DNA of 59,798 bases, taken from contig NZ_JAQFWQ010000039.1 of NCBI RefSeq assembly GCF_027706725.1, positions 1-59,798 of the forward strand. Direction: 5' to 3'. Source of the stretch: Nocardiopsis endophytica. Its GTDB lineage: Bacteria > Actinomycetota > Actinomycetes > Streptosporangiales > Streptosporangiaceae. The position numbers and the translations under genes were made by a program. Below the pieces are notes generated by a model. The model had not been told where the DNA came from. It worked only from the letters and a program-made list of their open reading frames with translations, and searched no databases. Of the stretch, positions 1 to 59,798 are shown piece after piece; positions within the stretch are counted from its first letter, which is position 1, and each line of letters starts with the position of its first letter.

Positions 1-199
1 ATCAGGCGTCGGTTTTACGACCCAGGATGGCCCCGGGGTGCCCGAGGCGCCCGGAAGGCGGGTTCCGGTCGAGCCCATACCGGCCCGGCGCCCCGTTTGT
101 CCGGTTCCAAGGGCGCCGAGTCCCCTGTGGCGCCCTGTTCGACGCCCGGACCGGCCTCGCGGGCGGCGCGGGTGCGCGGTCATCGCGATACCAGAACGG
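1..199. repeat. 199-bp dispersed repeat B, copy 1
   Basis: This stretch aligns without obvious gaps to 17734-17932, which is also 199 bp long. Shared blocks include GGAAGGCGGGTTCCGGTCGA and, at the right end, ATCGCGATACCAGAACGG. It may extend left of the window. No gene is credible here: reading frames exist on both strands but are not conserved between the copies. An inverted, degenerate copy of the right end lies near 380-410. Confidence 0.75.
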
Positions 200-589
200 G
201 ATTCGGTCCCGGGAGGTCCCTAAACGGCGCACCGGGGCCGCTTGCCGGACCCGGTGTCACCGTGTGTAGCCGATATCGGCCCATGGTGGCCCGTGGGCGC
301 GCGGCCGGAGCGGCCGGGCGGCCGTGTCGACGCCCCGGGTGGCGACCCGGTCCACGCAAACAGGGGTGAACCGGGCATCCTGTTCCCGAATCCTGTTCTG
401 GTGTCGCCGTGTTCGTCGCCGCGGGGTCTTGGCGGGTGTCGCGGAGGGCGTTTCTCGTCCCTCTTCACCCTTAACGCGGAGTGTTTGCCCAGGTCGCGAG
501 CCTGCTGGGGTTTGCCGTGCGGGACCGGCGGCCGCCGCGGGCGCGGGAGAGCGCGACCCCCGCCGACCGAGCCGCCCATCCGGACCATC
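200..589. other. Non-coding stretch between repeats B and A
   Basis: I see no convincing gene. Near 383-405 is an imperfect inverted copy of the end of repeat B (GAATCCTGTTCTGGTGTCGC against GCGATACCAGAACGGGATTC), so positions of about 184-405 form a long imperfect inverted repeat. The frames that cross this stretch have no ribosome binding site or recognisable domain. Confidence 0.5.
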
Positions 590-1075
590 CGGGGCCTGCC
601 GGACGGCAGGCAGGGCCGGGGAACCACTGGCGTCCCGCCGTCGCCGCCATCAACGGTGACCACGCACACGCCCGCCGCTCGACAGCGCTGCCGTACGGGC
701 TGCTGACCTGCGTCGTCGCCGCCCTTGCCACCCCACACTCCGGCGGGCCGCCGCCCGGCTGGGGCCCTCAAGTGGGGGACCTGCTCAGCCGCCCGCCCAC
801 CTGGACCGCGAGGGGCCGGACGGACGGCAGGCAGCGCCCGGGAACCGGCCGGCTGTCCCCGTCGCCGCCTCCCACGGTGACCGCCCGCACGCCCGGCGGA
901 CGACCACGCTGCGATGAGGGTCGCCGGCCTCTCCTCGTCGCCGCTTCGCCTGGTACTCTGCTGGCCTACCGCCCGGCTGGGGCCCCCGAGCGGGGGACCT
1001 GCTCAGCCGCCCGGCTCCCCGGACCGCGGGGGACCTGTCGCCTGGCAGGCGAGGCCCGGGAACCGCCTCTCCGGT
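590..1075 (-). repeat. 220-bp repeat A, inverted array of at least two units
   Basis: The block GGCAGGCAG..CGGGGAACC recurs near 610, 830 and 1050, giving a period of about 220 bp. Each unit also has a CACGCACACGCC-like block and a GGGGGACCTGCTCAGCCGCCC block. The units are reverse complements of those at 17220-17600 and 59534-59735. The array runs up to the stop codon of the hydrolase gene on the minus strand, so it lies directly behind that gene's 3' end. Confidence 0.75.
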
Positions 1076-1077
1076 GG

Positions 1078-2184
1078 CTAGCCGACCGTCTCGTCGAGGA
1101 ACGACTCCACCGCCGGGGCCACCTCGTCGGCGAAGGGGCGGTCGGCGTCGGGGATCACGGCTCCCGGGCCGTCGTCGTACTCGCGGAACACGTGGTCCGC
1201 GCCCTCGATGTCCACGCGTTCGCGCTCCACGCCCGTGCGCCCGCCCGACTCCAGGCCCTCCATCAGGCGGTCCACCTCGGCCCCCTCCACCTGCGAGTCC
1301 TCGGTGCCCCACAGGACGAGGGCAGGCGTCCGCCCGGGCAGCTCCGCGGCCATCTCCTTGGGGTCCAGGGCGTCGATCTCCCGGAGGAACCGGGCGTTCT
1401 GCTCACCGAACAGGGGCGCCAGCCCCTCCGCCATGCCGCGCGGCGGGTCCTCCCCGGCGCGCAGGCGGGCGATGGCCAGGCGGGTGTCCGAGAGCAGCTC
1501 CTCGACGTCGGGCGCCGTCATCGCCCCCTGGCTCTCCGCGCGGCGCGCCTGATCGGTGATCTGCCGGTCGATCAGGTCCATGTAGCGGCTCCCGGGAGGG
1601 GCGGCCAGCACGAGCCCCGCGGGGGCGGGCCCCTCGACCGCCTCGGGCGAGCGGAGCGCGAAGAGCGCGCCCTCGCTGTGCCCGAGGACCAGCAGCCGGG
1701 ACGGGTCCACCTCCGGCTGGTCGGCCAGCTCGGCGTAGGCGGCCGCCATCTGCGCCTCGAAGTCGTCGAAGCCGACGGCCCCGTCCTCGCCGCGCGACCC
1801 CGTGCCGGTCTCGCCGGAGCCGAGCTTGTCGTAGCGCAGCGAGGCCGCACCGGCCTGCGCCAGGACGCGGGCGAAGTTGAGGTTGGTGTCGGCGTCCGGG
1901 CGCCCCTCCCCGTTGCCGTCCCGGTCGGTGGGGCCGCTGCCGGAGATGATCAGGACGCCGGGCACCGGCCCGTCGGCGTCCGGCGGCAGCGCGAACGTGC
2001 CGTGCACGGTGTCCGGCCCGCTCTGGAACGACACGTCCCGCTCCACCGGCTCCGCCCCGGGAGGGGCGGCCCCCTCGCCGGAGCCGCCCGGGCCGCACCC
2101 CGCGGCCAGGAGCACGGCCGCCGCGGCGACGGCGGCGGCGCGCACGGGGGAGGAGGGCGGTGCGGCGGAGGATCGGCTCGGCAT
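1078..2184 (-). CDS. Alpha/beta-hydrolase lipoprotein
   Basis: A 368-residue exported lipoprotein. The N-terminus is a lipoprotein signal peptide ending in the lipobox LAAGC (Cys30), so the protein is probably anchored to the outer face of the membrane. The rest is an alpha/beta-hydrolase: an oxyanion segment SGSGPTDRDGN, the nucleophile elbow GHSEG, an acid region LWGTEDSQ and a late His in GADHVF. The substrate cannot be told from sequence; the family hydrolyses esters and peptides. I chose the ATG at 2184 over an upstream ATG because it begins directly before the signal peptide. TACGGT lies 7 nt upstream, which fits a leaderless promoter, although AGGGG could also serve as a weak ribosome binding site. 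Repeat A follows the 3' end. Confidence 0.85.
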   Translation of the reverse strand: MPSRSSAAPPSSPVRAAAVAAAAVLLAAGCGPGGSGEGAAPPGAEPVERDVSFQSGPDTVHGTFALPPDADGPVPGVLIISGSGPTDRDGNGEGRPDADTNLNFARVLAQAGAASLRYDKLGSGETGTGSRGEDGAVGFDDFEAQMAAAYAELADQPEVDPSRLLVLGHSEGALFALRSPEAVEGPAPAGLVLAAPPGSRYMDLIDRQITDQARRAESQGAMTAPDVEELLSDTRLAIARLRAGEDPPRGMAEGLAPLFGEQNARFLREIDALDPKEMAAELPGRTPALVLWGTEDSQVEGAEVDRLMEGLESGGRTGVERERVDIEGADHVFREYDDGPGAVIPDADRPFADEVAPAVESFLDETVG

Positions 2185-2191
2185 GGCCCCT

Positions 2192-2197
2192 ACCGTA
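2192..2197 (-). promoter_or_regulatory. Putative -10 box of the hydrolase gene
   Basis: Read on the minus strand this is TACGGT, ending 7 nt before the ATG. The same hexamer-N7-start spacing recurs before several other genes in the window, so transcription probably begins at the start codon. Confidence 0.45.
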
Positions 2198-2372
2198 TTG
2201 GCCCGCGCGGGGCGGGGCGGCCGGGGAGGGGCGCGACGGGGGCGCCCGGTGCGCCCGGGTATCCGTCGCATACCGAAACGGCGACGGCCCCGTGACGACC
2301 GGGGGAGGTCACGGGGCCGTTCCGAAGAGAGGCGAAGTCGTTATCCGGGGCCGGGGGAGCGCCCCGCGGCGG

Positions 2373-3122
2373 CTACATGCGCCGCATCACCGCGACCACC
2401 TTGCCCAGGATGGTGGCCTGGTCACCGTTGATCGGCTCGTAGGCGTCGTTGCGCGGCATCAGCCACACGTGGTCCTCCTCGCGCCGGAACACCTTCACCG
2501 TGGCCTCCTCGTCGAGCAGGGCCGCCACGACGTCCCCGTTCTCGGCCACCGGCTGCTGGCGCACCACGACCATGTCGCCGTCGGTGATGGCGGCGTCGAT
2601 CATCGAGTCCCCGACCACGGTCAGCACGAACAGGCGGCCCTCGCCCACGAGCTGCCTGGGCAGGGAGAACACGTCCTCCACCGACTCCTCGGCGAGGATC
2701 GGCCCGCCCGCCGCGATCCGGCCGACCAGCGGCACGTGCGCGGCCCGCGCCTCATCGGCGCGGGGCTGCTCGCCCTCCAGGGCGTCCCAGGAGCGCACCG
2801 GGGGCTGGCCCGGGATGCGGATCTCGACCGCGCGGGGGCGGTTCTGGTCGCGGTGGAGGTACCCCTTGCGTTGCAACACCTTCAGTTGGTGCGCGACACT
2901 GGAGGGGCTCGACAGGCCCACGGCGTCGCCGATCTCCCGGATCGACGGCGGGTATCCGCGCTGCCGCACGTAGCGGTGGATGCAGTTGAGGACGCTCTGC
3001 TGGCGAGCCGTCAGCGCCGGCGCGTCCGCCTGCCCGCCCGCCGGGACCGGCACCGGTCCGAGCGGCTCCGCGCCGTCCCCGCCCGGTCGAGGTTCCTGGG
3101 TTCGGTGCTTCTCCTCCGGCAC
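2373..3122 (-). CDS. lexA: LexA, SOS transcriptional repressor
   Basis: A 249-residue repressor of the SOS regulon with autocatalytic cleavage. An N-terminal winged helix-turn-helix ([15 protein letters not shown], then [15 protein letters not shown]) is followed by a linker and an S24 peptidase domain. The cleavage site is Ala138-Gly139 in RIAAGGP, with catalytic Ser173 (VVGDSM) and Lys210 (ATVKVF). The open frame continues upstream, but the GTG at 3122 is the likely start: GAGGAGG sits 8 nt before it, and the upstream translation is an Arg/Pro-rich shadow. The gene is divergent from a LysM gene, with two LexA-type boxes between them, so it is probably autoregulated. Confidence 0.97.
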
Positions 3123-3281
3123 GGCCGGCCTCCTCGGCGGTCGGTAGTGGCGTGTTGGGCGTCGGGGGCCTGGCGTCCCGACCGTGGCACGTCGGCGCCG
3201 ACGGCCGCGACCGCGTCCCCGGTGCGCCGCGCCGATGCCGAAGTGAGACACGTCCAACGGTAGTGCCTGCTCACGGCGATA

Positions 3282-3297
3282 TCAAACAAACGTTCGA
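3282..3297. promoter_or_regulatory. LexA box 1 (SOS box)
   Basis: TCAAACAAACGTTCGA matches the actinobacterial SOS palindrome TCGAAC-N4-GTTCGA with one mismatch. It lies in the lexA/LysM divergent region and is placed to control lexA and possibly both genes. Confidence 0.75.
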
Positions 3298-3333
3298 GAT
3301 GGTGATGAAAAAATCCGGCCGGTGCGGTATTAG

Positions 3334-3349
3334 TCGAACATCAGTTCTA
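3334..3349. promoter_or_regulatory. LexA box 2 (SOS box)
   Basis: TCGAACATCAGTTCTA matches TCGAAC-N4-GTTCGA with one mismatch. It ends 27 nt before the ATG of the LysM gene, so it is well placed to repress that gene. Confidence 0.8.
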
Positions 3350-3376
3350 AGCGACTGGTGTTCGAAGGGGGCGAAC

Positions 3377-4015
3377 ATGTCCGATCCCTCGCCTGTCCCG
3401 AGAGCCGCGATCCCACGTCAGAGGAGGCCCGACGACGGGCCCGTCCTCTACGACTGGGCCGTGGAGGTCCCCGAGTGGAGACCCCGCCCGGCCCCGTCCT
3501 CCGCGCTGGCCGGGCTGCCCGAGCTGCCCCTGGGGGGTGGGGCGGCGGCCGGGCCCGACCCGGGCGCCGCCCCGGCGGGCACCCCCGGGGGCGCCCTCCC
3601 GGCCGTGCCCGGCCGGGTCGCCGTACCCTCGCGGCCCGCCGGGGCCGAACGCCCCGCGCGCCTGGCCCCGCGCACCGCCGCCGCGCTGCGCGGCCGGTGG
3701 GCCGGGCTGAGCCGCCGCGGCCGCGTGGCCGTCCTCTCACTCGCCTCGGCCGGCGCGGGCGGCGCCCTCTCGCTCGCCGTGCTCACCTCCGCGGCCGCAG
3801 GGGCTTCCGCCTCCGAGGCGGCCGCCGGGGCCGCCTTCGGCCGCGACCCGGCCCCGACGGTGGTCGTCCGGGACGGGGATACGCTGTGGGGCATCGCCGA
3901 GCAGGCGCGCCCCGGCGAGGACGTCCGCAGCACCGTGCACGCCATCGTCGAGCTCAACGACCTGCGCGAACCGGACCTGCGGCCCGGCCAGGAGCTGCGC
4001 CTGCCCGCACGGTGA
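3377..4015 (+). CDS. SOS-linked LysM membrane protein (YneA/ChiZ position)
   Basis: A 212-residue protein with a long Pro/Ala/Arg-rich N-terminal part, one membrane segment at about residues 120-145 (VAVLSLASAGAGGALSLAVL), and a C-terminal LysM peptidoglycan-binding domain (DGDTLWGIAEQA ... LRPGQELRLP). The ATG at 3377 has AAGGGGG just upstream. LysM genes divergent from lexA include YneA in Bacillus, a division inhibitor, and Rv2719c/ChiZ in Mycobacterium, linked to the cell wall and division. By context and the LexA box at 3334, this is probably a DNA-damage-induced cell-division or cell-wall factor. No hydrolase domain is visible, so enzymatic activity is unproven. A terminator follows at 4022-4051. 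Confidence 0.88.
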   Translation: MSDPSPVPRAAIPRQRRPDDGPVLYDWAVEVPEWRPRPAPSSALAGLPELPLGGGAAAGPDPGAAPAGTPGGALPAVPGRVAVPSRPAGAERPARLAPRTAAALRGRWAGLSRRGRVAVLSLASAGAGGALSLAVLTSAAAGASASEAAAGAAFGRDPAPTVVVRDGDTLWGIAEQARPGEDVRSTVHAIVELNDLREPDLRPGQELRLPAR

Positions 4016-4021
4016 CCACCG

Positions 4022-4051
4022 CCCGGGGACCCCGCGATCGGGGTCCCCGGG
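4022..4051 (+). terminator. Terminator of the LysM gene
   Basis: A perfect 12-bp stem, CCCGGGGACCCC / GGGGTCCCCGGG, with a 6-nt loop, 7 nt after the stop codon and followed by TGTCGTTTC. Confidence 0.75.
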
Positions 4052-4191
4052 TGTCGTTTCCCACGGGTCCCCGGCGCCCCCGCGGCGACACGCCCGGGGC
4101 GGCGCGCCGGTTCGCCGTCCCTGACCTGCGGATCCGACGCGACGCACCGCTGGAGGGCTTGCGTGCGGGTGCGACGCGATCGTAAGTTGAC

Positions 4192-4205
4192 CACAAGATC
4201 TAGTG
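4192..4205. promoter_or_regulatory. NrdR box 1
   Basis: CACAAGATCTAGTG is a near-palindrome with an AGATCT core, of the type bound by NrdR upstream of ribonucleotide reductase operons. It overlaps a possible -35 element TTGACC at 4187-4192. Confidence 0.75.
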
Positions 4206-4223
4206 CCCGCCGCGGAAGAAGCA

Positions 4224-4237
4224 GCCTAGAAGTTGTG
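4224..4237. promoter_or_regulatory. NrdR box 2
   Basis: GCCTAGAAGTTGTG resembles the reverse complement of box 1 (CACTAGATCTTGTG) at 10 of 14 positions. The two centres are exactly 32 bp apart, about three helical turns, the spacing known for paired NrdR boxes. Confidence 0.72.
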
Positions 4238-4407
4238 CTTTAGTAGGTGAGGCTCTTCGGGGGACCGACCCGCGCCGTTCGGGCGCTGGGGCCCCTTCGG
4301 CGAGCGTGCGCGACCCCGGCGGAGGCGCTCCGCGATCGGTGCGGCGCCCCGCGTCCGGGGCGGTGCGGGGGATGTCAGCGGGAGAGACGACTGGGAGGCG
4401 TGTCGGC
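4238..4407 (+). promoter_or_regulatory. GC-rich leader of nrdR-nrdJ
   Basis: About 170 nt between NrdR box 2 and the nrdR start. It is very GC-rich and can form local hairpins (for example around GCGCCCCGCGTCCGGGGCGG). I looked for a cobalamin riboswitch, because nrdJ uses B12, and found none of its conserved blocks. Confidence 0.4.
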
Positions 4408-4965
4408 ATGCACTGTCCGTTCTGCCGCCATCCGGACAGCCGGGTGATCGACAGCCGGTCCACCGACGACGGATCGGCCATCCGCCGCCGCCGTTCGTGC
4501 CCCGAGTGCGAGCGCCGGTTCACCACCCAGGAGACCGTGCTGCTGATGGTGCAGAAGCGCTCGGGGGTCACCGAGCCCTTCTCCCGCAGCAAGATCGTCG
4601 CGGGCGTGCGGCGCGCCTGCCAGGGGCGCCCCGTCACCGAGGACGCCCTGGCCGTGCTGGGGCAGCGGGTCGAGGAGGAGATCCGGTGCCGCGGACTCGC
4701 CGAGATCCCCGCGCACGAGATCGGGCTGGCGATCCTCGGCCCGCTCCAGGAGCTCGACGAGGTCGCCTACATGCAGTTCGCGTCGGTCTACCGGGGCTTC
4801 GAGTCCCTGGCCGACTTCGAGAACGAGATCGCCCGGCTGCGCTCGGAGCGCACCGCGGACCCGGCGGGACCCGTGGGCCCCGGCGGCGCGGCGCGCGACG
4901 GGGGACCCGGAGCCGGCGGCGGGGGCGCGGAGGCCGAGCGCGCCGCGGAGCCCGCCGAGCGCTAG
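4408..4965 (+). CDS. nrdR: Transcriptional repressor NrdR
   Basis: NrdR represses ribonucleotide reductase genes when dATP is plentiful. This 185-residue protein begins with a zinc ribbon (Cys3, Cys6, Cys31, Cys34 in CPFC and CPEC) and the RRRR DNA-binding segment, followed by an ATP-cone domain at about residues 49-139 ([18 protein letters not shown] ... [11 protein letters not shown]). It is some 30 residues longer than typical NrdR because of a low-complexity Gly/Ala/Glu tail. The ATG at 4408 is preceded by GGGAGG and gives the canonical start MHCPFC. It is the first gene of an operon with nrdJ, and the paired boxes upstream imply autoregulation. Confidence 0.96.
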
Positions 4966-5099
4966 GCCGGGCCGCGGCCGCCGCCGGCGGCCGGGGTCCG
5001 CGGGGCGGCGGACGAGGCACAGAGGAAAAGGGCCCGGAGGCCCGCCGCAGGCGGCGGGGACGGGCGACCCGACATGAGGGCGAGAGCAGGGGGAGCAGA

Positions 5100-7904
5100 A
5101 TGACCGAGACCACCGGCCCGACGACGCGCAAGGGTGGCGGAGGCCGGCGCAAGGGCCTGAAGATGCGGCGCGTCTTCACCACGCCCGGCGTCCACCCTTA
5201 CGACGAGGTCGAGTGGGAGCGTCGCGATGTGGTCATGACCAACTGGCGGGACGGCTCGGTGAACTTCGAGCAGAAGGGCGTCGAGTTCCCCGCCGCCTGG
5301 TCGATGAACGCGACCCAGATCGTCGCCAGCAAGTACTTCCGCGGGGCGGTGGGCACGCCCGAGCGGGAGTGGAGCCTCAAGCAGCTCGTGGACCGCGTGG
5401 TGGGCATGTACACCGCCACCGGCCTGGAGCACGGCTACTTCGCGAGCGAGGAGGACGCCGAGGTCTTCGACCACGAGCTGAAGCACGCGCTGGTCCACCA
5501 GCTCTTCAGCTTCAACTCGCCGGTCTGGTTCAACGTGGGCACCGCCTCCAAGCAGCAGGTCTCGGCCTGCTTCATCCTGTCGGTGGACGACACCATGGAG
5601 TCGATCCTCGACTGGTACAAGGAGGAGGGGATCATCTTCAAGGGCGGCTCCGGGGCCGGGGTGAACCTGTCCCGCATCCGCTCCAGCAAGGAGCTGCTCT
5701 CCTCGGGGGGCACCGCCTCGGGCCCGGTGTCGTTCATGCGCGGCGCCGACGCCTCGGCCGGGACCATCAAGTCGGGCGGCGCCACCCGCCGCGCCGCCAA
5801 GATGGTCGTCCTCGACGTCGACCACCCCGACATCGAGGAGTTCATCGAGACCAAGTCGCGCGAGGAGCACAAGATCCGCGCGCTGCGCGACGCGGGCTTC
5901 GACGTCGACCTGGGCGGCGCCGACATGTTCAGCGTCCAGTACCAGAACGCCAACAACTCGGTGCGGGTCTCCGACGCGTTCATGCGCGCGGTGGACAACG
6001 GCACCGACTTCGGCCTGGTCTCGCGCACCACCGGTGAGGAGACCGGCAGGGTCGACGCCAAGTCGCTGTTCCGGTCGATGGCCAAGGCCGCCTGGGAGTG
6101 CGCCGACCCCGGCCTGCAGTACGACGACACCATCAACGACTGGCACACCGCCCCCGAGAGCGGCCGCATCAGCGCCAGCAACCCCTGCTCGGAGTACGTC
6201 CACCTGGACAACTCCTCCTGCAACCTGGCGTCGATCAACCTGCTCAAGTTCCTCAAGGACGACGACACCTTCGACATCGAGGGTTTCGCCCGCCTCACCG
6301 AGCTGGTGATCACGGCGATGGACATCTCGATCACCTTCGCCGACTTCCCGACCGAGAAGATCGGCGAGACCACCCGCGACTTCCGCCAGCTCGGCATCGG
6401 CTACGCCAACCTGGGCGCGCTGCTCATGGCCACCGGCCACGCCTACGACTCCGACGGCGGGCGCGCCGTGGCCGCCGCCATCACCTCGCTGATGACGGGC
6501 ACCGCCTACAAGCGCAGCGCCGAGCTGGCCGGCGTGGTCGGCCCGTACGCGGGCTACGCCAAGAACGCCGACGCCCACAAGCGGGTCATGCGCAAGCACG
6601 CCGCCGCCAACGACGACCTGCGCACGGTCGGCGCGATGGACCGGTCGATCGCCGCGGCCGCCACCGAGGCCTGGCAGCAGTGCCTGAAGACCGGCGAGAA
6701 GAGCGGCTGGCGCAACGCCCAGGCCAGCCTGCTCGCCCCGACCGGCACCATCGGCTTCATGATGGACTGCGACACCACCGGCATCGAGCCGGACTTCTCG
6801 CTGGTCAAGTTCAAGAAGCTGGTGGGCGGCGGCTCCATGCAGATCGTCAACCAGGCGATCCCGCGGGCCCTGAAGAACCTGGGGTACCAGCAGGAGCAGA
6901 TCGAGGCCATCGTCGAGTTCATCTCGGAGAACGGCCACGTGGTGGACGCCCCCGGCCTGCGCCCCGAGCACTACGAGGTGTTCGACTGCGCGATGGGCCG
7001 CCGGTACATCAAGCCGATGGGCCACGTGGAGATGATGGCGGCCGTCCAGCCGTTCCTGTCCGGCGCCATCTCCAAGACGGTGAACGTGCCCGAGGAGGCC
7101 ACCGTCGAGGACTTCGAGCACATCTACTACGAGGGCTGGCGCCTGGGCCTGAAGGCGCTGGCGGTCTACCGCGACAACTGCAAGGTGGGCCAGCCGCTGT
7201 CCACGGCCGCCTCCGAGGACAAGGCCGCCGAGGCGCCCGAGCCGGAGATCATCGAGGTCGAGCGCCCGGTCCGGCGGCGCCTGCCCAAGAAGCGCCCGAG
7301 CCAGACGGTCTCCTTCAGCCTCGGCGGGGCCGAGGGGTACATCACCGCCGGGTCCTACCCGGACGACGGCCTCGGCGAGGTCTTCATGAAGCTCGGCAAG
7401 CAGGGCTCGACCCTGGCCGGGGTGATGGACGCCTTCTCCATCGCGATCTCCATCGCGCTGCAGTACGGGGTCCCGCTGGAGACCTACGTCGAGAAGTTCA
7501 CCAACATGCGGTTCGAGCCGGCGGGCATGACCGACGACCCGGACATCCGCATGGCGCAGTCGGTGGTGGACTACATCTTCCGGCGGCTGGCCCTGGACTA
7601 CCTGTCCTACGAGGAGCGCGCCGGGCTGGGCGTGCTGTCGGCCGAGGAGCGCCGCGCCCAGGCCGCGGGCGAGGACCCGGCCCAGGTGGCCGCGCAGGTG
7701 GAGTCCTACTCCCAGTCGGCCCCGCTGGCCAAGGGGCGCTCCGAGGAGCGCCCGGCCGCCCGCGAGGAGCGCGCCGAGCCGGTGAAGCCGAGCGAGGGCT
7801 TCGTCGCCGACGCACCGCTGTGCGTCACCTGCGGCACGAAGATGCGCCCGTCCGGCACCTGCTACGTCTGCGAGGGCTGCGGCTCGACCAGCGGCTGCAG
7901 CTGA
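5100..7904 (+). CDS. nrdJ: Class II (vitamin B12-dependent) ribonucleotide reductase
   Basis: Makes deoxyribonucleotides in the cytoplasm using adenosylcobalamin, independent of oxygen. It has 934 residues, a normal length for actinobacterial NrdJ. Visible are FNSPVWFNVG, the redox cysteine in SACFILSV (Cys157), the active-site signature NPCSEY (Cys363) with HLDNSSCNL after it, LAPTGTIGFMMDCDTTGIEPDFS (only partly conserved in class I) and a C-terminal Cys cluster (CVTCGTKMR, CYVCEGCG) that probably shuttles electrons or binds zinc. The frame is open far upstream, but the ATG at 5100, with GGGGGAGC before it, gives a standard start. It follows nrdR by 134 nt and should be controlled by the same NrdR boxes. 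Confidence 0.96.
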   Translation: MTETTGPTTRKGGGGRRKGLKMRRVFTTPGVHPYDEVEWERRDVVMTNWRDGSVNFEQKGVEFPAAWSMNATQIVASKYFRGAVGTPEREWSLKQLVDRVVGMYTATGLEHGYFASEEDAEVFDHELKHALVHQLFSFNSPVWFNVGTASKQQVSACFILSVDDTMESILDWYKEEGIIFKGGSGAGVNLSRIRSSKELLSSGGTASGPVSFMRGADASAGTIKSGGATRRAAKMVVLDVDHPDIEEFIETKSREEHKIRALRDAGFDVDLGGADMFSVQYQNANNSVRVSDAFMRAVDNGTDFGLVSRTTGEETGRVDAKSLFRSMAKAAWECADPGLQYDDTINDWHTAPESGRISASNPCSEYVHLDNSSCNLASINLLKFLKDDDTFDIEGFARLTELVITAMDISITFADFPTEKIGETTRDFRQLGIGYANLGALLMATGHAYDSDGGRAVAAAITSLMTGTAYKRSAELAGVVGPYAGYAKNADAHKRVMRKHAAANDDLRTVGAMDRSIAAAATEAWQQCLKTGEKSGWRNAQASLLAPTGTIGFMMDCDTTGIEPDFSLVKFKKLVGGGSMQIVNQAIPRALKNLGYQQEQIEAIVEFISENGHVVDAPGLRPEHYEVFDCAMGRRYIKPMGHVEMMAAVQPFLSGAISKTVNVPEEATVEDFEHIYYEGWRLGLKALAVYRDNCKVGQPLSTAASEDKAAEAPEPEIIEVERPVRRRLPKKRPSQTVSFSLGGAEGYITAGSYPDDGLGEVFMKLGKQGSTLAGVMDAFSIAISIALQYGVPLETYVEKFTNMRFEPAGMTDDPDIRMAQSVVDYIFRRLALDYLSYEERAGLGVLSAEERRAQAAGEDPAQVAAQVESYSQSAPLAKGRSEERPAAREERAEPVKPSEGFVADAPLCVTCGTKMRPSGTCYVCEGCGSTSGCS

Positions 7905-7941
7905 TGGAGCCGGTAGAGACGGCCTGATAGGCCCCATGTGC

Positions 7942-7971
7942 GGGGGCACCCGAGAAGGTTCGGGTGCCCCC
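7942..7971 (+). terminator. Terminator of nrdR-nrdJ
   Basis: A 12-bp perfect stem, GGGGGCACCCGA / TCGGGTGCCCCC, with a 6-nt loop, 37 nt after the nrdJ stop codon and followed by GTTCTGCGTTCT. Confidence 0.8.
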
Positions 7972-8039
7972 GTTCTGCGTTCTCCGACACGTCGGCTCGG
8001 CTCGTGGCGCATGATGGCGGAGAGGACCTTGGAGGTGTC

Positions 8040-8450
8040 ATGTCGGCCGTTCGCTTAAACGGCTTCACCGAAGCCCGCTCGCACCTGAAGGCGCTACTGG
8101 ATGCCGCCGAATCCGGTAGAGCCGCCACGGTTCGGCGGGGTCTCAAGAGAACCGCGGTCGTTGATGCCGAGAGACTGCGCCACTTCCTGGGCCGAGCCCT
8201 TCCATCGCGTGCGCAGGTGGTCCCTGAGGAGGGAGGCTGGTCAGTCTGCATCGCGGGCCTCCCCGTCGCGGCCGATGCCGGCACCTTCGACGAGGCGCTG
8301 GACGAGATGGTCGATGCCCTCAGGGAGTACGCCGAGGACTGGCAGGACCACCTCCAGTCGGCTCCGAACCACAAGGAGAACTGGGGGCTGGTCCAGCTCG
8401 TCGAGCTGAGCGACGATGAGCACCTGCGGGAATGGGTGGTCGGACGATGA
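8040..8450 (+). CDS. Phd/YefM-like antitoxin with HicB-like tail
   Basis: A 136-residue protein. Residues of about 8-50 look like a Phd/YefM antitoxin (FTEARSHLKALLDAAESG, then VVDAERLRHFL). Residues of about 63-105 (GGWSVCIAGLPVAADAGTFDEALDEM) resemble the HicB fold. The ATG at 8040 follows GGAGGT. Codon 6 is TTA (8055-8057), rare in such genomes and read by the bldA tRNA in Streptomyces and relatives. Base composition is visibly less GC-rich than in the neighbours, suggesting transfer. The stop overlaps the next ATG (ATGA). No toxin gene is adjacent, so calling it an antitoxin rests on sequence resemblance only. Confidence 0.75.
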   Translation: MSAVRLNGFTEARSHLKALLDAAESGRAATVRRGLKRTAVVDAERLRHFLGRALPSRAQVVPEEGGWSVCIAGLPVAADAGTFDEALDEMVDALREYAEDWQDHLQSAPNHKENWGLVQLVELSDDEHLREWVVGR

Positions 8451-8884
8451 CCTGGAGAAGGACGTGCTGCATCGGTGTCGGTGGAGAGGCGCCTTTTGAG
8501 ACGGGCGTTCTCCGGTTCGAGTGTGAGCGGGAGGACACCTGCGCTTCGGTCCAGGGGGCGCCCATGCTTCGAGTCTTCAGTGCGTGCGTCCTCGCGCGAC
8601 TTCAGATGGAGCAGGGAGACCAGGGGTGGCGCCTCTCCATCCGCGGTCTGCCTTACATCGGCGAGGGCACGAGCCCCCAAGAAGCGATCCTGCGCCTGGG
8701 GGACATGCTCGGTCGAGTGCCGACGGAATCCGGACCGGGACTCTGTCCCGTCGAGGCGGAGCGGGATGATGAGCGGCGCAGGCTTCAGGAACTCATGACC
8801 GTGATGGAGGCGGAACACGGCCCCGTCCCGGACGAGGTGCTCAGGGAAGCGGAGCGTGAGTGGTCGGATCTGGAAGGTCCGTGA
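8447..8884 (+). CDS. Hypothetical protein, HicB-like with MazE/CopG-like tail
   Basis: A 145-residue protein translated through an ATGA overlap with the preceding gene, so the two products are probably made together. Residues of about 63-90 (WRLSIRGLPYIGEGTSPQEAI) resemble the HicB strand-strand-helix. The C-terminus is a charged helical region ending GPVPDEVLREAEREW. It occupies the toxin position but resembles known toxin families (RelE, PIN, HicA, Doc) in no motif I can see. Like its partner it is lower in GC. Its function is unknown; a non-canonical toxin or a second antitoxin-like subunit are both possible. Confidence 0.7.
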   Translation: MTWRRTCCIGVGGEAPFETGVLRFECEREDTCASVQGAPMLRVFSACVLARLQMEQGDQGWRLSIRGLPYIGEGTSPQEAILRLGDMLGRVPTESGPGLCPVEAERDDERRRLQELMTVMEAEHGPVPDEVLREAEREWSDLEGP

Positions 8885-8932
8885 TCCGGTGACGCCGAGA
8901 ACATGACCGTGCTCCACTCGTCCGCCGATTAG

Positions 8933-8959
8933 CCGTGGGCCTGCACGGGTAACCCACGG
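8933..8959 (+). terminator. Weak hairpin behind the antitoxin-like pair
   Basis: A 7-bp stem, CCGTGGG / CCCACGG, with a 13-nt loop and no T run. It could end the 8447-8884 transcript or sit in the leader of the CBS gene. Confidence 0.35.
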
Positions 8960-8982
8960 TCACCGATCGAAAGGTGGCCGCC

Positions 8983-9411
8983 ATGCTGATCGCCGAGCTC
9001 CTTCGTGCCAAAGGCTCCGACGTGGTGACGGTCCGGCCCGGCACCACGGTGTCGGAACTCCTCGACCGGCTCGCCCGGCACAACATCGGCGCCGTCGTCG
9101 TCGCCGAGGCCGGCAGGGTCGCCGGCATCGTCTCCGAGCGCGACGTCGTGCGCCGCCTGGCCGAGCAGGGGGCGTCCCTGCTCGACCGGCCCGTCTCCGA
9201 GATCATGACCTCGGCCGTCATCACCTGCAAGACCTCCGACACGGTCGACGCGCTGACCGTGCTGATGACCGAGAACCGCGTCCGCCACGTGCCGGTGCTC
9301 GCCGCCGACGCGCTGGTGGGCATCGTCAGTATCGGCGACGTCGTCAAGAGCCGGATCCGCCAGCTCGAACTCGACCGCCAACAGCTCGAGGCCTACATCA
9401 CCCAGGGGTGA
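8983..9411 (+). CDS. CBS-domain pair protein
   Basis: A 142-residue cytoplasmic protein made almost entirely of two CBS domains (about residues 8-60 and 75-130), which together form a Bateman module that senses adenine nucleotides. Typical segments are GAVVVAEAGRVAGIVSERDV and HVPVLAADALVGIVSIGDVV, the IVSERD and IVSIGD turns being characteristic. It resembles stand-alone CBS proteins of the hypoxic response protein type. The ATG at 8983 has AAGGTGG at good spacing; a GTG three codons earlier has no ribosome binding site. Its partner is unknown. It is convergent with the membrane-protein gene at 9436, only 24 bp away. Confidence 0.88.
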   Translation: MLIAELLRAKGSDVVTVRPGTTVSELLDRLARHNIGAVVVAEAGRVAGIVSERDVVRRLAEQGASLLDRPVSEIMTSAVITCKTSDTVDALTVLMTENRVRHVPVLAADALVGIVSIGDVVKSRIRQLELDRQQLEAYITQG

Positions 9412-9435
9412 GGCCCGCCCCCGGACGGGGCGCGC

Positions 9436-9747
9436 CTACTCCCCGCCGCCGGACCGCTCGCCGAAGGCCCACGCCGCGGCGGCGGTCCCGGCGGTCACCG
9501 CCAGCACCGACGGCCAGGAGCCGATCTTCTTGGCCAGCGGGTGGCTCAGCCCGAACGCGCCCAGGTACACCCCGGTCAGCGCGGCCGCCGTGCGCGGTCC
9601 CGCGCTGCGCCGCCAGGACGCGTAGGCCGCGGCGCCGCAGGCGGCCAGCACCACGCCGCCGAGCGGCCGCACCCCGGTGGCCCGGGCGGCGGTGTACCCG
9701 CCGACCAGTCCGGCGGTGGTGATCACGGGGCTGGGAACCGAGGGCAT
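9436..9747 (-). CDS. Small integral membrane protein, unknown function
   Basis: A 103-residue hydrophobic protein with about three membrane segments (ITTAGLVGGYTAARA, GGVVLAACGAAAYASW, SVLAVTAGTAAAAWAFG) and a charged loop. It matches no family I recognise. AGGAG stands 9 nt before the ATG at 9747. It is divergent from the ornithine cyclodeaminase-family gene and convergent with the CBS gene. Homologues of this size occur as uncharacterised proteins in actinobacteria. Confidence 0.75.
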   Translation of the reverse strand: MPSVPSPVITTAGLVGGYTAARATGVRPLGGVVLAACGAAAYASWRRSAGPRTAAALTGVYLGAFGLSHPLAKKIGSWPSVLAVTAGTAAAAWAFGERSGGGE

Positions 9748-9885
9748 GGTGCACGCTCCTAGCTGCCGAACGGGTGCGTTCGGCGTTCACGCTATCCCTT
9801 CCGGCCGGCGCCCCCTTCCCGCCCCCGCCCGCCCGCGCGTCCCGGGTGGTTGCCTTCGCCGTCGAAAGGGGGAAACATCCTTTAT

Positions 9886-10839
9886 GTGACACTCTTTCTC
9901 GGGCGATCGGACCTGCTGGGCGTGCTCGACCTGCACGCCTGCATCGACCGGCTCTGGGACGGCTTCACCAGCGACGCCGCCCCGGTCGACGCCCAGCGGG
10001 TGCGCACCGACCTGCCCGGCCCCGGCACCGCCACCGCGCTCATCCCCGGCCTGCTGCCGGGCGTGCCCGCCTACTCGGTCAAGGTCAACGCCAAATTCCC
10101 CGGTGCCCGTCCCGCCCTGCGCGGTGTGGTCTGCCTGCACGACCTGGGCAGCGGCGAGCTGCTGGCGCTGATGGACTCGGCCACCCTGACCGCCTGGCGC
10201 ACCGGCCTGTCGGCCGCACTGGCCGCGCACACCCTGGCCCGCTTCGACGCCGAGGTGCTCGGCATCGTCGGCTGCGGCGCCCAGGCGGGCCTGTTCTCCC
10301 GCGGCATCATCGGCATGCGCCCGATCGCGCGCATGGTCGTCACCGACACCGACCGGGCCCGCGCCGAGGCGTTCGCCCAGCGGTGCGCCGAGGAGTTCGG
10401 CGTCCCCGCCGTGGTGGCGCCGGACGCACCCGCGGTGGCCGCCGAGGCCGACATCGTGCTCACCGCCACCTGGTCGCGCACCCCGCTGCTGCACGCCGCC
10501 GACGTGCGGCCGGGCACCCAGGTCACCTCGCTGGGCGCCGACGAGCCGGGCAAGGTGGAGCTGGCCGCCGACCTGCTGCGCGCCGCCCGCGTGGTGGTCG
10601 ACGACGCCCGCCTGGCGCTGTCCTCGGGCGCCGTGGGCAACGCCGGGCTGGACGCCTCGGCCATCGACGCCACCCTCGGCCAGGTGCTCAGCGGCACCGA
10701 GCGCGGATCGCCCGGGCCGGACGGCGTGAGCGTGTACGCCCCCGTCGGGGTGCCCTGGCAGGATCTGGCCCTGGCCTGGTACGGCTACCGCGCCGCGGCC
10801 GACCGGGGCGCGGGGACGGCGCTGGACCTCCTGGCCTGA
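9886..10839 (+). CDS. Ornithine cyclodeaminase/mu-crystallin family protein
   Basis: An NAD(P)-dependent enzyme family whose members act on amino and imino acids (ornithine cyclodeaminase, alanine dehydrogenase of the archaeal type, ketimine reductase). The frame gives 317 residues from the GTG at 9886. The start region LGRSDLLGVLDLHACI and the substrate loop SVKVNAKFPG match the family, and the Rossmann motif is GIVGCGAQAG. Conserved TLTAWRTGLSAALAA follows DSA. GAAAGGGGG lies 13 nt before the GTG, a little far; a TTG at 9850 is the alternative start. The exact substrate is not decided by the sequence. No operon partner is apparent. Confidence 0.85.
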   Translation: MTLFLGRSDLLGVLDLHACIDRLWDGFTSDAAPVDAQRVRTDLPGPGTATALIPGLLPGVPAYSVKVNAKFPGARPALRGVVCLHDLGSGELLALMDSATLTAWRTGLSAALAAHTLARFDAEVLGIVGCGAQAGLFSRGIIGMRPIARMVVTDTDRARAEAFAQRCAEEFGVPAVVAPDAPAVAAEADIVLTATWSRTPLLHAADVRPGTQVTSLGADEPGKVELAADLLRAARVVVDDARLALSSGAVGNAGLDASAIDATLGQVLSGTERGSPGPDGVSVYAPVGVPWQDLALAWYGYRAAADRGAGTALDLLA

Positions 10840-11205
10840 GAGGCCTGAGCCTGAAGGGAAGGACCGGGCGGGCGCCGGACGGCGCGGCCGTCGGGCCTCC
10901 CGTGTCGCGCCCTCGTACCGCGCCCCCCGTTCAGCGCCCCCCGTGCCACGCCTCGTGTGCCGCGCCTGTGCCGTCCCTGTGGCCCACGCCGACACGGCTC
11001 CGGCCTGCGGCGACATGGGTTTCGGACATACGGGCACAGGGCGCCCCGCGTGACCGCATTCGATATCCGATGGTCACCCTCGGGAGAGCGGCCCGTCCCC
11101 TCCCCTGTGGGAGGATGCGGCCACCTCGTATCGGACGGCGGAACCGCCGCGGCCGCCACGGCGTCGAAACCCGCAGGTCCGACAACACTTAAGGAGTCAT
11201 CACCC
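10840..11205. other. Intergenic region upstream of the SPFH operon
   Basis: About 366 bp without a credible gene. The first half is C-rich with short direct repeats of GCGCCCCCCGT type. The second half contains ATTCGATATCCGATGG and should hold the promoter of the SPFH operon, but I cannot fix it. AAGGAG at 11191-11196 is the ribosome binding site of the next gene. Confidence 0.5.
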
Positions 11206-12969
11206 ATGTCCTTCGCACAGACGGTGCGCGGGGCCGCAGCCAGCGTCGTCCAGGGGGGCGACCCGCGCGAGGCGGTCTCCGACGCACTCCGCGAGGGGGC
11301 GGAGGGAATCGGGCTCGACCCGGGCGACTTCCTCGCCGCCCGGGACCAGGGCGCCTCCACCGGCACCCGCATCGAGCAGAACACCACGTCCCTGAACAAC
11401 GCGGGCGAGGCGCTGAACCGCAGCTCCTTCGAGCGCGGCGCGAGCGGCCCCGTGCACGTCATCTGCCCGATGGTGATCCCGCGCGGCCGCACCTTCGTGG
11501 CCCTGCTGCCCTCCATCCTGCTGGCCGTGGCCGGGCTGCTGGGGCTGGGCGCCACCTCGCCGCTGTTCGGCTTCCTGCTCAACCCCTTCTTCGGCCCCCA
11601 CTACTGGGTGGTCCTGGTGGCGTTCACCGCGTTCATGTGGTGGCGCCAGGGGATGGTCATGGTGCCCGACGGGTGCCAGGCGCTCATCACCCGCTTCGGG
11701 AAGCTGGAGGAGATCGTCGGCCCCGGCCGCGTCACCCTGCTCAACCCCTGGAAGCGCGTGTCCTACATCGTCAACACCACGCGCGAGTACCCGTTCAACG
11801 CCCCCATCCGGGAGGCGCCCACCAAGAGCGGCGTCAAGGCCTCGGTCGACCTGTTCGTGCAGTTCCGCATCGAGGACCCCGAGCAGTTCATCTTCGTGCT
11901 CGGCGCGGTGCAGGGCTTCCAGGAGAAGCTGAACAACGCCATCAGCGAGACCACCCGCAGCCTCATCTACGAGCAGGAGGCCGCGGACATCTACGACATG
12001 GTGGGCGAGAACACCGCGCGGCTGCTGGAGAACCTCAACACCCAGTTCCTCCCGGCGGTGCGGCTGACCAACGCCAACATCACCCACGCCGAGCCCTCCA
12101 GCCAGGAGTACCGGATGGACCTGGCGGCCACCGAGATGGTGCGGGTGGCCAAGGAGGCCTACACCTACGAGTACGAGCTCCAGCTCCGCAAGGAGCAGAA
12201 CGAGGGCGACCTGAACAAGGAGCTCGCCTCGCTCAACGAGACGCTGTCGGCGATCCAGGCCGACATCGCCCAGTACCAGGCGCAGATGGACACCGCCCTG
12301 GAGCGCGAGACCAACCGCGCCCGCGCCGAGGCCCGCCAGCGCTTCGTCGAGGCCGAGAGCACCGCCAACGCCAACGCGGCGCTGCTGGAGGCCCAGGCCC
12401 TGGACATCCGCGCGGTCAGCGCCGCCGAGGCCCCGGAGATCCTGGACTACCGCTACCAGCAGGAGCTGCTGGACAAGCTGGAGGGGATCGCCGACAGCCT
12501 GCCGCAGGTGCTGCACATCGGCGACGGCGACGAGTCCAGCGTCAACTTCCTGCGGGTGGCCCAGAACATCATCGGCGAGTCGCAGGCCCAGCTCTTCTCC
12601 GACGAGGACATGCAAGCCATCCGCACCCGGATGGACGAGATCTCCGCCCGCATCGCCGAGCGGGAGGCCGAGATCGAGGCGCTGCTGGCCGAGGAGCGCA
12701 CCACGGTCGCCGCGCCCGACCCCGAGGAGCACGACGTGCCCGGCGAGGAGCGGCTGGAGGAGATCCGCCGCTCGGTCGCCGACGAGGCGGTCGCCGAGCG
12801 CATCGACGAGGCCGTCACCGACGAGGCCCCGGCCGCGCCGCCCGCCCCGGAGCCGCCCGGCCCGGCCGCGCCCGCGCCGCCGCCGGCGGGGCCGCCGCAC
12901 GACGCACCCCCGCCCCCGCCCTGGCCGCAGCCGGGGACCGGTGGGCCCGGACCGCAGGGAGGCCGCTAG
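11206..12969 (+). CDS. SPFH/band-7 membrane protein 1 with Pro-rich tail
   Basis: A 587-residue protein. Residues 1-90 are soluble and unfamiliar. Two membrane segments follow (about 96-117 and 132-146), then an SPFH (stomatin/prohibitin/flotillin) domain from about 152 (VPDGCQALITRFGKLEEIVGPG) to about 340. A long Glu/Arg-rich coiled coil (about 320-410) and a second helical part with IAEREAEIEALLAEER come next, and the tail (about 540-587) is almost only Pro, Ala and Gly. SPFH proteins form ring-like membrane scaffolds. The next gene starts directly behind the stop codon and encodes a different SPFH protein, so the two probably form a hetero-oligomer. AAGGAG stands 9 nt before the ATG. Confidence 0.88.
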   Translation: MSFAQTVRGAAASVVQGGDPREAVSDALREGAEGIGLDPGDFLAARDQGASTGTRIEQNTTSLNNAGEALNRSSFERGASGPVHVICPMVIPRGRTFVALLPSILLAVAGLLGLGATSPLFGFLLNPFFGPHYWVVLVAFTAFMWWRQGMVMVPDGCQALITRFGKLEEIVGPGRVTLLNPWKRVSYIVNTTREYPFNAPIREAPTKSGVKASVDLFVQFRIEDPEQFIFVLGAVQGFQEKLNNAISETTRSLIYEQEAADIYDMVGENTARLLENLNTQFLPAVRLTNANITHAEPSSQEYRMDLAATEMVRVAKEAYTYEYELQLRKEQNEGDLNKELASLNETLSAIQADIAQYQAQMDTALERETNRARAEARQRFVEAESTANANAALLEAQALDIRAVSAAEAPEILDYRYQQELLDKLEGIADSLPQVLHIGDGDESSVNFLRVAQNIIGESQAQLFSDEDMQAIRTRMDEISARIAEREAEIEALLAEERTTVAAPDPEEHDVPGEERLEEIRRSVADEAVAERIDEAVTDEAPAAPPAPEPPGPAAPAPPPAGPPHDAPPPPPWPQPGTGGPGPQGGR

Positions 12970-14412
12970 ATGTCCCAGCCGACGCAGGAGCCCCAGCGCG
13001 GCGGCTCCTCCATCAAGGAGTCGCTCGCCTCGTGGGGCGACATCGCCCGCCTGCTGCGCGGCGGCGACCAGGGCGCCCTGGTGCCGGTCGTCATCCCGCG
13101 CGACAACCGCGGCCTGAAGTGGACCATGCTGGTCTGGCTGGCGCTCTACCTGCTGCTGGCCGCCCTCATCGTGGCCGCCCTGGGCCAGCCGCTGCTCACC
13201 TGGCTGGCGGTGGTCTTCTTCGTGGTCGCCATCCTCGCCCTGGGCCTGGGCCTGCTCTGGTGGTGGCGCTCCTCCATCGTCGAGATCGAGCAGGGCACCG
13301 TGGGCGTGCTCACCAAGTACGGCGCCGTCTCCGGCACGCTCGACCCGGGCCGCCACTACCTGTGGCACCCCTGGGCGCGGGTGGACTTCGTGGTGGACAC
13401 CTCCACCGAGATCCCCTACACCGCCCCGGTCGTGGCCTGCCCCACCCACGAGAACGTGCCGCTGAAGTCGATCGAGTTCTTCCTGAAGTTCCGCATCGTC
13501 GACGCGGTGGCCTTCGTGCGCACCATCGGCGCCAGCAACTTCGACCTGGTGCTCTCCAGCGCGGTGCAGGACGCGATCCGCCAGCGCAGCCGCCAGGTGC
13601 AGACCGAGAGCGCCTACGACCTGCGCGGCTCGGACGTGGCCGACATGCAGGACCTGCTCAACCGGCAGCTGCGCCGCTACGGCGTGGAGATCCGCGGCTG
13701 CAACATCCCGGACGTGCAGCTGCCCAACCAGTACCAGCAGCACCTGGCGACCCGGGAGCGGGTGGCCAAGGAGCTGGTCGCCTACGAGCAGGAGTGGGAG
13801 CTGACCCGCAAGCGCCGCATCGACACCCTGCTGATGGACATCGAGCGCTCCAAGAAGACCCGCGACGCCAAGATCGTCGAGGTCAACGCGGCCCTGAACA
13901 AGGCCCGCAAGGACGTGGCGCAGATGCTGGAGGAGCAGGAGACCGAGGCCCAGCGGGTCCGCTACGAGATCGAGACGCAGGGCCGGGCCGACCTGGTCGC
14001 CGCGCAGAACCAGGCCAAGGCCCAGCGCCGCCTGGCCACCTCCTACCGGGACAACCGGGCGGTGCTCCACTACGAGCTGGCGCGGCGGCGCCTGGAGGTC
14101 GGCGCCAAGCTGGCCGAGCACGCCCCGCAGCCGGTGGTGGTGCGCACCGACGGCGCCTCGGGCGACTCCTCGGCGCTGTCCACCCTGATGCTGGCGCAGA
14201 TGCTGCCGGAGCTGGGCGGGCGCCGCCGGGCCCTGGGGGCGGGCGGCTCCTCCTCCGACGCGGGGGGCGACGCGTTCTCCGACGCCAAGGGCGCGGTCGC
14301 GGCCGCGGCCGGGCGCCAGCAGGAGATGGCCCGCCAGTTCCAGAAGGAGCAGAAGCAGGCCATGAAGGAGCAGTTCGAGCGCGGAGAGGGCTTCGAGGGG
14401 CGCGGCCGCTGA
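12970..14412 (+). CDS. SPFH/band-7 membrane protein 2
   Basis: A 480-residue protein starting right after the preceding stop (TAGATG), with AGGGAGG as ribosome binding site inside the upstream gene. Two membrane segments (about 50-71 and 75-98) lead into an SPFH domain (about 104-290; VEIEQGTVGVLTKYGAVSG, and WHPWARVDFVVDTS). A long coiled coil at about 260-380 follows, rich in Arg and Glu. The C-terminus is Gly/Ser-rich and then Gln/Lys-rich (QQEMARQFQKEQKQAM). It shares architecture but little sequence with its partner, arguing for old divergence and distinct roles in one complex. No protease of the NfeD or FtsH type lies next to it. Confidence 0.88.
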   Translation: MSQPTQEPQRGGSSIKESLASWGDIARLLRGGDQGALVPVVIPRDNRGLKWTMLVWLALYLLLAALIVAALGQPLLTWLAVVFFVVAILALGLGLLWWWRSSIVEIEQGTVGVLTKYGAVSGTLDPGRHYLWHPWARVDFVVDTSTEIPYTAPVVACPTHENVPLKSIEFFLKFRIVDAVAFVRTIGASNFDLVLSSAVQDAIRQRSRQVQTESAYDLRGSDVADMQDLLNRQLRRYGVEIRGCNIPDVQLPNQYQQHLATRERVAKELVAYEQEWELTRKRRIDTLLMDIERSKKTRDAKIVEVNAALNKARKDVAQMLEEQETEAQRVRYEIETQGRADLVAAQNQAKAQRRLATSYRDNRAVLHYELARRRLEVGAKLAEHAPQPVVVRTDGASGDSSALSTLMLAQMLPELGGRRRALGAGGSSSDAGGDAFSDAKGAVAAAAGRQQEMARQFQKEQKQAMKEQFERGEGFEGRGR

Positions 14413-14457
14413 GGCCGTCCGCCGCTCGGGCGCCCACGGGCGCTCCGGACACGCCGC

Positions 14458-14489
14458 GGCCCTCCCGCGCCCTGTGCGGCGGGAGGGCC
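14458..14489 (+). terminator. Terminator of the SPFH operon
   Basis: A perfect 11-bp stem, GGCCCTCCCGC / GCGGGAGGGCC, with a 10-nt loop, 45 nt after the operon's last stop codon. There is no T run, as is common in very GC-rich actinobacteria. Confidence 0.65.
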
Positions 14490-14573
14490 GTGGGGCCGAT
14501 GGGGCCGAACGTTGGCCTGCGTATTACCCCGGCTTGAATCCGGCGCCGGTAGTGTCGGAGCCATCGGGGGGAG

Positions 14574-14629
14574 ATTGTTCCCGGATTCCCACCGCCGCAC
14601 AGGCGGGATCGGTCGAATCCGGGAACAAT
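14574..14629. terminator. Bidirectional hairpin between convergent genes
   Basis: A perfect 15-bp inverted repeat, ATTGTTCCCGGATTC / GAATCCGGGAACAAT, with a 26-nt loop that can itself pair (CCGCC / GGCGG). It lies between the 3' ends of the SPFH operon and the small gene at 14658. It resembles the 64-bp palindrome family in size and place but lacks their TGATCTCG ends. Confidence 0.6.
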
Positions 14630-14657
14630 TATTTTCGGGGTGTTTCCCGGCGGCGGC

Positions 14658-14849
14658 TCAGGCCGCCTCGACCAGCGTCCGGTACCCGCTGTCGATGTCG
14701 ATTCCGTGGCGGGCGGCGATCTCCACCAGGTCCTCGATCTCCGCCGCCTGCGCCAGGCACAGCTCCTCGTCGCCGCGTGCGTGCGCACGGCGCAGCGCCC
14801 GCGTGGCGTCGTAGATGCGCAGGTGCAGGGTGGTCAGGAACTCACTCAT
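14658..14849 (-). CDS. Small helical protein, unknown function
   Basis: A 63-residue, probably all-helical cytoplasmic protein (MSEFLTTLHLRIYDATRAL ... AAEIEDLVEIAARHGIDI). I do not recognise the family. The frame is open further upstream, but the ATG at 14849 has GGAAGGG before it and begins the regular protein pattern. It stands alone between a hairpin and a membrane-protein gene on the same strand. Confidence 0.65.
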   Translation of the reverse strand: MSEFLTTLHLRIYDATRALRRAHARGDEELCLAQAAEIEDLVEIAARHGIDIDSGYRTLVEAA

Positions 14850-15033
14850 CGCCGATACCCGTCCCTTCCGGGCAAGTCCTTCTCCGTTGTTGGCACCACC
14901 ATTTCTACCGGCGCCGGATAAAGCGGGGGTTAGAGGCGTGGAGACGGAGGAGAAAAGCGCCGGTGACATACGACACCGGCGCCGCGGGAACCTTCTGCCG
15001 GCGTCCGCGGGGAAACCCGCGGACGGGCGGGGA

Positions 15034-15750
15034 TCAGTACGCGGTCCAGGCGTACCAGCCGTCGGTGATGTGCTCGTAGACGCGGTTGCCGTGCCCGCCG
15101 ATGAACACGCCCTCGTCCAGCGGCTCGGGGCTGTAGGCCAGGCCCGACCGGTTCAGCAGGCCCGCGCCCTGCACCCCGTACAGGGTGGTGCCGTCCTCCA
15201 GCACGCCCACCGAGGTCAGCGGGTACAGCCCCGCCCAGTCGCCGTTCATCGGGACGGTGGTGGAGCTGTTGGCGGTGTCGCGCACCTCCATGAGCTGTTC
15301 GGCGGAGGCGGCGACCCGGCCCTGCAGCGGGATGTCGGCGACGGCCAGCACGATCGCGGCGGTGGCCACCAGGGGCGCGGCGATCCAGCGCATCCAGTAG
15401 CGCCGCACCATCGGGCGGGCCACACCCATGGCGATCCCCAGGCGCAGGGCGCCCATGGCGGCCAGGACGGCGCCGCCGCCCATGCCCAGGACGAAGGCGG
15501 GCAGGTGGCCGCCGGGCACGCTGTCCTCGTAGAGGAGGACCAGGCCGATGCAGGCGCACGCGGGCAGGTACAGCCGCCCGGGCGGGCGGGAGGACCAGGA
15601 CACCAGGCGGCGGGCGAGCGTGGGCCGGTGGGCGATCCGCAGCAGCGGAGCGACCGGGTCGTCGCCGCTTCCGGCGCCGCTCGTGCCGCCGGTGCGTGGC
15701 TCGGAGCCCTGCGCCGGTGACGGACCGTGCTTGGGAGCCGAGGCGGTCAT
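15034..15750 (-). CDS. Membrane protein with C-terminal soluble domain, unknown function
   Basis: A 238-residue protein. After about 60 soluble residues come three or four membrane segments (LYLPACACIGLVLLY, FVLGMGGGAVLAAMGAL, WIAAPLVATAAIVLAVADI), then a domain of about 100 residues outside the membrane that ends HGNRVYEHITDGWYAWTAY. No known domain is recognised. The frame is open upstream, but the ATG at 15750 is preceded by GGGGGAACG and starts the plausible protein. Confidence 0.72.
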   Translation of the reverse strand: MTASAPKHGPSPAQGSEPRTGGTSGAGSGDDPVAPLLRIAHRPTLARRLVSWSSRPPGRLYLPACACIGLVLLYEDSVPGGHLPAFVLGMGGGAVLAAMGALRLGIAMGVARPMVRRYWMRWIAAPLVATAAIVLAVADIPLQGRVAASAEQLMEVRDTANSSTTVPMNGDWAGLYPLTSVGVLEDGTTLYGVQGAGLLNRSGLAYSPEPLDEGVFIGGHGNRVYEHITDGWYAWTAY

Positions 15751-15826
15751 GGAGAGCGTTCCCCCAGGGTGGACGTGGTGAGTGGAATCGCACGACCGTC
15801 CGGGGGAGCGGGCCACCGGCGGCGCG

Positions 15827-16381
15827 TCAGGTGCGTGACGGCCGCGTCGTCGCGGCCCGCCCTTCAGGATAGGGGAGAGGCGGTGCTTCTTCGGGCCTTC
15901 GGGCACGACTGGGGAAGGATCCGCCCGGACCGCCCGCACGCGCGCGGGCGCGCTCGGAAGGGGCGCCCCGCACCCGCCGGGCCCCGCGGCGCGCGAGCCG
16001 GTCCAGCGCGTAGCGCCCCGGGGTGACGGCGGCCAGCAGGCAGGCGGCGGAGAGCAGCGCGAGCTGCGCGGCCCCGGCGTCGTCCGGGACCCCCGGAAGA
16101 TCGGTCCGCCCGGCCCAGACCGCACCGGCCCCGGCGGCGGCCAGGAGGGCGGTGAGTCCACCGGCGATGGGCAGCCCCAGCCCGGCGGCGAGCATCGCCG
16201 CGCACGCCAGCTCCACTTGGGCCGCCGCCTCCCCGGCCCCGTCCGGTGGGCCCTCCGCGAGCCGCCGCAGCGCGTGCTCCGCGACCACCCAGGCGGCGCC
16301 GAGCCGCAATGCCAGCACCGCCGCGTCCCGGAGCCGCTCCCCGGCCCCCGCGCGGGCCGGTCCTCCGTCGGTGGTCCGCAT
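15827..16381 (-). CDS. DoxX-like membrane protein
   Basis: A 184-residue protein with about four membrane segments in its first 130 residues (LALRLGAAWVVAEHALRRL, LACAAMLAAGLGLPIAGGLTAL, AQLALLSAACLLAAVTPG). This pattern and the closing PGRYALDRL resemble the DoxX family of membrane proteins linked to redox functions, though the match is by eye. The C-terminal 50 residues are Arg/Pro-rich and soluble. The start at 16381 follows AGAGGGGG. It is divergent from rnhB. Confidence 0.65.
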   Translation of the reverse strand: MRTTDGGPARAGAGERLRDAAVLALRLGAAWVVAEHALRRLAEGPPDGAGEAAAQVELACAAMLAAGLGLPIAGGLTALLAAAGAGAVWAGRTDLPGVPDDAGAAQLALLSAACLLAAVTPGRYALDRLARRGARRVRGAPSERARARAGGPGGSFPSRARRPEEAPPLPYPEGRAATTRPSRT

Positions 16382-16484
16382 CCACCGCCCCCTCTTCCAC
16401 CGTCCGATCCCCAGGGAAACTACCCAAGGTGACGGCTGATGGCTCTGAGTCACACGCGGGGTGCGGTGAATCGCCCCGGAGCAG

Positions 16485-16490
16485 TAGGGT
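16485..16490 (+). promoter_or_regulatory. Putative -10 box of rnhB
   Basis: TAGGGT ends 8 nt before the GTG at 16499, with no ribosome binding site between. This suggests a leaderless rnhB mRNA. Confidence 0.5.
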
Positions 16491-16498
16491 GGTGGGCC

Positions 16499-17200
16499 GT
16501 GGCAGCCTCGACACCCGCCCCGAACGAAGGGGTGCCCGTACCCGACTACCGGCTGGAGCAGGAGCTCGCCGGGGCCGGGGCGCGCACCGTGGCCGGCGTC
16601 GACGAGGTCGGGCGCGGCGCCTGGGCGGGGCCGGTGGTGGTGTGCGCGGCGGTGGCCGACGGCAGCCCCGCGCCGGAGGGCCTGACCGACTCCAAGAAGC
16701 TCACCCCCAAGCGCCGCACGGCCATGGCCGAGGCTCTGGGCCCCTGGGTGGCCGACCACGCCATCGGCCGCGCCGAGGCCGAGGAGATCGACGAGCTGGG
16801 CATGACGGCGGCCCTCCGCCTGGCGGCCCGCCGGGCGCTGGAAGGACTGCGGGAGCGCCCCGACGCGGTGATCCTCGACGGCAAGCACGACTACCTGGGC
16901 TCGCCGTGGGCGGTACGCACCCAGGTGGGCGCCGACCTGGCGTGCGTGAGCGTGGCGGCGGCGTCGGTGCTGGCCAAGGTGTACCGCGACGCGTGGATGG
17001 CGGACCTGGAGGAGGAGTGCCCCGGCTACGGCTTCACGACCGCCGCCGGGTACCCGTCCCCGGTGCACCGCGCCGCCCTCGCCGAACGCGGCCCGACCCG
17101 GTATCACAGGGTCAGCTGGTCGTTCATGGACGACCTGCCGAAGTGGACCCACCTGCGCAAACCCAAACCGGGCCCAGCAGGCCAGACGGCCCTCATCTGA
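16499..17200 (+). CDS. rnhB: Ribonuclease HII
   Basis: Removes RNA from RNA-DNA hybrids, including single ribonucleotides left in the chromosome. It has 233 residues from the GTG at 16499. The family signature [18 protein letters not shown] carries the first catalytic Asp and Glu; [21 protein letters not shown] and [14 protein letters not shown] supply the other conserved acidic and basic residues. The frame is open 20 codons further upstream, but the GTG is favoured by the -10 hexamer immediately before it. Two repeat units follow the stop codon. Confidence 0.93.
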
Positions 17201-17219
17201 GGAAGGCCGGACCGGGCAA

Positions 17220-17600
17220 CGACGAAGGTCGGCGGCCCTGCATGCAGCGTTGTCGGGTGCGGCGCGTGTGCGTGGTCGCCGTGGTCGGCGGCGACGGGGT
17301 GAGCCGGGCGTTTTCCGGGCCCTGTCTGCCGGGCGCGAGCCTGCTCGCGGTCCGGGTGGGCGGGCGGCTGAGCAGGTCCCCCGCTCAAGGGCCCTGGCCG
17401 GGCGGTAGGCCACCTGGGTGTCGGGGAGGAGGGCGGCGACGAAGGTCGGCGGCCCTGCCTGCAGCGTTGTCGGGTGCGGCGCGTGTGCGTGGTCGCCGTG
17501 GTTGGCGGCGACGGGGTGAGCCGGGCGGTTCCCGGGTCCTGCCTGCCGGGCGCGAGCCTGCTCGCGGTCCGGGTGGTGGCGCGGTGGGCGGGGTGCGTGG
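17220..17600 (+). repeat. 220-bp repeat A, two direct tandem units
   Basis: Units begin at about 17220 and 17437 (period 217 bp). They share long stretches almost unchanged, beginning CGACGAAGGTCGGCGGCCCT, with a core GCGCGTGTGCGTGGTCGCCG and CCTGCTCGCGGTCCGGGTGG. The array starts 20 bp behind the rnhB stop codon. One frame reads RVCVVAV.GGDG in both, but with no consistent start or stop. Confidence 0.8.
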
Positions 17601-17733
17601 TCGTCCGCGTTCGTGGCGGCCGCGGCGCCTGTGCCTCTCCTCGGGGACCGGCCGAACCACGCATACCGGGCATATCGGACGGCGGGTGGAGGGATCGGGC
17701 ATCCCGCGTCGTGAAATCGACGCTTTTATGCAG

Positions 17734-17932
17734 ATCAGGTGTCGATATCACCACTCAAGATGACCCCAGGGCGCCCGAGGTTCCCGGAAGGCGGGTTCCG
17801 GTCGATCCGCTACCGGCTCGGTGTCTGGTTTGCCCGTTTCTGAGGGCGCCGGGACCCCTCTAGCGCTCTGTTCGGCGCCCGGGGCGGCCTGGCAGGAGGC
17901 GCGGGCGTGCGTTCATCGCGATACCAGAACGG
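17734..17932. repeat. 199-bp dispersed repeat B, copy 2
   Basis: Same length and, by eye, gap-free with positions 1-199. As at the left end of the window, an inverted repeat-A array follows. The left edge contains GGTGTCGATATCACC, a palindrome of 15 bp. Confidence 0.75.
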
Positions 17933-17944
17933 CGACCCCCGCAC

Positions 17945-18255
17945 GCGCCTATCGGCCGACAGCGCTGCAGGTAGGGGCCGCCGACCTTCGTCGTCGCTGC
18001 CTTCCTCCCCGGCACCCGGGCGGCCCTTCGCCCGGCCGGGGCCCATACGTGGGGGACCTGCTCTGCCGCCCGGCCGCCGGGACCGCGAGGGGCCTGCCGC
18101 CCGGCAGGCAGGGTCGGGGAACCGCCCGGCTCACTCCGTTCGCCGCCACCCACAGCGACCACGCACACGCCTGCCGGTCGACCACGCTGGCGTAATGACC
18201 GCTGCCCCCTGTCGTCGCTGCCATCGACCCCGCGCTCCGGGGGCCTGTCTCCCGG
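17945..18255 (-). repeat. 220-bp repeat A, inverted unit plus partial unit
   Basis: Reverse complement of the units at 17220-17600: CCGCCGACCTTCGTCG near 17976-17992, then GGCAGGCAGGGTCGGGGAACC near 18100 and ACCACGCACACGCC near 18160. Part of a second unit follows to about 18255. The two arrays therefore face each other around repeat B. Confidence 0.7.
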
Positions 18256-18270
18256 CTGGGGCCCTTGAGT

Positions 18271-18305
18271 AGGGCACCTCCGGTGACCACGGAGTGAGGT
18301 GCCCT
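18271..18305. terminator. Strong hairpin at the edge of the repeat cluster
   Basis: AGGGCACCTC / GAGGTGCCCT, a perfect 10-bp stem, with a second inner stem CTCCG / CGGAG. It could stop transcripts leaving the repeat cluster toward the AAA+ gene. Confidence 0.55.
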
Positions 18306-18514
18306 CCGACACCGCTCGGTCATGGATCGGCCCCTCCTCCGGTGGTGTTCCCGCGTCCTCACCGCGTGTGACCCGGCTATTGTCAGGCGGGTCGAACCGT
18401 GTCTTCGGCCCGGCGACACGCCGGGCGGGGGCGGGCCGGGCTGTTCTCCCGCCCCCGGCATTCGCGGCAGTATGGGACGGACCGCGGAGGCGACGGGATG
18501 AGGGAGGCACGGGT
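18306..18514. other. Leader region of the tandem AAA+ gene
   Basis: No gene is seen. GGGAGG at 18502-18507 is the ribosome binding site of the next gene. A promoter probably lies around GTGACCCGGCTATTGTCAGG (18367-18386), but no clean -35/-10 pair stands out. Confidence 0.35.
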
Positions 18515-20947
18515 ATGCCGCGCGAAGACCGGTCCCGCTCGGTCCGTACCGGGACGGCCGGATCCCCCCTGGAACGCGCCCGGGCCGCCTACCGCGCCCG
18601 GCCGCCCAAGACGCGATGGACCGCGGGGCTGGTCGTGGTCGCCGTCGCCGGGATCGCCGCGTTCATCGCGGGCCTGCCCGTCCTGGGCGGGATCACCGCC
18701 GCCGTGGCCCTGCTGGCCGTCGGCGCCGCCCTCATGCACTCCTCCGACGCCGTCGCCACCACCCTGGTGAGCATCGCCTGGCTGGTCGTCGCCTTCTTAC
18801 TGCTGCAGATCCCCATCCCCGTCGCCGACCGCTCGGTCCTCCTCCTGCTCCCGCTCATCCCCCTCCTGGTCTCCCTGGCCGCCTCCCGCATCCGGGAGTT
18901 CCCCGTCTGGCACACCACCCTGCTGGCCCTGCTCGTCGCCCTCATCGCGGGCATGGGCACCGGCCTCGCCGGGATGATCGCCGGCGGCGCCCCGCCCGCG
19001 CTGGGCCCCCTCACCGCCGCCTGCGCGGCCGCCGCCGCACTGGTCTGGCGCGCCGTGGCCGCCTACCGCCTGCGCCGGGGCATGGTGCAGGTGGGCGCCG
19101 GGCCGTCCGGCCGGGACGGGGGCGCCGCCTCCGGCGCGGCGCCCGACCCGCGCACCGTCCGCGCCCGCGGCGCCCGCCCCGCCGCCGAGCGGGACACGGG
19201 CGCGGCCCCCGACGACGGCGGCGAGCCCATCCCGGTCGACGAGGCCCTGGCCCGGCTGGAGAACATGATCGGCCTGGACCCGGTCAAGCAGCAGGTCCGG
19301 GCCATCGCCGCCTCCATCGAGGCCGCCCGGCTGCGCGCCGACGCCGGGTACGCCGTCGACAAGCCCCTGCGCCACCTGGTCTTCTCCGGCCCGCCCGGCA
19401 CCGGCAAGACCAGCGTCGCCCGCACCCTGGCCACCGTCTTCCACTCCTTCGGGCTGCTGCCCTCCGCCCGCGTGGTGGAGGCCCAGCGGGCCGACCTGGT
19501 CGGCGAGTACCTGGGCGCCACCGCGATCAAGACCAACGCCCTGGTGGACAGCGCCCTGGGCGGGGTGCTCTTCATCGACGAGGCCTACTCCCTGGTCAAC
19601 GAGGGCGACGGGCAGCCCGACCGGTTCGGCAGCGAGGCCGTGCAGACCCTGCTCAAGCGGGCCGAGGACGACCGCGACCGCCTCGTCGTCATCCTCGCCG
19701 GATACGAGGAGGAGATGGACCGGTTCCTCGCCTCCAACCCCGGCCTGGCCTCCCGCTTCTCCACCCGGGTGACCTTCCCCAGCTACTCGTGCGAGGAGCT
19801 GCGCCGCATCTGCGAGCACCTCTTCGCCGCCCGCGGCGACCTGCTCGACCCCGACGCGCTGCCCGGGCTCCGCCGCCGCCTGGAGGAGGTCGAGCAGCGC
19901 GGCGCCGTCGACGAGCTGGGCAACGGCCGCTTCGCCCGCTCCCTGGTGGAGAAGGCCGCCGAGGCGCGCGACGTCCGGGTGGTGACCTCCGGGACCGCCG
20001 ACACCCCCGCCCCCGACGACCTGGTGACCGTGCGCGAGCCCGACATCGCCGCCGCCTACGAGGGGCTCACCGCCCGCCTCCCCGGCTTCGGCGACGCCCC
20101 CGACCTGGAGGGCGCGCTGGCCGAGCTGGACGAGATGATCGGGCTGGAGCCGGTCAAGCGCCAGGTCCGCTCGATCGCCGCCCAGCTCCGCGTGGTCCGG
20201 CTGCGCGAGGAGCAGGGCCTGCCCACCCAGCCCCCCATGCGGCACTTCGTCTTCTCCGGTCCGCCCGGCACCGGCAAGACCAGCGTCGCCCGGGTGCTGG
20301 GGCGCGTCTTCGCCGCCCTGGGCCTGCTCACCCGCGCAGAGGTCGTCGAGGCCCAGCGCTCGGACCTGGTCGGCGAGCACCTGGGCGCCACCGCCATCAA
20401 GACCAACAAGCTCGTCGACCGCGCCCTGGGCGGGGTGCTCTTCGTCGACGAGGCCTACGCCCTGGCCAACCCGGGCTACAGCGGCGGCGACGCGTTCGGC
20501 GCCGAGGCCATCCAGACGCTGCTCAAGCGGGCCGAGGACGACCGCTCCCGCCTGGTGATCGTGCTCGCCGGCTACCCCAGGGAGATGGACCGCTTCCTGG
20601 CCAGCAACGCGGGCCTGGCGTCGCGCTTCAACGTGCGGGTCGGCTTCCCCAGCTACACCCCCGACGAGCTGTCGTCGATCGCCGACGCCGTCGCGGCCCG
20701 CACCGGCGACTCCTTCGACGAGGAGGCCCGCGAGGACCTGCGCAGCATCTTCGGCTACGTGTGCGAGGAGGGGTGGATCGACGAGCTGGGCAACGGCCGC
20801 TTCGCCCGCTCGCTCTACGAGAAGGCCTGCTCCCACCGCGACCTGCGGGTGGCCGAGGACCTGGGCGAGGCCGCCACCGCCGCGGAGCTCACCCGGGTGA
20901 CCAGCGCCGACCTGCGCTCGGCCTACGAGGAGATCACCCAGCGGTGA
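18515..20947 (+). CDS. Membrane-anchored tandem CbxX/CfqX AAA+ ATPase
   Basis: An 810-residue protein. After a basic N-terminus come five or six membrane segments (about residues 37-185), then a linker and two similar AAA+ modules of the CbxX/CfqX (CbbX, EccA) type. Module 1 has Walker A GPPGTGKT at 292-299 and Walker B LFIDEAY; module 2 has Walker A at 582-589 and LFVDEAY. Both carry VEAQR.DLVGE.LGATAIKT, the pore-loop area of the family, and LGNGRFARSL near the end. Related ATPases remodel Rubisco or serve ESX type VII secretion, but no such partner genes lie here. Codon 95 is TTA (18797-18799), so translation may depend on bldA. The start at 18515 follows GGGAGG. Confidence 0.9.
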   Translation: MPREDRSRSVRTGTAGSPLERARAAYRARPPKTRWTAGLVVVAVAGIAAFIAGLPVLGGITAAVALLAVGAALMHSSDAVATTLVSIAWLVVAFLLLQIPIPVADRSVLLLLPLIPLLVSLAASRIREFPVWHTTLLALLVALIAGMGTGLAGMIAGGAPPALGPLTAACAAAAALVWRAVAAYRLRRGMVQVGAGPSGRDGGAASGAAPDPRTVRARGARPAAERDTGAAPDDGGEPIPVDEALARLENMIGLDPVKQQVRAIAASIEAARLRADAGYAVDKPLRHLVFSGPPGTGKTSVARTLATVFHSFGLLPSARVVEAQRADLVGEYLGATAIKTNALVDSALGGVLFIDEAYSLVNEGDGQPDRFGSEAVQTLLKRAEDDRDRLVVILAGYEEEMDRFLASNPGLASRFSTRVTFPSYSCEELRRICEHLFAARGDLLDPDALPGLRRRLEEVEQRGAVDELGNGRFARSLVEKAAEARDVRVVTSGTADTPAPDDLVTVREPDIAAAYEGLTARLPGFGDAPDLEGALAELDEMIGLEPVKRQVRSIAAQLRVVRLREEQGLPTQPPMRHFVFSGPPGTGKTSVARVLGRVFAALGLLTRAEVVEAQRSDLVGEHLGATAIKTNKLVDRALGGVLFVDEAYALANPGYSGGDAFGAEAIQTLLKRAEDDRSRLVIVLAGYPREMDRFLASNAGLASRFNVRVGFPSYTPDELSSIADAVAARTGDSFDEEAREDLRSIFGYVCEEGWIDELGNGRFARSLYEKACSHRDLRVAEDLGEAATAAELTRVTSADLRSAYEEITQR

Positions 20948-21001
20948 CGGGCGGCCCCTCCGGTGCCCCGGACGGCCCCGCCGCGCCGCCGCGGGCCCTG
21001 C

Positions 21002-21007
21002 TAGTGT
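21002..21007 (+). promoter_or_regulatory. Putative -10 box, leaderless start at 21015
   Basis: TAGTGT followed by exactly 7 nt and the ATG. No ribosome binding site is present. Confidence 0.5.
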
Positions 21008-21014
21008 CCGCTCC

Positions 21015-21737
21015 ATGAACGCACCCAGCGCTCCGATCCGGGAAGCCGTCATCCTCGCGGGGGGCCAGGCCACGCGCCTGCGCCCCTACACCGACACCCG
21101 CCCCAAGGCGATGGTCGAGGTCGCCGACCGGCCCATCATCGACTACCAGCTGGAGTGGCTGGCCGGCCACGGCGTGGAGCACGTGGTGGTGTCCTGCGGC
21201 TACAAGGCCGACGTGCTGCGCGAGCACCTGTCCGCGCGCACCGAGGGCCCGGAGGTCACCCTGCTGGTGGAGGACGAGCCGCTGGGGCGCGGGGGTGCGC
21301 TGCGCTTCGCCGCCACCGGGCTGCGCGACTCCGGCGCCCCCTACTTCGCGCTCAACGGGGACGTGCTCACCTGGTTCCCGCTGGACGCGTTCACCGCCTT
21401 CCACCGCGAGAAGGGCGCCATGGCCAGCCTGGCCCTGGCCCAGTACCAGACGAGCTGGGGCATCGTGGAGGTGGACGAGGGCGGCACCATCGAGGGCTTC
21501 ACGCAGAGCCCCATGCTGCCGTTCTGGATCAACGCCGGGGTGTACATCTTCGAGGCGGCCGCCACCGAGCTGCTGCCGGTGAAGGGCGACCACGAGTCGA
21601 CCACCTTCCCGCGCCTGGCCGAGGAGAAGCGCCTGGCGGGGTACAGGATCGACGGCTTCTGGCGGGGCGTGGACACCGTGAAGGACGTCAAGGAGGCGGG
21701 CGAGCAGATCCCGGAGCTGTTCGCGCGCAAGGGCTGA
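21015..21737 (+). CDS. NDP-sugar pyrophosphorylase-like nucleotidyltransferase
   Basis: A 240-residue enzyme of the NTP-transferase family, which couples a sugar 1-phosphate to a nucleotide. The signature AVILAGGQATRLRPYTD and the lysine in RPKAMVEVADRPIIDYQLEWL are intact, and LNGDVLTWF carries the metal-binding Asp. It is short and lacks the C-terminal left-handed helix repeats of GlmU-type enzymes, so it resembles mannose-1-phosphate guanylyltransferase or RmlA-like stand-alone domains. The sugar cannot be assigned. The ATG at 21015 lies 7 nt behind TAGTGT, so the mRNA is probably leaderless. Confidence 0.88.
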   Translation: MNAPSAPIREAVILAGGQATRLRPYTDTRPKAMVEVADRPIIDYQLEWLAGHGVEHVVVSCGYKADVLREHLSARTEGPEVTLLVEDEPLGRGGALRFAATGLRDSGAPYFALNGDVLTWFPLDAFTAFHREKGAMASLALAQYQTSWGIVEVDEGGTIEGFTQSPMLPFWINAGVYIFEAAATELLPVKGDHESTTFPRLAEEKRLAGYRIDGFWRGVDTVKDVKEAGEQIPELFARKG

Positions 21738-21806
21738 CCGCCCGCCGCCGCCCCCGGCCCCGCTCGGCCGCCCGCCCCTGCAGGGCAGGGCCGACGGACC
21801 GGGCGG

Positions 21807-21812
21807 TAGGCT
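21807..21812 (+). promoter_or_regulatory. Putative -10 box, leaderless start at 21820
   Basis: TAGGCT followed by 7 nt and the ATG; no ribosome binding site is present. The identical hexamer and spacing occur before the genes starting at 24472, 36918 and 51371. Confidence 0.6.
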
Positions 21813-21819
21813 CGGCCCG

Positions 21820-22599
21820 ATGACGAACGACTCCGCCCTCGCCACCCTCCCCAACCTCCGCGACCTCGGCGGCTACCGCGCGGCCGACGGCGCCGTCGTG
21901 CGCCGCGGCCTGCTGTACCGCGCCGACGCCCTGGCCCGGGTGGACGACGGGGACTTCGCCGCGCTGTCCCGGCTCGGGCTGCGCCAGGTGCTCGACCTGC
22001 GGACCGCGCACGAGCGCGCCGCCGAGCCCGACCGGGTGCCCGAGGGCGCCGAGTACGCCGTGCTCGACGTGCAGGGCAACCACTCCACCGGCGGCGACCT
22101 GGAGCGCCTGCTGACCGACCCGCGGGCGGCCACCGAGGCGCTGGGCGGCGGGGGAGCGGCCGCGTTCATGCTGGAGGTCAACCGGGTCCTGGTGACCGAG
22201 CCGGACGCCAACGCCGCCTACTCGGAGCTGGTCCGCCGCGCCGCGACCGGGCCGACCGCCGCGGTGTTCCACTGCACCGCCGGGAAGGACCGCACCGGCT
22301 GGGGCGCGGCGCTGCTGCTGACCCTGCTGGGCGCGGACCGGGAGACGGTGTTCGAGGACTACCTGGCCAGCAACCCGCGCATGGGCCGGCTGCGCCGGGC
22401 GATGCGCCGCCAGGCCGAGCGCAACGGGGTCGACGGCGACCTGCTCGAGCCGATCGTCCAGGTGCGCGAGGAGTACCTGGCGGAGGCCTTCGCCGAGGTG
22501 GAGCGGGCCTACGGGACGTTCGACGCCTACGTGTCCAAGGGCCTGAAGCTGGCCCCGGACCTCATCACCACCCTGCGCGAGCGCATGCTGGAGGGCTGA
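21820..22599 (+). CDS. Tyrosine-protein phosphatase (PTP/PtpB type)
   Basis: A 259-residue phosphatase. The P-loop HCTAGKDRTG has the CX5R motif with nucleophile Cys152 and Arg158; the Lys and Asp in between are typical of the bacterial PtpB/atypical lipid phosphatase group, which acts on phosphotyrosine, phosphoserine or phosphoinositides. The N-terminus NLRDLGGYRAADG..VRRGLLYR is also diagnostic. The protein is cytoplasmic with no signal. It is transcribed from its own probable leaderless promoter and ends at a 64-bp palindrome. Confidence 0.92.
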   Translation: MTNDSALATLPNLRDLGGYRAADGAVVRRGLLYRADALARVDDGDFAALSRLGLRQVLDLRTAHERAAEPDRVPEGAEYAVLDVQGNHSTGGDLERLLTDPRAATEALGGGGAAAFMLEVNRVLVTEPDANAAYSELVRRAATGPTAAVFHCTAGKDRTGWGAALLLTLLGADRETVFEDYLASNPRMGRLRRAMRRQAERNGVDGDLLEPIVQVREEYLAEAFAEVERAYGTFDAYVSKGLKLAPDLITTLRERMLEG

Positions 22600-22614
22600 C
22601 GCCCGCCCCTGCGC

Positions 22615-22678
22615 CGTTGATCTCGGGGAAGTCGGGGTAAAAACGGACAGCATAAGCCCGACTTCCCCGAGATCAACG
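22615..22678. terminator. 64-bp palindrome element P2
   Basis: A perfect 22-bp inverted repeat beginning CGTTGATCTCGGGGAAGTCG, with a 20-nt loop. It lies between the 3' ends of the phosphatase gene and the large orphan gene. Its ends CGTTGATCTCG / CGAGATCAACG are shared with five other elements in the window. Confidence 0.85.
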
Positions 22679-22690
22679 AGGTGCGGAGCG

Positions 22691-24472
22691 CTACAGGTCG
22701 TTCAGGTGATCGGCCAGGGCACCCGGGCGTCCCGAGCGGTCGGCGGCCTCCATGGCCGCGATCAGCGCCCGCAGTACCGCCGGGCGGCTCTCGCCCCGGT
22801 CCAGGAGGCGCTGGGCCGCCGCCCACAGTTCCGGCGGGTCGCCCTCCCACAGCCGTTCGGCCAACCGCTCGTGGGCGGCCAGCTCGGCTTCGGCCGCCGC
22901 CCGGTCCGAATCCCGCTCGGACGCCCGACCGGAACACCCCGTGCCGCCCCGCCCCGAACCCGACGCCGCACGGCGGTGGGCCCCGGTCCTCCCGCCGTCG
23001 ACCGAGTGGCGGCCGCGCGGGCGCCCCTCGGGGTCGTCGATCTCGCCGAAGTGGTCCAGCTTGAGCAGCGCCCGCCGCCCCTGCGCGGTCGACGGGTCGA
23101 ACGCCCCCTCGGCGTCGTCCAGCAGGTCGCCCGCCAGCAGCGGGAAGGCGAACATGCGCCGCGGCAGCGCCTCCAGGTCCCCGTCCGGCAGCAGCCGCCG
23201 CACCTCGCGGCGGCCCAGCCCGAGCGACTCGGCCGGGTCCCTGTAGGTCTCGGTGAACGGTCCGATCGCCTCCCACAGCGCGTCCAGCGCCGCCCCGACC
23301 GCCGGTTCGGGCAGCCCCCACCGGGGGCCCGCCCAGCGGATCCACGCGCCCAGCACGTGCGGCATCGCCTCGCACTCCTCGCGCAGCAGCACCACACGGC
23401 GCGGAAGCCAGGTGAGCAGGAACGCCTCCACCTTGCGGGGGCTCACCCGCAGCGGGCGCCCGCCGTCCACGTCGCACCCGTAGGCGATGATGTGGTCCAC
23501 GCACCGGCTGGCGGCGTAGGAGTCGGACAGCTCGGCGGCGGTCTCCGAGGCCAGGAAGCGCGCCGCGAGGGTGGCCCGGTCGTCGCGCCGCCACACCGGC
23601 TCCGGCGCCGGGCGCCCCTCCCGGGGCAGCGCCCGCATCCGCGACCGCAGCAGCGCGTGCACCGAGCTGAGCGACCCGCCCAGCAGGTCGTCGCGCCGGG
23701 CGGCGGTGAGCCGCGCCGGGCGACCCGTGCCGCCCGCCACGACCCGGTCGGTGCGCCGCAGCGCCGCCTCCAGCAGCGTGCGCGCCCGGCCGGGGGAGAT
23801 CCGGGTGAAGACCGCCATCGGGTTGTGCCCGGCCTCGGTGCGGGCGTGCTCCAGCAGGCGGCCCACCTTGCTCGTCACCCAGGCGTCCCGCAGCACGCCC
23901 CCCGCGTTGTGGTCGATGACGGCGATGAGCGCGTGGGTCGCCGACGCCTCGTCCGGCTCGCCGGGCGCGTCCGCGGCCCCGGACCCCGCGGCGGGCCCGT
24001 CCGCCGGGTCCTCCGCCTCGGTCGTCCGCCGGAAGGTGCACACCACCTCGTCGGCGTCGCCGAACCGGTCCCCGGAGCGGTACGCCGCCACCGGCCGGGC
24101 CGCGCCCAGCTCCCGCACCCACGCGGGCAGCGCCATGCCGTGGTCGGACAGGGCCAGCGCCCCCTGCCGGGCCAGCTCCCGGCGGTGCTCGGTCGGACCG
24201 AGCGCGGCGATCCCGGACAGCAGGGCCAGACCGGCCGGGCTGCGCGCGGCGGTGGCGCGCGCGATCAGCCCCTCGCCCAGGTGGCGCTCGACGTCGTCAC
24301 CGCTCATCCCCGGCATGCTCCGGCCCCACCAGGCGCCCAGCATCCGGCTCAGCGCGAGCTCGGCGTCGAGCGGGTCGCGCATCGCCAGCAGGGCGCGGGC
24401 CACCCGGAGCATCTCGTCGAAGACCGGCTCCGGGGCGGCTCCGGAGCCCGGGGGAAGGGGAGGTACGGACAC
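22691..24472 (-). CDS. Large orphan protein, unknown function
   Basis: A 593-residue cytoplasmic protein that matches no family I recognise. It is Arg/Ala/Leu-rich and mainly helical. Residues of about 155-180 and 500-550 are Gly/Pro/Arg-rich linkers; the middle holds a well-ordered part (SVHALLRSRMRALPREG, SYAASRCVDHIIAYGCDVDGGRPLRVSPRKVEAFLLTWLPRRV). The C-terminus is a helical domain ending LIAAMEAADRSGRPGALADHL. The GTG at 24472 lies 7 nt after TAGGCT, so I prefer it to an ATG seven codons earlier. No operon partner is visible. Confidence 0.72.
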   Translation of the reverse strand: MSVPPLPPGSGAAPEPVFDEMLRVARALLAMRDPLDAELALSRMLGAWWGRSMPGMSGDDVERHLGEGLIARATAARSPAGLALLSGIAALGPTEHRRELARQGALALSDHGMALPAWVRELGAARPVAAYRSGDRFGDADEVVCTFRRTTEAEDPADGPAAGSGAADAPGEPDEASATHALIAVIDHNAGGVLRDAWVTSKVGRLLEHARTEAGHNPMAVFTRISPGRARTLLEAALRRTDRVVAGGTGRPARLTAARRDDLLGGSLSSVHALLRSRMRALPREGRPAPEPVWRRDDRATLAARFLASETAAELSDSYAASRCVDHIIAYGCDVDGGRPLRVSPRKVEAFLLTWLPRRVVLLREECEAMPHVLGAWIRWAGPRWGLPEPAVGAALDALWEAIGPFTETYRDPAESLGLGRREVRRLLPDGDLEALPRRMFAFPLLAGDLLDDAEGAFDPSTAQGRRALLKLDHFGEIDDPEGRPRGRHSVDGGRTGAHRRAASGSGRGGTGCSGRASERDSDRAAAEAELAAHERLAERLWEGDPPELWAAAQRLLDRGESRPAVLRALIAAMEAADRSGRPGALADHLNDL

Positions 24473-24479
24473 CTGCCCG

Positions 24480-24485
24480 AGCCTA
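24480..24485 (-). promoter_or_regulatory. Putative -10 box of the orphan gene
   Basis: TAGGCT on the minus strand, 7 nt before the GTG at 24472. Confidence 0.55.
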
Positions 24486-24677
24486 TGGCACATGCCGCGG
24501 CCGCACGCCGCCGATGAACAGGACCGCGGAAAGGCGGGGCGTCCGGTGTCCGCCGGGGCGGTGGGAGAGGGGCCGGGGCTCCGGCGGCGGCCCCGTGCGA
24601 ATGCCGGAGGGATCGCGCGGGAAACGTGCGTGAACGACGGCGGTGCGGCGCCCGTCCCCGGAGGCGCCGCGGCCGGT

Positions 24678-24935
24678 TCAGTCCAGCGTGTCGTGGTCGG
24701 GCAGGCGCGGCGGCGCCAGCCTCCCCGACGGCGGCTGGGACATCACCATGGCCTGGAGCCGTTCCCGGGCGACCCGCTCCACCAGGACCGGGGTCGCCTG
24801 GAAGCCGAGGTGCTCGGCGCAGTTCCAGGCATCGCAGACGCAGCGCTCCACGAATCTCGGGGACAGGGAGCCGAACTCGTCGTTCAGGCGCCGGGCGACC
24901 TGTTGCAGCCCGGTCGCGGGAAAAGTCTGGAGCAT
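24678..24935 (-). CDS. Three-helix-bundle dimerisation-domain small protein
   Basis: An 85-residue protein. The pattern QVARRLNDEFGSLSPRFVERCVCDAW ... VLVERVARERL, shown here in part, fits the small three-helix dimerisation-domain proteins common in actinobacteria, whose function is not established. Residues 66-85 are a Pro-rich tail. The cysteines in CVCDAWNC are unusual for the family and might bind metal or form disulfides. GAGCGAGG directly before the ATG is a poor ribosome binding site. Confidence 0.65.
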   Translation of the reverse strand: MLQTFPATGLQQVARRLNDEFGSLSPRFVERCVCDAWNCAEHLGFQATPVLVERVARERLQAMVMSQPPSGRLAPPRLPDHDTLD

Positions 24936-25460
24936 CCTCGCTCACGCCTCTCGCCGGCGGTGGTCGGACGGTGACCACCATCCATTTCATCCGCGCGGGA
25001 GGGAGTGTCAAGACCCGTCGGGGCAGACCTTGCCCAGCCTTTAAGCCCTGCGGGCGAACCGGTGGGGCGCGCGGGGCGCGGTCGGGCAGGAGGGGTTTCG
25101 GTCGTGGCGGTCCGAACCGTTGCGACGGCCCCCTCCACCGCGGCGTGCGGGGGGCCCACGGGACAGGGCGAAAAAAGGGGGGCCGAAAAACCGGCAGGGG
25201 AAGGCGGGGAGAAAAGGGACGGCGTATCATCTGTCCTCTGCAGTCGCCCCCGACTTTCCGTCGCCGTCCGGCCCGCCGGACCGATGTGGCTTATGCTGTG
25301 GCGGTGGCGGCGACCGAGCCGCGCCGCATCGCCCCTCGGGCGGGGCCCTCCGCCCCGTCCGCCGAGCGCGGCCCGGCCGGAGCAGATGTGCACGTGTTTC
25401 CGGCGCTCGCGCGCGCGAGCCCCCGTCCAACGGGGGAAGGACCCCCCGGAGGTGTCACTG
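24936..25460. other. Long intergenic region upstream of the phosphatase gene
   Basis: About 525 bp without a credible gene. It contains a purine-rich stretch at about 25165-25225 (GCGAAAAAAGGGGGGCCG and GGGAGAAAAGGGACGG) and, just after it, GTATCATCTGTCC. The promoter of the SpoIIE-family gene is probably here. Frames across it show no domain. Confidence 0.45.
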
Positions 25461-27518
25461 GTGAGCACCGAGACGTCCGTTCCGCTCCCTCGCATGTCCG
25501 GACTCGGCCCCTCCGACTCGGCGCTGCTGGACACGATCCTCAAGGAAGCCCCGATCGGCTTCGCGCTCTTCGACTCCTCCTGCCGCTTCCAGCGGGTCAA
25601 CCCGTCCCTGGCCGCCGTGTACGGGGTGGACGAGCAGGACTGCCTCGGACTGCGCCCCGCCGACGTGCTCGGCCCGGCCGACGCCGCCGCCCACGAGACC
25701 GCCCTGGCGGCCGTCATCACCGGCGACCGCGACCTGTGCGGCGAGCACCGCTTCCCCGCGGCCGGGGACGGCGGCCACTGGGCGCTGTCCTGGTTCCCGG
25801 TGCACGACGGCGCCGGCGACGTCGACGGGGTGGCCCTGATCGCCGTCGACCTGGGCGAGAAGAACGGCCGCCGCCGCACCGAGGAGCGCTACCGGGCCCT
25901 GCTGGCCGCCACCAACCAGGTGGTGTGGACCGCGTGCACCGACGGCCTGGTCACCGAGGACTGCCCGGAGTGGCGCGCGGTCACCGGCCAGTCGGAGGAG
26001 GAGTACCGGGGCCGGGGCTGGCTCGACGCCGTCCACCCCGACGACCGCCCGCGGGTGGAGCGCGCCTGGGACGACGCGGTCGCCGACCGCACCCTGTTCG
26101 ACGAGACCTTCCGGGTGCGCACCCGCTCCGGCGACCACCGCCACTTCCGCTCCCGCGCGCTGCTGATCGGCGACGGGGCGGCCTCCGAGTGGGTCGGCCA
26201 CAACACCGACGTGACCACCCAGCACGAGGGCGACGAGATGCGCCAGCGCCTCACCCAGCAGCTCGGCGAGGCGGCCCTGCGCACCGTGCGCCTGCAGAAG
26301 GCCACCGCCGACCTGGCCGAGGCGCTCACCGTCGCCGAGGTCGTGCAGGCCATGGCGGAGATCGGCCGCTCGGCCGTGGGCGCCGACCGCACCCGCGTGG
26401 CCGAGCTGGACGACGGCCGCACCCGGCTGCGGGTGATCGGCGAGTCCGGGGTGCCCGAGCGCGCCCGCTCCGCCGGGGCCGGGCAGGACGCCCTGATGGG
26501 GCTGGCCGTGCGCGACCTGCGCCCGCGCTTCGCCGGACGGCCCGAGGAGCTGCGCGCCCTGCTGGAGGAGGAGGAGCACGAGGCCGCCGCGGAGGAGCCC
26601 GCCCCCGGCGAACGTGCCTGGGCCGCGCTGCCACTGCTCAGCGGCGGCAAACCGATCGGCGCCCTGGGCTTCTCCTACGCCGCCGCGCGCGACGTGCCCG
26701 ACGAGGAGAAGGTCTTCCTGGAGGCGCTGGCCGGCCAGTGCGCCCTGGCGCTGGAGCGGGCCAAGCTCTTCGAGCGCGAGCACCGCACCGCCGAGGCGCT
26801 GCAGGCCAGCCTGCTGCCCGAGGACCTGCCGGAGGTGCAGGGCGTGCGGATGCGCGCCTTCTACCGCTCGGGCACCCAGCACGTGCAGGTCGGCGGCGAC
26901 TGGTACGACGCCTTCCCGCTGCCCGACGGCCGCGTGGCCGGGGTGCTGGGCGACGTCATGGGCAAGGGCATCAAGGCCGCCACCGGGATGAGCCGGGTGC
27001 GCAACGCGCTGCGGGCGCTGGCCTTCAGCATGCCCGAGCCCGCCGACGTGCTCACCGGCCTGGACCGCATGTTCGACGCCACCGAGGGCGCCGACCAGGT
27101 GACCACGCTCGTGTACTTCGTGCTCGACCCGGAGACCGGCCAGATCGACCTGAGCAACGCCGGGCACCTGCCGCCGCTGGTGGTCACCGAGAGCACCGAG
27201 CCCTGGCTGCTGGAGACCGAGCCCGACACGCCCCTGGGCGTGCGGGCCGAGCGGGGCCATCATAAGTTTTTCGTCCAACCCGGTAACACCGTGGTGCTCT
27301 ACTCCGATGGACTTGTTGAGAACCGGAGGCGGTCCGTCGCGTCCGGGCTGGAAGAATTGGTCACCGTTGCGTCTCAGGCGCCGCCGGAGGTGGTGGGGGA
27401 TCCACAGCACATGCTCCAGTACCTTGTGGAGGGCATGCTCGCAGGGTATGAGCAGGACGACGACGTCACGCTGCTCGCCGTCCACCTCCCGGTGATCGAG
27501 GCCGCACCGGAGGCGTAG
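25461..27518 (+). CDS. PAS-GAF-PP2C (SpoIIE/RsbU-type) serine phosphatase
   Basis: A 685-residue signalling phosphatase. Two PAS domains (about 20-130 and 140-260), a GAF domain (about 275-440) and a PP2C/SpoIIE domain (about 460-675) follow in order. The PP2C metal-binding Asps are in GGDWYDAF (about residue 478), LGDVMGKG and VLYSDGLVE, and the family motif SLLPEDLP precedes them. Such enzymes dephosphorylate anti-sigma-factor antagonists. There is no membrane segment, so it senses cytoplasmic signals. GGAGG lies 8 nt before the GTG at 25461. The last 250 nt are clearly less GC-rich than the rest, and the gene ends 294 bp before hrdB. Confidence 0.93.
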   Translation: MSTETSVPLPRMSGLGPSDSALLDTILKEAPIGFALFDSSCRFQRVNPSLAAVYGVDEQDCLGLRPADVLGPADAAAHETALAAVITGDRDLCGEHRFPAAGDGGHWALSWFPVHDGAGDVDGVALIAVDLGEKNGRRRTEERYRALLAATNQVVWTACTDGLVTEDCPEWRAVTGQSEEEYRGRGWLDAVHPDDRPRVERAWDDAVADRTLFDETFRVRTRSGDHRHFRSRALLIGDGAASEWVGHNTDVTTQHEGDEMRQRLTQQLGEAALRTVRLQKATADLAEALTVAEVVQAMAEIGRSAVGADRTRVAELDDGRTRLRVIGESGVPERARSAGAGQDALMGLAVRDLRPRFAGRPEELRALLEEEEHEAAAEEPAPGERAWAALPLLSGGKPIGALGFSYAAARDVPDEEKVFLEALAGQCALALERAKLFEREHRTAEALQASLLPEDLPEVQGVRMRAFYRSGTQHVQVGGDWYDAFPLPDGRVAGVLGDVMGKGIKAATGMSRVRNALRALAFSMPEPADVLTGLDRMFDATEGADQVTTLVYFVLDPETGQIDLSNAGHLPPLVVTESTEPWLLETEPDTPLGVRAERGHHKFFVQPGNTVVLYSDGLVENRRRSVASGLEELVTVASQAPPEVVGDPQHMLQYLVEGMLAGYEQDDDVTLLAVHLPVIEAAPEA

Positions 27519-27812
27519 ACCGTAAGAACAAGTCCGACACCTAAGGTGGAGGAACCATCATCCCCGCTCACGCGGGGGGTGGGGTCAGGACCCGACAGTG
27601 GGATCGGATCCGTGCGGCCGCGGAGAAAAATCCTACTGGGCGGATGGGCCCAAACGCTAGAGAGGGCGCATACGCTGATAGGGAATCGGCAACCCCGCCT
27701 CGCGGGCGGGGACGATCCCGGGCAACAGCCGGGGGGCGGTGGCTCCGCCTCCCACAGGTCTTCGGACCGCCGGGTCCAGCAATCTCGCCACACGTCCGTT
27801 CGAGAGGTGTTT
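27519..27812 (+). promoter_or_regulatory. hrdB upstream region
   Basis: The 294 bp between the phosphatase gene and hrdB hold no gene. ATACGCTGATAGGGAATCGG at about 27669-27688 has a -10-like look. CCCCGCCT/GGGCGGGG near 27693-27712 forms a hairpin in the leader. GAGAGG at 27802-27807 is the ribosome binding site. Confidence 0.45.
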
Positions 27813-29579
27813 GTGTCACCTGCCAGTTCGACCCGCTCTAAACAGCCGGAGTCGCTGCAAGAGCCCGTCATCCAGCAGCTGATCGAGCGTGGGCGGTCCC
27901 AGGGGTACCTTGAGCCCGAGGACGTGCGCCGTGCCTTCGAAGAGGCCGACATCCCGATGTCCCAGGCCCAGGCCGTGCTGCGCAGCCTGACCAAGGAGGG
28001 CGTCACCCTCGTCGTCGGTGCCGAGGAGTCCGCGCCCTCGCGCCGCAAGTCCGCGCGCCGCAAGAACGCGGCCCCGAAGAAGCCGGCCGCCCGGTCCTCC
28101 TCCGCGCCGTCCGCCTCCTCGGCCCAGCCCTCGTCGGCCTCCGCGTCCGGTTCGGCCTCCCGCACCACGCGGCGCGCCGCCGCGGCGCAGGAGCAGCCCG
28201 AGACGGTGACCGCGGTCGTGGACTCCGGCGCCGCCGAGGACGCCCCGCGCAAGCGGGCCGCCGAGGCCGATGAGGCCCAGGCGCGCCCGGCGAAGAAGGC
28301 GGCCGCCAAGAAGGCCGCGGCCAAGCCGGCGGCCAAGGCCGCGCCCGCCGCCAAGAAGGCGGCGGCCAAGGGCGGGGCGAAGAAGAAGGACGAGCCCGCG
28401 CTGGAGGTCGCCGAGGACGACGGGGACGACCTCGACCTCGAGGTCGCCGACTCCGAGGAGATCGAGGACACCGGCGCCGAGCTGGAGCTGGTCGAGGACA
28501 CCGAGGACAAGCCCGAGCCGGTCGGCGGGCCGATCGCCCCGGCCGGGGGCAAGCCCGAGGTCGTCGGCATCCCGGAGAAGGCGGCGGCCAACACCTCCGA
28601 GGACGAGGCCTTCGTCCTCTACGACGATGACGACGACGCCCCCGCCGCGCAGGTGGTGGCGGCCGGCGCCACCGCCGACCCGGTCAAGGACTACCTCAAG
28701 CAGATCGGCAACGTGGCGCTGCTCAACGCCGAGCAGGAGGTCGAGCTCGCCAAGCGGATCGAGGCCGGCCTGTTCGCGGAGGAGAAGCTCGCCGAGGAGC
28801 GCGACGTCCTGAGCGACGAGTTCCTCGACGAGCTGGAGTGGATCGCCGGCGACGGCGCCCGCGCCAAGAAGCACCTGCTGGAGGCCAACCTCCGGCTGGT
28901 CGTCTCGCTGGCCAAGCGCTACACCGGCCGCGGCATGCTCTTCCTGGACCTGATCCAGGAGGGCAACCTGGGCCTGATCCGCGCCGTGGAGAAGTTCGAC
29001 TACACCAAGGGCTTCAAGTTCTCCACCTACGCCACCTGGTGGATCCGCCAGGCCATCACGCGCGCGATGGCCGACCAGGCGCGGACCATCCGCATCCCGG
29101 TGCACATGGTGGAGGTCATCAACAAGCTGGCCCGCGTGCAGCGCCAGATGCTGCAGGACCTCGGCCGCGAACCCACTCCGGAGGAGCTCGCCAAGGAGCT
29201 CGACATGACCCCGGAGAAGGTCGTGGAGGTGCAGAAGTACGGCCGCGAGCCGATCTCCCTGCACACCCCGCTGGGCGAGGACGGCGACAGCGAGTTCGGC
29301 GACCTCATCGAGGACTCCGAGGCCATCCAGCCGGGCGAGGCGGTCAGCTTCACCCTGCTGCAGGAGCAGCTCCACTCGGTGCTCGACACCCTGTCCGAGC
29401 GCGAGGCGGGCGTGGTCTCCATGCGGTTCGGCCTCACCGACGGCCAGCCCAAGACCCTCGACGAGATCGGGAAGGTCTACGGGGTCACGCGCGAGCGGAT
29501 CCGACAGATAGAGAGCAAGACGATGTCCAAGCTGCGGCACCCGTCGCGGTCCCAGGTGCTTCGCGACTACCTGGACTGA
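27813..29579 (+). CDS. hrdB: Principal RNA polymerase sigma factor HrdB/RpoD
   Basis: The housekeeping sigma-70 factor, 588 residues. The N-terminal 285 residues hold a Lys/Ala-rich tract ([18 protein letters not shown]) followed by a strongly acidic stretch, as in HrdB of Streptomyces. Region 1.2 begins near residue 289 ([11 protein letters not shown]), region 2 near 354 ([31 protein letters not shown] for -10 recognition), region 3 follows, and region 4.2 at about 549-579 carries the helix-turn-helix for the -35 box ([10 protein letters not shown]). The GTG at 27813 has GAGAGG before it. A 14-bp terminator follows. Confidence 0.96.
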
Positions 29580-29603
29580 CCTCGTCTGAGGAGATGCGGC
29601 GCC

Positions 29604-29638
29604 GCGGGCGCCGGCCGTTCACCCCGGCCGGCGCCCGC
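29604..29638 (+). terminator. Terminator of hrdB
   Basis: A perfect 14-bp stem, GCGGGCGCCGGCCG / CGGCCGGCGCCCGC, with a 7-nt loop, 24 nt after the stop codon. Confidence 0.8.
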
Positions 29639-29874
29639 GATGCCGTCGGCTTCGGCGGTGCGCCCGCGGACCGCGCGTCCTGCGACCCGGGTGTGGCGAG
29701 GCCCGGGAACCAGGCGCCGCGGTGCGCTCCGCCGAGGCGGATGTCGTTCACGTCCGTCATTCCGATCCAGCATCTTGCCGTTCACGATCCTCGCGGAGAG
29801 GGCGTATGGACGGGATAAAGCGTCGATACGGCTTCGTTACGCCCTCCCGTCGCCCTCCACCACCCTCAACCCTG
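29639..29874. other. Non-coding spacer behind hrdB
   Basis: About 236 bp between the hrdB terminator and palindrome P3. I see no gene, promoter or repeat in it. Confidence 0.5.
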
Positions 29875-29875
29875 G

Positions 29876-29939
29876 CGATGATCTCGACAGAAGTGCTGCC
29901 GAACGAGCGATTTTGACAGCACTTCCGTCGAGATCATCG
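29876..29939. terminator. 64-bp palindrome element P3
   Basis: Arms CGATGATCTCGACAGAAGTG... and ...CACTTCCGTCGAGATCATCG pair over 23 bp with one mismatch around an 18-nt loop; one more outer pair also fits. It lies between the convergent hrdB and yaaA genes. Arms and loop edges closely match element P5 at 54125. Confidence 0.85.
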
Positions 29940-29945
29940 CGGGGG

Positions 29946-30743
29946 TCAGTCGCGGATGACCACGTCCAGCGTCGACGGGCGCCCCGCCTTGGCCGGGGCC
30001 GTCAGCTCGGCGGTGTGCCCCAGGTCGTTCAGCGCCTCGGCCAGCTCCGCAGGCGTCTCCGGCGCCCGTCCCTCGGCGAGCAGGGTGTGGGCGATCGCCC
30101 CGCGCGTCGCCTTGGCCATGTGGCTGACCACGCTGCGCTTCACCTCGCCGCCCTTGACGGTCTCCTTCAGCACCCGCACCGTCGCCGTTCGGTCGGCGAC
30201 CTCCCCGGAGGGCTTGAACGCCGCCGCGTACGTCGATGAGCGGCAGTCGACGACGAGCCGCCCCTCCGCTCGCTTGGCCACCGCGTCGGTCAGGTGCGAG
30301 CGCCAGAAGGTTCCCAGGGCTCCCACGGGAGGCAGCTTGACGCCCATCGACAGGCGGTACGGGGGCAGCGGGTCGCCGACCCCCACCGCACCCCACAGCC
30401 CGGAGAACACCAGCACGGAATCACGCATGCGCTCCGCCGCCGGGCCGGACAGCAGCTCGCCCAGCCGCAGGTTGTCGTAGAGAACACCGGTGTACAGCCG
30501 CGCGGCGGGAAGCGTTGGCGCCGTGCGCAGCGCAAGGTTCCGGCCGACGGCGTCGGCCTGGCCTGGCGTGAGGCCGAGGACCTCCATGGCCCGCTCGCGG
30601 GGGCCCGAGCACACGGCCTCCAGGGACTCCAGCACCGCCTCCCGAGCCCCGTTCACCTCGGGCAGCGACAGCTCGGCGAGGTCCAGCGCGGGACCGTCCC
30701 CCTCGGTCGCCTTGCCTTCGGACGGGGGCAGCAGGATGAGCAT
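29946..30743 (-). CDS. yaaA: YaaA-family peroxide-stress protein
   Basis: A 265-residue cytoplasmic DUF328/UPF0246 protein. Family hallmarks are the N-terminal MLILLPPSEGKATEG, the middle SGLWGAVGVGDPLPPYRLSMG, and VVDCRSSTYAAAF. In E. coli YaaA lowers free iron and protects DNA during peroxide stress; whether the actinobacterial branch does the same is not known. GAGGGAG precedes the ATG at 30743. It could be cotranscribed with the small upstream gene at 30867. Confidence 0.9.
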   Translation of the reverse strand: MLILLPPSEGKATEGDGPALDLAELSLPEVNGAREAVLESLEAVCSGPRERAMEVLGLTPGQADAVGRNLALRTAPTLPAARLYTGVLYDNLRLGELLSGPAAERMRDSVLVFSGLWGAVGVGDPLPPYRLSMGVKLPPVGALGTFWRSHLTDAVAKRAEGRLVVDCRSSTYAAAFKPSGEVADRTATVRVLKETVKGGEVKRSVVSHMAKATRGAIAHTLLAEGRAPETPAELAEALNDLGHTAELTAPAKAGRPSTLDVVIRD

Positions 30744-30866
30744 GGACTCCCTCTCACAGCGAACCGGGCGGTGCCCGATGGCGGCCGCCCGGTGGTCGTC
30801 GACCGCCGGTCAGGCGGTGTGGGCTCTCAAAACCCTGATCGTAGTGCAGTGATGCCAGTGCGCCTC

Positions 30867-31091
30867 TCACGGGGACCGGCGGGGCCGGTAGTTCCGCTTG
30901 TCACTCAAGAACTCCAAGTCGAGTCCTCCACTGTCCGCGAGGGCCTGAAGCCCTCGGAGTGCGGCCGAGCGCTCTCGGCGAAGTCGGGCCTCCTCTTCGG
31001 TGATCTCCTCGTCATCGTGCGAGGGAGAGTCCTCGTCCGTCGGGCCACCGGACATCTGCTCCGGCAATCCGTCCTCCCAGGGAGTCGGCAC
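30867..31091 (-). CDS. Small acidic protein, unknown function
   Basis: A predicted 74-residue protein. The first half is very acidic (DEDSPSHDDEEITEEE), the second half helical and then basic (LEFLSDKRNYRPRRSP). No family is recognised. The frame is open far upstream as a shadow of the GNAT gene. I chose the GTG at 31091, where AGGA lies close upstream; this start is uncertain. It is divergent from the GNAT gene and lies 123 bp before yaaA on the same strand. Confidence 0.5.
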   Translation of the reverse strand: MPTPWEDGLPEQMSGGPTDEDSPSHDDEEITEEEARLRRERSAALRGLQALADSGGLDLEFLSDKRNYRPRRSP

Positions 31092-31157
31092 GAAATCCTG
31101 ATGACCCTCTGTGTAGCATCCCGACCCGCGCGATGAACGGCTTTCGAGGGAGAGCGC

Positions 31158-31883
31158 ATGACCATCGGCACATGGGCGGCGAGGCTGGCCGAGGACTGGC
31201 CGGCCGCTGAGGTCGAGGTGCGGGGCGGCTGGCGCCTCGGTGCGGACGGCGGTGTCACCCGCCGTGCCAACTCCGCGCTCCCGGTCGGGCCCGAGCCCCG
31301 TATCGAGGCCATGGAGGCGTTCTACCGCGAGCGCGGCATCACCCCCTGCGTCCAGGTGTGGAGCGGCGACCCCGGCACCGACGAGGCCCTCGTCGCCCGC
31401 GTCGACGCCGCGCTCGAAGCGCGCGGCTACCGGGCCGAGCAGAGCACGCTCCTGATGACCAGGCCGCTCGGCGCCGCCCCGGCCCCGCCCGAGGGCGTCG
31501 ACGTGCTTCCCGGACCCGACGAGCGGTGGCGCGCCGTGGCGGACGCCTCCGGCGAGAGCCCGACCCGCACGCAAGGCGCCCTGCGCATCCTCGGCCGGGC
31601 CCCCGTCGTCGGGTACGCGGTCGACGCGGACGGCGCCGCGCGGGGGAGCGTGGCCGTCGGCGGCGGCCGCTGCGGGATCTTCACCATGACCACGGTGCCC
31701 GCCGAGCGCGGGCGCGGACGGGCGGGGCGCATCATGGACGCCCTCCTCGCCTGGGCGCACGCCAAGGGCGCCCACGAGGCCTATCTGGTGGTCGAGGCCG
31801 ACAACGCCGCCGCCGTGCGCGCCTACGGCCGGGCCGGGTTCGTGAAGGTGGGCGGCTACCGCTACCGGGTCGCGCCGGGCTGA
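31158..31883 (+). CDS. GNAT-family N-acetyltransferase
   Basis: A 241-residue acetyltransferase. The N-terminal half has WRLGADGGVTRRANSALP, seen in the group containing M. tuberculosis Rv0428c; the C-terminal half is the GNAT domain with the acetyl-CoA motif PAERGRGRAGRIM and the closing ADNAAAVRAYGRAGF. The substrate is unknown. GAGGGAGAG is the ribosome binding site before the ATG at 31158. A strong terminator separates it from the convergent DUF7455 gene. Confidence 0.88.
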   Translation: MTIGTWAARLAEDWPAAEVEVRGGWRLGADGGVTRRANSALPVGPEPRIEAMEAFYRERGITPCVQVWSGDPGTDEALVARVDAALEARGYRAEQSTLLMTRPLGAAPAPPEGVDVLPGPDERWRAVADASGESPTRTQGALRILGRAPVVGYAVDADGAARGSVAVGGGRCGIFTMTTVPAERGRGRAGRIMDALLAWAHAKGAHEAYLVVEADNAAAVRAYGRAGFVKVGGYRYRVAPG

Positions 31884-31945
31884 TCCCGTGTGACCGCGGT
31901 GCGCAGGCGTGCGGTCACGGTGCGCACCGCCCCCGGAACGACACC

Positions 31946-31975
31946 GAGGCGGCGGCCCGGTCGGGCCGCCGCCTC
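31946..31975. terminator. Bidirectional terminator between GNAT and DUF7455 genes
   Basis: A perfect 14-bp stem, GAGGCGGCGGCCCG / CGGGCCGCCGCCTC, with only 2 nt between the arms. It lies between the 3' ends of two convergent genes. Confidence 0.75.
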
Positions 31976-31997
31976 AGGTCTGCCAGGGGTGGAGTTC

Positions 31998-32228
31998 CTA
32001 ACGCTCCTCATCGGGGGACGTGGCCGGGGTCTCCTGCAGCCGGCTGGTCTCGTCCTGGATCTCAGCGGCGATCTTGCGGATCTCGTCGTCGTGCTCGCGC
32101 ATGTGGTGAGCGCAGAACAGCAACTCTCCGCCGGAGTTGAGAAGCACCCGGACGTAGGCCTGCGCACCGCAGCGGTCGCAGCGGTCGGCGGCCGTCAGCG
32201 GCTGAGTGGGGGCAAGGGTTCCAGTCAC
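31998..32228 (-). CDS. DUF7455 zinc-ribbon-like small protein
   Basis: A 76-residue protein with a possible metal site: Cys17 and Cys20 (DRCDRCGAQAYVRVLL), then Cys39 and a His pair (LLFCAHHMREHDDEI). This is the DUF7455 pattern found in many actinobacteria, often beside the type II topoisomerase gene, as here where it is divergent from parE. The function is unknown. GAGGAAGG precedes the GTG at 32228. Confidence 0.85.
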   Translation of the reverse strand: MTGTLAPTQPLTAADRCDRCGAQAYVRVLLNSGGELLFCAHHMREHDDEIRKIAAEIQDETSRLQETPATSPDEER

Positions 32229-32636
32229 TTCGCCTTCCTCAATGCTCGGCGTTAGTCACCTCAGACAACATCTAACCGGCCCCCGACGTTCCCAACCTGG
32301 TCTTCTGTACGCCGACAGCGGAATCGGACGGCCCCCGGCCCGGGATGCGGACCGGCGACACGCCGTGCGGGGCGGGCGATGCCGCGGCCGGAGGCCCGTG
32401 GTAGAGAGGTGGTAATGTCGCTTGGGCCCGGCCGCGCGCCGCCGCCCGCACGCGCCCCGCCGCACCGCCGCGGTCGGGGGAGGCCGAGGTCGGCCCGGCG
32501 ATGTCCCCGCGCGCGGATAGGCTGGCCCGAGCCCCGGCGCCCGCGGGGAGAGGCCTCCCCGCCCGCCCGCGCCCCGCGCACGCAACGCCCCGGAGGGCGT
32601 CCGCGTGCCCTGTCCGACGAAGCAGGAGACGTCCAG
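32229..32636. other. Divergent DUF7455-parE intergenic region
   Basis: 408 bp with no credible gene. It should hold the promoters for both genes. GGTAGAGAGGTGGTAATGTC at 32400-32419 is an A/T-richer patch that may contain the parE promoter. The rest is Arg/Pro-coding shadow with very high GC. AGGAG at 32624-32628 is the parE ribosome binding site. Confidence 0.4.
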
Positions 32637-34742
32637 GTGACCGCCCTTACCGCCGCCGTCCACGAGCCCGAGGATTACTCCGCACGGCATCTTTCGGTCC
32701 TGGAAGGCCTGGAGGCGGTCCGCAAGCGCCCCGGCATGTACATCGGCTCGACCGACAGCCGCGGGCTCACCCACTGCATGTGGGAGATCATCGACAACTC
32801 GGTCGACGAGGCCCTCGGCGGCTTCTGCTCGCGCATCGACGTGGTGCTGCACGCCGACGGGTCGGTGGAGGTGCGCGACGACGGCCGCGGCATCCCCGTC
32901 GACGCCGAGCCCAAGTCCGGGCTGTCCGGCGTGGAGCTGGTGATGACCAAGCTGCACGCCGGGGGCAAGTTCGGCTCGGGCTCCTACACCGCCTCCGGCG
33001 GCCTGCACGGCGTGGGCGCCTCGGTGGTCAACGCCCTGTCGGCCCGCCTGGACGTGGAGGTCGACCGGGACGGGCGCACCCACTCCATGAGCTTCCGCCG
33101 GGGCATCCCCGGCTCCTTCTCCGACGCCGGGCCCGACGCCGCCTTCTCCGCCGGCTCCGGCCTGCACAAGGGCAAGAAGATCGCCAAGAGCGCCACCGGA
33201 ACGCGCGTGCGCTTCTGGGCCGACCGGCAGATCTTCCTCAAGGAGGCCGACATCGCCCGCGAGGCGCTGCTGGACCGGGCGCGCCAGACGGCCTTCCTCA
33301 TCCCGGGGCTGACCATCGCCGTGCGCGACGAGCGCACCGAGGGCGAGCCCCCCTTCACCGAGGAGTTCCGCTTCGACGGCGGGATCGGCGAGTTCTGCTC
33401 CTTCCTCGCCCCCGACGAGCCGATCTGCTCGGTCCTGCGCTTCCAGGGCCAGGGCCACTTCACCGAGACGGTGCCCGTCCTGGACGAGATGGGCCACATG
33501 ACCCCCACCGACGTCGAGCGCACCCTCGACGTGGACGTCGCGCTCCGGTGGGGGACCGGCTACGACTCCACCGTGCGCTCCTTCGTCAACGTGATCGCCA
33601 CCCCCAAGGGCGGCACGCACCTGGCCGGGTTCGAGCGCGCGCTGGTGCGGGTGGTCAACGACCAGCTCCGCGCCACCAAGCTGCTCAAGGCCAACGACGA
33701 CGCCGTCACCAAGGAGGACGTCCTCGAGGGCCTGACCGCCGTGGTGACGGTGCGCCTGCCCGAGCCGCAGTTCGAGGGCCAGACCAAGGAGATCCTGGGC
33801 ACCTCGGCGGCCTCGCGCATCGTGTCCCAGGTGGTCGCCAAGGAGCTGAAGGAGTTCCTGGCCTCCACGAAGCGCGCCGAGAAGCAGCAGGCCCGCACGG
33901 TGCTGGAGAAGGCCGTCAACGCCGCCAAGGCGCGCCTGGCCGCCCGCCAGCAGCGGGAGACCCAGCGCCGCAAGAACGCGCTGGAGAGCTCGGCGCTCCC
34001 GGCCAAGCTGGTGGACTGCCGCAGCGAGGGGCTGGACCGCAGCGAGCTGTTCATCGTCGAGGGGGACTCGGCGCTGGGCACCGCCAAGCTCGCCCGCGAC
34101 TCGGAGTTCCAGGCGCTGCTGCCGATCCGCGGCAAGATCCTCAACGTGCAGAAGTCCTCGGTGGGGGACATGCTCAAGAACGCCGAGTGCGCGGCCATCC
34201 TGCAGGTCATCGGCGCGGGTTCGGGCCGCACCTTCGACCTGGACGCGGCCCGCTACGGCCGGGTCATCCTGATGGCCGACGCCGACGTGGACGGCGCGCA
34301 CATCCGCTGCCTGCTGCTGACGCTGTTCTACCGGTACATGCGCCCGATGCTGGAGGCCGGGCGGGTGTACGCGGCCGTGCCGCCGCTGCACCGGATCGAG
34401 CTGACCAACGTGCGCAAGAAGCGCGGCGCCAAGCCCGAGGACCGCTACATCTACACCTACTCCGACGCCGAGCTGCAGCGGACGCTGCTGGAGCTGGAGA
34501 AGAAGGGCAAGACCTGGAAGGAGCCGGTGCAGCGGTACAAGGGCCTGGGTGAGATGGACGCCGACCAGCTCGCCGAGACCACGATGGACCCGCGCCACCG
34601 CACCCTGCGCCGCATCCGGGTGGAGCACGCCGAAGAGGCGGCCAAGGTGTTCGACCTGCTCATGGGCAACGAGGTCGCCCCGCGCCGCAAGTTCATCGCC
34701 GACGGCGCCCAGGAGCTGGACCCCGACCGCATCGACGCCTGA
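32637..34742 (+). CDS. parE: DNA topoisomerase IV (gyrase-like) subunit B
   Basis: The ATPase subunit of a type II topoisomerase, 701 residues. The GHKL ATPase domain shows EIIDNSVDEALGGF (Mg-binding Asn, catalytic Glu region), DDGRGIPV and GGLHGVGASVVNALS. The TOPRIM domain has IVEGDSALGTAKLARD with the metal Glu and DADVDGAHIRCLLLTLF. The end YKGLGEMDADQLAETTMDP is typical. I assign it to ParE rather than GyrB because it lies away from the origin genes dnaA-recF and shares the region with a ParC-like subunit. AGGAG precedes the GTG at 32637 by 8 nt. Confidence 0.92.
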   Translation: MTALTAAVHEPEDYSARHLSVLEGLEAVRKRPGMYIGSTDSRGLTHCMWEIIDNSVDEALGGFCSRIDVVLHADGSVEVRDDGRGIPVDAEPKSGLSGVELVMTKLHAGGKFGSGSYTASGGLHGVGASVVNALSARLDVEVDRDGRTHSMSFRRGIPGSFSDAGPDAAFSAGSGLHKGKKIAKSATGTRVRFWADRQIFLKEADIAREALLDRARQTAFLIPGLTIAVRDERTEGEPPFTEEFRFDGGIGEFCSFLAPDEPICSVLRFQGQGHFTETVPVLDEMGHMTPTDVERTLDVDVALRWGTGYDSTVRSFVNVIATPKGGTHLAGFERALVRVVNDQLRATKLLKANDDAVTKEDVLEGLTAVVTVRLPEPQFEGQTKEILGTSAASRIVSQVVAKELKEFLASTKRAEKQQARTVLEKAVNAAKARLAARQQRETQRRKNALESSALPAKLVDCRSEGLDRSELFIVEGDSALGTAKLARDSEFQALLPIRGKILNVQKSSVGDMLKNAECAAILQVIGAGSGRTFDLDAARYGRVILMADADVDGAHIRCLLLTLFYRYMRPMLEAGRVYAAVPPLHRIELTNVRKKRGAKPEDRYIYTYSDAELQRTLLELEKKGKTWKEPVQRYKGLGEMDADQLAETTMDPRHRTLRRIRVEHAEEAAKVFDLLMGNEVAPRRKFIADGAQELDPDRIDA

Positions 34743-34750
34743 GCGCGCAC

Positions 34751-34794
34751 GGCGCCCCTGCGCCCGGCCGCCCGTGGCCGGGGGCAGGGGCGCC
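34751..34794 (+). terminator. Terminator of parE
   Basis: An outer stem GGCGCCCCTGC / GCAGGGGCGCC with an inner stem CCCGGCC / GGCCGGG. It starts 8 nt after the stop codon. Confidence 0.75.
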
Positions 34795-34916
34795 GCCGTG
34801 TTCGGCCCGCCCCCGGCGCGGATGCGCCGTTTTCACGCTCGGTCGTGTTTGAATCACCGTAAGTGACGCAACTCGCCCGGACCCGGGCGGGGAGAACCGC
34901 GAAGCGACGGTGAGCG

Positions 34917-35669
34917 ATGAGCGACGGTCAGCAGTATCCGGAACCCGGGGGCCAGGACCGGCCGCCGCAGGGCGGTGGGCCCGGGCAGGGCGGCCCTCCG
35001 CCTCCCGGCTCCACGCCCCCGGGTGGGCAGAGCCCCTACGGCGGCCCCGGTGGCCCCGGCGGACCGGCCGGACCCGACGTCCCGTCCGGGCCGCAGCAGC
35101 CCCAGCCGCAGCAGTGGGCCCAGGAGCCCCCCGGCCACGGGGCCGGACAGCCGGCCTACGGGGCACCCGGCCCGGCCCAGCAGGCCTACGGCGGCTACGG
35201 CCCGCCCGCCGCCGCGGGCGTCCCGGGCGATGTCGACGTGGTGGGGCGCCGGGTCGGGCAGTACATCATCGACGGCATCCTGTCGTCGATCATCCCGCTC
35301 GTGGCCATGGCCGTGCTGCTGCCGCTGGCCTTCATGCCGACCGAGCCGGACGGATCGCCCAGCAACCCCGGCCTGGCCGCGTTCCTCACCATCCTGGTGA
35401 TCGTGCTGTGGGTGCTCATCTACATCGGCTACTGGGTGGTCTGGCCCGCCAAGGCCGGAGGGCAGACGCTGGGCATGAAGATGCTCGGGCTGCGGGTCGT
35501 CTCCGCCGACGGGTCCGAGGCGACCATGGGGCAGCACTTCCTGCGCTGGCTGCTGCTGATCGTGGACGGCATCTTCTACGGCCTGGTGGGCCTGATCGTC
35601 ATCCTGGCCAGCCAGGGCAACCAGCGGGTGGGCGACATGGTCGCCAAGGCCTACGTGGTGCGCGCCTGA
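34917..35669 (+). CDS. RDD-family membrane protein
   Basis: A 250-residue protein. About 100 N-terminal residues are Gly, Pro and Gln-rich and disordered. The RDD domain follows with the starting motif VGRRVGQYIIDGILSS and three membrane segments (about residues 118-140, 155-176 and 208-230), and the conserved GGQTLGMKMLGLRVV. RDD proteins are widespread and mostly uncharacterised; some act as transporters. Ribosome binding site is poor. Palindrome P4 lies directly behind it. Confidence 0.87.
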   Translation: MSDGQQYPEPGGQDRPPQGGGPGQGGPPPPGSTPPGGQSPYGGPGGPGGPAGPDVPSGPQQPQPQQWAQEPPGHGAGQPAYGAPGPAQQAYGGYGPPAAAGVPGDVDVVGRRVGQYIIDGILSSIIPLVAMAVLLPLAFMPTEPDGSPSNPGLAAFLTILVIVLWVLIYIGYWVVWPAKAGGQTLGMKMLGLRVVSADGSEATMGQHFLRWLLLIVDGIFYGLVGLIVILASQGNQRVGDMVAKAYVVRA

Positions 35670-35703
35670 GGGGCCGCCGTCCCCACAGGCGCGCCCGCCC
35701 GCT

Positions 35704-35767
35704 CGATGATCTCGGGAGGAACGACGCTGCCGGCGCGGTTTCAGGGTCGCTTTTCCCGAGATCAACG
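35704..35767. terminator. 64-bp palindrome element P4
   Basis: Arms CGATGATCTCGGGAGGAACG and TTTTCCCGAGATCAACG-type pair imperfectly over 26 bp around a 12-nt loop. It lies between the convergent RDD and Cds1-like genes. Its reverse complement aligns over the whole 64 bp with element P6 at 54276, so the same element sits in both orientations. Confidence 0.85.
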
Positions 35768-35787
35768 CGGGTTCGGCCGCTGCGGGG

Positions 35788-36918
35788 TCACTCCGCGGGC
35801 GGCTCCCAGTCGCCGGTGGCCAGGAACCGCTCGATGGCGGCGGTGTAGGGCTCCAGCTCCATCCCCTGGCGGGCCACCCACGCGTCGTCGTAGTAGCTGT
35901 GCCGGTAGCGCTCGCCGCCGTCGCAGATGAGCGTGACGACGCTGCCGCGCACCCCCTCGCGCAGCATCCGGGCGACCAGCTGCCAGACGCCCCACATGTT
36001 GGTGCCGGTGGACCCGCCTGCGCACAGGCCGGTCACCCGGTCCAGGTGCCGCATGGCCGCGATGCTCGCCGCGTCGGGGACCGGCACCATCACGTCGATC
36101 ACGTCCGGAACGAAGCTGGGCTCCATGCGCGGCCGCCCGATCCCCTCGATGCGCGAGGGCATGCCGGTGGCGTAGTCCGCGGCCCCGGTGACCCATCCGG
36201 GGAAGAACGCCGAGTTCTCCGGGTCCACCACCGCCAGCCGGGTGTGGTGCCGCCGGTAGCGCAGGTAGCGGCCGATGGTCGCCGACGTGCCGCCGGTGCC
36301 CGCGCCCACCACGATCCACTCGGGGACGGGGTGGCGCTCCATGGAGAGCTGGTCGAAGACCGACTCGGCGATGTTGTTGTTGCCCCGCCAGTCGGTGGCC
36401 CGCTCGGCGTAGGTGAACTGGTCCATGTAGTGCCCGCCGGTCTCGGCGGCCAGCCGCTCGGCCTCGTCGTACATCTCCGGGGGCTTGTCCACGTAGTGGC
36501 AGCGCCCGCCGTAGCGCTCGATGAGGGCGATCTTCTCGGGGCTGGTGGAGCGCGGCACCACCGTCACGAAGTCCACCCCGATGAGCCGGGCGAAGTAGGC
36601 CTCGGAGACGGCGGTCGACCCGGAGCTGGCCTCGACCACCGTGGTGCCCTCCCGGATCCAGCCGTTGGCCAGCCCGTAGAGGAACAGCGACCGGGCGAGC
36701 CGGTGCTTGAGGCTGCCGGTGGGGTGCACCGACTCGTCCTTGAGGTAGAGGTCGATGCCCCACGCCTCGGGCAGGGGGAAGGCGTGCAGGTGGGTGTCGG
36801 CCGACCGGTTGGCATCGGCCACCACCTTGCGCACCGCCTCGTCGACCCAGCCCCGGGTACGCGCGCACGAGCGGTCCACGGGCCCGTTGCCGGGGCCGTG
36901 GGCAGAGGATCCGTCCAT
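35788..36918 (-). CDS. PLP-dependent cysteine synthase-fold enzyme (Cds1-like)
   Basis: A 376-residue fold-type II PLP enzyme. The PLP lysine is Lys71 in [11 protein letters not shown], the phosphate-binding loop is [12 protein letters not shown], and [15 protein letters not shown] is the substrate loop. The SLKHR variant and length match the actinobacterial L-cysteine desulfhydrase Cds1 (Rv3684) rather than CysK. It would release hydrogen sulfide, pyruvate and ammonia from cysteine. The ATG at 36918 lies 7 nt after TAGGCT, giving a probable leaderless mRNA. It ends at palindrome P4. Confidence 0.87.
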
Positions 36919-36925
36919 GCAGGGA

Positions 36926-36931
36926 AGCCTA
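36926..36931 (-). promoter_or_regulatory. Putative -10 box of the Cds1-like gene
   Basis: TAGGCT on the minus strand, 7 nt before the ATG, with no ribosome binding site. Confidence 0.6.
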
Positions 36932-36995
36932 GCGCCGACCCTCTCCGACGTGCGGCGGCGGCCGGGCGGGCCGGGTGCGGAGGCCGGGCGCGGAA

Positions 36996-37032
36996 AAGGG
37001 CTGGGCCCCTCGCGCGGAGGGGCCCAGCCCTT
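36996..37032 (-). terminator. Terminator of the TPR gene
   Basis: A perfect 15-bp stem, AAGGGCTGGGCCCCT / AGGGGCCCAGCCCTT, with a 7-nt loop, 50 bp behind the TPR gene and just upstream of the Cds1-like promoter. Confidence 0.8.
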
Positions 37033-37081
37033 GGGGTCGGGGGCGGCCGGAGGGCCGGCCGTCGCGGTGGGGCGCGGCGCG

Positions 37082-37408
37082 TCAGTCGAGCGACCCGCCC
37101 GACATGGCGGCGTGCATCCTGCGGTGGGCCGCGGCCTCGTCGTCGCGGCTCTGCCGTTCCAGCGACCGGGCCAGGGCGATGTGCGCCCAGCTGTCGCAGG
37201 GGTCGAGTTCGATGATCCGGCGGAAGGTCCGCTCGGCCTTCTGCAGCTGCGCGGAGTGGAAGTAGGCCCGTCCCAGAAGCTCCAGGACCGAGCGGCTCTC
37301 GGGCTCTTCGTCGGCCAGTGGTGCGAGGACCCGGGCGGCGGCGATCGGGTCGCCCATCTCGAAGTAGAAACGGCCGACGGTGAAGGTCTCGTAGGTGGAA
37401 CCCTGCAT
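37082..37408 (-). CDS. TPR-repeat small protein
   Basis: A 108-residue protein of about two and a half tetratricopeptide repeats ([57 protein letters not shown]). Such proteins mediate protein contacts; the partner is unknown. Of several in-frame starts, the ATG at 37408 has AGAGGT at good distance and gives a sensible N-terminus MQGSTYETF. It is transcribed separately from the carbonic anhydrase gene, which has its own terminator. Confidence 0.82.
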
Positions 37409-37542
37409 CAGCGCACCTCTCATGGGTTGTCCGCCGTCGGGCGTCACAACCACCGCGCGCAGCGCCGTATTCCCAGCTCCTCACGGGGGAGCGGGGCGCG
37501 TGGGCAGGGGTGCGAAGGGCCGGGGCCAGGGGGGCCGACGGG

Positions 37543-37580
37543 CGCCGGGGCGCCCCGCGCGGTGCGGGGACGCCCCGGCG
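37543..37580 (-). terminator. Terminator of the carbonic anhydrase gene
   Basis: CGCCGGGGCGCCCCGC pairs with GCGGGGACGCCCCGGCG, a 16-bp stem with one bulged A, 36 bp behind the gene. Confidence 0.7.
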
Positions 37581-37616
37581 GGGCGGCGGAGCGCGCTCCC
37601 GGCGCCGGGCCCGCCC

Positions 37617-38120
37617 TCAGGCGTCGACCAGCTGCACGCGGCCCGTGTCCACGTCGTACAGCGCCCCCGCGACCGGCAGGTCCTTCGGCAGCAGCGGGTG
37701 GTGCCGGATGCGCTCCAGGTCGTGCTTGAGCGCCCCCATCTGGTCGTTGTCGGTGTGGAACTCCAGGCTCCGGGTGTCCACCCCGTACTGCTCCTGGATC
37801 AGGTCGTGCACCTCGTCGTCGCCGGACACCGAGGCCATCTTGCACTTGGTGTGCGGCAGCACGAGCACCCGCTCGACCCCGAGCAGGTAGACCGCCAGCA
37901 CCAGCGTGCGCAGGGTGTCGTCCGTGACGCGGGCGCCGGCGTTGCGCAGGATCTTCGCGTCGCCGGGCGTCAGCCCCAGCATGTCCAGCGGCTCGATGCG
38001 CGAGTCCATGCAGGTCACCAGCGCGAGGCCGCGCGCGGCCATCGGCTTGAGCCCGGCCAGGTCGAACTCGCGCGCGTAGGCCTCGTTCGCGCCGATCACG
38101 TCGTCGAAGGCGTTGCCCAT
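37617..38120 (-). CDS. Beta-carbonic anhydrase
   Basis: A 167-residue enzyme that interconverts carbon dioxide and bicarbonate. Zinc ligands are Cys37 (TCMDSRI), His90 and Cys93 (HTKC), with the Asp39-Arg41 dyad in place. It is near the short end of the beta class. The N-terminal helix is reduced, as in Rv1284-type enzymes. GGAGGAG lies before the ATG at 38120. The gene starts 62 bp behind parC on the same strand and could be cotranscribed with it. Confidence 0.92.
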   Translation of the reverse strand: MGNAFDDVIGANEAYAREFDLAGLKPMAARGLALVTCMDSRIEPLDMLGLTPGDAKILRNAGARVTDDTLRTLVLAVYLLGVERVLVLPHTKCKMASVSGDDEVHDLIQEQYGVDTRSLEFHTDNDQMGALKHDLERIRHHPLLPKDLPVAGALYDVDTGRVQLVDA

Positions 38121-38182
38121 AGCGGACTCCTCCCATGGGTGTGTGCCCGGCCGCCCCTCACGGCCGGGCGTGTCCGGTCGCG

Positions 38183-40675
38183 TCATTCCCCGGTGCGCTC
38201 CAGGAACCCGGTGTCGTGCTGCCCGCTGCCCACCGTGGCGATGGCGCGCATCAGCGGCTCGCCGGAGCCGTCGCGGCGCGGGTCCATGTCCGGCAGGCGG
38301 ACCGGGCCGCCGTCGGCCCGCGAGGCCCGGGCCGGCGCGCGGCCGATCCAGGCGAACACCAGGGCGTCCTCGCCCTTGAGGAACCTGTGGCAGCGTACGC
38401 CGCCGGTGGCCCGGCCCTTCACCGGGTAGGCCTCGAACGGGGTCACCTTGGCCGAGCCGCCCTCGGCGGCGACCAGCGCACCGTCCCCGGAGGCGCCGGC
38501 GACGGTCACCACGACCGTGTCCTCGGGGACGGCGACCGCGCCGAACCAGAGCACCCGCGCGTCGTCGGCGAGCTTGACGCCCGCCACCCCGGAGGCCGGG
38601 CGGCCCTGCTCGCGCACGGACGAGGCGCTCAGCCGCAGCAGCTGGCCGGAGGAGGTGACGAACGCCAGGTCCTCCTCGCCGGTGGCGAGCTGCACGGCCC
38701 CGGCCAGGCGGTCGCCGTCCTTGAGCGCGATGACCTCGAAGTCGTCCTTGTTGGCGGGGAAGTCGCGCGCCACCCGCTTGACCACGCCCTGCTCGGTGCC
38801 CAGCGCCAGGCCGGGCCCGTCGCCGTCCATACAGGCCAGGGCGATCACCCGCTCGTCGGGCTCCAGGGAGACGAACTCCTCCACCGGCAGGCCCGAGGCC
38901 AGCGGCGGTGCGTCCTCCCCGGCGTCGGGCAGCTCGGGCACCTCGACCACCGGCAGCCGGATGGCCCGCCCCAGGTCGGTCACCAGGCCGATGTCGCCGC
39001 GCAGCCGCGCGGGCACCGCGCAGGCCACCGCGTCGTGCTTGGTGCGCAGCCCGTCGTAGATCCGCGGCACGGCCGCCCCCTTGCTGCGGCCGAGCATCCC
39101 GTCGGCGCTCAGCAGCACCGCGCAGGGGGCGTCGTCCACCTCCAGCGGGACCGCGGAGGTGCGGGCGGCGCCGTCGGCCTCCAGCAGCACGGTGCGGCGC
39201 GGCGTGCCGTACTCCTTGGCGACCTCGGCCAGCTCCTTGGAGACCGCCTTGCGCAGCTTGGCGTCGGACTCCAGGATCGCGGTCAGCTCCGCGATCTCCT
39301 TCTTGAGCTGCTCGGCCTCCTTCTCCAGCTCCAGCCGGTCGTACTTGGTCAGGCGGCGCAGCGGGGTGTCGAGGATGTAGCGGGCCTGGGTGTCGGACAG
39401 CTCGTAGGTGTCCATCAGGCGGGTGCGCGCGTCGGCGGTGTCCTCGGAGTCGCGGATCAGCGCGATGACCGCGTCGATGTTGAGCAGGGCGACGAGCAGG
39501 CCGTCGATCAGGTGCAGCCGCTCGCGGCGCTTGGCGCGCCGGTGCTCGCTGCGCCGCCGCACCACCTCCAGGCGGTGGTCGACGAAGACCTGCAGCAGGT
39601 CGCGCAGGCCCAGGGTGCGCGGCTCGCCGTCGACCAGGGCGACGTTGTTGATGCCGAACGACTCCTCCATGGGCGTGAGCCGGTACAGCTCGGCGAGCAC
39701 GCCCTCGGGGTTGAAGCCGTTCTTGAGCTCGATGACCAGGCGCAGGCCCTGGTTGCGGTCGGTCAGGTCCTTCAGGTCGGCGATGCCCTGGAGCTTCTTG
39801 GCCTGCACCAGCTCCTTGATGCGCGCCACGACCTTCTCCGGGCCGACGCTGTAGGGCAGCTCGGTGACGACCAGGCCCATGCGCCGGGGGGAGACCTTCT
39901 CGATGGAGACGGTGGCGCGGGTGCGGAAGGTGCCGCGGCCCTTGGCGTAGGCGTCGCGGATCCCGTCCAGGCCCACGATCGTGCCGCCGGTGGGCAGGTC
40001 CGGCCCGGGGACGAGCTCCATGAGCTCCTCCAGCGGGGCGTCCGGCTTGGCCAGCAGGTGCCGGGCGGCGCCCACGACCTCGCCCAGGTTGTGCGGGGCC
40101 ATGTTGGTGGCCATGCCCACCGCGATCCCCGAGGCGCCGTTCACCAGGAGGTTGGGGAAGGCGGCGGGCAGGACCTCGGGCTCGTTCTCCTGGCCGTCGT
40201 AGTTGGGCCGGAAGTCGACGACGTCCTCGTCGATGGAGGTGACCATCATCTGCGCGGCCCGGTCCATGCGCGCCTCGGTGTAGCGCATGGCGGCCGGGGC
40301 GTCGTCGCCGCCGAGGGAGCCGAAGTTGCCGTGCCCGTCGACCAGCGGGACGCGCATGGCGAAGGCCTGGCTCATCCGCACCATGGCGTCGTAGATGGCG
40401 GCGTCGCCGTGCGGGTGGAGCCGGCCCATGACCTCGCCCACCACGCGGGCGCACTTGACGTGCCCGCGGTCGGGGCGCAGCCCCATCTCGCTCATCTGGT
40501 AGAGGATCCGCCGCTGCACCGGCTTGAGCCCGTCGCGGGCGTCGGGCAGGGCGCGCTGGTAGATCACCGAGTAGGCGTATTCGAGGAAGCTGCCGCGCAT
40601 CTCCTCGGAGACGTCGATGTCGATGATCTTCTCGGCGAGCTCCTCGGGCGGAGAGGGAGTGCTTGAACGGGCCAT
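38183..40675 (-). CDS. parC: DNA topoisomerase IV (gyrase-like) subunit A
   Basis: The DNA-cleaving subunit of a type II topoisomerase, 830 residues. The catalytic tyrosine is Tyr132 in [10 protein letters not shown]. The quinolone region reads [10 protein letters not shown] (88-97): the residue matching Ser83 of E. coli GyrA is Ala92, and Asp96 is kept. The coiled-coil tower at about 430-480 and a C-terminal beta-pinwheel follow, with degenerate blades ([29 protein letters not shown]); I see no clear GyrA box QRRGG, which supports ParC over GyrA. The ATG at 40675 lies 7 nt after CAGAAT, possibly a leaderless promoter. Confidence 0.93.
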
Positions 40676-41145
40676 GCCGCCAATTCTGGCCCGACCCGGG
40701 GACCATCGCGAACCGGGGCGCTCCGTGCCGCCCCGGGAGTGGGGCGCAGATCACCGTTAGGGTTCCGTTAACGCCCCATTGCGGTGGCGCTTCGCGGGGG
40801 CGGCTCCGGGGGGTACGGGCTACGTTGTGTGACCTCCGCGCAGGTGGCGCCGGTGGCCGGGGGAGGGGTGCCGATGCCCGGGCGGCGGGGTGATATCTCC
40901 CACGTGCGATTCGGGAATGCGGCGCCGGGCGGAACGGGCGTCCCTGGGGAACGCGCTGGTGACGACCGGAAATCACCGAGAGTAACTATTTCGCATCGCG
41001 GAAAATTTTGGGCGAATGTTACACGGCATCGCGTGGGAGTCAAGCCGGACGCATCCGCCGCCGCTAACCTTGGTGTCCCCGAAACCGCTCCGCCCCGCCG
41101 ACCCGTGCCCCACGCCGCCCGACCCCGCCGCCCACTCCGAGGTCC
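40676..41145. other. Intergenic region between parC and the Mrp operon
   Basis: 470 bp between divergent genes. CAGAAT at 40683-40688 (minus strand) is a possible parC -10 box. On the plus side an A/T-rich patch at about 40983-41028 (AACTATTTCGCATCGCGGAA and AATTTTGGGCGAATGTTACA) stands out from its surroundings and includes TTCGC / GCGAA arms. I suspect the Mrp promoter or operator there. No gene is seen. Confidence 0.45.
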
Positions 41146-43554
41146 ATGCTGCTGCCGCTGATCATCGCCCTCCACGCCGCCGCCGCGGCCGTGCTGCCCC
41201 CGCTCGTCCGCGCCTTCGGCGCACGCGCCCTCCTCGCCGCGAGCGCCCCCCTCGTGCTCGCCGCCGCCTGGGCGCTGGCCCAGGCCCCCGCCGTCCTCGC
41301 CGGAGACCCGGCCGACTCCCGCCTGTCCTGGGTCCCCGCGCTGGGGATCGACCTCGACTTCCGCCTCGACGCCCTCGCCCTGTCCATGGTGCTGCTGGTC
41401 AGCGGGGTGGGAGCGGTCATCTTCTGGTACAGCGCCGGGTACTTCCACCGGAGCGAGCGCGGCCTGGGCCGCCTCGCCGCCACCATGACGCTGTTCGCCG
41501 GGGCCATGCTGGGCGTGGTCACCGCCGACAACCTGTTCGCGCTCTACGTCTTCTGGGAACTGACCTCGGTCACGTCCTTCCTGCTGGTCGGGCACGACGA
41601 CCGCAGGGAGGGCGCGCGCCGCGCCGCCCTGCAGGCCCTGCTGACCACCGCCGGGCTCGGCCTGCCGATGCTCATCGGGTTCGTCCTGCTCGGTCAGGCC
41701 GGCGGCACCTACCGGATCTCCGAGCTGGTCGCCTCGCCCCCCGACGGCCCCGCGGCCACCGTGGCGCTGGTGCTCGTGCTGGCCGGGGCCTTCGCCAAGT
41801 CCGCCCAGGTGCCGCTGCACTACTGGCTGCCCGGCGCCATGGTCGCGCCCACCCCCGTGAGCGCCTACCTGCACGCCGCCGCCATGGTCAAGGGCGGCGT
41901 CTACCTGGTGGCCCGCCTGGCCCCCGGGTTCGCCGACACCGACCCCTGGCGCGCGCTGGTGCTGGCGTTCGGCCTGGCCACCATGCTCCTCGGCGGATGG
42001 CGCGCGCTGCGCCAGGACGACCTGAAGCTGCTGCTCGCCTACGGCACCGTCAGCCAGCTCGGCTTTCTGATGCTGTTGGGCGGCATGGGATCCCACACCT
42101 CCGCCATCGCCGTGGAAGGGGCCCTGCTCGCCCACGGCCTCTTCAAGGCCGCGCTGTTCATGACGGTCGGCGTGATCGACCACCAGACGGGCACCCGCAG
42201 CATCGCCGCCCTGACCGGGCTCCGCCGCCGCATGCCCGTCCTGGCGGCGGCCGCCGGTGCTGCTGCCGCCTCCATGGCCGGCCTGCCGCCGCTCCTGGGG
42301 TTCGCGGCCAAGGAGGCCGCCCTGGAGGCGTTCCTGCCCGGCCACGCCCCCGAGCTGCCGACCGCGGCCTCCATCGCCATGCTCACCGGGATCGTCCTGG
42401 CCTCGGTGCTCACCTTCGCCTACAGCGCGCGCTTCTGGTGGGGGGCGTTCGCGGTCAAGCCCGGTGTGGAGGAACCGCGCTTCCAGCGCCCCACGGCGGC
42501 CTTCGTCGCCGCGCCCGTCGCCCTCGGAGCGCTCGGCCTGGTGCTCGGCGCCTACCCCAAGGCGCTCGACCCGATCGCGCAGGCCTACGCCGCCCCCTAC
42601 GACGACCACGGCGCCCCCTACCACCTGGCGCTGTGGCACGGCCTCGGCGCGCCGCTGCTGCTCACCGCCGTGGTCATCGCCGCCGGTGCCGCCGTGTTCC
42701 ACTGGCGCACGGTCGTCGACCGCGTCCAGGCGGCGCTGCCCCGCGGCCCCAACGCCGAGATCGGCTACCACTTCACCGTGCACGCCGTCTACGCCGTCGC
42801 GCTGAGCGTCACCCGCCGCCTGCAGACCGGTTCGCTGCCCGCCTACCTCGGCATCATCCTGGCGACGCTGCTGGCGCTGCCCGGCGTGCGCCTGGTCCGC
42901 GCGCTGGCCGCCGGCGAGGTCGCCCTGCCCGCGGGCAACGACCTGCGGCTGTGGGACACGCCCCTGGAGGCGCTGGTGGCCGTGGTCATGGCCGTCACCG
43001 CCATCGCCGCGCTGCGCGAGCACCGCAGGTTCGCCGCGCTGATCCTGCTCAGCGCCACCGGGTTCGCCATCGCCGGGCTCTTCGTCCTGCACGGCGCCCC
43101 CGACCTGGCCCTGACCCTGGTGCTGGTGGAGACGCTGACCACGGTCATCCTCGTCTTCGTGCTGCGGCGCCTGCCCGCCACCTTCTCGGTGCGCCCGCCC
43201 GGGTGGCCCAAGCGGCTCATGGTGCTGCTGTCCGCGGCCGCCGGGGCCTTCGTGGCGCTCGCCCTGTGGCTGGCCACCTCCGCCCGGACCGAGCCGCCCG
43301 TCGGCGCCTCCTACGCCGGGTCCGCCCAAGAGGCCGGGGGGCGCAACCTGGTCAACACGATCCTGGCCGACTTCCGGGCCCTGGACACCTTCGGCGAGGT
43401 GGTGGTGCTGGCCACCGCCGCCGTCGCGGTCGCCTCGCTGGTGCTGCTCAACCGGCGCGACCGGGTCATCGACGAGCCCGCCGCCGAGGCCCCCCAGGCG
43501 GTGCCCGGGGTGCCCGGCCCACCCGCGAGCGACGAGGAGGGGAGCGCCCGATGA
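41146..43554 (+). CDS. mrpA: Mrp cation/proton antiporter subunit A
   Basis: The largest subunit of the multi-gene Mrp (Mnh) antiporter, which swaps cytoplasmic Na+ or K+ for external H+. With 802 residues it has the full MrpA length: a complex-I NuoL-like part with some 14 helices (FWELTSVTSFLLVGHDD; PLHYWLPGAMVAPTPVSAYLHAAAMVK with the conserved Lys), followed by the extra MrpA tail and a DUF4040/MbhD-like segment (LALTLVLVETLTTVILVFVLRRLP). The ribosome binding site is weak (GAGGT very close to the ATG). It ends in an ATGA overlap with mrpB. Confidence 0.95.
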   Translation: MLLPLIIALHAAAAAVLPPLVRAFGARALLAASAPLVLAAAWALAQAPAVLAGDPADSRLSWVPALGIDLDFRLDALALSMVLLVSGVGAVIFWYSAGYFHRSERGLGRLAATMTLFAGAMLGVVTADNLFALYVFWELTSVTSFLLVGHDDRREGARRAALQALLTTAGLGLPMLIGFVLLGQAGGTYRISELVASPPDGPAATVALVLVLAGAFAKSAQVPLHYWLPGAMVAPTPVSAYLHAAAMVKGGVYLVARLAPGFADTDPWRALVLAFGLATMLLGGWRALRQDDLKLLLAYGTVSQLGFLMLLGGMGSHTSAIAVEGALLAHGLFKAALFMTVGVIDHQTGTRSIAALTGLRRRMPVLAAAAGAAAASMAGLPPLLGFAAKEAALEAFLPGHAPELPTAASIAMLTGIVLASVLTFAYSARFWWGAFAVKPGVEEPRFQRPTAAFVAAPVALGALGLVLGAYPKALDPIAQAYAAPYDDHGAPYHLALWHGLGAPLLLTAVVIAAGAAVFHWRTVVDRVQAALPRGPNAEIGYHFTVHAVYAVALSVTRRLQTGSLPAYLGIILATLLALPGVRLVRALAAGEVALPAGNDLRLWDTPLEALVAVVMAVTAIAALREHRRFAALILLSATGFAIAGLFVLHGAPDLALTLVLVETLTTVILVFVLRRLPATFSVRPPGWPKRLMVLLSAAAGAFVALALWLATSARTEPPVGASYAGSAQEAGGRNLVNTILADFRALDTFGEVVVLATAAVAVASLVLLNRRDRVIDEPAAEAPQAVPGVPGPPASDEEGSAR

Positions 43555-44150
43555 GCGAGGTCTCCGACTCCGGCCCCGCCCCCGCGGGCGCCGGCACGCC
43601 CCCCGAGGGCTGGGAGGCGCCCCGCGAGCGCTGGCTGAGCACCGTCGTCAGCCCGGCCTTCGGCCCCCGGTCGGTGCTGCTGGAGGTGGCCGTCCGGCTG
43701 CTCGTCCCCTCGGTGCTGGTCTTCTCGGTGTTCCTGCTGGTCGCCGGGCACGACCGGCCCGGCGGCGGGTTCGCCGGGGGGCTGGTGGCCAGCATGGCGT
43801 TCGTGCTGCGCTACATCGCCGGCGGCCGCCACGAGCTGGCCGCGGGCATGCCGCTCAGGCCCAACACCCTGCTGGCGGGCGGGCTGCTGCTGTCCGGGGT
43901 CACCGCCGGGCTGCCGCTGCTCGGCGGCGGCGAGCTGCTGGAGGTCGTGAAGCACACCGCCGAGCTCCCGGTGTTCGGCAAGGTGAAGTTCGCCAGCTAC
44001 CTCGCCTTCGAGGCCGGCGTGTTCCTCATCGTGGTCGGCCTCGTGCTGTCGGTCGTGGCCGCCCTGGGCGCGCGCATGGAGGCCGAGGAGGAGGAAGTGC
44101 GCGCGGGGCGCCGTCGCCGCCGCGCCCGGAGCAAGGGAGGGCCCAGATGA
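43551..44150 (+). CDS. mrpB: Mrp antiporter subunit B
   Basis: A 199-residue integral membrane protein with about four helices and the MnhB domain (LLVPSVLVFSVFLLVAGHDRPGGGFAGGL is its signature region, quoted here in parts: FLLVAGHDRPGGGFAGG). A 40-residue soluble N-terminus and a basic C-terminal tail (RAGRRRRRARSKGG) are extra. Translation is coupled to mrpA (ATGA) and mrpC (ATGA). Confidence 0.94.
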   Translation: MSEVSDSGPAPAGAGTPPEGWEAPRERWLSTVVSPAFGPRSVLLEVAVRLLVPSVLVFSVFLLVAGHDRPGGGFAGGLVASMAFVLRYIAGGRHELAAGMPLRPNTLLAGGLLLSGVTAGLPLLGGGELLEVVKHTAELPVFGKVKFASYLAFEAGVFLIVVGLVLSVVAALGARMEAEEEEVRAGRRRRRARSKGGPR

Positions 44151-44524
44151 CACCGGCACCGAGCCTCGTGCTGATCCTGGCCGTGGGCGTCCTCTATTCC
44201 TGCGGCTTCTACCTGCTGCTCCAGCGCTCCCTGATGCGCGTCGTCTTCGGCATCCTGCTGCTGGGGCACGCCGCCAACCTGTCCCTGATGCTCACCGACA
44301 AGGCCATCACCCTGCCGCCCCTGCTGCCGGGCGAGGCCTCGGCGATGAGCGACCCGCTGCCCCAGGCCATGGCGCTCACCGCCATCGTCATCACCTTCGG
44401 CGTGACCACCTTCCTGCTCGCACTGGCCTACCGCGTGTGGCTGGGCGACGGCGACGACGAGGTCCCCGACGACCTCGAGGACCGCCGCATCGGCCGCCTC
44501 CAGGAACCGGAGGAATCGGCGTGA
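44147..44524 (+). CDS. mrpC: Mrp antiporter subunit C
   Basis: A 125-residue NuoK-like membrane subunit with three helices. GFYLLLQRSLMRVVFGILL and ALTAIVITFGVTTFLLAL match MnhC, the second containing the quinone-site-like stretch shared with complex I. The C-terminal 25 residues are acidic and soluble. ATGA overlap with mrpB before it and GTGA overlap with mrpD behind it. Confidence 0.94.
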   Translation: MTPAPSLVLILAVGVLYSCGFYLLLQRSLMRVVFGILLLGHAANLSLMLTDKAITLPPLLPGEASAMSDPLPQAMALTAIVITFGVTTFLLALAYRVWLGDGDDEVPDDLEDRRIGRLQEPEESA

Positions 44525-46041
44525 GCACACTCCTGGCGATCCCCTTCCTCGTCCCCGTGCTGGGCGCCGCCGCGGCGCTGCTGCTGCGCTCCTACCGGCG
44601 CGGCCAGCAGGGCGTCGCCGTGGTGACCCTGGCCCTGGTCGTGCTCGCCTCCGCCGAGCTGGTGCGGCGCACCGCCGACGGGGCGGTGCTCACCGCCCAG
44701 GCGGGCGGCTGGCCCGCGCCCCTGGGCATCACCATCGCCGCCGACCCGCTGACCGCACTGCTGCTGCTGGTCTCCTCGGTGGTGCTGCTGGTGGTGCTGC
44801 TGTACGCGATCGGGCAGGACACGGCGGGGCTCAGCCGCGCCACCCCCGCGGTCTTCCACCCCATCTACCTGGTGCTCACCGCCGGGGTCTGCCTGAGCTT
44901 CCTGGCCGGGGACCTGTTCAACCTCTTCGTCGGCTTCGAGATCATGCTGACCGCCAGCTACGCGCTGATCACCCAGGCGCCCACCCGCGCCCGGGTGCGG
45001 GCCAGCATGATCTACACCGTGGTCAGCCTGACCTCCTCGATCCTGTTCCTGACCGGGATCGCGCTGGTCTACGGCGCCACCGGAACCGTCAACCTCGCCG
45101 ACATCGCGGTGCGCCTGGGCGGCGCCCCCGACGCGCTGCGCGCGGTCCTGGCGCTGCTGTTCCTCGTGGTGTTCGGGATCAAGGCCGCCATCGTGCCCAT
45201 GCACTTCTGGCTGCCCGACAGCTACCCGGTGGCCCTGACCCGCATCTCGGCGATCTTCGCCGCGCTGCTGACCAAGGTGGCCGTGTACGCCGTCATCCGC
45301 ACCCAGACACTGCTGTTCGCCCGGGACGACATCTCCCCGGTGATCATGTGGCTGGCGATCGCCACCATGATCGTGGGCATCCTCGGCGCCCTGGTGCAGG
45401 ACGACGTCAACCGGATCATGTCCTTCGCGCTGGTGAGCCACATCGGGTTCATGCTCTTCGGGCTGGCGCTGGGCAGCGCCGCCGGGCTGGCCGGGGTCAT
45501 CGTCTACCTGGTCCACCACATCGTGGTGCAGGCCGGCCTGTTCCTGGTCAACGGGCTGATCCGGCAGTACGTGGGGCACACCTCGCTGCGCGCGCTGCGC
45601 GGGCTGACCGCGGTCTCCCCGGTGCTGGCGCTGTTCTTCTTCCTGCCCGCGATGAGCCTGGCCGGGCTGCCGCCGATGTCGGGCTTCGTGGCGAAGGTGG
45701 CGCTGTTCGAGGCCGGGGCCCAGGCGGGCGGGTGGCTCGCCTGGACCGGCGTGGCCGCCGGGGTCGCCACCAGCCTGCTCACCCTGATGGCGATCTTCCG
45801 GGTGTGGGTGCGGGCGTTCTGGGGCGTCCCGCTGCCCGACGTCGTGGAGGCGGGTGAGCGCCTCCAGGGCCGCCGCTCCGGAGGCGCCCTGCTGATGGCG
45901 GGCGCCACCGGCGCCATGGTCGCCCTGGGCCTTGCCCTGGCCGCCGCGTCCGGGCCGCTCACCGCCCTGGCCTTCACCGCCGCCGAGGACCTCGTCAGCG
46001 GGCAGGCCTACCTGCAGGCCGTCCTGGGAGGTGCATCGTGA
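44521..46041 (+). CDS. mrpD: Mrp antiporter subunit D
   Basis: A 506-residue NuoM/N-like ion-translocating subunit with about 14 helices. LFNLFVGFEIMLTASYALI carries the conserved helix-5 Glu, and GIKAAIVPMHFWLPDSYP the conserved Lys; HIGFMLFGLAL and YLVHHIVVQAGLFLVNGLI follow. It starts with GTG at 44521 in a GTGA overlap with mrpC, although the frame is open upstream. Confidence 0.95.
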   Translation: MSTLLAIPFLVPVLGAAAALLLRSYRRGQQGVAVVTLALVVLASAELVRRTADGAVLTAQAGGWPAPLGITIAADPLTALLLLVSSVVLLVVLLYAIGQDTAGLSRATPAVFHPIYLVLTAGVCLSFLAGDLFNLFVGFEIMLTASYALITQAPTRARVRASMIYTVVSLTSSILFLTGIALVYGATGTVNLADIAVRLGGAPDALRAVLALLFLVVFGIKAAIVPMHFWLPDSYPVALTRISAIFAALLTKVAVYAVIRTQTLLFARDDISPVIMWLAIATMIVGILGALVQDDVNRIMSFALVSHIGFMLFGLALGSAAGLAGVIVYLVHHIVVQAGLFLVNGLIRQYVGHTSLRALRGLTAVSPVLALFFFLPAMSLAGLPPMSGFVAKVALFEAGAQAGGWLAWTGVAAGVATSLLTLMAIFRVWVRAFWGVPLPDVVEAGERLQGRRSGGALLMAGATGAMVALGLALAAASGPLTALAFTAAEDLVSGQAYLQAVLGGAS

Positions 46042-46628
46042 ACGCGCTGAGCGGAACCGCCGTGCGCATGCTGGGCCGCCTGCCCATGGTGCTCTGGCTG
46101 ACCGCCATGTGGGCGGTGCTGTGGGGCGACGCCAGCCCCGGAACGCTGATCGCCGGGTTCGCCGTGGGGGCGGGGTGCTACGCCGCCGCCAAGCTGCCGC
46201 ACCTGCCGGTCCGGCTGCGCTTCCGCCCGCTGTGGGCGGCCCGGCTGGCCGGACGCATCCTCCTCGACCTGTTCACCTCCAGCGTCCAGATGGCCTACTA
46301 CGCCCTGGACCGCCCGGGCCGGGTGCGCGGGGCGATCGTGGCGGTGCCGCTGCGCACCGACTCCGACCTGCTCATGGCCATGGTCAGCGGCGGGCTGTCG
46401 CTGGTCACCGGGAGCCAGACCATCGAACTCGACCGGGAGGGCGGCGTGATCTACGTGCACGGCATCCCCATCCGCGGGGAGGGCGACGTGCCGCGGCTCC
46501 GCCGCGACGTGCGGCGGATGGAGGAGCTGTTCGTGCGCGCGTTCGGCTCCACCGCCGACATCGCCGACTTCGAGGCCACCGAACGCGCGATGGACGCGGC
46601 CCGCACCGCGGGGAAGGGGGAGTCGTGA
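46038..46628 (+). CDS. mrpE: Mrp antiporter subunit E
   Basis: A 196-residue membrane subunit with two or three helices in the first 110 residues and a soluble C-terminal domain (VPLRTDSDLLMAMVSGGLSL, then TIELDREGGVIYVHGI), as usual for MnhE. It starts with GTG in a GTGA overlap; GGGAGG lies at a suitable distance. Confidence 0.94.
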   Translation: MNALSGTAVRMLGRLPMVLWLTAMWAVLWGDASPGTLIAGFAVGAGCYAAAKLPHLPVRLRFRPLWAARLAGRILLDLFTSSVQMAYYALDRPGRVRGAIVAVPLRTDSDLLMAMVSGGLSLVTGSQTIELDREGGVIYVHGIPIRGEGDVPRLRRDVRRMEELFVRAFGSTADIADFEATERAMDAARTAGKGES

Positions 46629-46903
46629 ACGCTCTGGACGTGTCCTTCGCGGTGACCGGGGCGATGCTCGCGGTGGCGGTGCTGCTGGCCGTCTACCGGC
46701 TGGTGCGCGGCCCCTCGGTGCTCGACCGCGTGATCGGGCTGAGCACCGTGTCGGTGCTGCTGGTGTGCTTCATCGCGCTGGAGGTGGCGGTGCGGGGCGA
46801 CACCTCCTATGTGGGGGTGATGGTGAGCATCGCCCTCCTGGGGTTCATCGCCACCCTCACCGCCGCGCGCTTCGCCGAGAGGAGGGCCCATGACCGCGGC
46901 TGA
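46625..46903 (+). CDS. mrpF: Mrp antiporter subunit F
   Basis: A 92-residue protein with three helices; YRLVRGPSVLDRVIGLSTV is the MnhF signature. GTG start in a GTGA overlap with mrpE; GGGGGAG precedes it. It overlaps mrpG by 14 nt. Confidence 0.94.
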   Translation: MNALDVSFAVTGAMLAVAVLLAVYRLVRGPSVLDRVIGLSTVSVLLVCFIALEVAVRGDTSYVGVMVSIALLGFIATLTAARFAERRAHDRG

Positions 46904-47276
46904 CTGGGCCACCGCGATCCTGCTGCCCCTGGGGGCGCTGTTCGCTCTGACGGGGACCATCGGCATGGTGCGCTTCCCGACCCTGCTCGGGAGGATGCAC
47001 GCCTCGACCAAGCCCGACACGGTGGCGCTGCTGCTGATCCTGGCGGGGGCGGCGTTCCAGCTCCCGGACGTGCGCACCGCGCTGCCGCTGGCGCTGGTGG
47101 CCGTGTTCCAGTTCATGACGATGCCGGTCCTGGCGCAGACCCTGGGCAGGGTGTCCTACAGCCGCGGGATGGTGGTCGCCGAGCACCTGGTGACCGACGA
47201 GCTGGAGGAGGCCCTGGAGAAGCGCCGGGCCGAGACGGGCGAGGCCGGGAGGGAGCCCGGCGGCGGGCGGGACTGA
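46890..47276 (+). CDS. mrpG: Mrp antiporter subunit G
   Basis: A 128-residue membrane protein with three helices and the MnhG signature IGMVRFPTLLGRMHASTKPD. The C-terminus is a charged helix plus a Gly-rich end. GAGAGGAGGG is the strongest ribosome binding site in the operon, though the reading frame starts inside mrpF. It is the last gene of the operon; no clear terminator separates it from recQ 102 bp further on. Confidence 0.95.
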   Translation: MTAADWATAILLPLGALFALTGTIGMVRFPTLLGRMHASTKPDTVALLLILAGAAFQLPDVRTALPLALVAVFQFMTMPVLAQTLGRVSYSRGMVVAEHLVTDELEEALEKRRAETGEAGREPGGGRD

Positions 47277-47377
47277 CGCCCCGGAGCGCCCCGGAGCGCC
47301 CCGTAACGCCCCCTCGTCCGTCCACAGGACCGCGATGGCGCCCCGGGCGCCGCCCCCGCTCTGGTAGCAAGGAGGGC

Positions 47378-49558
47378 ATGGTGCCCTCCGACGACCCCGC
47401 CGCCACCGCCGCCCCGGACACCCCGGACGCCCCGGACGCCCCGCGGTCCGGCCCCGCCCTGCGCGAGGCCGCCGAGTCCCACCTGCGCGCCCTGGCCGGG
47501 GAGCACGCCCGGCTGCGCGAGGACCAGTGGACCGCGATCGCCGCCCTGGTCGAGGGGCGGCGCCGCGCCCTGGTGGTGCAGCGCACCGGCTGGGGAAAGT
47601 CCGCGGTCTACTTCGTGGCCACCGCGCTGCGCCGCGCCCAGGGCGCTGGGCCCACCGTGATCATCTCCCCGCTGCTGGCGCTGATGCGCAACCAGATCGC
47701 CGCCGCCGAGCGGGCGGGGATCCGCGCCCGAACCGTCAACAGCTCCAACACCGCCGAATGGGACGAGGCCTACGCCGCCATCGAGGCCGGCGAGGTCGAC
47801 GTGATCCTGGTCAGCCCCGAGCGGCTGAACAGCCCCGACTTCCGCGACCGGGCGCTGCCCCGGCTGGCCGCCGGGGCCGGGCTGGTGGTCGTCGACGAGG
47901 CGCACTGCGTCTCCGACTGGGGGCACGACTTCCGCCCCGACTACCGGCGCATCCGCACCCTGCTGCGGGAGCTGCCCGCCGGAATCCCGGTGCTGGCCAC
48001 CACGGCCACCGCCAACGCGCGCGTCACCCGTGACGTGGCCGAGCAGCTCGGCGCGGGCGACGGCGAGGAGCCGCTGGTGCTGCGCGGCGCCCTGGACCGG
48101 GAGAGCCTGCGCCTGGCCGCGGTCGAGCTGCCCGACGGGGCCTCCCGGTGGAGCTGGCTGGCGCAGTACCTCCCCGAGCTGCCCGGGTCGGGCATCATCT
48201 ACACGCTGACCGTCGCCGCCGCCGAGGAGACCGCGGCCTTCCTGGCCGAGTGCGGGTACGAGGTGCGGTCCTACACCGGCCGCACCGAACCCGAGGAGCG
48301 CCGCCGCGCCGAGGAGGAGCTGCTCGGCAACAAGGTCAAGGCCCTGGTCGCCACCAGCGCGCTGGGGATGGGGTTCGACAAGCCCGACCTGGGGTTCGTG
48401 GTGCACATGGGCGCCCCGCAGTCGCCCATCTCCTACTACCAGCAGGTGGGGCGCGCCGGGCGCGGCGTCGAATCGGCCGAGGCGATCCTGCTCCCCGGCC
48501 GGGAGGACCGGGAGATCTGGGCCTACTTCGCCGGGCTGTCCTTCCCCGCGGAGGAGACCGTGCGCCGTGCGCTGTCGGCCCTGCGGGAGGCCGGGGGGCC
48601 GGTGTCCCTGCCCCGCCTGGAGACCGAGGTGGACTTGGGCCGCTCCCGCCTGGAGCAGATGCTCAAGGTGCTCGACGTGGACGGCGCGGTGCGCAGGGTG
48701 CGCGGCGGCTGGGAGGCCACGGGGGAGCCGTGGGCCTACGACGCCGAGCGCTACCGGGCGGTGGCCGCCGCGCGCGAGCGCGAGCAGCAGGCCATGCTCG
48801 ACTACATCGGCCACGGCGGGTGCCGGATGGAGTTCCTGCGCCGCCAGCTCGACGACCCCGAGGCGGCGCCGTGCGGGCGGTGCGACAACTGCACAGGGCG
48901 CGGCTGGTCCGCCGACGTCGACGCCGACCGCCGCCGCGCGGCCGCCGCCCACCTGGACCGGCCGGGCGTGCCGGTGGCGCCGCGCCGCCAGTGGCCGACC
49001 GGGATGGCGGCGCTGGGTGTGCAGGCCTCGGGCAAGATCCCGGACGGGCAGCGCGCGGCCGAGGGACGGGCGCTGGCGCGCCTGACCGACATCGGGTGGG
49101 GGACAGCCCTGCGCCGCCTGCTCGCCGACGGCGCCCCGGACGCCCCCGTGGACGACACGGCCTTCAAGGCGGTGGTGGACGTGCTGGCGGCCTGGCCGTG
49201 GGAGCGGCGCCCGGTGGGCGTGGTGGCGATGCCCTCGCGCACCCGCCCGGCCATGATCGCCGACCTGGCGTCCCGGCTGTCCCGGGTCGGGCGCCTGGCC
49301 CCGGTGGGGACCCTGGCCTACACGGACCCGGACGGGCCCGGGCCGCGGCGGCACAACAGCGCGCAGCGGCTTGCGTCGGTCTGGAAGGCCCTGGAGGTGC
49401 CGGACCAGGTCCGGGGCGCGCTGGCGGCGCTGGACGGCCCGGTGCTGCTGGTGGACGACCACACGGACACGGGCTGGACGTTCGCCGTGGCGGCACGCCT
49501 GCTCAAGGAGGCGGGCGCCCAAGAGGTGCTCCCGCTGGCGCTGGCGTCGACGTCCTAG
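47378..49558 (+). CDS. RecQ-like helicase fused to a phosphoribosyltransferase-like domain
   Basis: A 726-residue superfamily-2 DNA helicase. Motif I is TGWGKS (70-75), motif II VVDEAHCVSDWGHDF (near 172), motif III TTATAN, motif V ATSALGMGFDKPDL, and motif VI QQVGRAGRG. The RecQ zinc region shows CGRCDNC. In place of an HRDC domain, the last 180 residues end in VLLVDDHTDTGWTFAVAARLL, the PRPP-binding loop of type I phosphoribosyltransferases. This fusion is known from actinobacterial RecQ-like proteins, but its purpose is unclear. AAGGAGGG precedes the ATG. It could be partly cotranscribed with the Mrp operon. Confidence 0.92.
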   Translation: MVPSDDPAATAAPDTPDAPDAPRSGPALREAAESHLRALAGEHARLREDQWTAIAALVEGRRRALVVQRTGWGKSAVYFVATALRRAQGAGPTVIISPLLALMRNQIAAAERAGIRARTVNSSNTAEWDEAYAAIEAGEVDVILVSPERLNSPDFRDRALPRLAAGAGLVVVDEAHCVSDWGHDFRPDYRRIRTLLRELPAGIPVLATTATANARVTRDVAEQLGAGDGEEPLVLRGALDRESLRLAAVELPDGASRWSWLAQYLPELPGSGIIYTLTVAAAEETAAFLAECGYEVRSYTGRTEPEERRRAEEELLGNKVKALVATSALGMGFDKPDLGFVVHMGAPQSPISYYQQVGRAGRGVESAEAILLPGREDREIWAYFAGLSFPAEETVRRALSALREAGGPVSLPRLETEVDLGRSRLEQMLKVLDVDGAVRRVRGGWEATGEPWAYDAERYRAVAAAREREQQAMLDYIGHGGCRMEFLRRQLDDPEAAPCGRCDNCTGRGWSADVDADRRRAAAAHLDRPGVPVAPRRQWPTGMAALGVQASGKIPDGQRAAEGRALARLTDIGWGTALRRLLADGAPDAPVDDTAFKAVVDVLAAWPWERRPVGVVAMPSRTRPAMIADLASRLSRVGRLAPVGTLAYTDPDGPGPRRHNSAQRLASVWKALEVPDQVRGALAALDGPVLLVDDHTDTGWTFAVAARLLKEAGAQEVLPLALASTS

Positions 49559-49624
49559 GGGCGTGTGGATCATGGCCGCCGTCGCGCATCGGGCCGTGGC
49601 CCACGCGGAGGGGGGCGCCCGTTT

Positions 49625-50122
49625 CTAACCGCCCGGGTCGTCGTCGATTCCTCCGCCCTCCCAGGGGCCCCGGAGCGGGACCAGGCAGTACCACGCCAGG
49701 AAGACGGCAGTGGCGCCCAGGGCCCCTCCCATGACGAGGTCGCCCTTGACGAGGGAGACGACCGCGACCACGGCCATGACCAGTCCCAGCGGGACCAGGA
49801 CGGCGAGCGTGAGCCAGAAGACGACCCGCTTCATGCCGCGAGCGACGCTCCGGACGGATTCGGCCACCGCCTCCCCGGGGTCGGGCGCCTCCCCATGGAA
49901 CGCCACCCCCGCAGGAGGCGCGTCCGCAGGAGGCGCGTCCGTCGGCGGCCTGGGCGGGAGCCGACCCACCAGGGCGCGCACGCCCTGCCAGACGGAGCCC
50001 GCCGTTCCGAACCACAGGGCGACCGTGGCGATCCAGAAGGGCGACCAGTACAGCGCGAGCAGCGCGCACACCCCCGCGAGTCCGAAGAGCGGGAGCGCCG
50101 CGGCCAACCGGGCCTTCACCAT
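49625..50122 (-). CDS. Membrane protein, unknown function
   Basis: A 165-residue protein with four membrane segments: two near the N-terminus (about residues 4-40) and two after residue 98 (RVVFWLTLAVLVPLGLVMAV; GGALGATAVFLAWYCLVPL). A Pro/Ala-rich loop lies between, containing an internal duplication (GGAGGCGCGTCCG at DNA level). No family is recognised. GGAGGA precedes the ATG at 50122. It is convergent with the RecQ-like gene. Confidence 0.72.
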   Translation of the reverse strand: MVKARLAAALPLFGLAGVCALLALYWSPFWIATVALWFGTAGSVWQGVRALVGRLPPRPPTDAPPADAPPAGVAFHGEAPDPGEAVAESVRSVARGMKRVVFWLTLAVLVPLGLVMAVVAVVSLVKGDLVMGGALGATAVFLAWYCLVPLRGPWEGGGIDDDPGG

Positions 50123-50227
50123 GCGTGTCCTCCAGGGGGCGACACCCGGATTGACGCGTCGACACGGCGCCACGGTTCCTCCGGCGGCCGAGAAGCCCGA
50201 TCCGCGCCGCCCCTAGAGCGACACGCC

Positions 50228-51130
50228 CTAGACGTCGCCCAGGTCGGGGCGGGCGCCCGGCATGTGCAGCGCGCGGGCGGCCAGGTGCTGGGCGCGGGCC
50301 AGGGCGTCCTTGGGGTGCTTGCCGGTGAGCCACAGCGGAAGGAACCCCGCCATGAACGCGTCGCCCGCGCCGATCGAGCCCGGGGACGGCTCCACCGGCT
50401 CGGCCGGGACGCGGACGGTCTCGTCGCGGCCCTTGGCCGCCCACAGCGCGCCCTCGTCGCCGAGCTTGATCACCACGGCGGGGAACCAGGCGGTGAGCAC
50501 CTTGGCGGCGGCCTCCGGGTCGTCCCGGCCGGTCAGCACCTCGGCCTGGTCGGTGTTGGCGAACAGCAGCCGCGCGCCGTTGGTCCAGTCGAGGAAGTTC
50601 TCGGCCCCCGCCCGCTTGAGCGGGGCGTGCGAGCCGCCGTCGACCGAGATCGACATCCCGGTCTCGCGCGCCATGCGCAGCGCCATCCGGGCGGCCCGCC
50701 GGGAGTCCTCGTTGATCAGCGTGTACCCGGACACGTGCAGGTGCCCGTCGGGGGCGAACACGTCCCGCGGCAGGTCCTCGGGCTGCAGGCGGGCGTTGGC
50801 GCCCGGGTCGCTGAGCATGGTGCGGTCGCCGCGGTGGGTGATCATCACGACACAGGTGCCGGTCGGCCGCTCGGGGTCCATCACCAGGCGCGAGTCGACC
50901 CCGTAGCCCATCAGCTCCATCTCGCGGGTACGGCCGGTGATGTCGGAGCCGCGCCGCCCCACGAACGTGGAGTCGGCGCCCTCCAGCGCCAGCCAGGCGG
51001 CGACGTTGGCGCCCGAGCCGCCGCCGTAGGTCATGACCGAGGCGGGGGTGTCGCTGCCGCGTGCGAGCGGGTAGAAGGCCCGCGCGACCGAATCGGTCAT
51101 GAGGTCACCGATCACGACGACTCGTGCCAT
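50228..51130 (-). CDS. PfkB-family carbohydrate kinase
   Basis: A 300-residue ATP-dependent sugar kinase. The N-terminal motif is GGGSGANVAAWLALEG (PfkB signature 1) and the C-terminal one is GSIGAGDAFMAGFLPLWL with the catalytic Asp. It resembles ribokinase or 2-keto-3-deoxygluconate kinase, but the substrate is not clear. The open frame runs upstream through the divergent gene; the protein itself starts MARVVVIGDL at 51130, behind GGTGG. It lies opposite the GNAT/acyl-CoA synthetase gene across a 240-bp divergent region. Confidence 0.9.
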   Translation of the reverse strand: MARVVVIGDLMTDSVARAFYPLARGSDTPASVMTYGGGSGANVAAWLALEGADSTFVGRRGSDITGRTREMELMGYGVDSRLVMDPERPTGTCVVMITHRGDRTMLSDPGANARLQPEDLPRDVFAPDGHLHVSGYTLINEDSRRAARMALRMARETGMSISVDGGSHAPLKRAGAENFLDWTNGARLLFANTDQAEVLTGRDDPEAAAKVLTAWFPAVVIKLGDEGALWAAKGRDETVRVPAEPVEPSPGSIGAGDAFMAGFLPLWLTGKHPKDALARAQHLAARALHMPGARPDLGDV

Positions 51131-51357
51131 TGCGTCCACCACCACCTTGCGTCCCCGCCGAACGGGGGAGAACTGCCCAACCGTACGCGCCTCCCGGCCC
51201 GCCGGCGCCCCGGTCCCCCGACCCCGCGCGCGCGGGCTTGCGAGCGTATGGACAGAGACGTTAACAGGTTCTCCGGTACGAGGAGGTAACGAAGAGGCAC
51301 CGCCCGGACGTCCTCTGAAACGGGTGCGGCGTTCCCCACACCGGGGCCGATCTCCCT

Positions 51358-51363
51358 TAGGCT
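51358..51363 (+). promoter_or_regulatory. Putative -10 box, leaderless start at 51371
   Basis: TAGGCT followed by 7 nt and GTG; no ribosome binding site is present. Confidence 0.6.
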
Positions 51364-51370
51364 CAAATCC

Positions 51371-54088
51371 GTGCAGCCATACCCGAACCACTGGGAAGCC
51401 GACGTAGTACTCACCGACGGCGGGACGGCCCACATCCGCCCGATCACGCCCGACGACGGCGACCTGTTGCGCGCCTTCCACGCGCGCCTGTCGCCCGAGA
51501 CCATCTACTACCGCTTCTTCGCGCCCTACCCCCGCCTGTCCGACCGCGACGTCAAGCGCTTCACCCACGTGGACTACGACGAGCGGGTCGGCCTGATCGC
51601 GACCATCTCCGGCGTGATGGTCGCCGTCGTGCGCTACGACAAGATCAGCGAGGACGAGGCCGAGGTGGCCTTCCTCGTCGAGGACGCCCACCAGGGGCGC
51701 GGCCTGGCCTCCGTGCTGCTGGAGCACATCGGCGCCGCCGCCCGCGAGCGGGGCGTGCGCCGCTTCATCGCCGACGTCCTGCCGGAGAACCGGCGCATGA
51801 TCAACGTCTTCCGGGAGGCGGGCTACACCGCCCAGCAGACCTTCGACGAGGGCGTCATCCGCCTCACCCTGGACCTGGAGCCCACCGACCACTCCGAAGA
51901 GGTCATGCGCGCCCGCGAGCAGCGCGCCGAGTCGCGCTCCATCGCCCGGCTGCTCTTCCCCGAGTCGGTCGCGGTCATCGGCGCCAGCCGCACCGCCCAC
52001 ACCGTCGGGCAGACGGCGCTGCGCAACCTCCTCGCCGGCGACTTCCAGGGGCCCGTCTACCCGGTGCACCCCGAGGCGCGCGCCGTCGCCGGGGTGCGGG
52101 CCTACCCGAGCGTGCTCGACATCCCCGACCCGGTCGACCTGGCCGTGGTGGCGGTGCGCGCCGACATGGTGGCCGACGTCGTCCGCGAGTGCGCCCGCAA
52201 GGGGGTGCACGGGCTGGTCGTGGTCACCTCCGGGTTCGGCGAGGTCGGGCCGGAGGGCAAGGCCCGCCAGGACGAGCTGGTCACCACCGCGCGCGCGGAG
52301 GGCATGCGGGTGGTGGGCCCCAATGGCCTGGGGATCGCCAACACCGACCCGGCCGTGTCGCTCAATGCGACCCTGTCGCCGTACGTGCCGCCGCGTGGGC
52401 CCATCGGCTTCTTCTCCCAGTCCGGCGCGCTGGGGCGGGCCATCCTGCAGCGGGTCTCCGAGCGCGGCATCGGCCTGTCGACGTTCGTGTCGGCGGGCAA
52501 CCGGGCCGACGTGTCCGGCAACGACCTGATCCAGTACTGGCAGGAGGACCCGGCGACCGAGGTCGTGCTCCAGTACCTGGAGTCCCTGGGCAACCCGCGC
52601 AAGTTCACCCGCCTGGCGCGGCGGCTGGCCCAGCACAAGCCGGTGGTGGCGGTGCGCAGCGGCGGCTCCTCGGGGGTGCCCACCGGGCACGCCGCGGGGG
52701 CGCTGTCGCTGCCCGACTACGCGGTGACCTCCCTGTTCGAGCAGGCCGGTGTGGTGCGCGTGGACGACATCACCCAGATGTTCGACGTCGCCCAGCTCTT
52801 CGCCTACCAGCCGCTCCCCGCCGGGCCGCGGGTGGCCGTCCTCGGCAACTCCGACTCGCTGGGGCTGCTGGTCAAGGACGCCTGCGTGCGCGAGGGGCTC
52901 AAGCCCCACGACCCGGTCGACCTGGGGCCCAAGGCCACCGCCGCGGACTTCGACCAGGCCCTGTCCAAGGCGCTCGCCGACGACGCGGTGCACGCGGTCA
53001 TCGTGGTGTTCATCCCGGCGCTGACGCCCATCTCCGACGACGTGGCGGCGGTGATGCGCTCCAAGGCGGCCACCTCCGACAAGCCCATCCTCACCACCTA
53101 CCTGGGCCACCAGGGGCTCCCCGAGGAGCTGCGGCAGGTCAACGAGAAGGGCGAGACCGCCCGCGGGTCGGTGCCCTCCTACCTCGCCCCGGAGGACGCG
53201 GTGCGCGCGCTGGCGCACGCCACCCGGTACGCCGTCTGGCGCGAGCGGGACCCGGGCCGCCACCCCGAGCTGGCCGACGTGGACGGGGCGCGCGCCCGCG
53301 CCGTCATCGACCGGGCGCTGGAGCGCGGCGGCGCCGAGGAGGCGCGGCCGGTGTGGTTCACCAGCGAGCCGGTGCACGGCGAGGAGTCGGCGGTGCCCCC
53401 GGAGACCGCCCGCGAGCTGCTGTCCTGCTACGGCATCGACGTCTGGCCCGACGTGCCGGTCTTCGACGCGGACGGGGCGGTCGCGGCGGCGGAGGGGCTG
53501 GGGTACCCGGTCGTGGTCAAGGCCAACGCGCCCGACCTGCGGCTGCGCGCCGGCGGCACCGGCATCCGCGCCGACCTGCGCACCCCGGACGACGTGCGGG
53601 GGGCCTTCACCGCGCTGCACGGCCGACTCGGCGACGAGGCGATGCTGGTCGTGCAGCGGATGGTGGTGCCCGGCGTGCCCACGGTGATCCGGGCGGGGGA
53701 CAACCCCTCGTTCGGCGCGGTGGTGGGGTTCGGCCTCGCCGACGTGACCGCCGAGCTGCTGGACGACCGGGCCTTCCGCCTCGCGCCGCTGACCCACGCC
53801 GACGCCGGCGACCTGGTCCACGCGGTCCGGGCGGCGCCGCTGCTGTTCGGCCTGCCCGCCGGGGCCACGACGCTGGCGGAGCAGCCGAACGTGGAGGCAC
53901 TGGAGGAGCTGCTCGTGCGGGTGTCCCGGTTGGCGGACGCGTTCCCGGAGATCGGGCACATGGACCTGGACCCGGTGACGGTGAACGCCGAGGGGGCGCA
54001 CGTCCTGGGCGCGCGGGTGTGGCTGCGCGAGGCCCCCGACATCCGCCCGGACTCGGGCCCGAGAAGGCTGCGCGGCGTGGCGTTCTAG
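51371..54088 (+). CDS. GNAT acetyltransferase fused to acyl-CoA synthetase (Pat-like)
   Basis: A 905-residue fusion. Residues of about 10-170 are a GNAT domain with acetyl-CoA motif EDAHQGRGLASVLL. From about 190 on is an NDP-forming acyl-CoA synthetase: the CoA-binding domain (SVAVIGASRTAHTVGQTALR), the ligase-CoA domains (FFSQSGALGRAILQ), and an ATP-grasp domain (PVVVKANAPDLR; GHMDLDPVTV). This matches the actinobacterial Pat protein acetyltransferases, which silence acetyl-CoA synthetase and other enzymes; in them the synthetase part is a regulatory sensor. In this family the GNAT is placed first, as seen here. The GTG at 51371 follows TAGGCT by 7 nt. Confidence 0.9.
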   Translation: MQPYPNHWEADVVLTDGGTAHIRPITPDDGDLLRAFHARLSPETIYYRFFAPYPRLSDRDVKRFTHVDYDERVGLIATISGVMVAVVRYDKISEDEAEVAFLVEDAHQGRGLASVLLEHIGAAARERGVRRFIADVLPENRRMINVFREAGYTAQQTFDEGVIRLTLDLEPTDHSEEVMRAREQRAESRSIARLLFPESVAVIGASRTAHTVGQTALRNLLAGDFQGPVYPVHPEARAVAGVRAYPSVLDIPDPVDLAVVAVRADMVADVVRECARKGVHGLVVVTSGFGEVGPEGKARQDELVTTARAEGMRVVGPNGLGIANTDPAVSLNATLSPYVPPRGPIGFFSQSGALGRAILQRVSERGIGLSTFVSAGNRADVSGNDLIQYWQEDPATEVVLQYLESLGNPRKFTRLARRLAQHKPVVAVRSGGSSGVPTGHAAGALSLPDYAVTSLFEQAGVVRVDDITQMFDVAQLFAYQPLPAGPRVAVLGNSDSLGLLVKDACVREGLKPHDPVDLGPKATAADFDQALSKALADDAVHAVIVVFIPALTPISDDVAAVMRSKAATSDKPILTTYLGHQGLPEELRQVNEKGETARGSVPSYLAPEDAVRALAHATRYAVWRERDPGRHPELADVDGARARAVIDRALERGGAEEARPVWFTSEPVHGEESAVPPETARELLSCYGIDVWPDVPVFDADGAVAAAEGLGYPVVVKANAPDLRLRAGGTGIRADLRTPDDVRGAFTALHGRLGDEAMLVVQRMVVPGVPTVIRAGDNPSFGAVVGFGLADVTAELLDDRAFRLAPLTHADAGDLVHAVRAAPLLFGLPAGATTLAEQPNVEALEELLVRVSRLADAFPEIGHMDLDPVTVNAEGAHVLGARVWLREAPDIRPDSGPRRLRGVAF

Positions 54089-54124
54089 GTCCCGTCCGGA
54101 GTTCCCTTCACCCGGCACCTCAGA

Positions 54125-54188
54125 CGTTGATCTCGACGGAAGTGCTGCCGAATCCGCCGGAATGACAGCACTTCCGTCGAGATCATCG
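54125..54188. terminator. 64-bp palindrome element P5
   Basis: CGTTGATCTCGACGGAAGTG... pairs with ...CACTTCCGTCGAGATCATCG over 23 bp with one mismatch; the loop is 18 nt. It is nearly the same as P3 (29876). It lies 36 bp behind the Pat-like gene. Confidence 0.85.
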
Positions 54189-54275
54189 ACGAGGGGGCGC
54201 CCGCTCGGCGGAGCGCCGCCGAACTCCGGACAGGACCTGGCGGACGCCGCCCAGGGGGCCTCCGGCCCGGATCCC

Positions 54276-54339
54276 CGTTGATCTCGGGAAAAGCGCCCCT
54301 AAAAGCGGCCCGGTAGCGTCGTTTCTCCCGAGATCAACG
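54276..54339. terminator. 64-bp palindrome element P6
   Basis: CGTTGATCTCGGGAAAAGCG pairs with CGTTTCTCCCGAGATCAACG with two mismatches over 20 bp. The whole 64 bp aligns with the reverse complement of P4 (35704). A second element in the same intergenic space, 87 bp from P5. Confidence 0.85.
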
Positions 54340-54413
54340 CGGAGCACACCCGCCTCCACGGTGGCGGTTCCGCCGCGCGGGACGGCGGGCCACCGTGTCC
54401 GGCCGCCTCGGGA

Positions 54414-54647
54414 TCAGGCGGGCTCGGGCTGCGGTTCGGGCTCGGGAGGGAGTGGGCCCGGCCCCGGATCCGGCCCGGGTCCGGGGCCCGGTTCCGGGTC
54501 GGGCACGGGCGGCTCCGGCGGGACGGGTGTGGGGCCCGGCGGGGTCGGCCCCGGCCCCGGCGGCGGCGGTTTCGGCAGCGGCGGGACCGTTCCGCGGGGC
54601 GCGGGCCCGCGGGGCGTCCGGAATCGGATGCGCGCAATCGCCTTCAT
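54414..54647 (-). CDS. Possible small Pro-rich protein
   Basis: A 77-residue frame: MKAIARIRFRTPRGPAPRG, then about 55 residues that are almost only Pro, Gly, Glu and Asp. The lysine/arginine-rich start and an ATG near a GGGCGGGGG stretch make a real gene possible, and it would make the gap at 54089-54413 a convergent junction like the others. But low-complexity DNA gives open frames easily, so it may be non-coding. Confidence 0.4.
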   Translation of the reverse strand: MKAIARIRFRTPRGPAPRGTVPPLPKPPPPGPGPTPPGPTPVPPEPPVPDPEPGPGPGPDPGPGPLPPEPEPQPEPA

Positions 54648-54766
54648 GCCCCCGCCCGTACCCGCCCCGCCCGGGTGTTACCCATGGGGCGCCCCGCCGC
54701 CCCCACCCAGCCGCGACCGCGCCGACCAGGGTGCGATCTGTCCTCGGGAGAGGGCAGGATGGGAGT

Positions 54767-55360
54767 ATGAGGAAAACGCGTGCCGTGTCCACCGACTGGC
54801 GCTCGGAGATCGAGCGCAGCGGGTACTACCCCGGCCTGGTGACCGACGCCGTCGCCGCCGCCCTCGGCAGCGAGAGCGCCGACGCCTTCGTCGTCCACCA
54901 CGAGGCCACCTTCGACCCCGCGATGGAGATGCGGCGGCACATCACCGTCCTGCTGCTCACCGCGACGCGTCTGGTGGTCTGCCACACCGACGAGCACCCG
55001 GCGACGGAGGGCGCCGACCGGCCGCAGGCCTCCACCACCACCGACGCCATCCGGCTCGACAACATCCAGTCGGTCGCGCTGACCCGGGTGGTCGCCGACC
55101 CCGCCAACCACGTCGCCGGGACCCTGCCCGCCGAGCTGGTCCTGAACATCAGCCTGAGCGTGAACTGGGGCGCCGTCGCCCACGTGGACCTGGAGCCGGC
55201 CGCCTGCGCCGACGAGACCTGCGAGGCCGACCACGGCTACACCGGCGCCATCACCGCCGAGCCCCTGACCCTGCGGGTCAGCCAGGCCGCCGACGGGCCG
55301 GAGGCCGTCGCCACCATGCTCAACTTCGCCTCGGTGCTGGCCGAGGCCGCCTCCCGCTGA
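54767..55360 (+). CDS. DUF5998-family protein
   Basis: A 197-residue soluble protein of the DUF5998 type found across actinobacteria (DWRSEIERSGYYPGLVTDAV; HHEATFDPAMEMRRHITVLLL; SLSVNWGAVAHVDLEPA, CADETCEADHGYTG). Its function is unknown. The frame is open upstream in Gly-rich DNA, but the ATG at 54767 with GGGAG in front is the natural start. It is 31 nt before the phosphodiesterase gene, so the two are probably cotranscribed. Confidence 0.88.
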   Translation: MRKTRAVSTDWRSEIERSGYYPGLVTDAVAAALGSESADAFVVHHEATFDPAMEMRRHITVLLLTATRLVVCHTDEHPATEGADRPQASTTTDAIRLDNIQSVALTRVVADPANHVAGTLPAELVLNISLSVNWGAVAHVDLEPAACADETCEADHGYTGAITAEPLTLRVSQAADGPEAVATMLNFASVLAEAASR

Positions 55361-55391
55361 GGCGGCCCGCCCCGGAGCCTGGAGGAAGCCC

Positions 55392-56525
55392 GTGACCACC
55401 CCCTTCGACGCCCCCGGCTACGGCACCGGGTCCCTGGCCGACCTCGCCCCGTCCGTGCTCGCCTCGCTGGGGGTGGACGGCGAGCCCGGCGTGCTCGGCC
55501 TGCCCCCGGCGCGCCGGGCCTGCGTGCTCCTGGTGGACGGCCTGGGCTGGGAGGCGCTGCTCGCCCACCGCGAGCGCGCCCCCTTCCTGTCGTCCCTGAT
55601 CGGGGGGTCCGCGCCGATCACCGCGGGCTTCCCCACCACCACGGCGACCAGCCTGACCTCCTTCGGCACCGGGCTGGCGCCCGGGCACCACGGGATCGTG
55701 GGCTACAAGGTCGCCGTGCCCGGCGAGGACACCGTCCTCAACCAGCTGCGCTGGGACGCCGACGTCGACCCGGAGTCCTGGCAGCCGCGCACCACCGTGT
55801 ACCAGCGCGCCGAGCGGGCCGGGGTGGCCACCGGGTACGTTGCCGCCGGGGCCTACGAGGGCAGCGGGCTCAGCCGCGCCTCGGCCCGGGGCAGCCGGTA
55901 CCTGCCGGCCAACGACATCACCGAGCTGGCGGTGCGCGCGGGGGCGGCGATGTCCACCGGGGAGCGGTCGCTGGTCTTCGTCTACCACGCCGACCTGGAC
56001 GCCTACGGGCACATGTTCGGCATGGACTCCGACTACTGGCGGCTGCACCTGGGCCATGTCGACCGGCTGGCCGAGCAGGTCGCCGAGGCGCTCCCGCCGG
56101 ACGCGGCGCTGTACGTGACGGCGGACCACGGCATGGTCGACACCGGCCCCGGCTGCCGGATCGACGTGGAGGCCGACCCGGACCTCGTGCGGGGGGTGCG
56201 CGTGCTCGCGGGGGAGGCGCGCGTGCGGCAGGTGTACACCGTCCCGGGCGCGGCCGGCGACGTCCGGGACGCCTGGGCGGAGCGCCTGGAGGGGCGCGCA
56301 CGGGTGATGACCCGTGAGGAGGCGGTCGCGGCGGGCCTGTTCGGCAGCGTGGACGACGGGGTGCGGGAGCGCATCGGCGACGTGCTGGCGGTCGCGACCG
56401 GGTCGTGCGCGCTGGTGGCGCCCCGGGCGGAGCCGGTCGAGAGCGCCCTGGTGGGCCAGCACGGCTCGCTGACCCCGGAGGAGCTGAGGGTGCCGCTGCT
56501 GAGGTACACGACCATCGGCGAGTGA
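55392..56525 (+). CDS. Alkaline phosphatase-superfamily phosphodiesterase/nucleotide pyrophosphatase
   Basis: A 377-residue enzyme. The metal-binding Asp is in VLLVDGLGWE, the nucleophile Thr in FPTTTATSLTSFGTGLAPG, further ligands in HADLDAYGHMFGMDS and TADHGMVDTG. This is the nucleotide pyrophosphatase/phosphodiesterase branch. No signal peptide is visible, so it probably acts in the cytoplasm. GGAGG stands before the GTG at 55392. Cotranscribed with the DUF5998 gene, an arrangement conserved in relatives as far as I know. Confidence 0.9.
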   Translation: MTTPFDAPGYGTGSLADLAPSVLASLGVDGEPGVLGLPPARRACVLLVDGLGWEALLAHRERAPFLSSLIGGSAPITAGFPTTTATSLTSFGTGLAPGHHGIVGYKVAVPGEDTVLNQLRWDADVDPESWQPRTTVYQRAERAGVATGYVAAGAYEGSGLSRASARGSRYLPANDITELAVRAGAAMSTGERSLVFVYHADLDAYGHMFGMDSDYWRLHLGHVDRLAEQVAEALPPDAALYVTADHGMVDTGPGCRIDVEADPDLVRGVRVLAGEARVRQVYTVPGAAGDVRDAWAERLEGRARVMTREEAVAAGLFGSVDDGVRERIGDVLAVATGSCALVAPRAEPVESALVGQHGSLTPEELRVPLLRYTTIGE

Positions 56526-56611
56526 GCCCGCAGGGCCGTGGGCCGGCCCCGGCTGCGGCCGAGGGGGCGGCCCGGCTGCGGCCGAGGGTGGTGGCCGGGC
56601 GGCGGGTGGGC

Positions 56612-56617
56612 TAGATT
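56612..56617 (+). promoter_or_regulatory. Putative -10 box, leaderless start at 56625
   Basis: TAGATT followed by 7 nt and GTG; no ribosome binding site. Confidence 0.55.
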
Positions 56618-56624
56618 GCGCCCC

Positions 56625-57113
56625 GTGGTTGATATCGGCGACACCGCGCCCGGGTTCTCCCTCCCCGACCAGAACGGGCGCGTGCGCGACCTCGACGGGC
56701 TGCTGGCACAGGGGCCCCTGGCGCTGTTCTTCTACCCCGCGGCGATGACGCCCGGGTGCACGGCGGAGAGCTGCCGCTTCCGCGACCTGTCGGAGGAGTT
56801 CGCCCGGATCGGCGCCGGATGCGCGGGGATCAGCGCGGACGCCGTCGAACGGCAGAGCGCCTTCGCCGGGATGCACGGGTTCGGCTTCCCCCTCCTCTCC
56901 GACGCCGACGGGACGGTCGCCCGCGCCTACGGCGTCCGGCGCGCCGCCCCGGGGCTGTCGGCGCTGGCGCCCACCCGCCGGTGCACCTTCGTCATCGGCG
57001 CCGACCGCCGGATCCTGCACGTCGTCAGGAGCGAGATCCGGATGAACGCCCACGCCGACGGGGCGCTGGCCGCGCTGCGGAAGGCGGACGGCGCCGGGGC
57101 CGCGGGCGGATGA
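56625..57113 (+). CDS. Peroxiredoxin (BCP/AhpE-like)
   Basis: A 162-residue thiol peroxidase. The active site PAAMTPGCTAESC has the peroxidatic Cys45 and a second Cys50 five residues later, the arrangement of atypical BCP-type enzymes; the Thr and Pro of PXXXTXXC are present and an Arg for the active site follows later. It reduces hydrogen peroxide and organic peroxides in the cytoplasm. GTG start at 56625 directly behind a probable -10 box; the frame is open upstream. It overlaps an alternative start of the next gene (ATGA at 57110). Confidence 0.9.
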   Translation: MVDIGDTAPGFSLPDQNGRVRDLDGLLAQGPLALFFYPAAMTPGCTAESCRFRDLSEEFARIGAGCAGISADAVERQSAFAGMHGFGFPLLSDADGTVARAYGVRRAAPGLSALAPTRRCTFVIGADRRILHVVRSEIRMNAHADGALAALRKADGAGAAGG

Positions 57114-57133
57114 GCGCAACGGAAGGAGACCCG

Positions 57134-57925
57134 ATGGCCGAGGCCGACGGCGGCGGACCGCCCGTACGGCGCACCACCGAGCGCGGGATCGCGACGATCA
57201 CCCTGGACTCCGAGCGCAACCGCAACGCCCTGTCCGCGCCGCTGCGCACCGCGCTGCTCGCCGGGCTGCGGGCCGCGATGGCCGACGAGGACGTGCGCGC
57301 GGTCGTGCTGACCGGGGCCGGGAGCGTGTTCTGCGCGGGCGCCGACCTCAAGGAGGTCGCCGAGCGGCTGGCGGGGCGCGACCCCGACCCGGGGGCGCCC
57401 GGCATGGGGGAGATCTTCTCCGCGATCATGGACGCGCCCAAGCCGGTGGTCGCCCGCCTCAACGGGACGGCGCGGGCGGGCGGGCTCGGCCTGGTCGCGG
57501 CGGCCGACATGGCGATCGCGCCGGAGGACACCGAGTTCGCCTTCACCGAGGTGCGCATCGGCCTGGTCCCGGCGGTGATCTCGGTCCCCGTCCGGCAGCG
57601 GCTGCACGACCGGGCGCTGAGCCGGTACCTGCTGACCGGCGAGGTGTTCGGCGCCCGGGAGGCGGTGGCGGCGGGGCTGCTCACCGAGGCCGTCCCGCGC
57701 GGGGACCTGGACGCGGCGGTGGAGAGGGTCGCCGACGGGCTGCGCGCGGCCGCCCCCGGCGCGCTGGCGGGCGCCAAGGCGCTGCTGGCGGAGCGCGGTG
57801 CGGAGGAGAGGGCGGCGGAGTTCGCCCGGATGACGGAACTGTCGGAGAGCTACTTCGCGGGGGAGGAGGCGGCCGAGGGCCGCAGCGCCTTCTTCGAGAA
57901 ACGCGGAGCGCGGTGGGTGTTGTAA
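57134..57925 (+). CDS. Enoyl-CoA hydratase/isomerase family protein
   Basis: A 263-residue crotonase-fold protein, probably acting in fatty-acid or amino-acid breakdown. The first oxyanion-hole segment is FCAGADLKE and the second RLNGTARAGGLGLVAAADM (usually GGG, here AGG). A Glu in TEVRIGLVPAVI sits where one catalytic acid is found; the exact reaction cannot be told. GGAAGGAG precedes the ATG at 57134; an ATG at 57110 overlapping the peroxiredoxin stop has no ribosome binding site. The stop overlaps the next ATG (TAATG). Confidence 0.88.
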   Translation: MAEADGGGPPVRRTTERGIATITLDSERNRNALSAPLRTALLAGLRAAMADEDVRAVVLTGAGSVFCAGADLKEVAERLAGRDPDPGAPGMGEIFSAIMDAPKPVVARLNGTARAGGLGLVAAADMAIAPEDTEFAFTEVRIGLVPAVISVPVRQRLHDRALSRYLLTGEVFGAREAVAAGLLTEAVPRGDLDAAVERVADGLRAAAPGALAGAKALLAERGAEERAAEFARMTELSESYFAGEEAAEGRSAFFEKRGARWVL

Positions 57926-58587
57926 TGGGAGACGTGACCTACTCCGGAGATACCAGGGTCGGCGGTCCGGCCGACGTACGCGACCTGGCAGAACTGACCA
58001 TCAGCAAGCTCGCCGTGGGGCGGATGGACAACAACGCCTACCTGCTGCGGTGCAAGCGGACCGGCGAGGCGGTCCTCATCGACGCCGCCGCGGAGGCGGA
58101 CCGGATCGTGGACCTCATCGGTGACGGCGGCCTGGCCCGGGTGATCACCACCCACCGGCACCCCGACCACTGGCAGGCCCTGGCCGAGGTGGTGGGGGTC
58201 ACGGGGGCGCGCACGGTGGCCCACCCGAGCGACGGCGACGAGCTCCCGGTGTCGGTCGACGACCCGGTGGAGCACGGCGCGAGTGTCCCGGTGGGCGAGT
58301 GCGCGCTGCGGGTGATCCACCTGCGGGGGCACACGCCGGGGTCGATCGCGCTGCGGTACGACGACCCGGACGGGGGCACGCACCTGTTCACCGGCGACAG
58401 CCTGTTCCCCGGCGGGGTGGGCAAGACGTGGTCGGACGCGGACTTCCGGTCGCTGCTGGGCGACGTGGAGGAGCGCGTCTTCGCCGAGATGGACGACGAG
58501 ACCTGGGTGTACCCGGGCCACGGGAAGGACACGACCCTGGGAGCCGAGCGCCCCCACCTGGCCGAATGGCGCGAGCGGGGTTGGTGA
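57925..58587 (+). CDS. Metallo-beta-lactamase fold hydrolase (glyoxalase II-like)
   Basis: A 220-residue metal hydrolase. The zinc motif is THRHPDHW (His77, His79, Asp81, His82); further ligands are in HLRGHTPGS, FTGDSLFPGG and YPGHGKDT. This is the GloB2/hydroxyacylglutathione hydrolase-like branch, which cleaves thioesters. Position behind an enoyl-CoA hydratase, with a TAATG overlap, suggests translational coupling. The ATG at 57925 is preferred to one four codons upstream because of that overlap. Confidence 0.9.
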   Translation: MGDVTYSGDTRVGGPADVRDLAELTISKLAVGRMDNNAYLLRCKRTGEAVLIDAAAEADRIVDLIGDGGLARVITTHRHPDHWQALAEVVGVTGARTVAHPSDGDELPVSVDDPVEHGASVPVGECALRVIHLRGHTPGSIALRYDDPDGGTHLFTGDSLFPGGVGKTWSDADFRSLLGDVEERVFAEMDDETWVYPGHGKDTTLGAERPHLAEWRERGW

Positions 58588-58847
58588 GGCCCGGCCGCGG
58601 CCGGTAGGGCCCGGCCCCGCCGACGGGCCTGCGGCCCCGCGTAGGGCCGACGGACGCCGCCCGCGCCCCGGCACCGGGAGCTCCCCCACAGGGTTCCGCC
58701 ACCCCCGCCGGGGCGCGATGGCCGCTCCGCCTGTCGCCCGCCGGGGCGCGTCGGCCGTTCCGCCTGTCGCCCCCGCCCCGCCCGCCGCCCCGGTGCGGCG
58801 GCGCCGTCAGTGTTCGGACGCCGTGCCCGGAGGACGGCGCTCGGCCA
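58588..58847. other. Non-coding convergent spacer
   Basis: 260 bp between convergent genes. GGCCCGGCCGCGGCCGGTAG and nearby blocks form GC-rich hairpins directly after the stop codon that may terminate transcription. GGGGCG-CGxxGGCC-type direct repeats lie near 58710-58760 (CCGCCTGTCGCCC twice). No 64-bp palindrome is here. Confidence 0.4.
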
Positions 58848-59243
58848 TCAGCGCTCGGACAGCGGGCGGCGTCCGAAGAAGCCGAGTTCGCTCCGGTGGT
58901 ACCAGCCGAGGGCGGTCTCGCCTTCGAGCCAGCACAGGCGCACGGACACCCCGTCGAGCATGGCGGGGAAGTCGAGCAGGATCGGCGCCAGCCCCTTGAC
59001 CTCGATCCCGTTGTCGGGGAACCAGGCCTGGAGCTCGCTGAAGCGCGCTTCCATCCCCTTGAGCTCGGCTCGGCCGCCGAGTGCCGAGTCCCCGGCGATC
59101 CGCAGGTCGGCGGCGAGCTCGGCCATGTCGGCGCGGAGCGTGACGAGTTCGCCGGCGCGCTCCATGACCTCCGGCATGAGCGCGTGGACCTCGCCGAGGG
59201 TGAACTCCCGATGCTCTGGGGCGTCGTCGTTCTCGTAGCTCAT
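58848..59243 (-). CDS. DUF2203-family protein
   Basis: A 131-residue soluble protein of the DUF2203 family (FTLGEVHALMPEVMERAGEL; LADLRIAGDSALGGRAELKG-like middle; VRLCWLEGETALGWYH, ELGFFGRRPL at the end). The GETALGWYH stretch is the family hallmark. Function is unknown; the fold is a helical part followed by a small beta domain. GGAGGT stands 7 nt before the ATG at 59243; the frame is open further upstream but without a ribosome binding site. Confidence 0.87.
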   Translation of the reverse strand: MSYENDDAPEHREFTLGEVHALMPEVMERAGELVTLRADMAELAADLRIAGDSALGGRAELKGMEARFSELQAWFPDNGIEVKGLAPILLDFPAMLDGVSVRLCWLEGETALGWYHRSELGFFGRRPLSER

Positions 59244-59533
59244 CGATCGACCTCCGGGAAACCCCCGCGTCCAGGCGGGGGAGGAAACGGACTCCTGCGG
59301 AGCAACGCGGGAGGGCGGCGTCCCCGTCCCACCCGATGGCCCCAGTCTGTACCATCCGCGCCGCTGACCGGAGCGGTGGCGGAGTCGTGCCCCGGTGTCA
59401 TTTCCCCCGGACGCAGGACAGCGCTGCCGGAAGGGCCGCCCTCCCGCTTCTCCCGGTTCAGGCGGCTGAGCCGGTACCCCGCTCACGGCCCCGGGCCGGG
59501 CGGCGGGTGGCCGGGGTGTGGGGTGGATGGCGG
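59244..59533. other. Upstream region of the DUF2203 gene
   Basis: No gene seen. A promoter for the DUF2203 gene should be near 59270-59340, but none stands out. Repeat A begins just to the right. Confidence 0.35.
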
Positions 59534-59735
59534 CGACGAGGCCAGGTGGGCGGCCCTTCCGCCAGCACTGTCGGGCGCGGCGCGTGTGCGTGGTCGCCGT
59601 GAAGGGCGGCGACGGCGACAGCGGGGCGGTTCCCGGGCCCTGCCTGCCGTCCGCCGGGCCCCTGCTGGTCCGGGAGGTCGGCGCGGCGGGTGGGCAGGTG
59701 GTCGCCCGCGCTCGCGGCGGCCGCCACCCCGGTGC
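59534..59735 (+). repeat. 220-bp repeat A, single unit
   Basis: Direct orientation, aligning with 17220-17430: CGACGAG, then the core GCGCGTGTGCGTGGTCGCCG and GGTTCCCGGGCCCTGCCTGC. The right part is more diverged. Confidence 0.75.
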
Positions 59736-59745
59736 GCCCCTTCGG

Positions 59746-59798
59746 CGATGATCTCGACAGAGGTGCTGTCATTCCGGCCGTTTTGACAGCACCTTCGT
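59746..59798. terminator. 64-bp palindrome element P7, cut by the window end
   Basis: CGATGATCTCGACAGAGGTG begins it; the right arm has reached CAGCACCTTCGT at the last base. If it is 64 bp like the others, it would end at 59809, outside the window. Subfamily as P3 and P5. Confidence 0.75.

Follow-up and report, generated by a model that had tools for sequence, protein, structure and literature searches.

Palindromic elements in the contig

The window, i.e., the whole stretch of DNA that was analysed, spans 59,798 nt and is an entire contig (C39) of the Nocardiopsis endophytica genome (G000). As the initial annotation had reported, with coordinates and letters that agree with ours, it carries five complete palindromes of 64 bp each, which start with CGWTGATCTCG and stop with CGAGATCAWCG, and a sixth copy cut by the end:

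22615..22678 (no strand): complete 64-bp element of subfamily A, between the Y_phosphatase3 gene end at 22599 (+) and a gene end at 22691 (-)
29876..29939 (no strand): complete element of subfamily B, 6 bp away from the YaaA gene end at 29946 (-); the Nocardiopsis suaedae copy is identical
35704..35767 (no strand): complete element of subfamily C, between the RDD gene end at 35669 (+) and the PALP gene end at 35788 (-)
54125..54188 (no strand): complete element of subfamily B, 3' of the gene end at 54088 (+); its orientation is inverted in N. suaedae
54276..54339 (no strand): complete element of subfamily C, sharing a gap with the 54125 copy; N. suaedae has no element here
54414..54647 (-): Pro-rich ORF of 77 aa, which, if real, makes the 54-kb gap convergent
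59746..59798 (no strand): partial element of subfamily B, truncated by the contig end to 53 of its 64 bp and adjoining a repeat of ~205 bp

Five relatives show the last codons of the Pro-rich ORF, as judged by eye, at the orthologous gap. At the 35704 site, the element is absent in two relatives (G001 and N. suaedae, G002), and a different subfamily is present in a third (G005). Each of the five complete copies is predicted to fold with 22-27 pairs, and the 22615 copy alone is free of internal mismatches. The pattern TGATCTCG-N25..55-CGAGATCA matches five times in the window, versus a mean of 0.00 in 100 shuffles, and no Rfam family matches the window at its gathering score. A scan for U-type terminators between positions 22000 and 36500 gave four sites, versus 3.4 expected from shuffled sequence; one of them (22660-22644, minus strand) lies inside the 22615 copy, and its T-run is part of the element's own loop.

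Copy number, length, and ends

In the complete G000 assembly we counted 367 end pairs at a gap of 34-64 nt, with none in the reversed control, and 366 of them had a gap of exactly 42. Since contigs break inside copies, 366 is a minimum. The family is thus not limited to the window by chance, and the constant length claimed from the window holds genome-wide, although it is less strict in some other genomes (22 of 33 copies in G004 and 10 of 13 in G001). These counts, together with the shuffles of the window, refute the idea that the elements are chance palindromes or unrelated ordinary terminators, to which we assign practically no probability, even though the 87 other strong hairpins found in 1.24 Mb of G000 likewise favour 3' gaps (39 convergent, 39 tandem, and 9 divergent).

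When the end letters were left free and 7 or more of the 10 outermost pairs had to form, 40 of the 41 well-paired 64-mers in the 1.24 Mb carried the family ends (in the same scan of N. suaedae the pieces partly overlap, and some copies may be counted twice). Within subfamilies B and C, diversity is 0.02-0.05 in the ends, where the search that yielded the set had fixed positions 4-11, versus 0.11-0.30 in stem and loop. The element plan is 64 bp with near-invariant 11-bp inverted ends, which pair throughout, a complementary middle stem specific to the subfamily or genus, and a loop of ~12 nt. We considered a stem extending past the 64 bp and rejected it: the flanks, rich in C upstream and in G downstream, pair no more than composition predicts. 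No conserved tetranucleotide was seen in the flanks, nor the unpaired GTAG or CGTC tag of the REP that forms each end of a REPIN in the available part of PMC3733652. Solitary 11-bp ends occur 27 times in the 1.24 Mb, 18 in noncoding DNA (mostly cut or decayed copies, judged by eye) and 9 in coding sequence. Inspection by eye of the same 1.24 Mb, which covers ~17% of the genome, revealed no transposon or parent insertion sequence with the family ends. For 19 of the 51 copies in this portion the flanks are repeated elsewhere, so that some copies have spread together with larger repeats rather than on their own.

Position relative to genes

Genes were called with our own codon-usage caller. By these calls, the 51 copies in the 1.24 Mb lie in 22 convergent, 22 tandem, and 4 divergent gaps, with 3 at contig edges; the two 54-kb copies are counted as tandem because the caller missed the 77-aa ORF. 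The initial annotation had placed every complete copy between convergent 3' ends. This is correct in the window if that ORF is real, but exclusive convergence does not extend to the genome, where tandem gaps hold about half of the classified copies, in most cases close 3' of the upstream stop. With the edge copies left out, along with a single 149-bp pairing due to chance, 22 of 48 copies are convergent (expected fraction 0.241) and 4 of 48 divergent (expected 0.312). The bias is also seen in G025, with 8 of 13 convergent (expected 0.112) and 0 of 13 divergent (expected 0.320). Among tandem copies, the upstream stop is no more than 40 nt away in 15 of 25, versus 6.5 expected. The strand of the loop relative to transcription was 4 versus 6, with 12 undecided.

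Copies take the convergent-gap slot otherwise held by ordinary hairpins: of 15 convergent gaps that hold a copy, 12 have no other strong hairpin, whereas one is present in 78% of the 85 gaps that lack a copy, a comparison confounded with gap length and in which pieces below 25 nt were not folded. Ordinary hairpins in G000 vary in length from 28 to 76 bp. A strong hairpin close 3' of stop codons, usable on both strands, is what is predicted for a bidirectional terminator lacking a U-tract, and we suggest that the element acts as one. The position and symmetry of the copies thus agree with the bidirectional terminator role proposed from the window; the T-runs of an intrinsic terminator are absent, with TTT in none of 66 downstream flanks of 15 nt. 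In Streptomyces clavuligerus, U is absent in 353 of 535 highly structured transcript ends, according to the accessible part of PMC8269248. The 64-bp family resembles the U-lacking (I-shaped) and bidirectional ends described there in its strong GC hairpin without a U-tract; those, however, are mapped RNA ends and, in that part of the source, not an amplified repeat.

Comparison with N. suaedae

We mapped 21 of the 51 G000 copies to N. suaedae, a close relative, and resolved 15 by eye, the sites being picked from G000 copies; six mapped sites were dropped (C3:61091, C4:17531, C4:17622, C6:30694, C9:14218, and C9:28751). The element is common to 8 of the resolved sites, another subfamily occupies 1, and 6 have no element. 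Among six clearly oriented shared copies three are inverted, with loop or element turned at the same site. No clean empty site was found at the orthologous sites compared, and no insertion event was caught; target-site duplications showed no consistent excess for k = 2 to 12 across the 51 copies.

These observations bear on the possibility that the elements are immobile terminators of the host, inherited from a common ancestor, preserved by selection and made uniform by gene conversion between copies, with apparent gains being replacements. Tight 3' placement and slot filling fit such a history, as do the sites at which the slot in a relative holds another subfamily or an unrelated hairpin (C2:86025, C6:85367, and C39:35704) and the 10 two-sided changes, versus 3.0 expected, in five diverged shared copies. 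Termination, however, requires neither exactly 64 bp nor the family ends, as the length range of the ordinary hairpins illustrates; copy numbers at N42 differ widely among close species (366, 116, 66, and 10), and 6 of the 15 resolved sites have no element in N. suaedae. We therefore regard immobility as unlikely. Copy number, fixed length and ends, subfamilies that are species-specific, and presence or absence at orthologous sites support instead the initial view of an amplified REP/MITE-like unit.

Conservation across genera

The family occurs in six genera with a common length and near-identical ends, yet different, compensated interiors (among the matches listed, we inspected those in Nocardiopsis and Actinorugispora; the reversed control of the multi-genome scan gave one match, in G228). 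Across 18 representatives, picked by eye and including two chosen for variant ends, 20 of 26 pairs changed on both sides, and their gap-free alignment contains 136 two-sided pair changes versus 42.5 in shuffles. With length and tips kept across genera and the middle rewritten in matching pairs, the element looks like an old mobile repeat doubling as a stop signal. Within G000 subfamilies, stem covariation was not above shuffles; in N. suaedae it was weak, the observed value for pairs 12-18 being reached in 14 (subfamily B) and 20 (subfamily C) of 1000 shuffles. Twelve tandem copies showed no excess of G-U over A-C (6 versus 11). Pairing in place is thus not strongly kept in the middle of the stem, and we rejected selection for RNA pairing in place.

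Ends and spacing vary least of all features, as would be expected if the element were bound by a chromosome-organising or nucleoid protein requiring two inverted half-sites with 42 bp between them, or four turns at the helical repeat of 10.5 bp per turn. Such a binding site predicts neither the complementary, species-variable interior nor the close crowding 3' of stop codons, and we know of no protein for two inverted half-sites 42 bp apart; we find this explanation improbable.

Search for a transposase

REPINs of Pseudomonas fluorescens SBW25 are RAYT-associated and composed of REP sequences (PMC3116915, as are the REPIN features below, from the part available). The 64-bp family resembles them in its invariant inverted ends forming a hairpin, its variable spacer of fixed length, in which length and pairing matter, its compensatory changes, and its hundreds of extragenic copies. 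It differs in lacking a RAYT, in being actinobacterial, in forming one fully closing palindrome, and in its 3'-gap bias. The shared design, and a Y1 protein or a large part of one in G000, G005, G025, and G102, would suit a genuine REPIN mobilised by a RAYT or an IS200/IS605 TnpA. Nevertheless, the three Y1 proteins that were classed (the second G025 match and the G005 match were not) are of IS200/IS605 type, above its cut-off and far below that of the REP-associated model; the single Y1 protein of G000 is one of these. None of five Y1 loci inspected contains a copy, including the 3.4-kb locus of G000, and no Y1 match at E<=1 was obtained in G003, G004, G014, G069, or G083. Three of these genomes are rich in copies: G003 (114, with up to 3 mismatches), G004 (76), and G069 (123, with TTG ends). 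We therefore dropped the apparent association of Y1 genes with high copy numbers. The RAYT/IS200-like partner with matching ends that the initial annotation had envisaged was not found in the genomes searched, and a true REPIN appears to us very doubtful.

Discussion

Our preferred reading, to which we give a probability of roughly 0.55, is that the elements are noncoding, nonautonomous, REPIN-like palindromic repeats, old in the Nocardiopsis group, with a mobiliser acting in trans, and serving as a U-less bidirectional terminator. Their movement is suggested by the distribution of copies. A trans-acting enzyme would recognise the pair of ends at their fixed distance, probably in an extruded or single-stranded hairpin, and would copy the unit to new sites with no target duplication. 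Surviving copies would be mainly those just 3' of stop codons, where the hairpin may work as a two-way terminator or a 3'-end block without a U-tract. Processing of hairpins or cruciforms would account for the inversions as well as for some of the paired changes in the arms. More tentatively, the family might be an ancient hairpin replicator of the Nocardiopsis group that has held its length at exactly 64 bp in six or more genera as paired changes rewrote its stem. It would be moved by a class of enzyme that has so far had no connection with REPs and that measures the distance between the two ends, and the cell would employ it as an interchangeable bidirectional terminator cassette.

In open-access full texts we found no description of a 64-bp hairpin family, a statement that applies to those texts. 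Like MITEs, the elements are noncoding, with inverted ends and many copies; unlike them, they have neither target duplication nor a recognised parent insertion sequence in the 1.24 Mb inspected by eye. Like the CGTC-tagged REPs (PMC3733652, in the part available), they are palindromic repeats with no dedicated transposase; those, however, are described as shorter, at 20-40 bp, and one of their ends carries an unpaired CGTC tag, whereas here both ends are paired and symmetric. The family would extend the REPIN design to actinobacteria without RAYT, so that what moves and maintains such repeats becomes directly testable. Its inversions at fixed sites and paired arm changes may serve as natural records of hairpin extrusion, and its differences among close species as a natural record of terminator turnover.

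Fixed length and paired ends

All six elements described in the initial annotation, 64-bp palindromic repeats with near-invariant 11-bp inverted ends, were found at their places in the window, where the end pair occurs five times against a mean of 0.00 in shuffles. Across the N. endophytica genome (7.26 Mb in 211 contigs, the window being contig C39) we found 367 pairs of the form TGATCTCG-N34..64-CGAGATCA, 366 of them with a gap of exactly 42 bp (N42), and the reversed control gave 0 matches. As gaps of 34-64 were allowed, the constant length is not a search artefact, and the fixed length claimed from the window holds genome-wide. Nor are the end letters imposed by the search, since a scan that fixed no letters and accepted any 64-mer in which 21 or more of the 26 outer pairs form returned the family's ends in 40 of 41 cases in 1.24 Mb of this genome, in 40 of 42 in pieces of the close relative N. 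suaedae, and in 17 of 19 in two genomes of genus g21. The assembly breaks within elements at five of the 11 contig starts seen (C2, C4, C5, C9, C10) and at the window end (59746-59798); genome copy counts are therefore minima.

A gap-free alignment was obtained for 18 hand-chosen copies taken from the window and from eight further genomes. Standard pairs fill 95.5% of their 468 pair cells, and two-sided change is seen in 20 of 26 pairs (136 cells versus 42.5 in shuffles, with 0 of 500 shuffles as high); shifting the partner by 1-3 columns reduces pairing to 34-46%. Across genera the ends vary mostly pairwise (C10-G55 to T-A, T4-A61 to C-G, A6-T59 to G-C). Predicted folds of the element average -37.6 kcal/mol (-38.0 for the opposite strand), compared with -16.7 for shuffled letters.

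Fifty distinct N. endophytica copies fall into subfamilies C (25), B (17) and A (8), with ends common to all three; inside a subfamily the middle stem shows no covariation, though it varies. At pairs 21-44 and 23-42, many subfamily C copies combine two variants, ACGC/GCGT and CCCC/GGGG, pairing an arm of the one with an arm of the other, a pattern resembling arm exchange between copies. One subfamily C copy (C4:128906-129120) has in its loop an insert of ~140 bp with inverted ends and repeated GGGCCGCTC flanking both sides; this insert is probably a separate small mobile element that moved into the hairpin.

Distribution among genomes

N42 matches occur in 12 of 297 genomes of the family: six of the window's genus (366, 116, 66, 22, 13 and 10 copies), two of g21 (147, 101), G069 (6), G014 (3), G083 (2), and G077, whose single match is not a hairpin. 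When up to three mismatches in the 11-bp ends were allowed, matches appeared in 22 of 150 genomes of the order, and 14 of these had two or more. Copies with ends TGATCTTG/CAAGATCA number 123 in G069, 70 in G003, 16 in G014, 11 in G112, 8 in G099, 4 in G136 and 2 in G083; among the places listed, the same length is kept by 36 of 50 (G069), 13 of 16 (G014) and 7 of 8 (G099). G069 also has a second subfamily, starting TGATCTTGCTGTTTCCCC, mostly with 54-57 bp between outer bases versus 58 in the main one. Hairpin copies were confirmed at letter level in six genera (g1, g21, g63, g10, g77, g7), and genus g61 is known from counts alone. The named organisms among the matches listed include N. suaedae, N. 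halophila, N. chromatogenes, N. potens and Actinorugispora endophytica; all those checked are Nocardiopsidaceae.

A gap of 42 is tightly kept in N. suaedae (116/123), G005 (66/67) and G025 of g21 (147/151), and more loosely in G001 (10/13), G003 (13/15) and G004 (22/33). Inverted repeats of variable length with the same 8-bp ends in G029, of another genus (0/7 at gap 42), are possibly a sister family without the length rule.

Site histories and the search for a mobiliser

The aligned window is 92-96% identical to N. suaedae. Among 15 resolved sites, eight are shared, one holds another subfamily and six lack the element there. At the shared site C2:114596 the near flanks are unlike, and it may represent two insertions. 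By eye, an unrelated hairpin fills the N. suaedae slot at C6:85367 and C39:35704, and at C3:138 kb one stands in N. endophytica where N. halophila has the element.

At C6:79786, with flanks 99% identical, inverting the inner 18 bases erases every difference. C6:86387 and C39:54125 are likewise inverted, the latter along with some flanking bases (by eye); no inversion is seen at C2:106152, C6:40764 or C39:29876, and C2:114596 and C4:124703 allow either reading. At C4:124703 three terminal base pairs are changed, on both sides each time, and five diverged shared copies have 10 pairs changed two-sidedly versus 3.0 expected under independent sides. Such changes could come from conversion by other copies, from repair templated across the hairpin, or from selection.

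For 19 of 51 copies the flanking sequence is itself repeated, with at least two further occurrences; some members of the family therefore spread as part of larger repeats. We also observed gene-poor mosaic islands of ~205-220-bp repeat units, some containing 64-bp elements; the 205-bp unit has 36 BLAST places in 1.24 Mb.

Mosaic islands in the window and on other N. endophytica contigs
Window, 1-1080
Window, 17201-18514
Window, 59400-59798
C2, 20842-22397
C3, 17672-18751
C6, 773-2941
C7, 79594-80954

The initial annotation had suggested looking for a RAYT/IS200-like transposase with matching ends. The PF01797 profile found one Y1 protein in N. endophytica, which NCBIfam places in IS200/IS605, far below the REP-associated cut-off, and its 3.4-kb locus holds no element copy. 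G003, G004, G014, G069 and G083 gave no Y1 match at E<=1, despite at least 76 copies in each of G003, G004 and G069.

Genomic surroundings

The initial annotation placed every complete copy in the window between convergent 3' ends, the two at 54 kb on condition that the small gene at 54414 is real. Genome-wide there is enrichment but no exclusivity: 48 classified N. endophytica copies comprise 22 convergent (p 0.001 for the excess), 22 tandem and four divergent (p 0.0003 for the deficit), where available room predicts fractions of 0.241, 0.447 and 0.312. Gaps of 400 bp or less hold 14 convergent, nine tandem and no divergent copies, and 400 kb of G025 hold eight, five and none. Fifteen of 25 tandem copies lie within 40 nt behind the upstream stop (6.5 expected), and three sit no more than 40 nt from the start of the downstream gene.

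Of 15 convergent gaps that hold a copy, 11 are left with pieces of at most 47 nt, and 12 have no second hairpin of -25 kcal/mol or better; 78% of 85 convergent gaps without a copy hold such a hairpin. C makes up 50% of the 12 bases upstream of elements and G 55% of the 12 bases downstream, compared with 35-38% C and 32-39% G beside control hairpins; none of 66 flanks has a T-run.

RAYT gene and REP tag, both features of REPINs (hairpin repeats of two inverted REPs), were sought and neither was found for the element, which we thus do not class as a REPIN. It would work like one, through putative insertion, and probably also like a terminator, through predicted termination.
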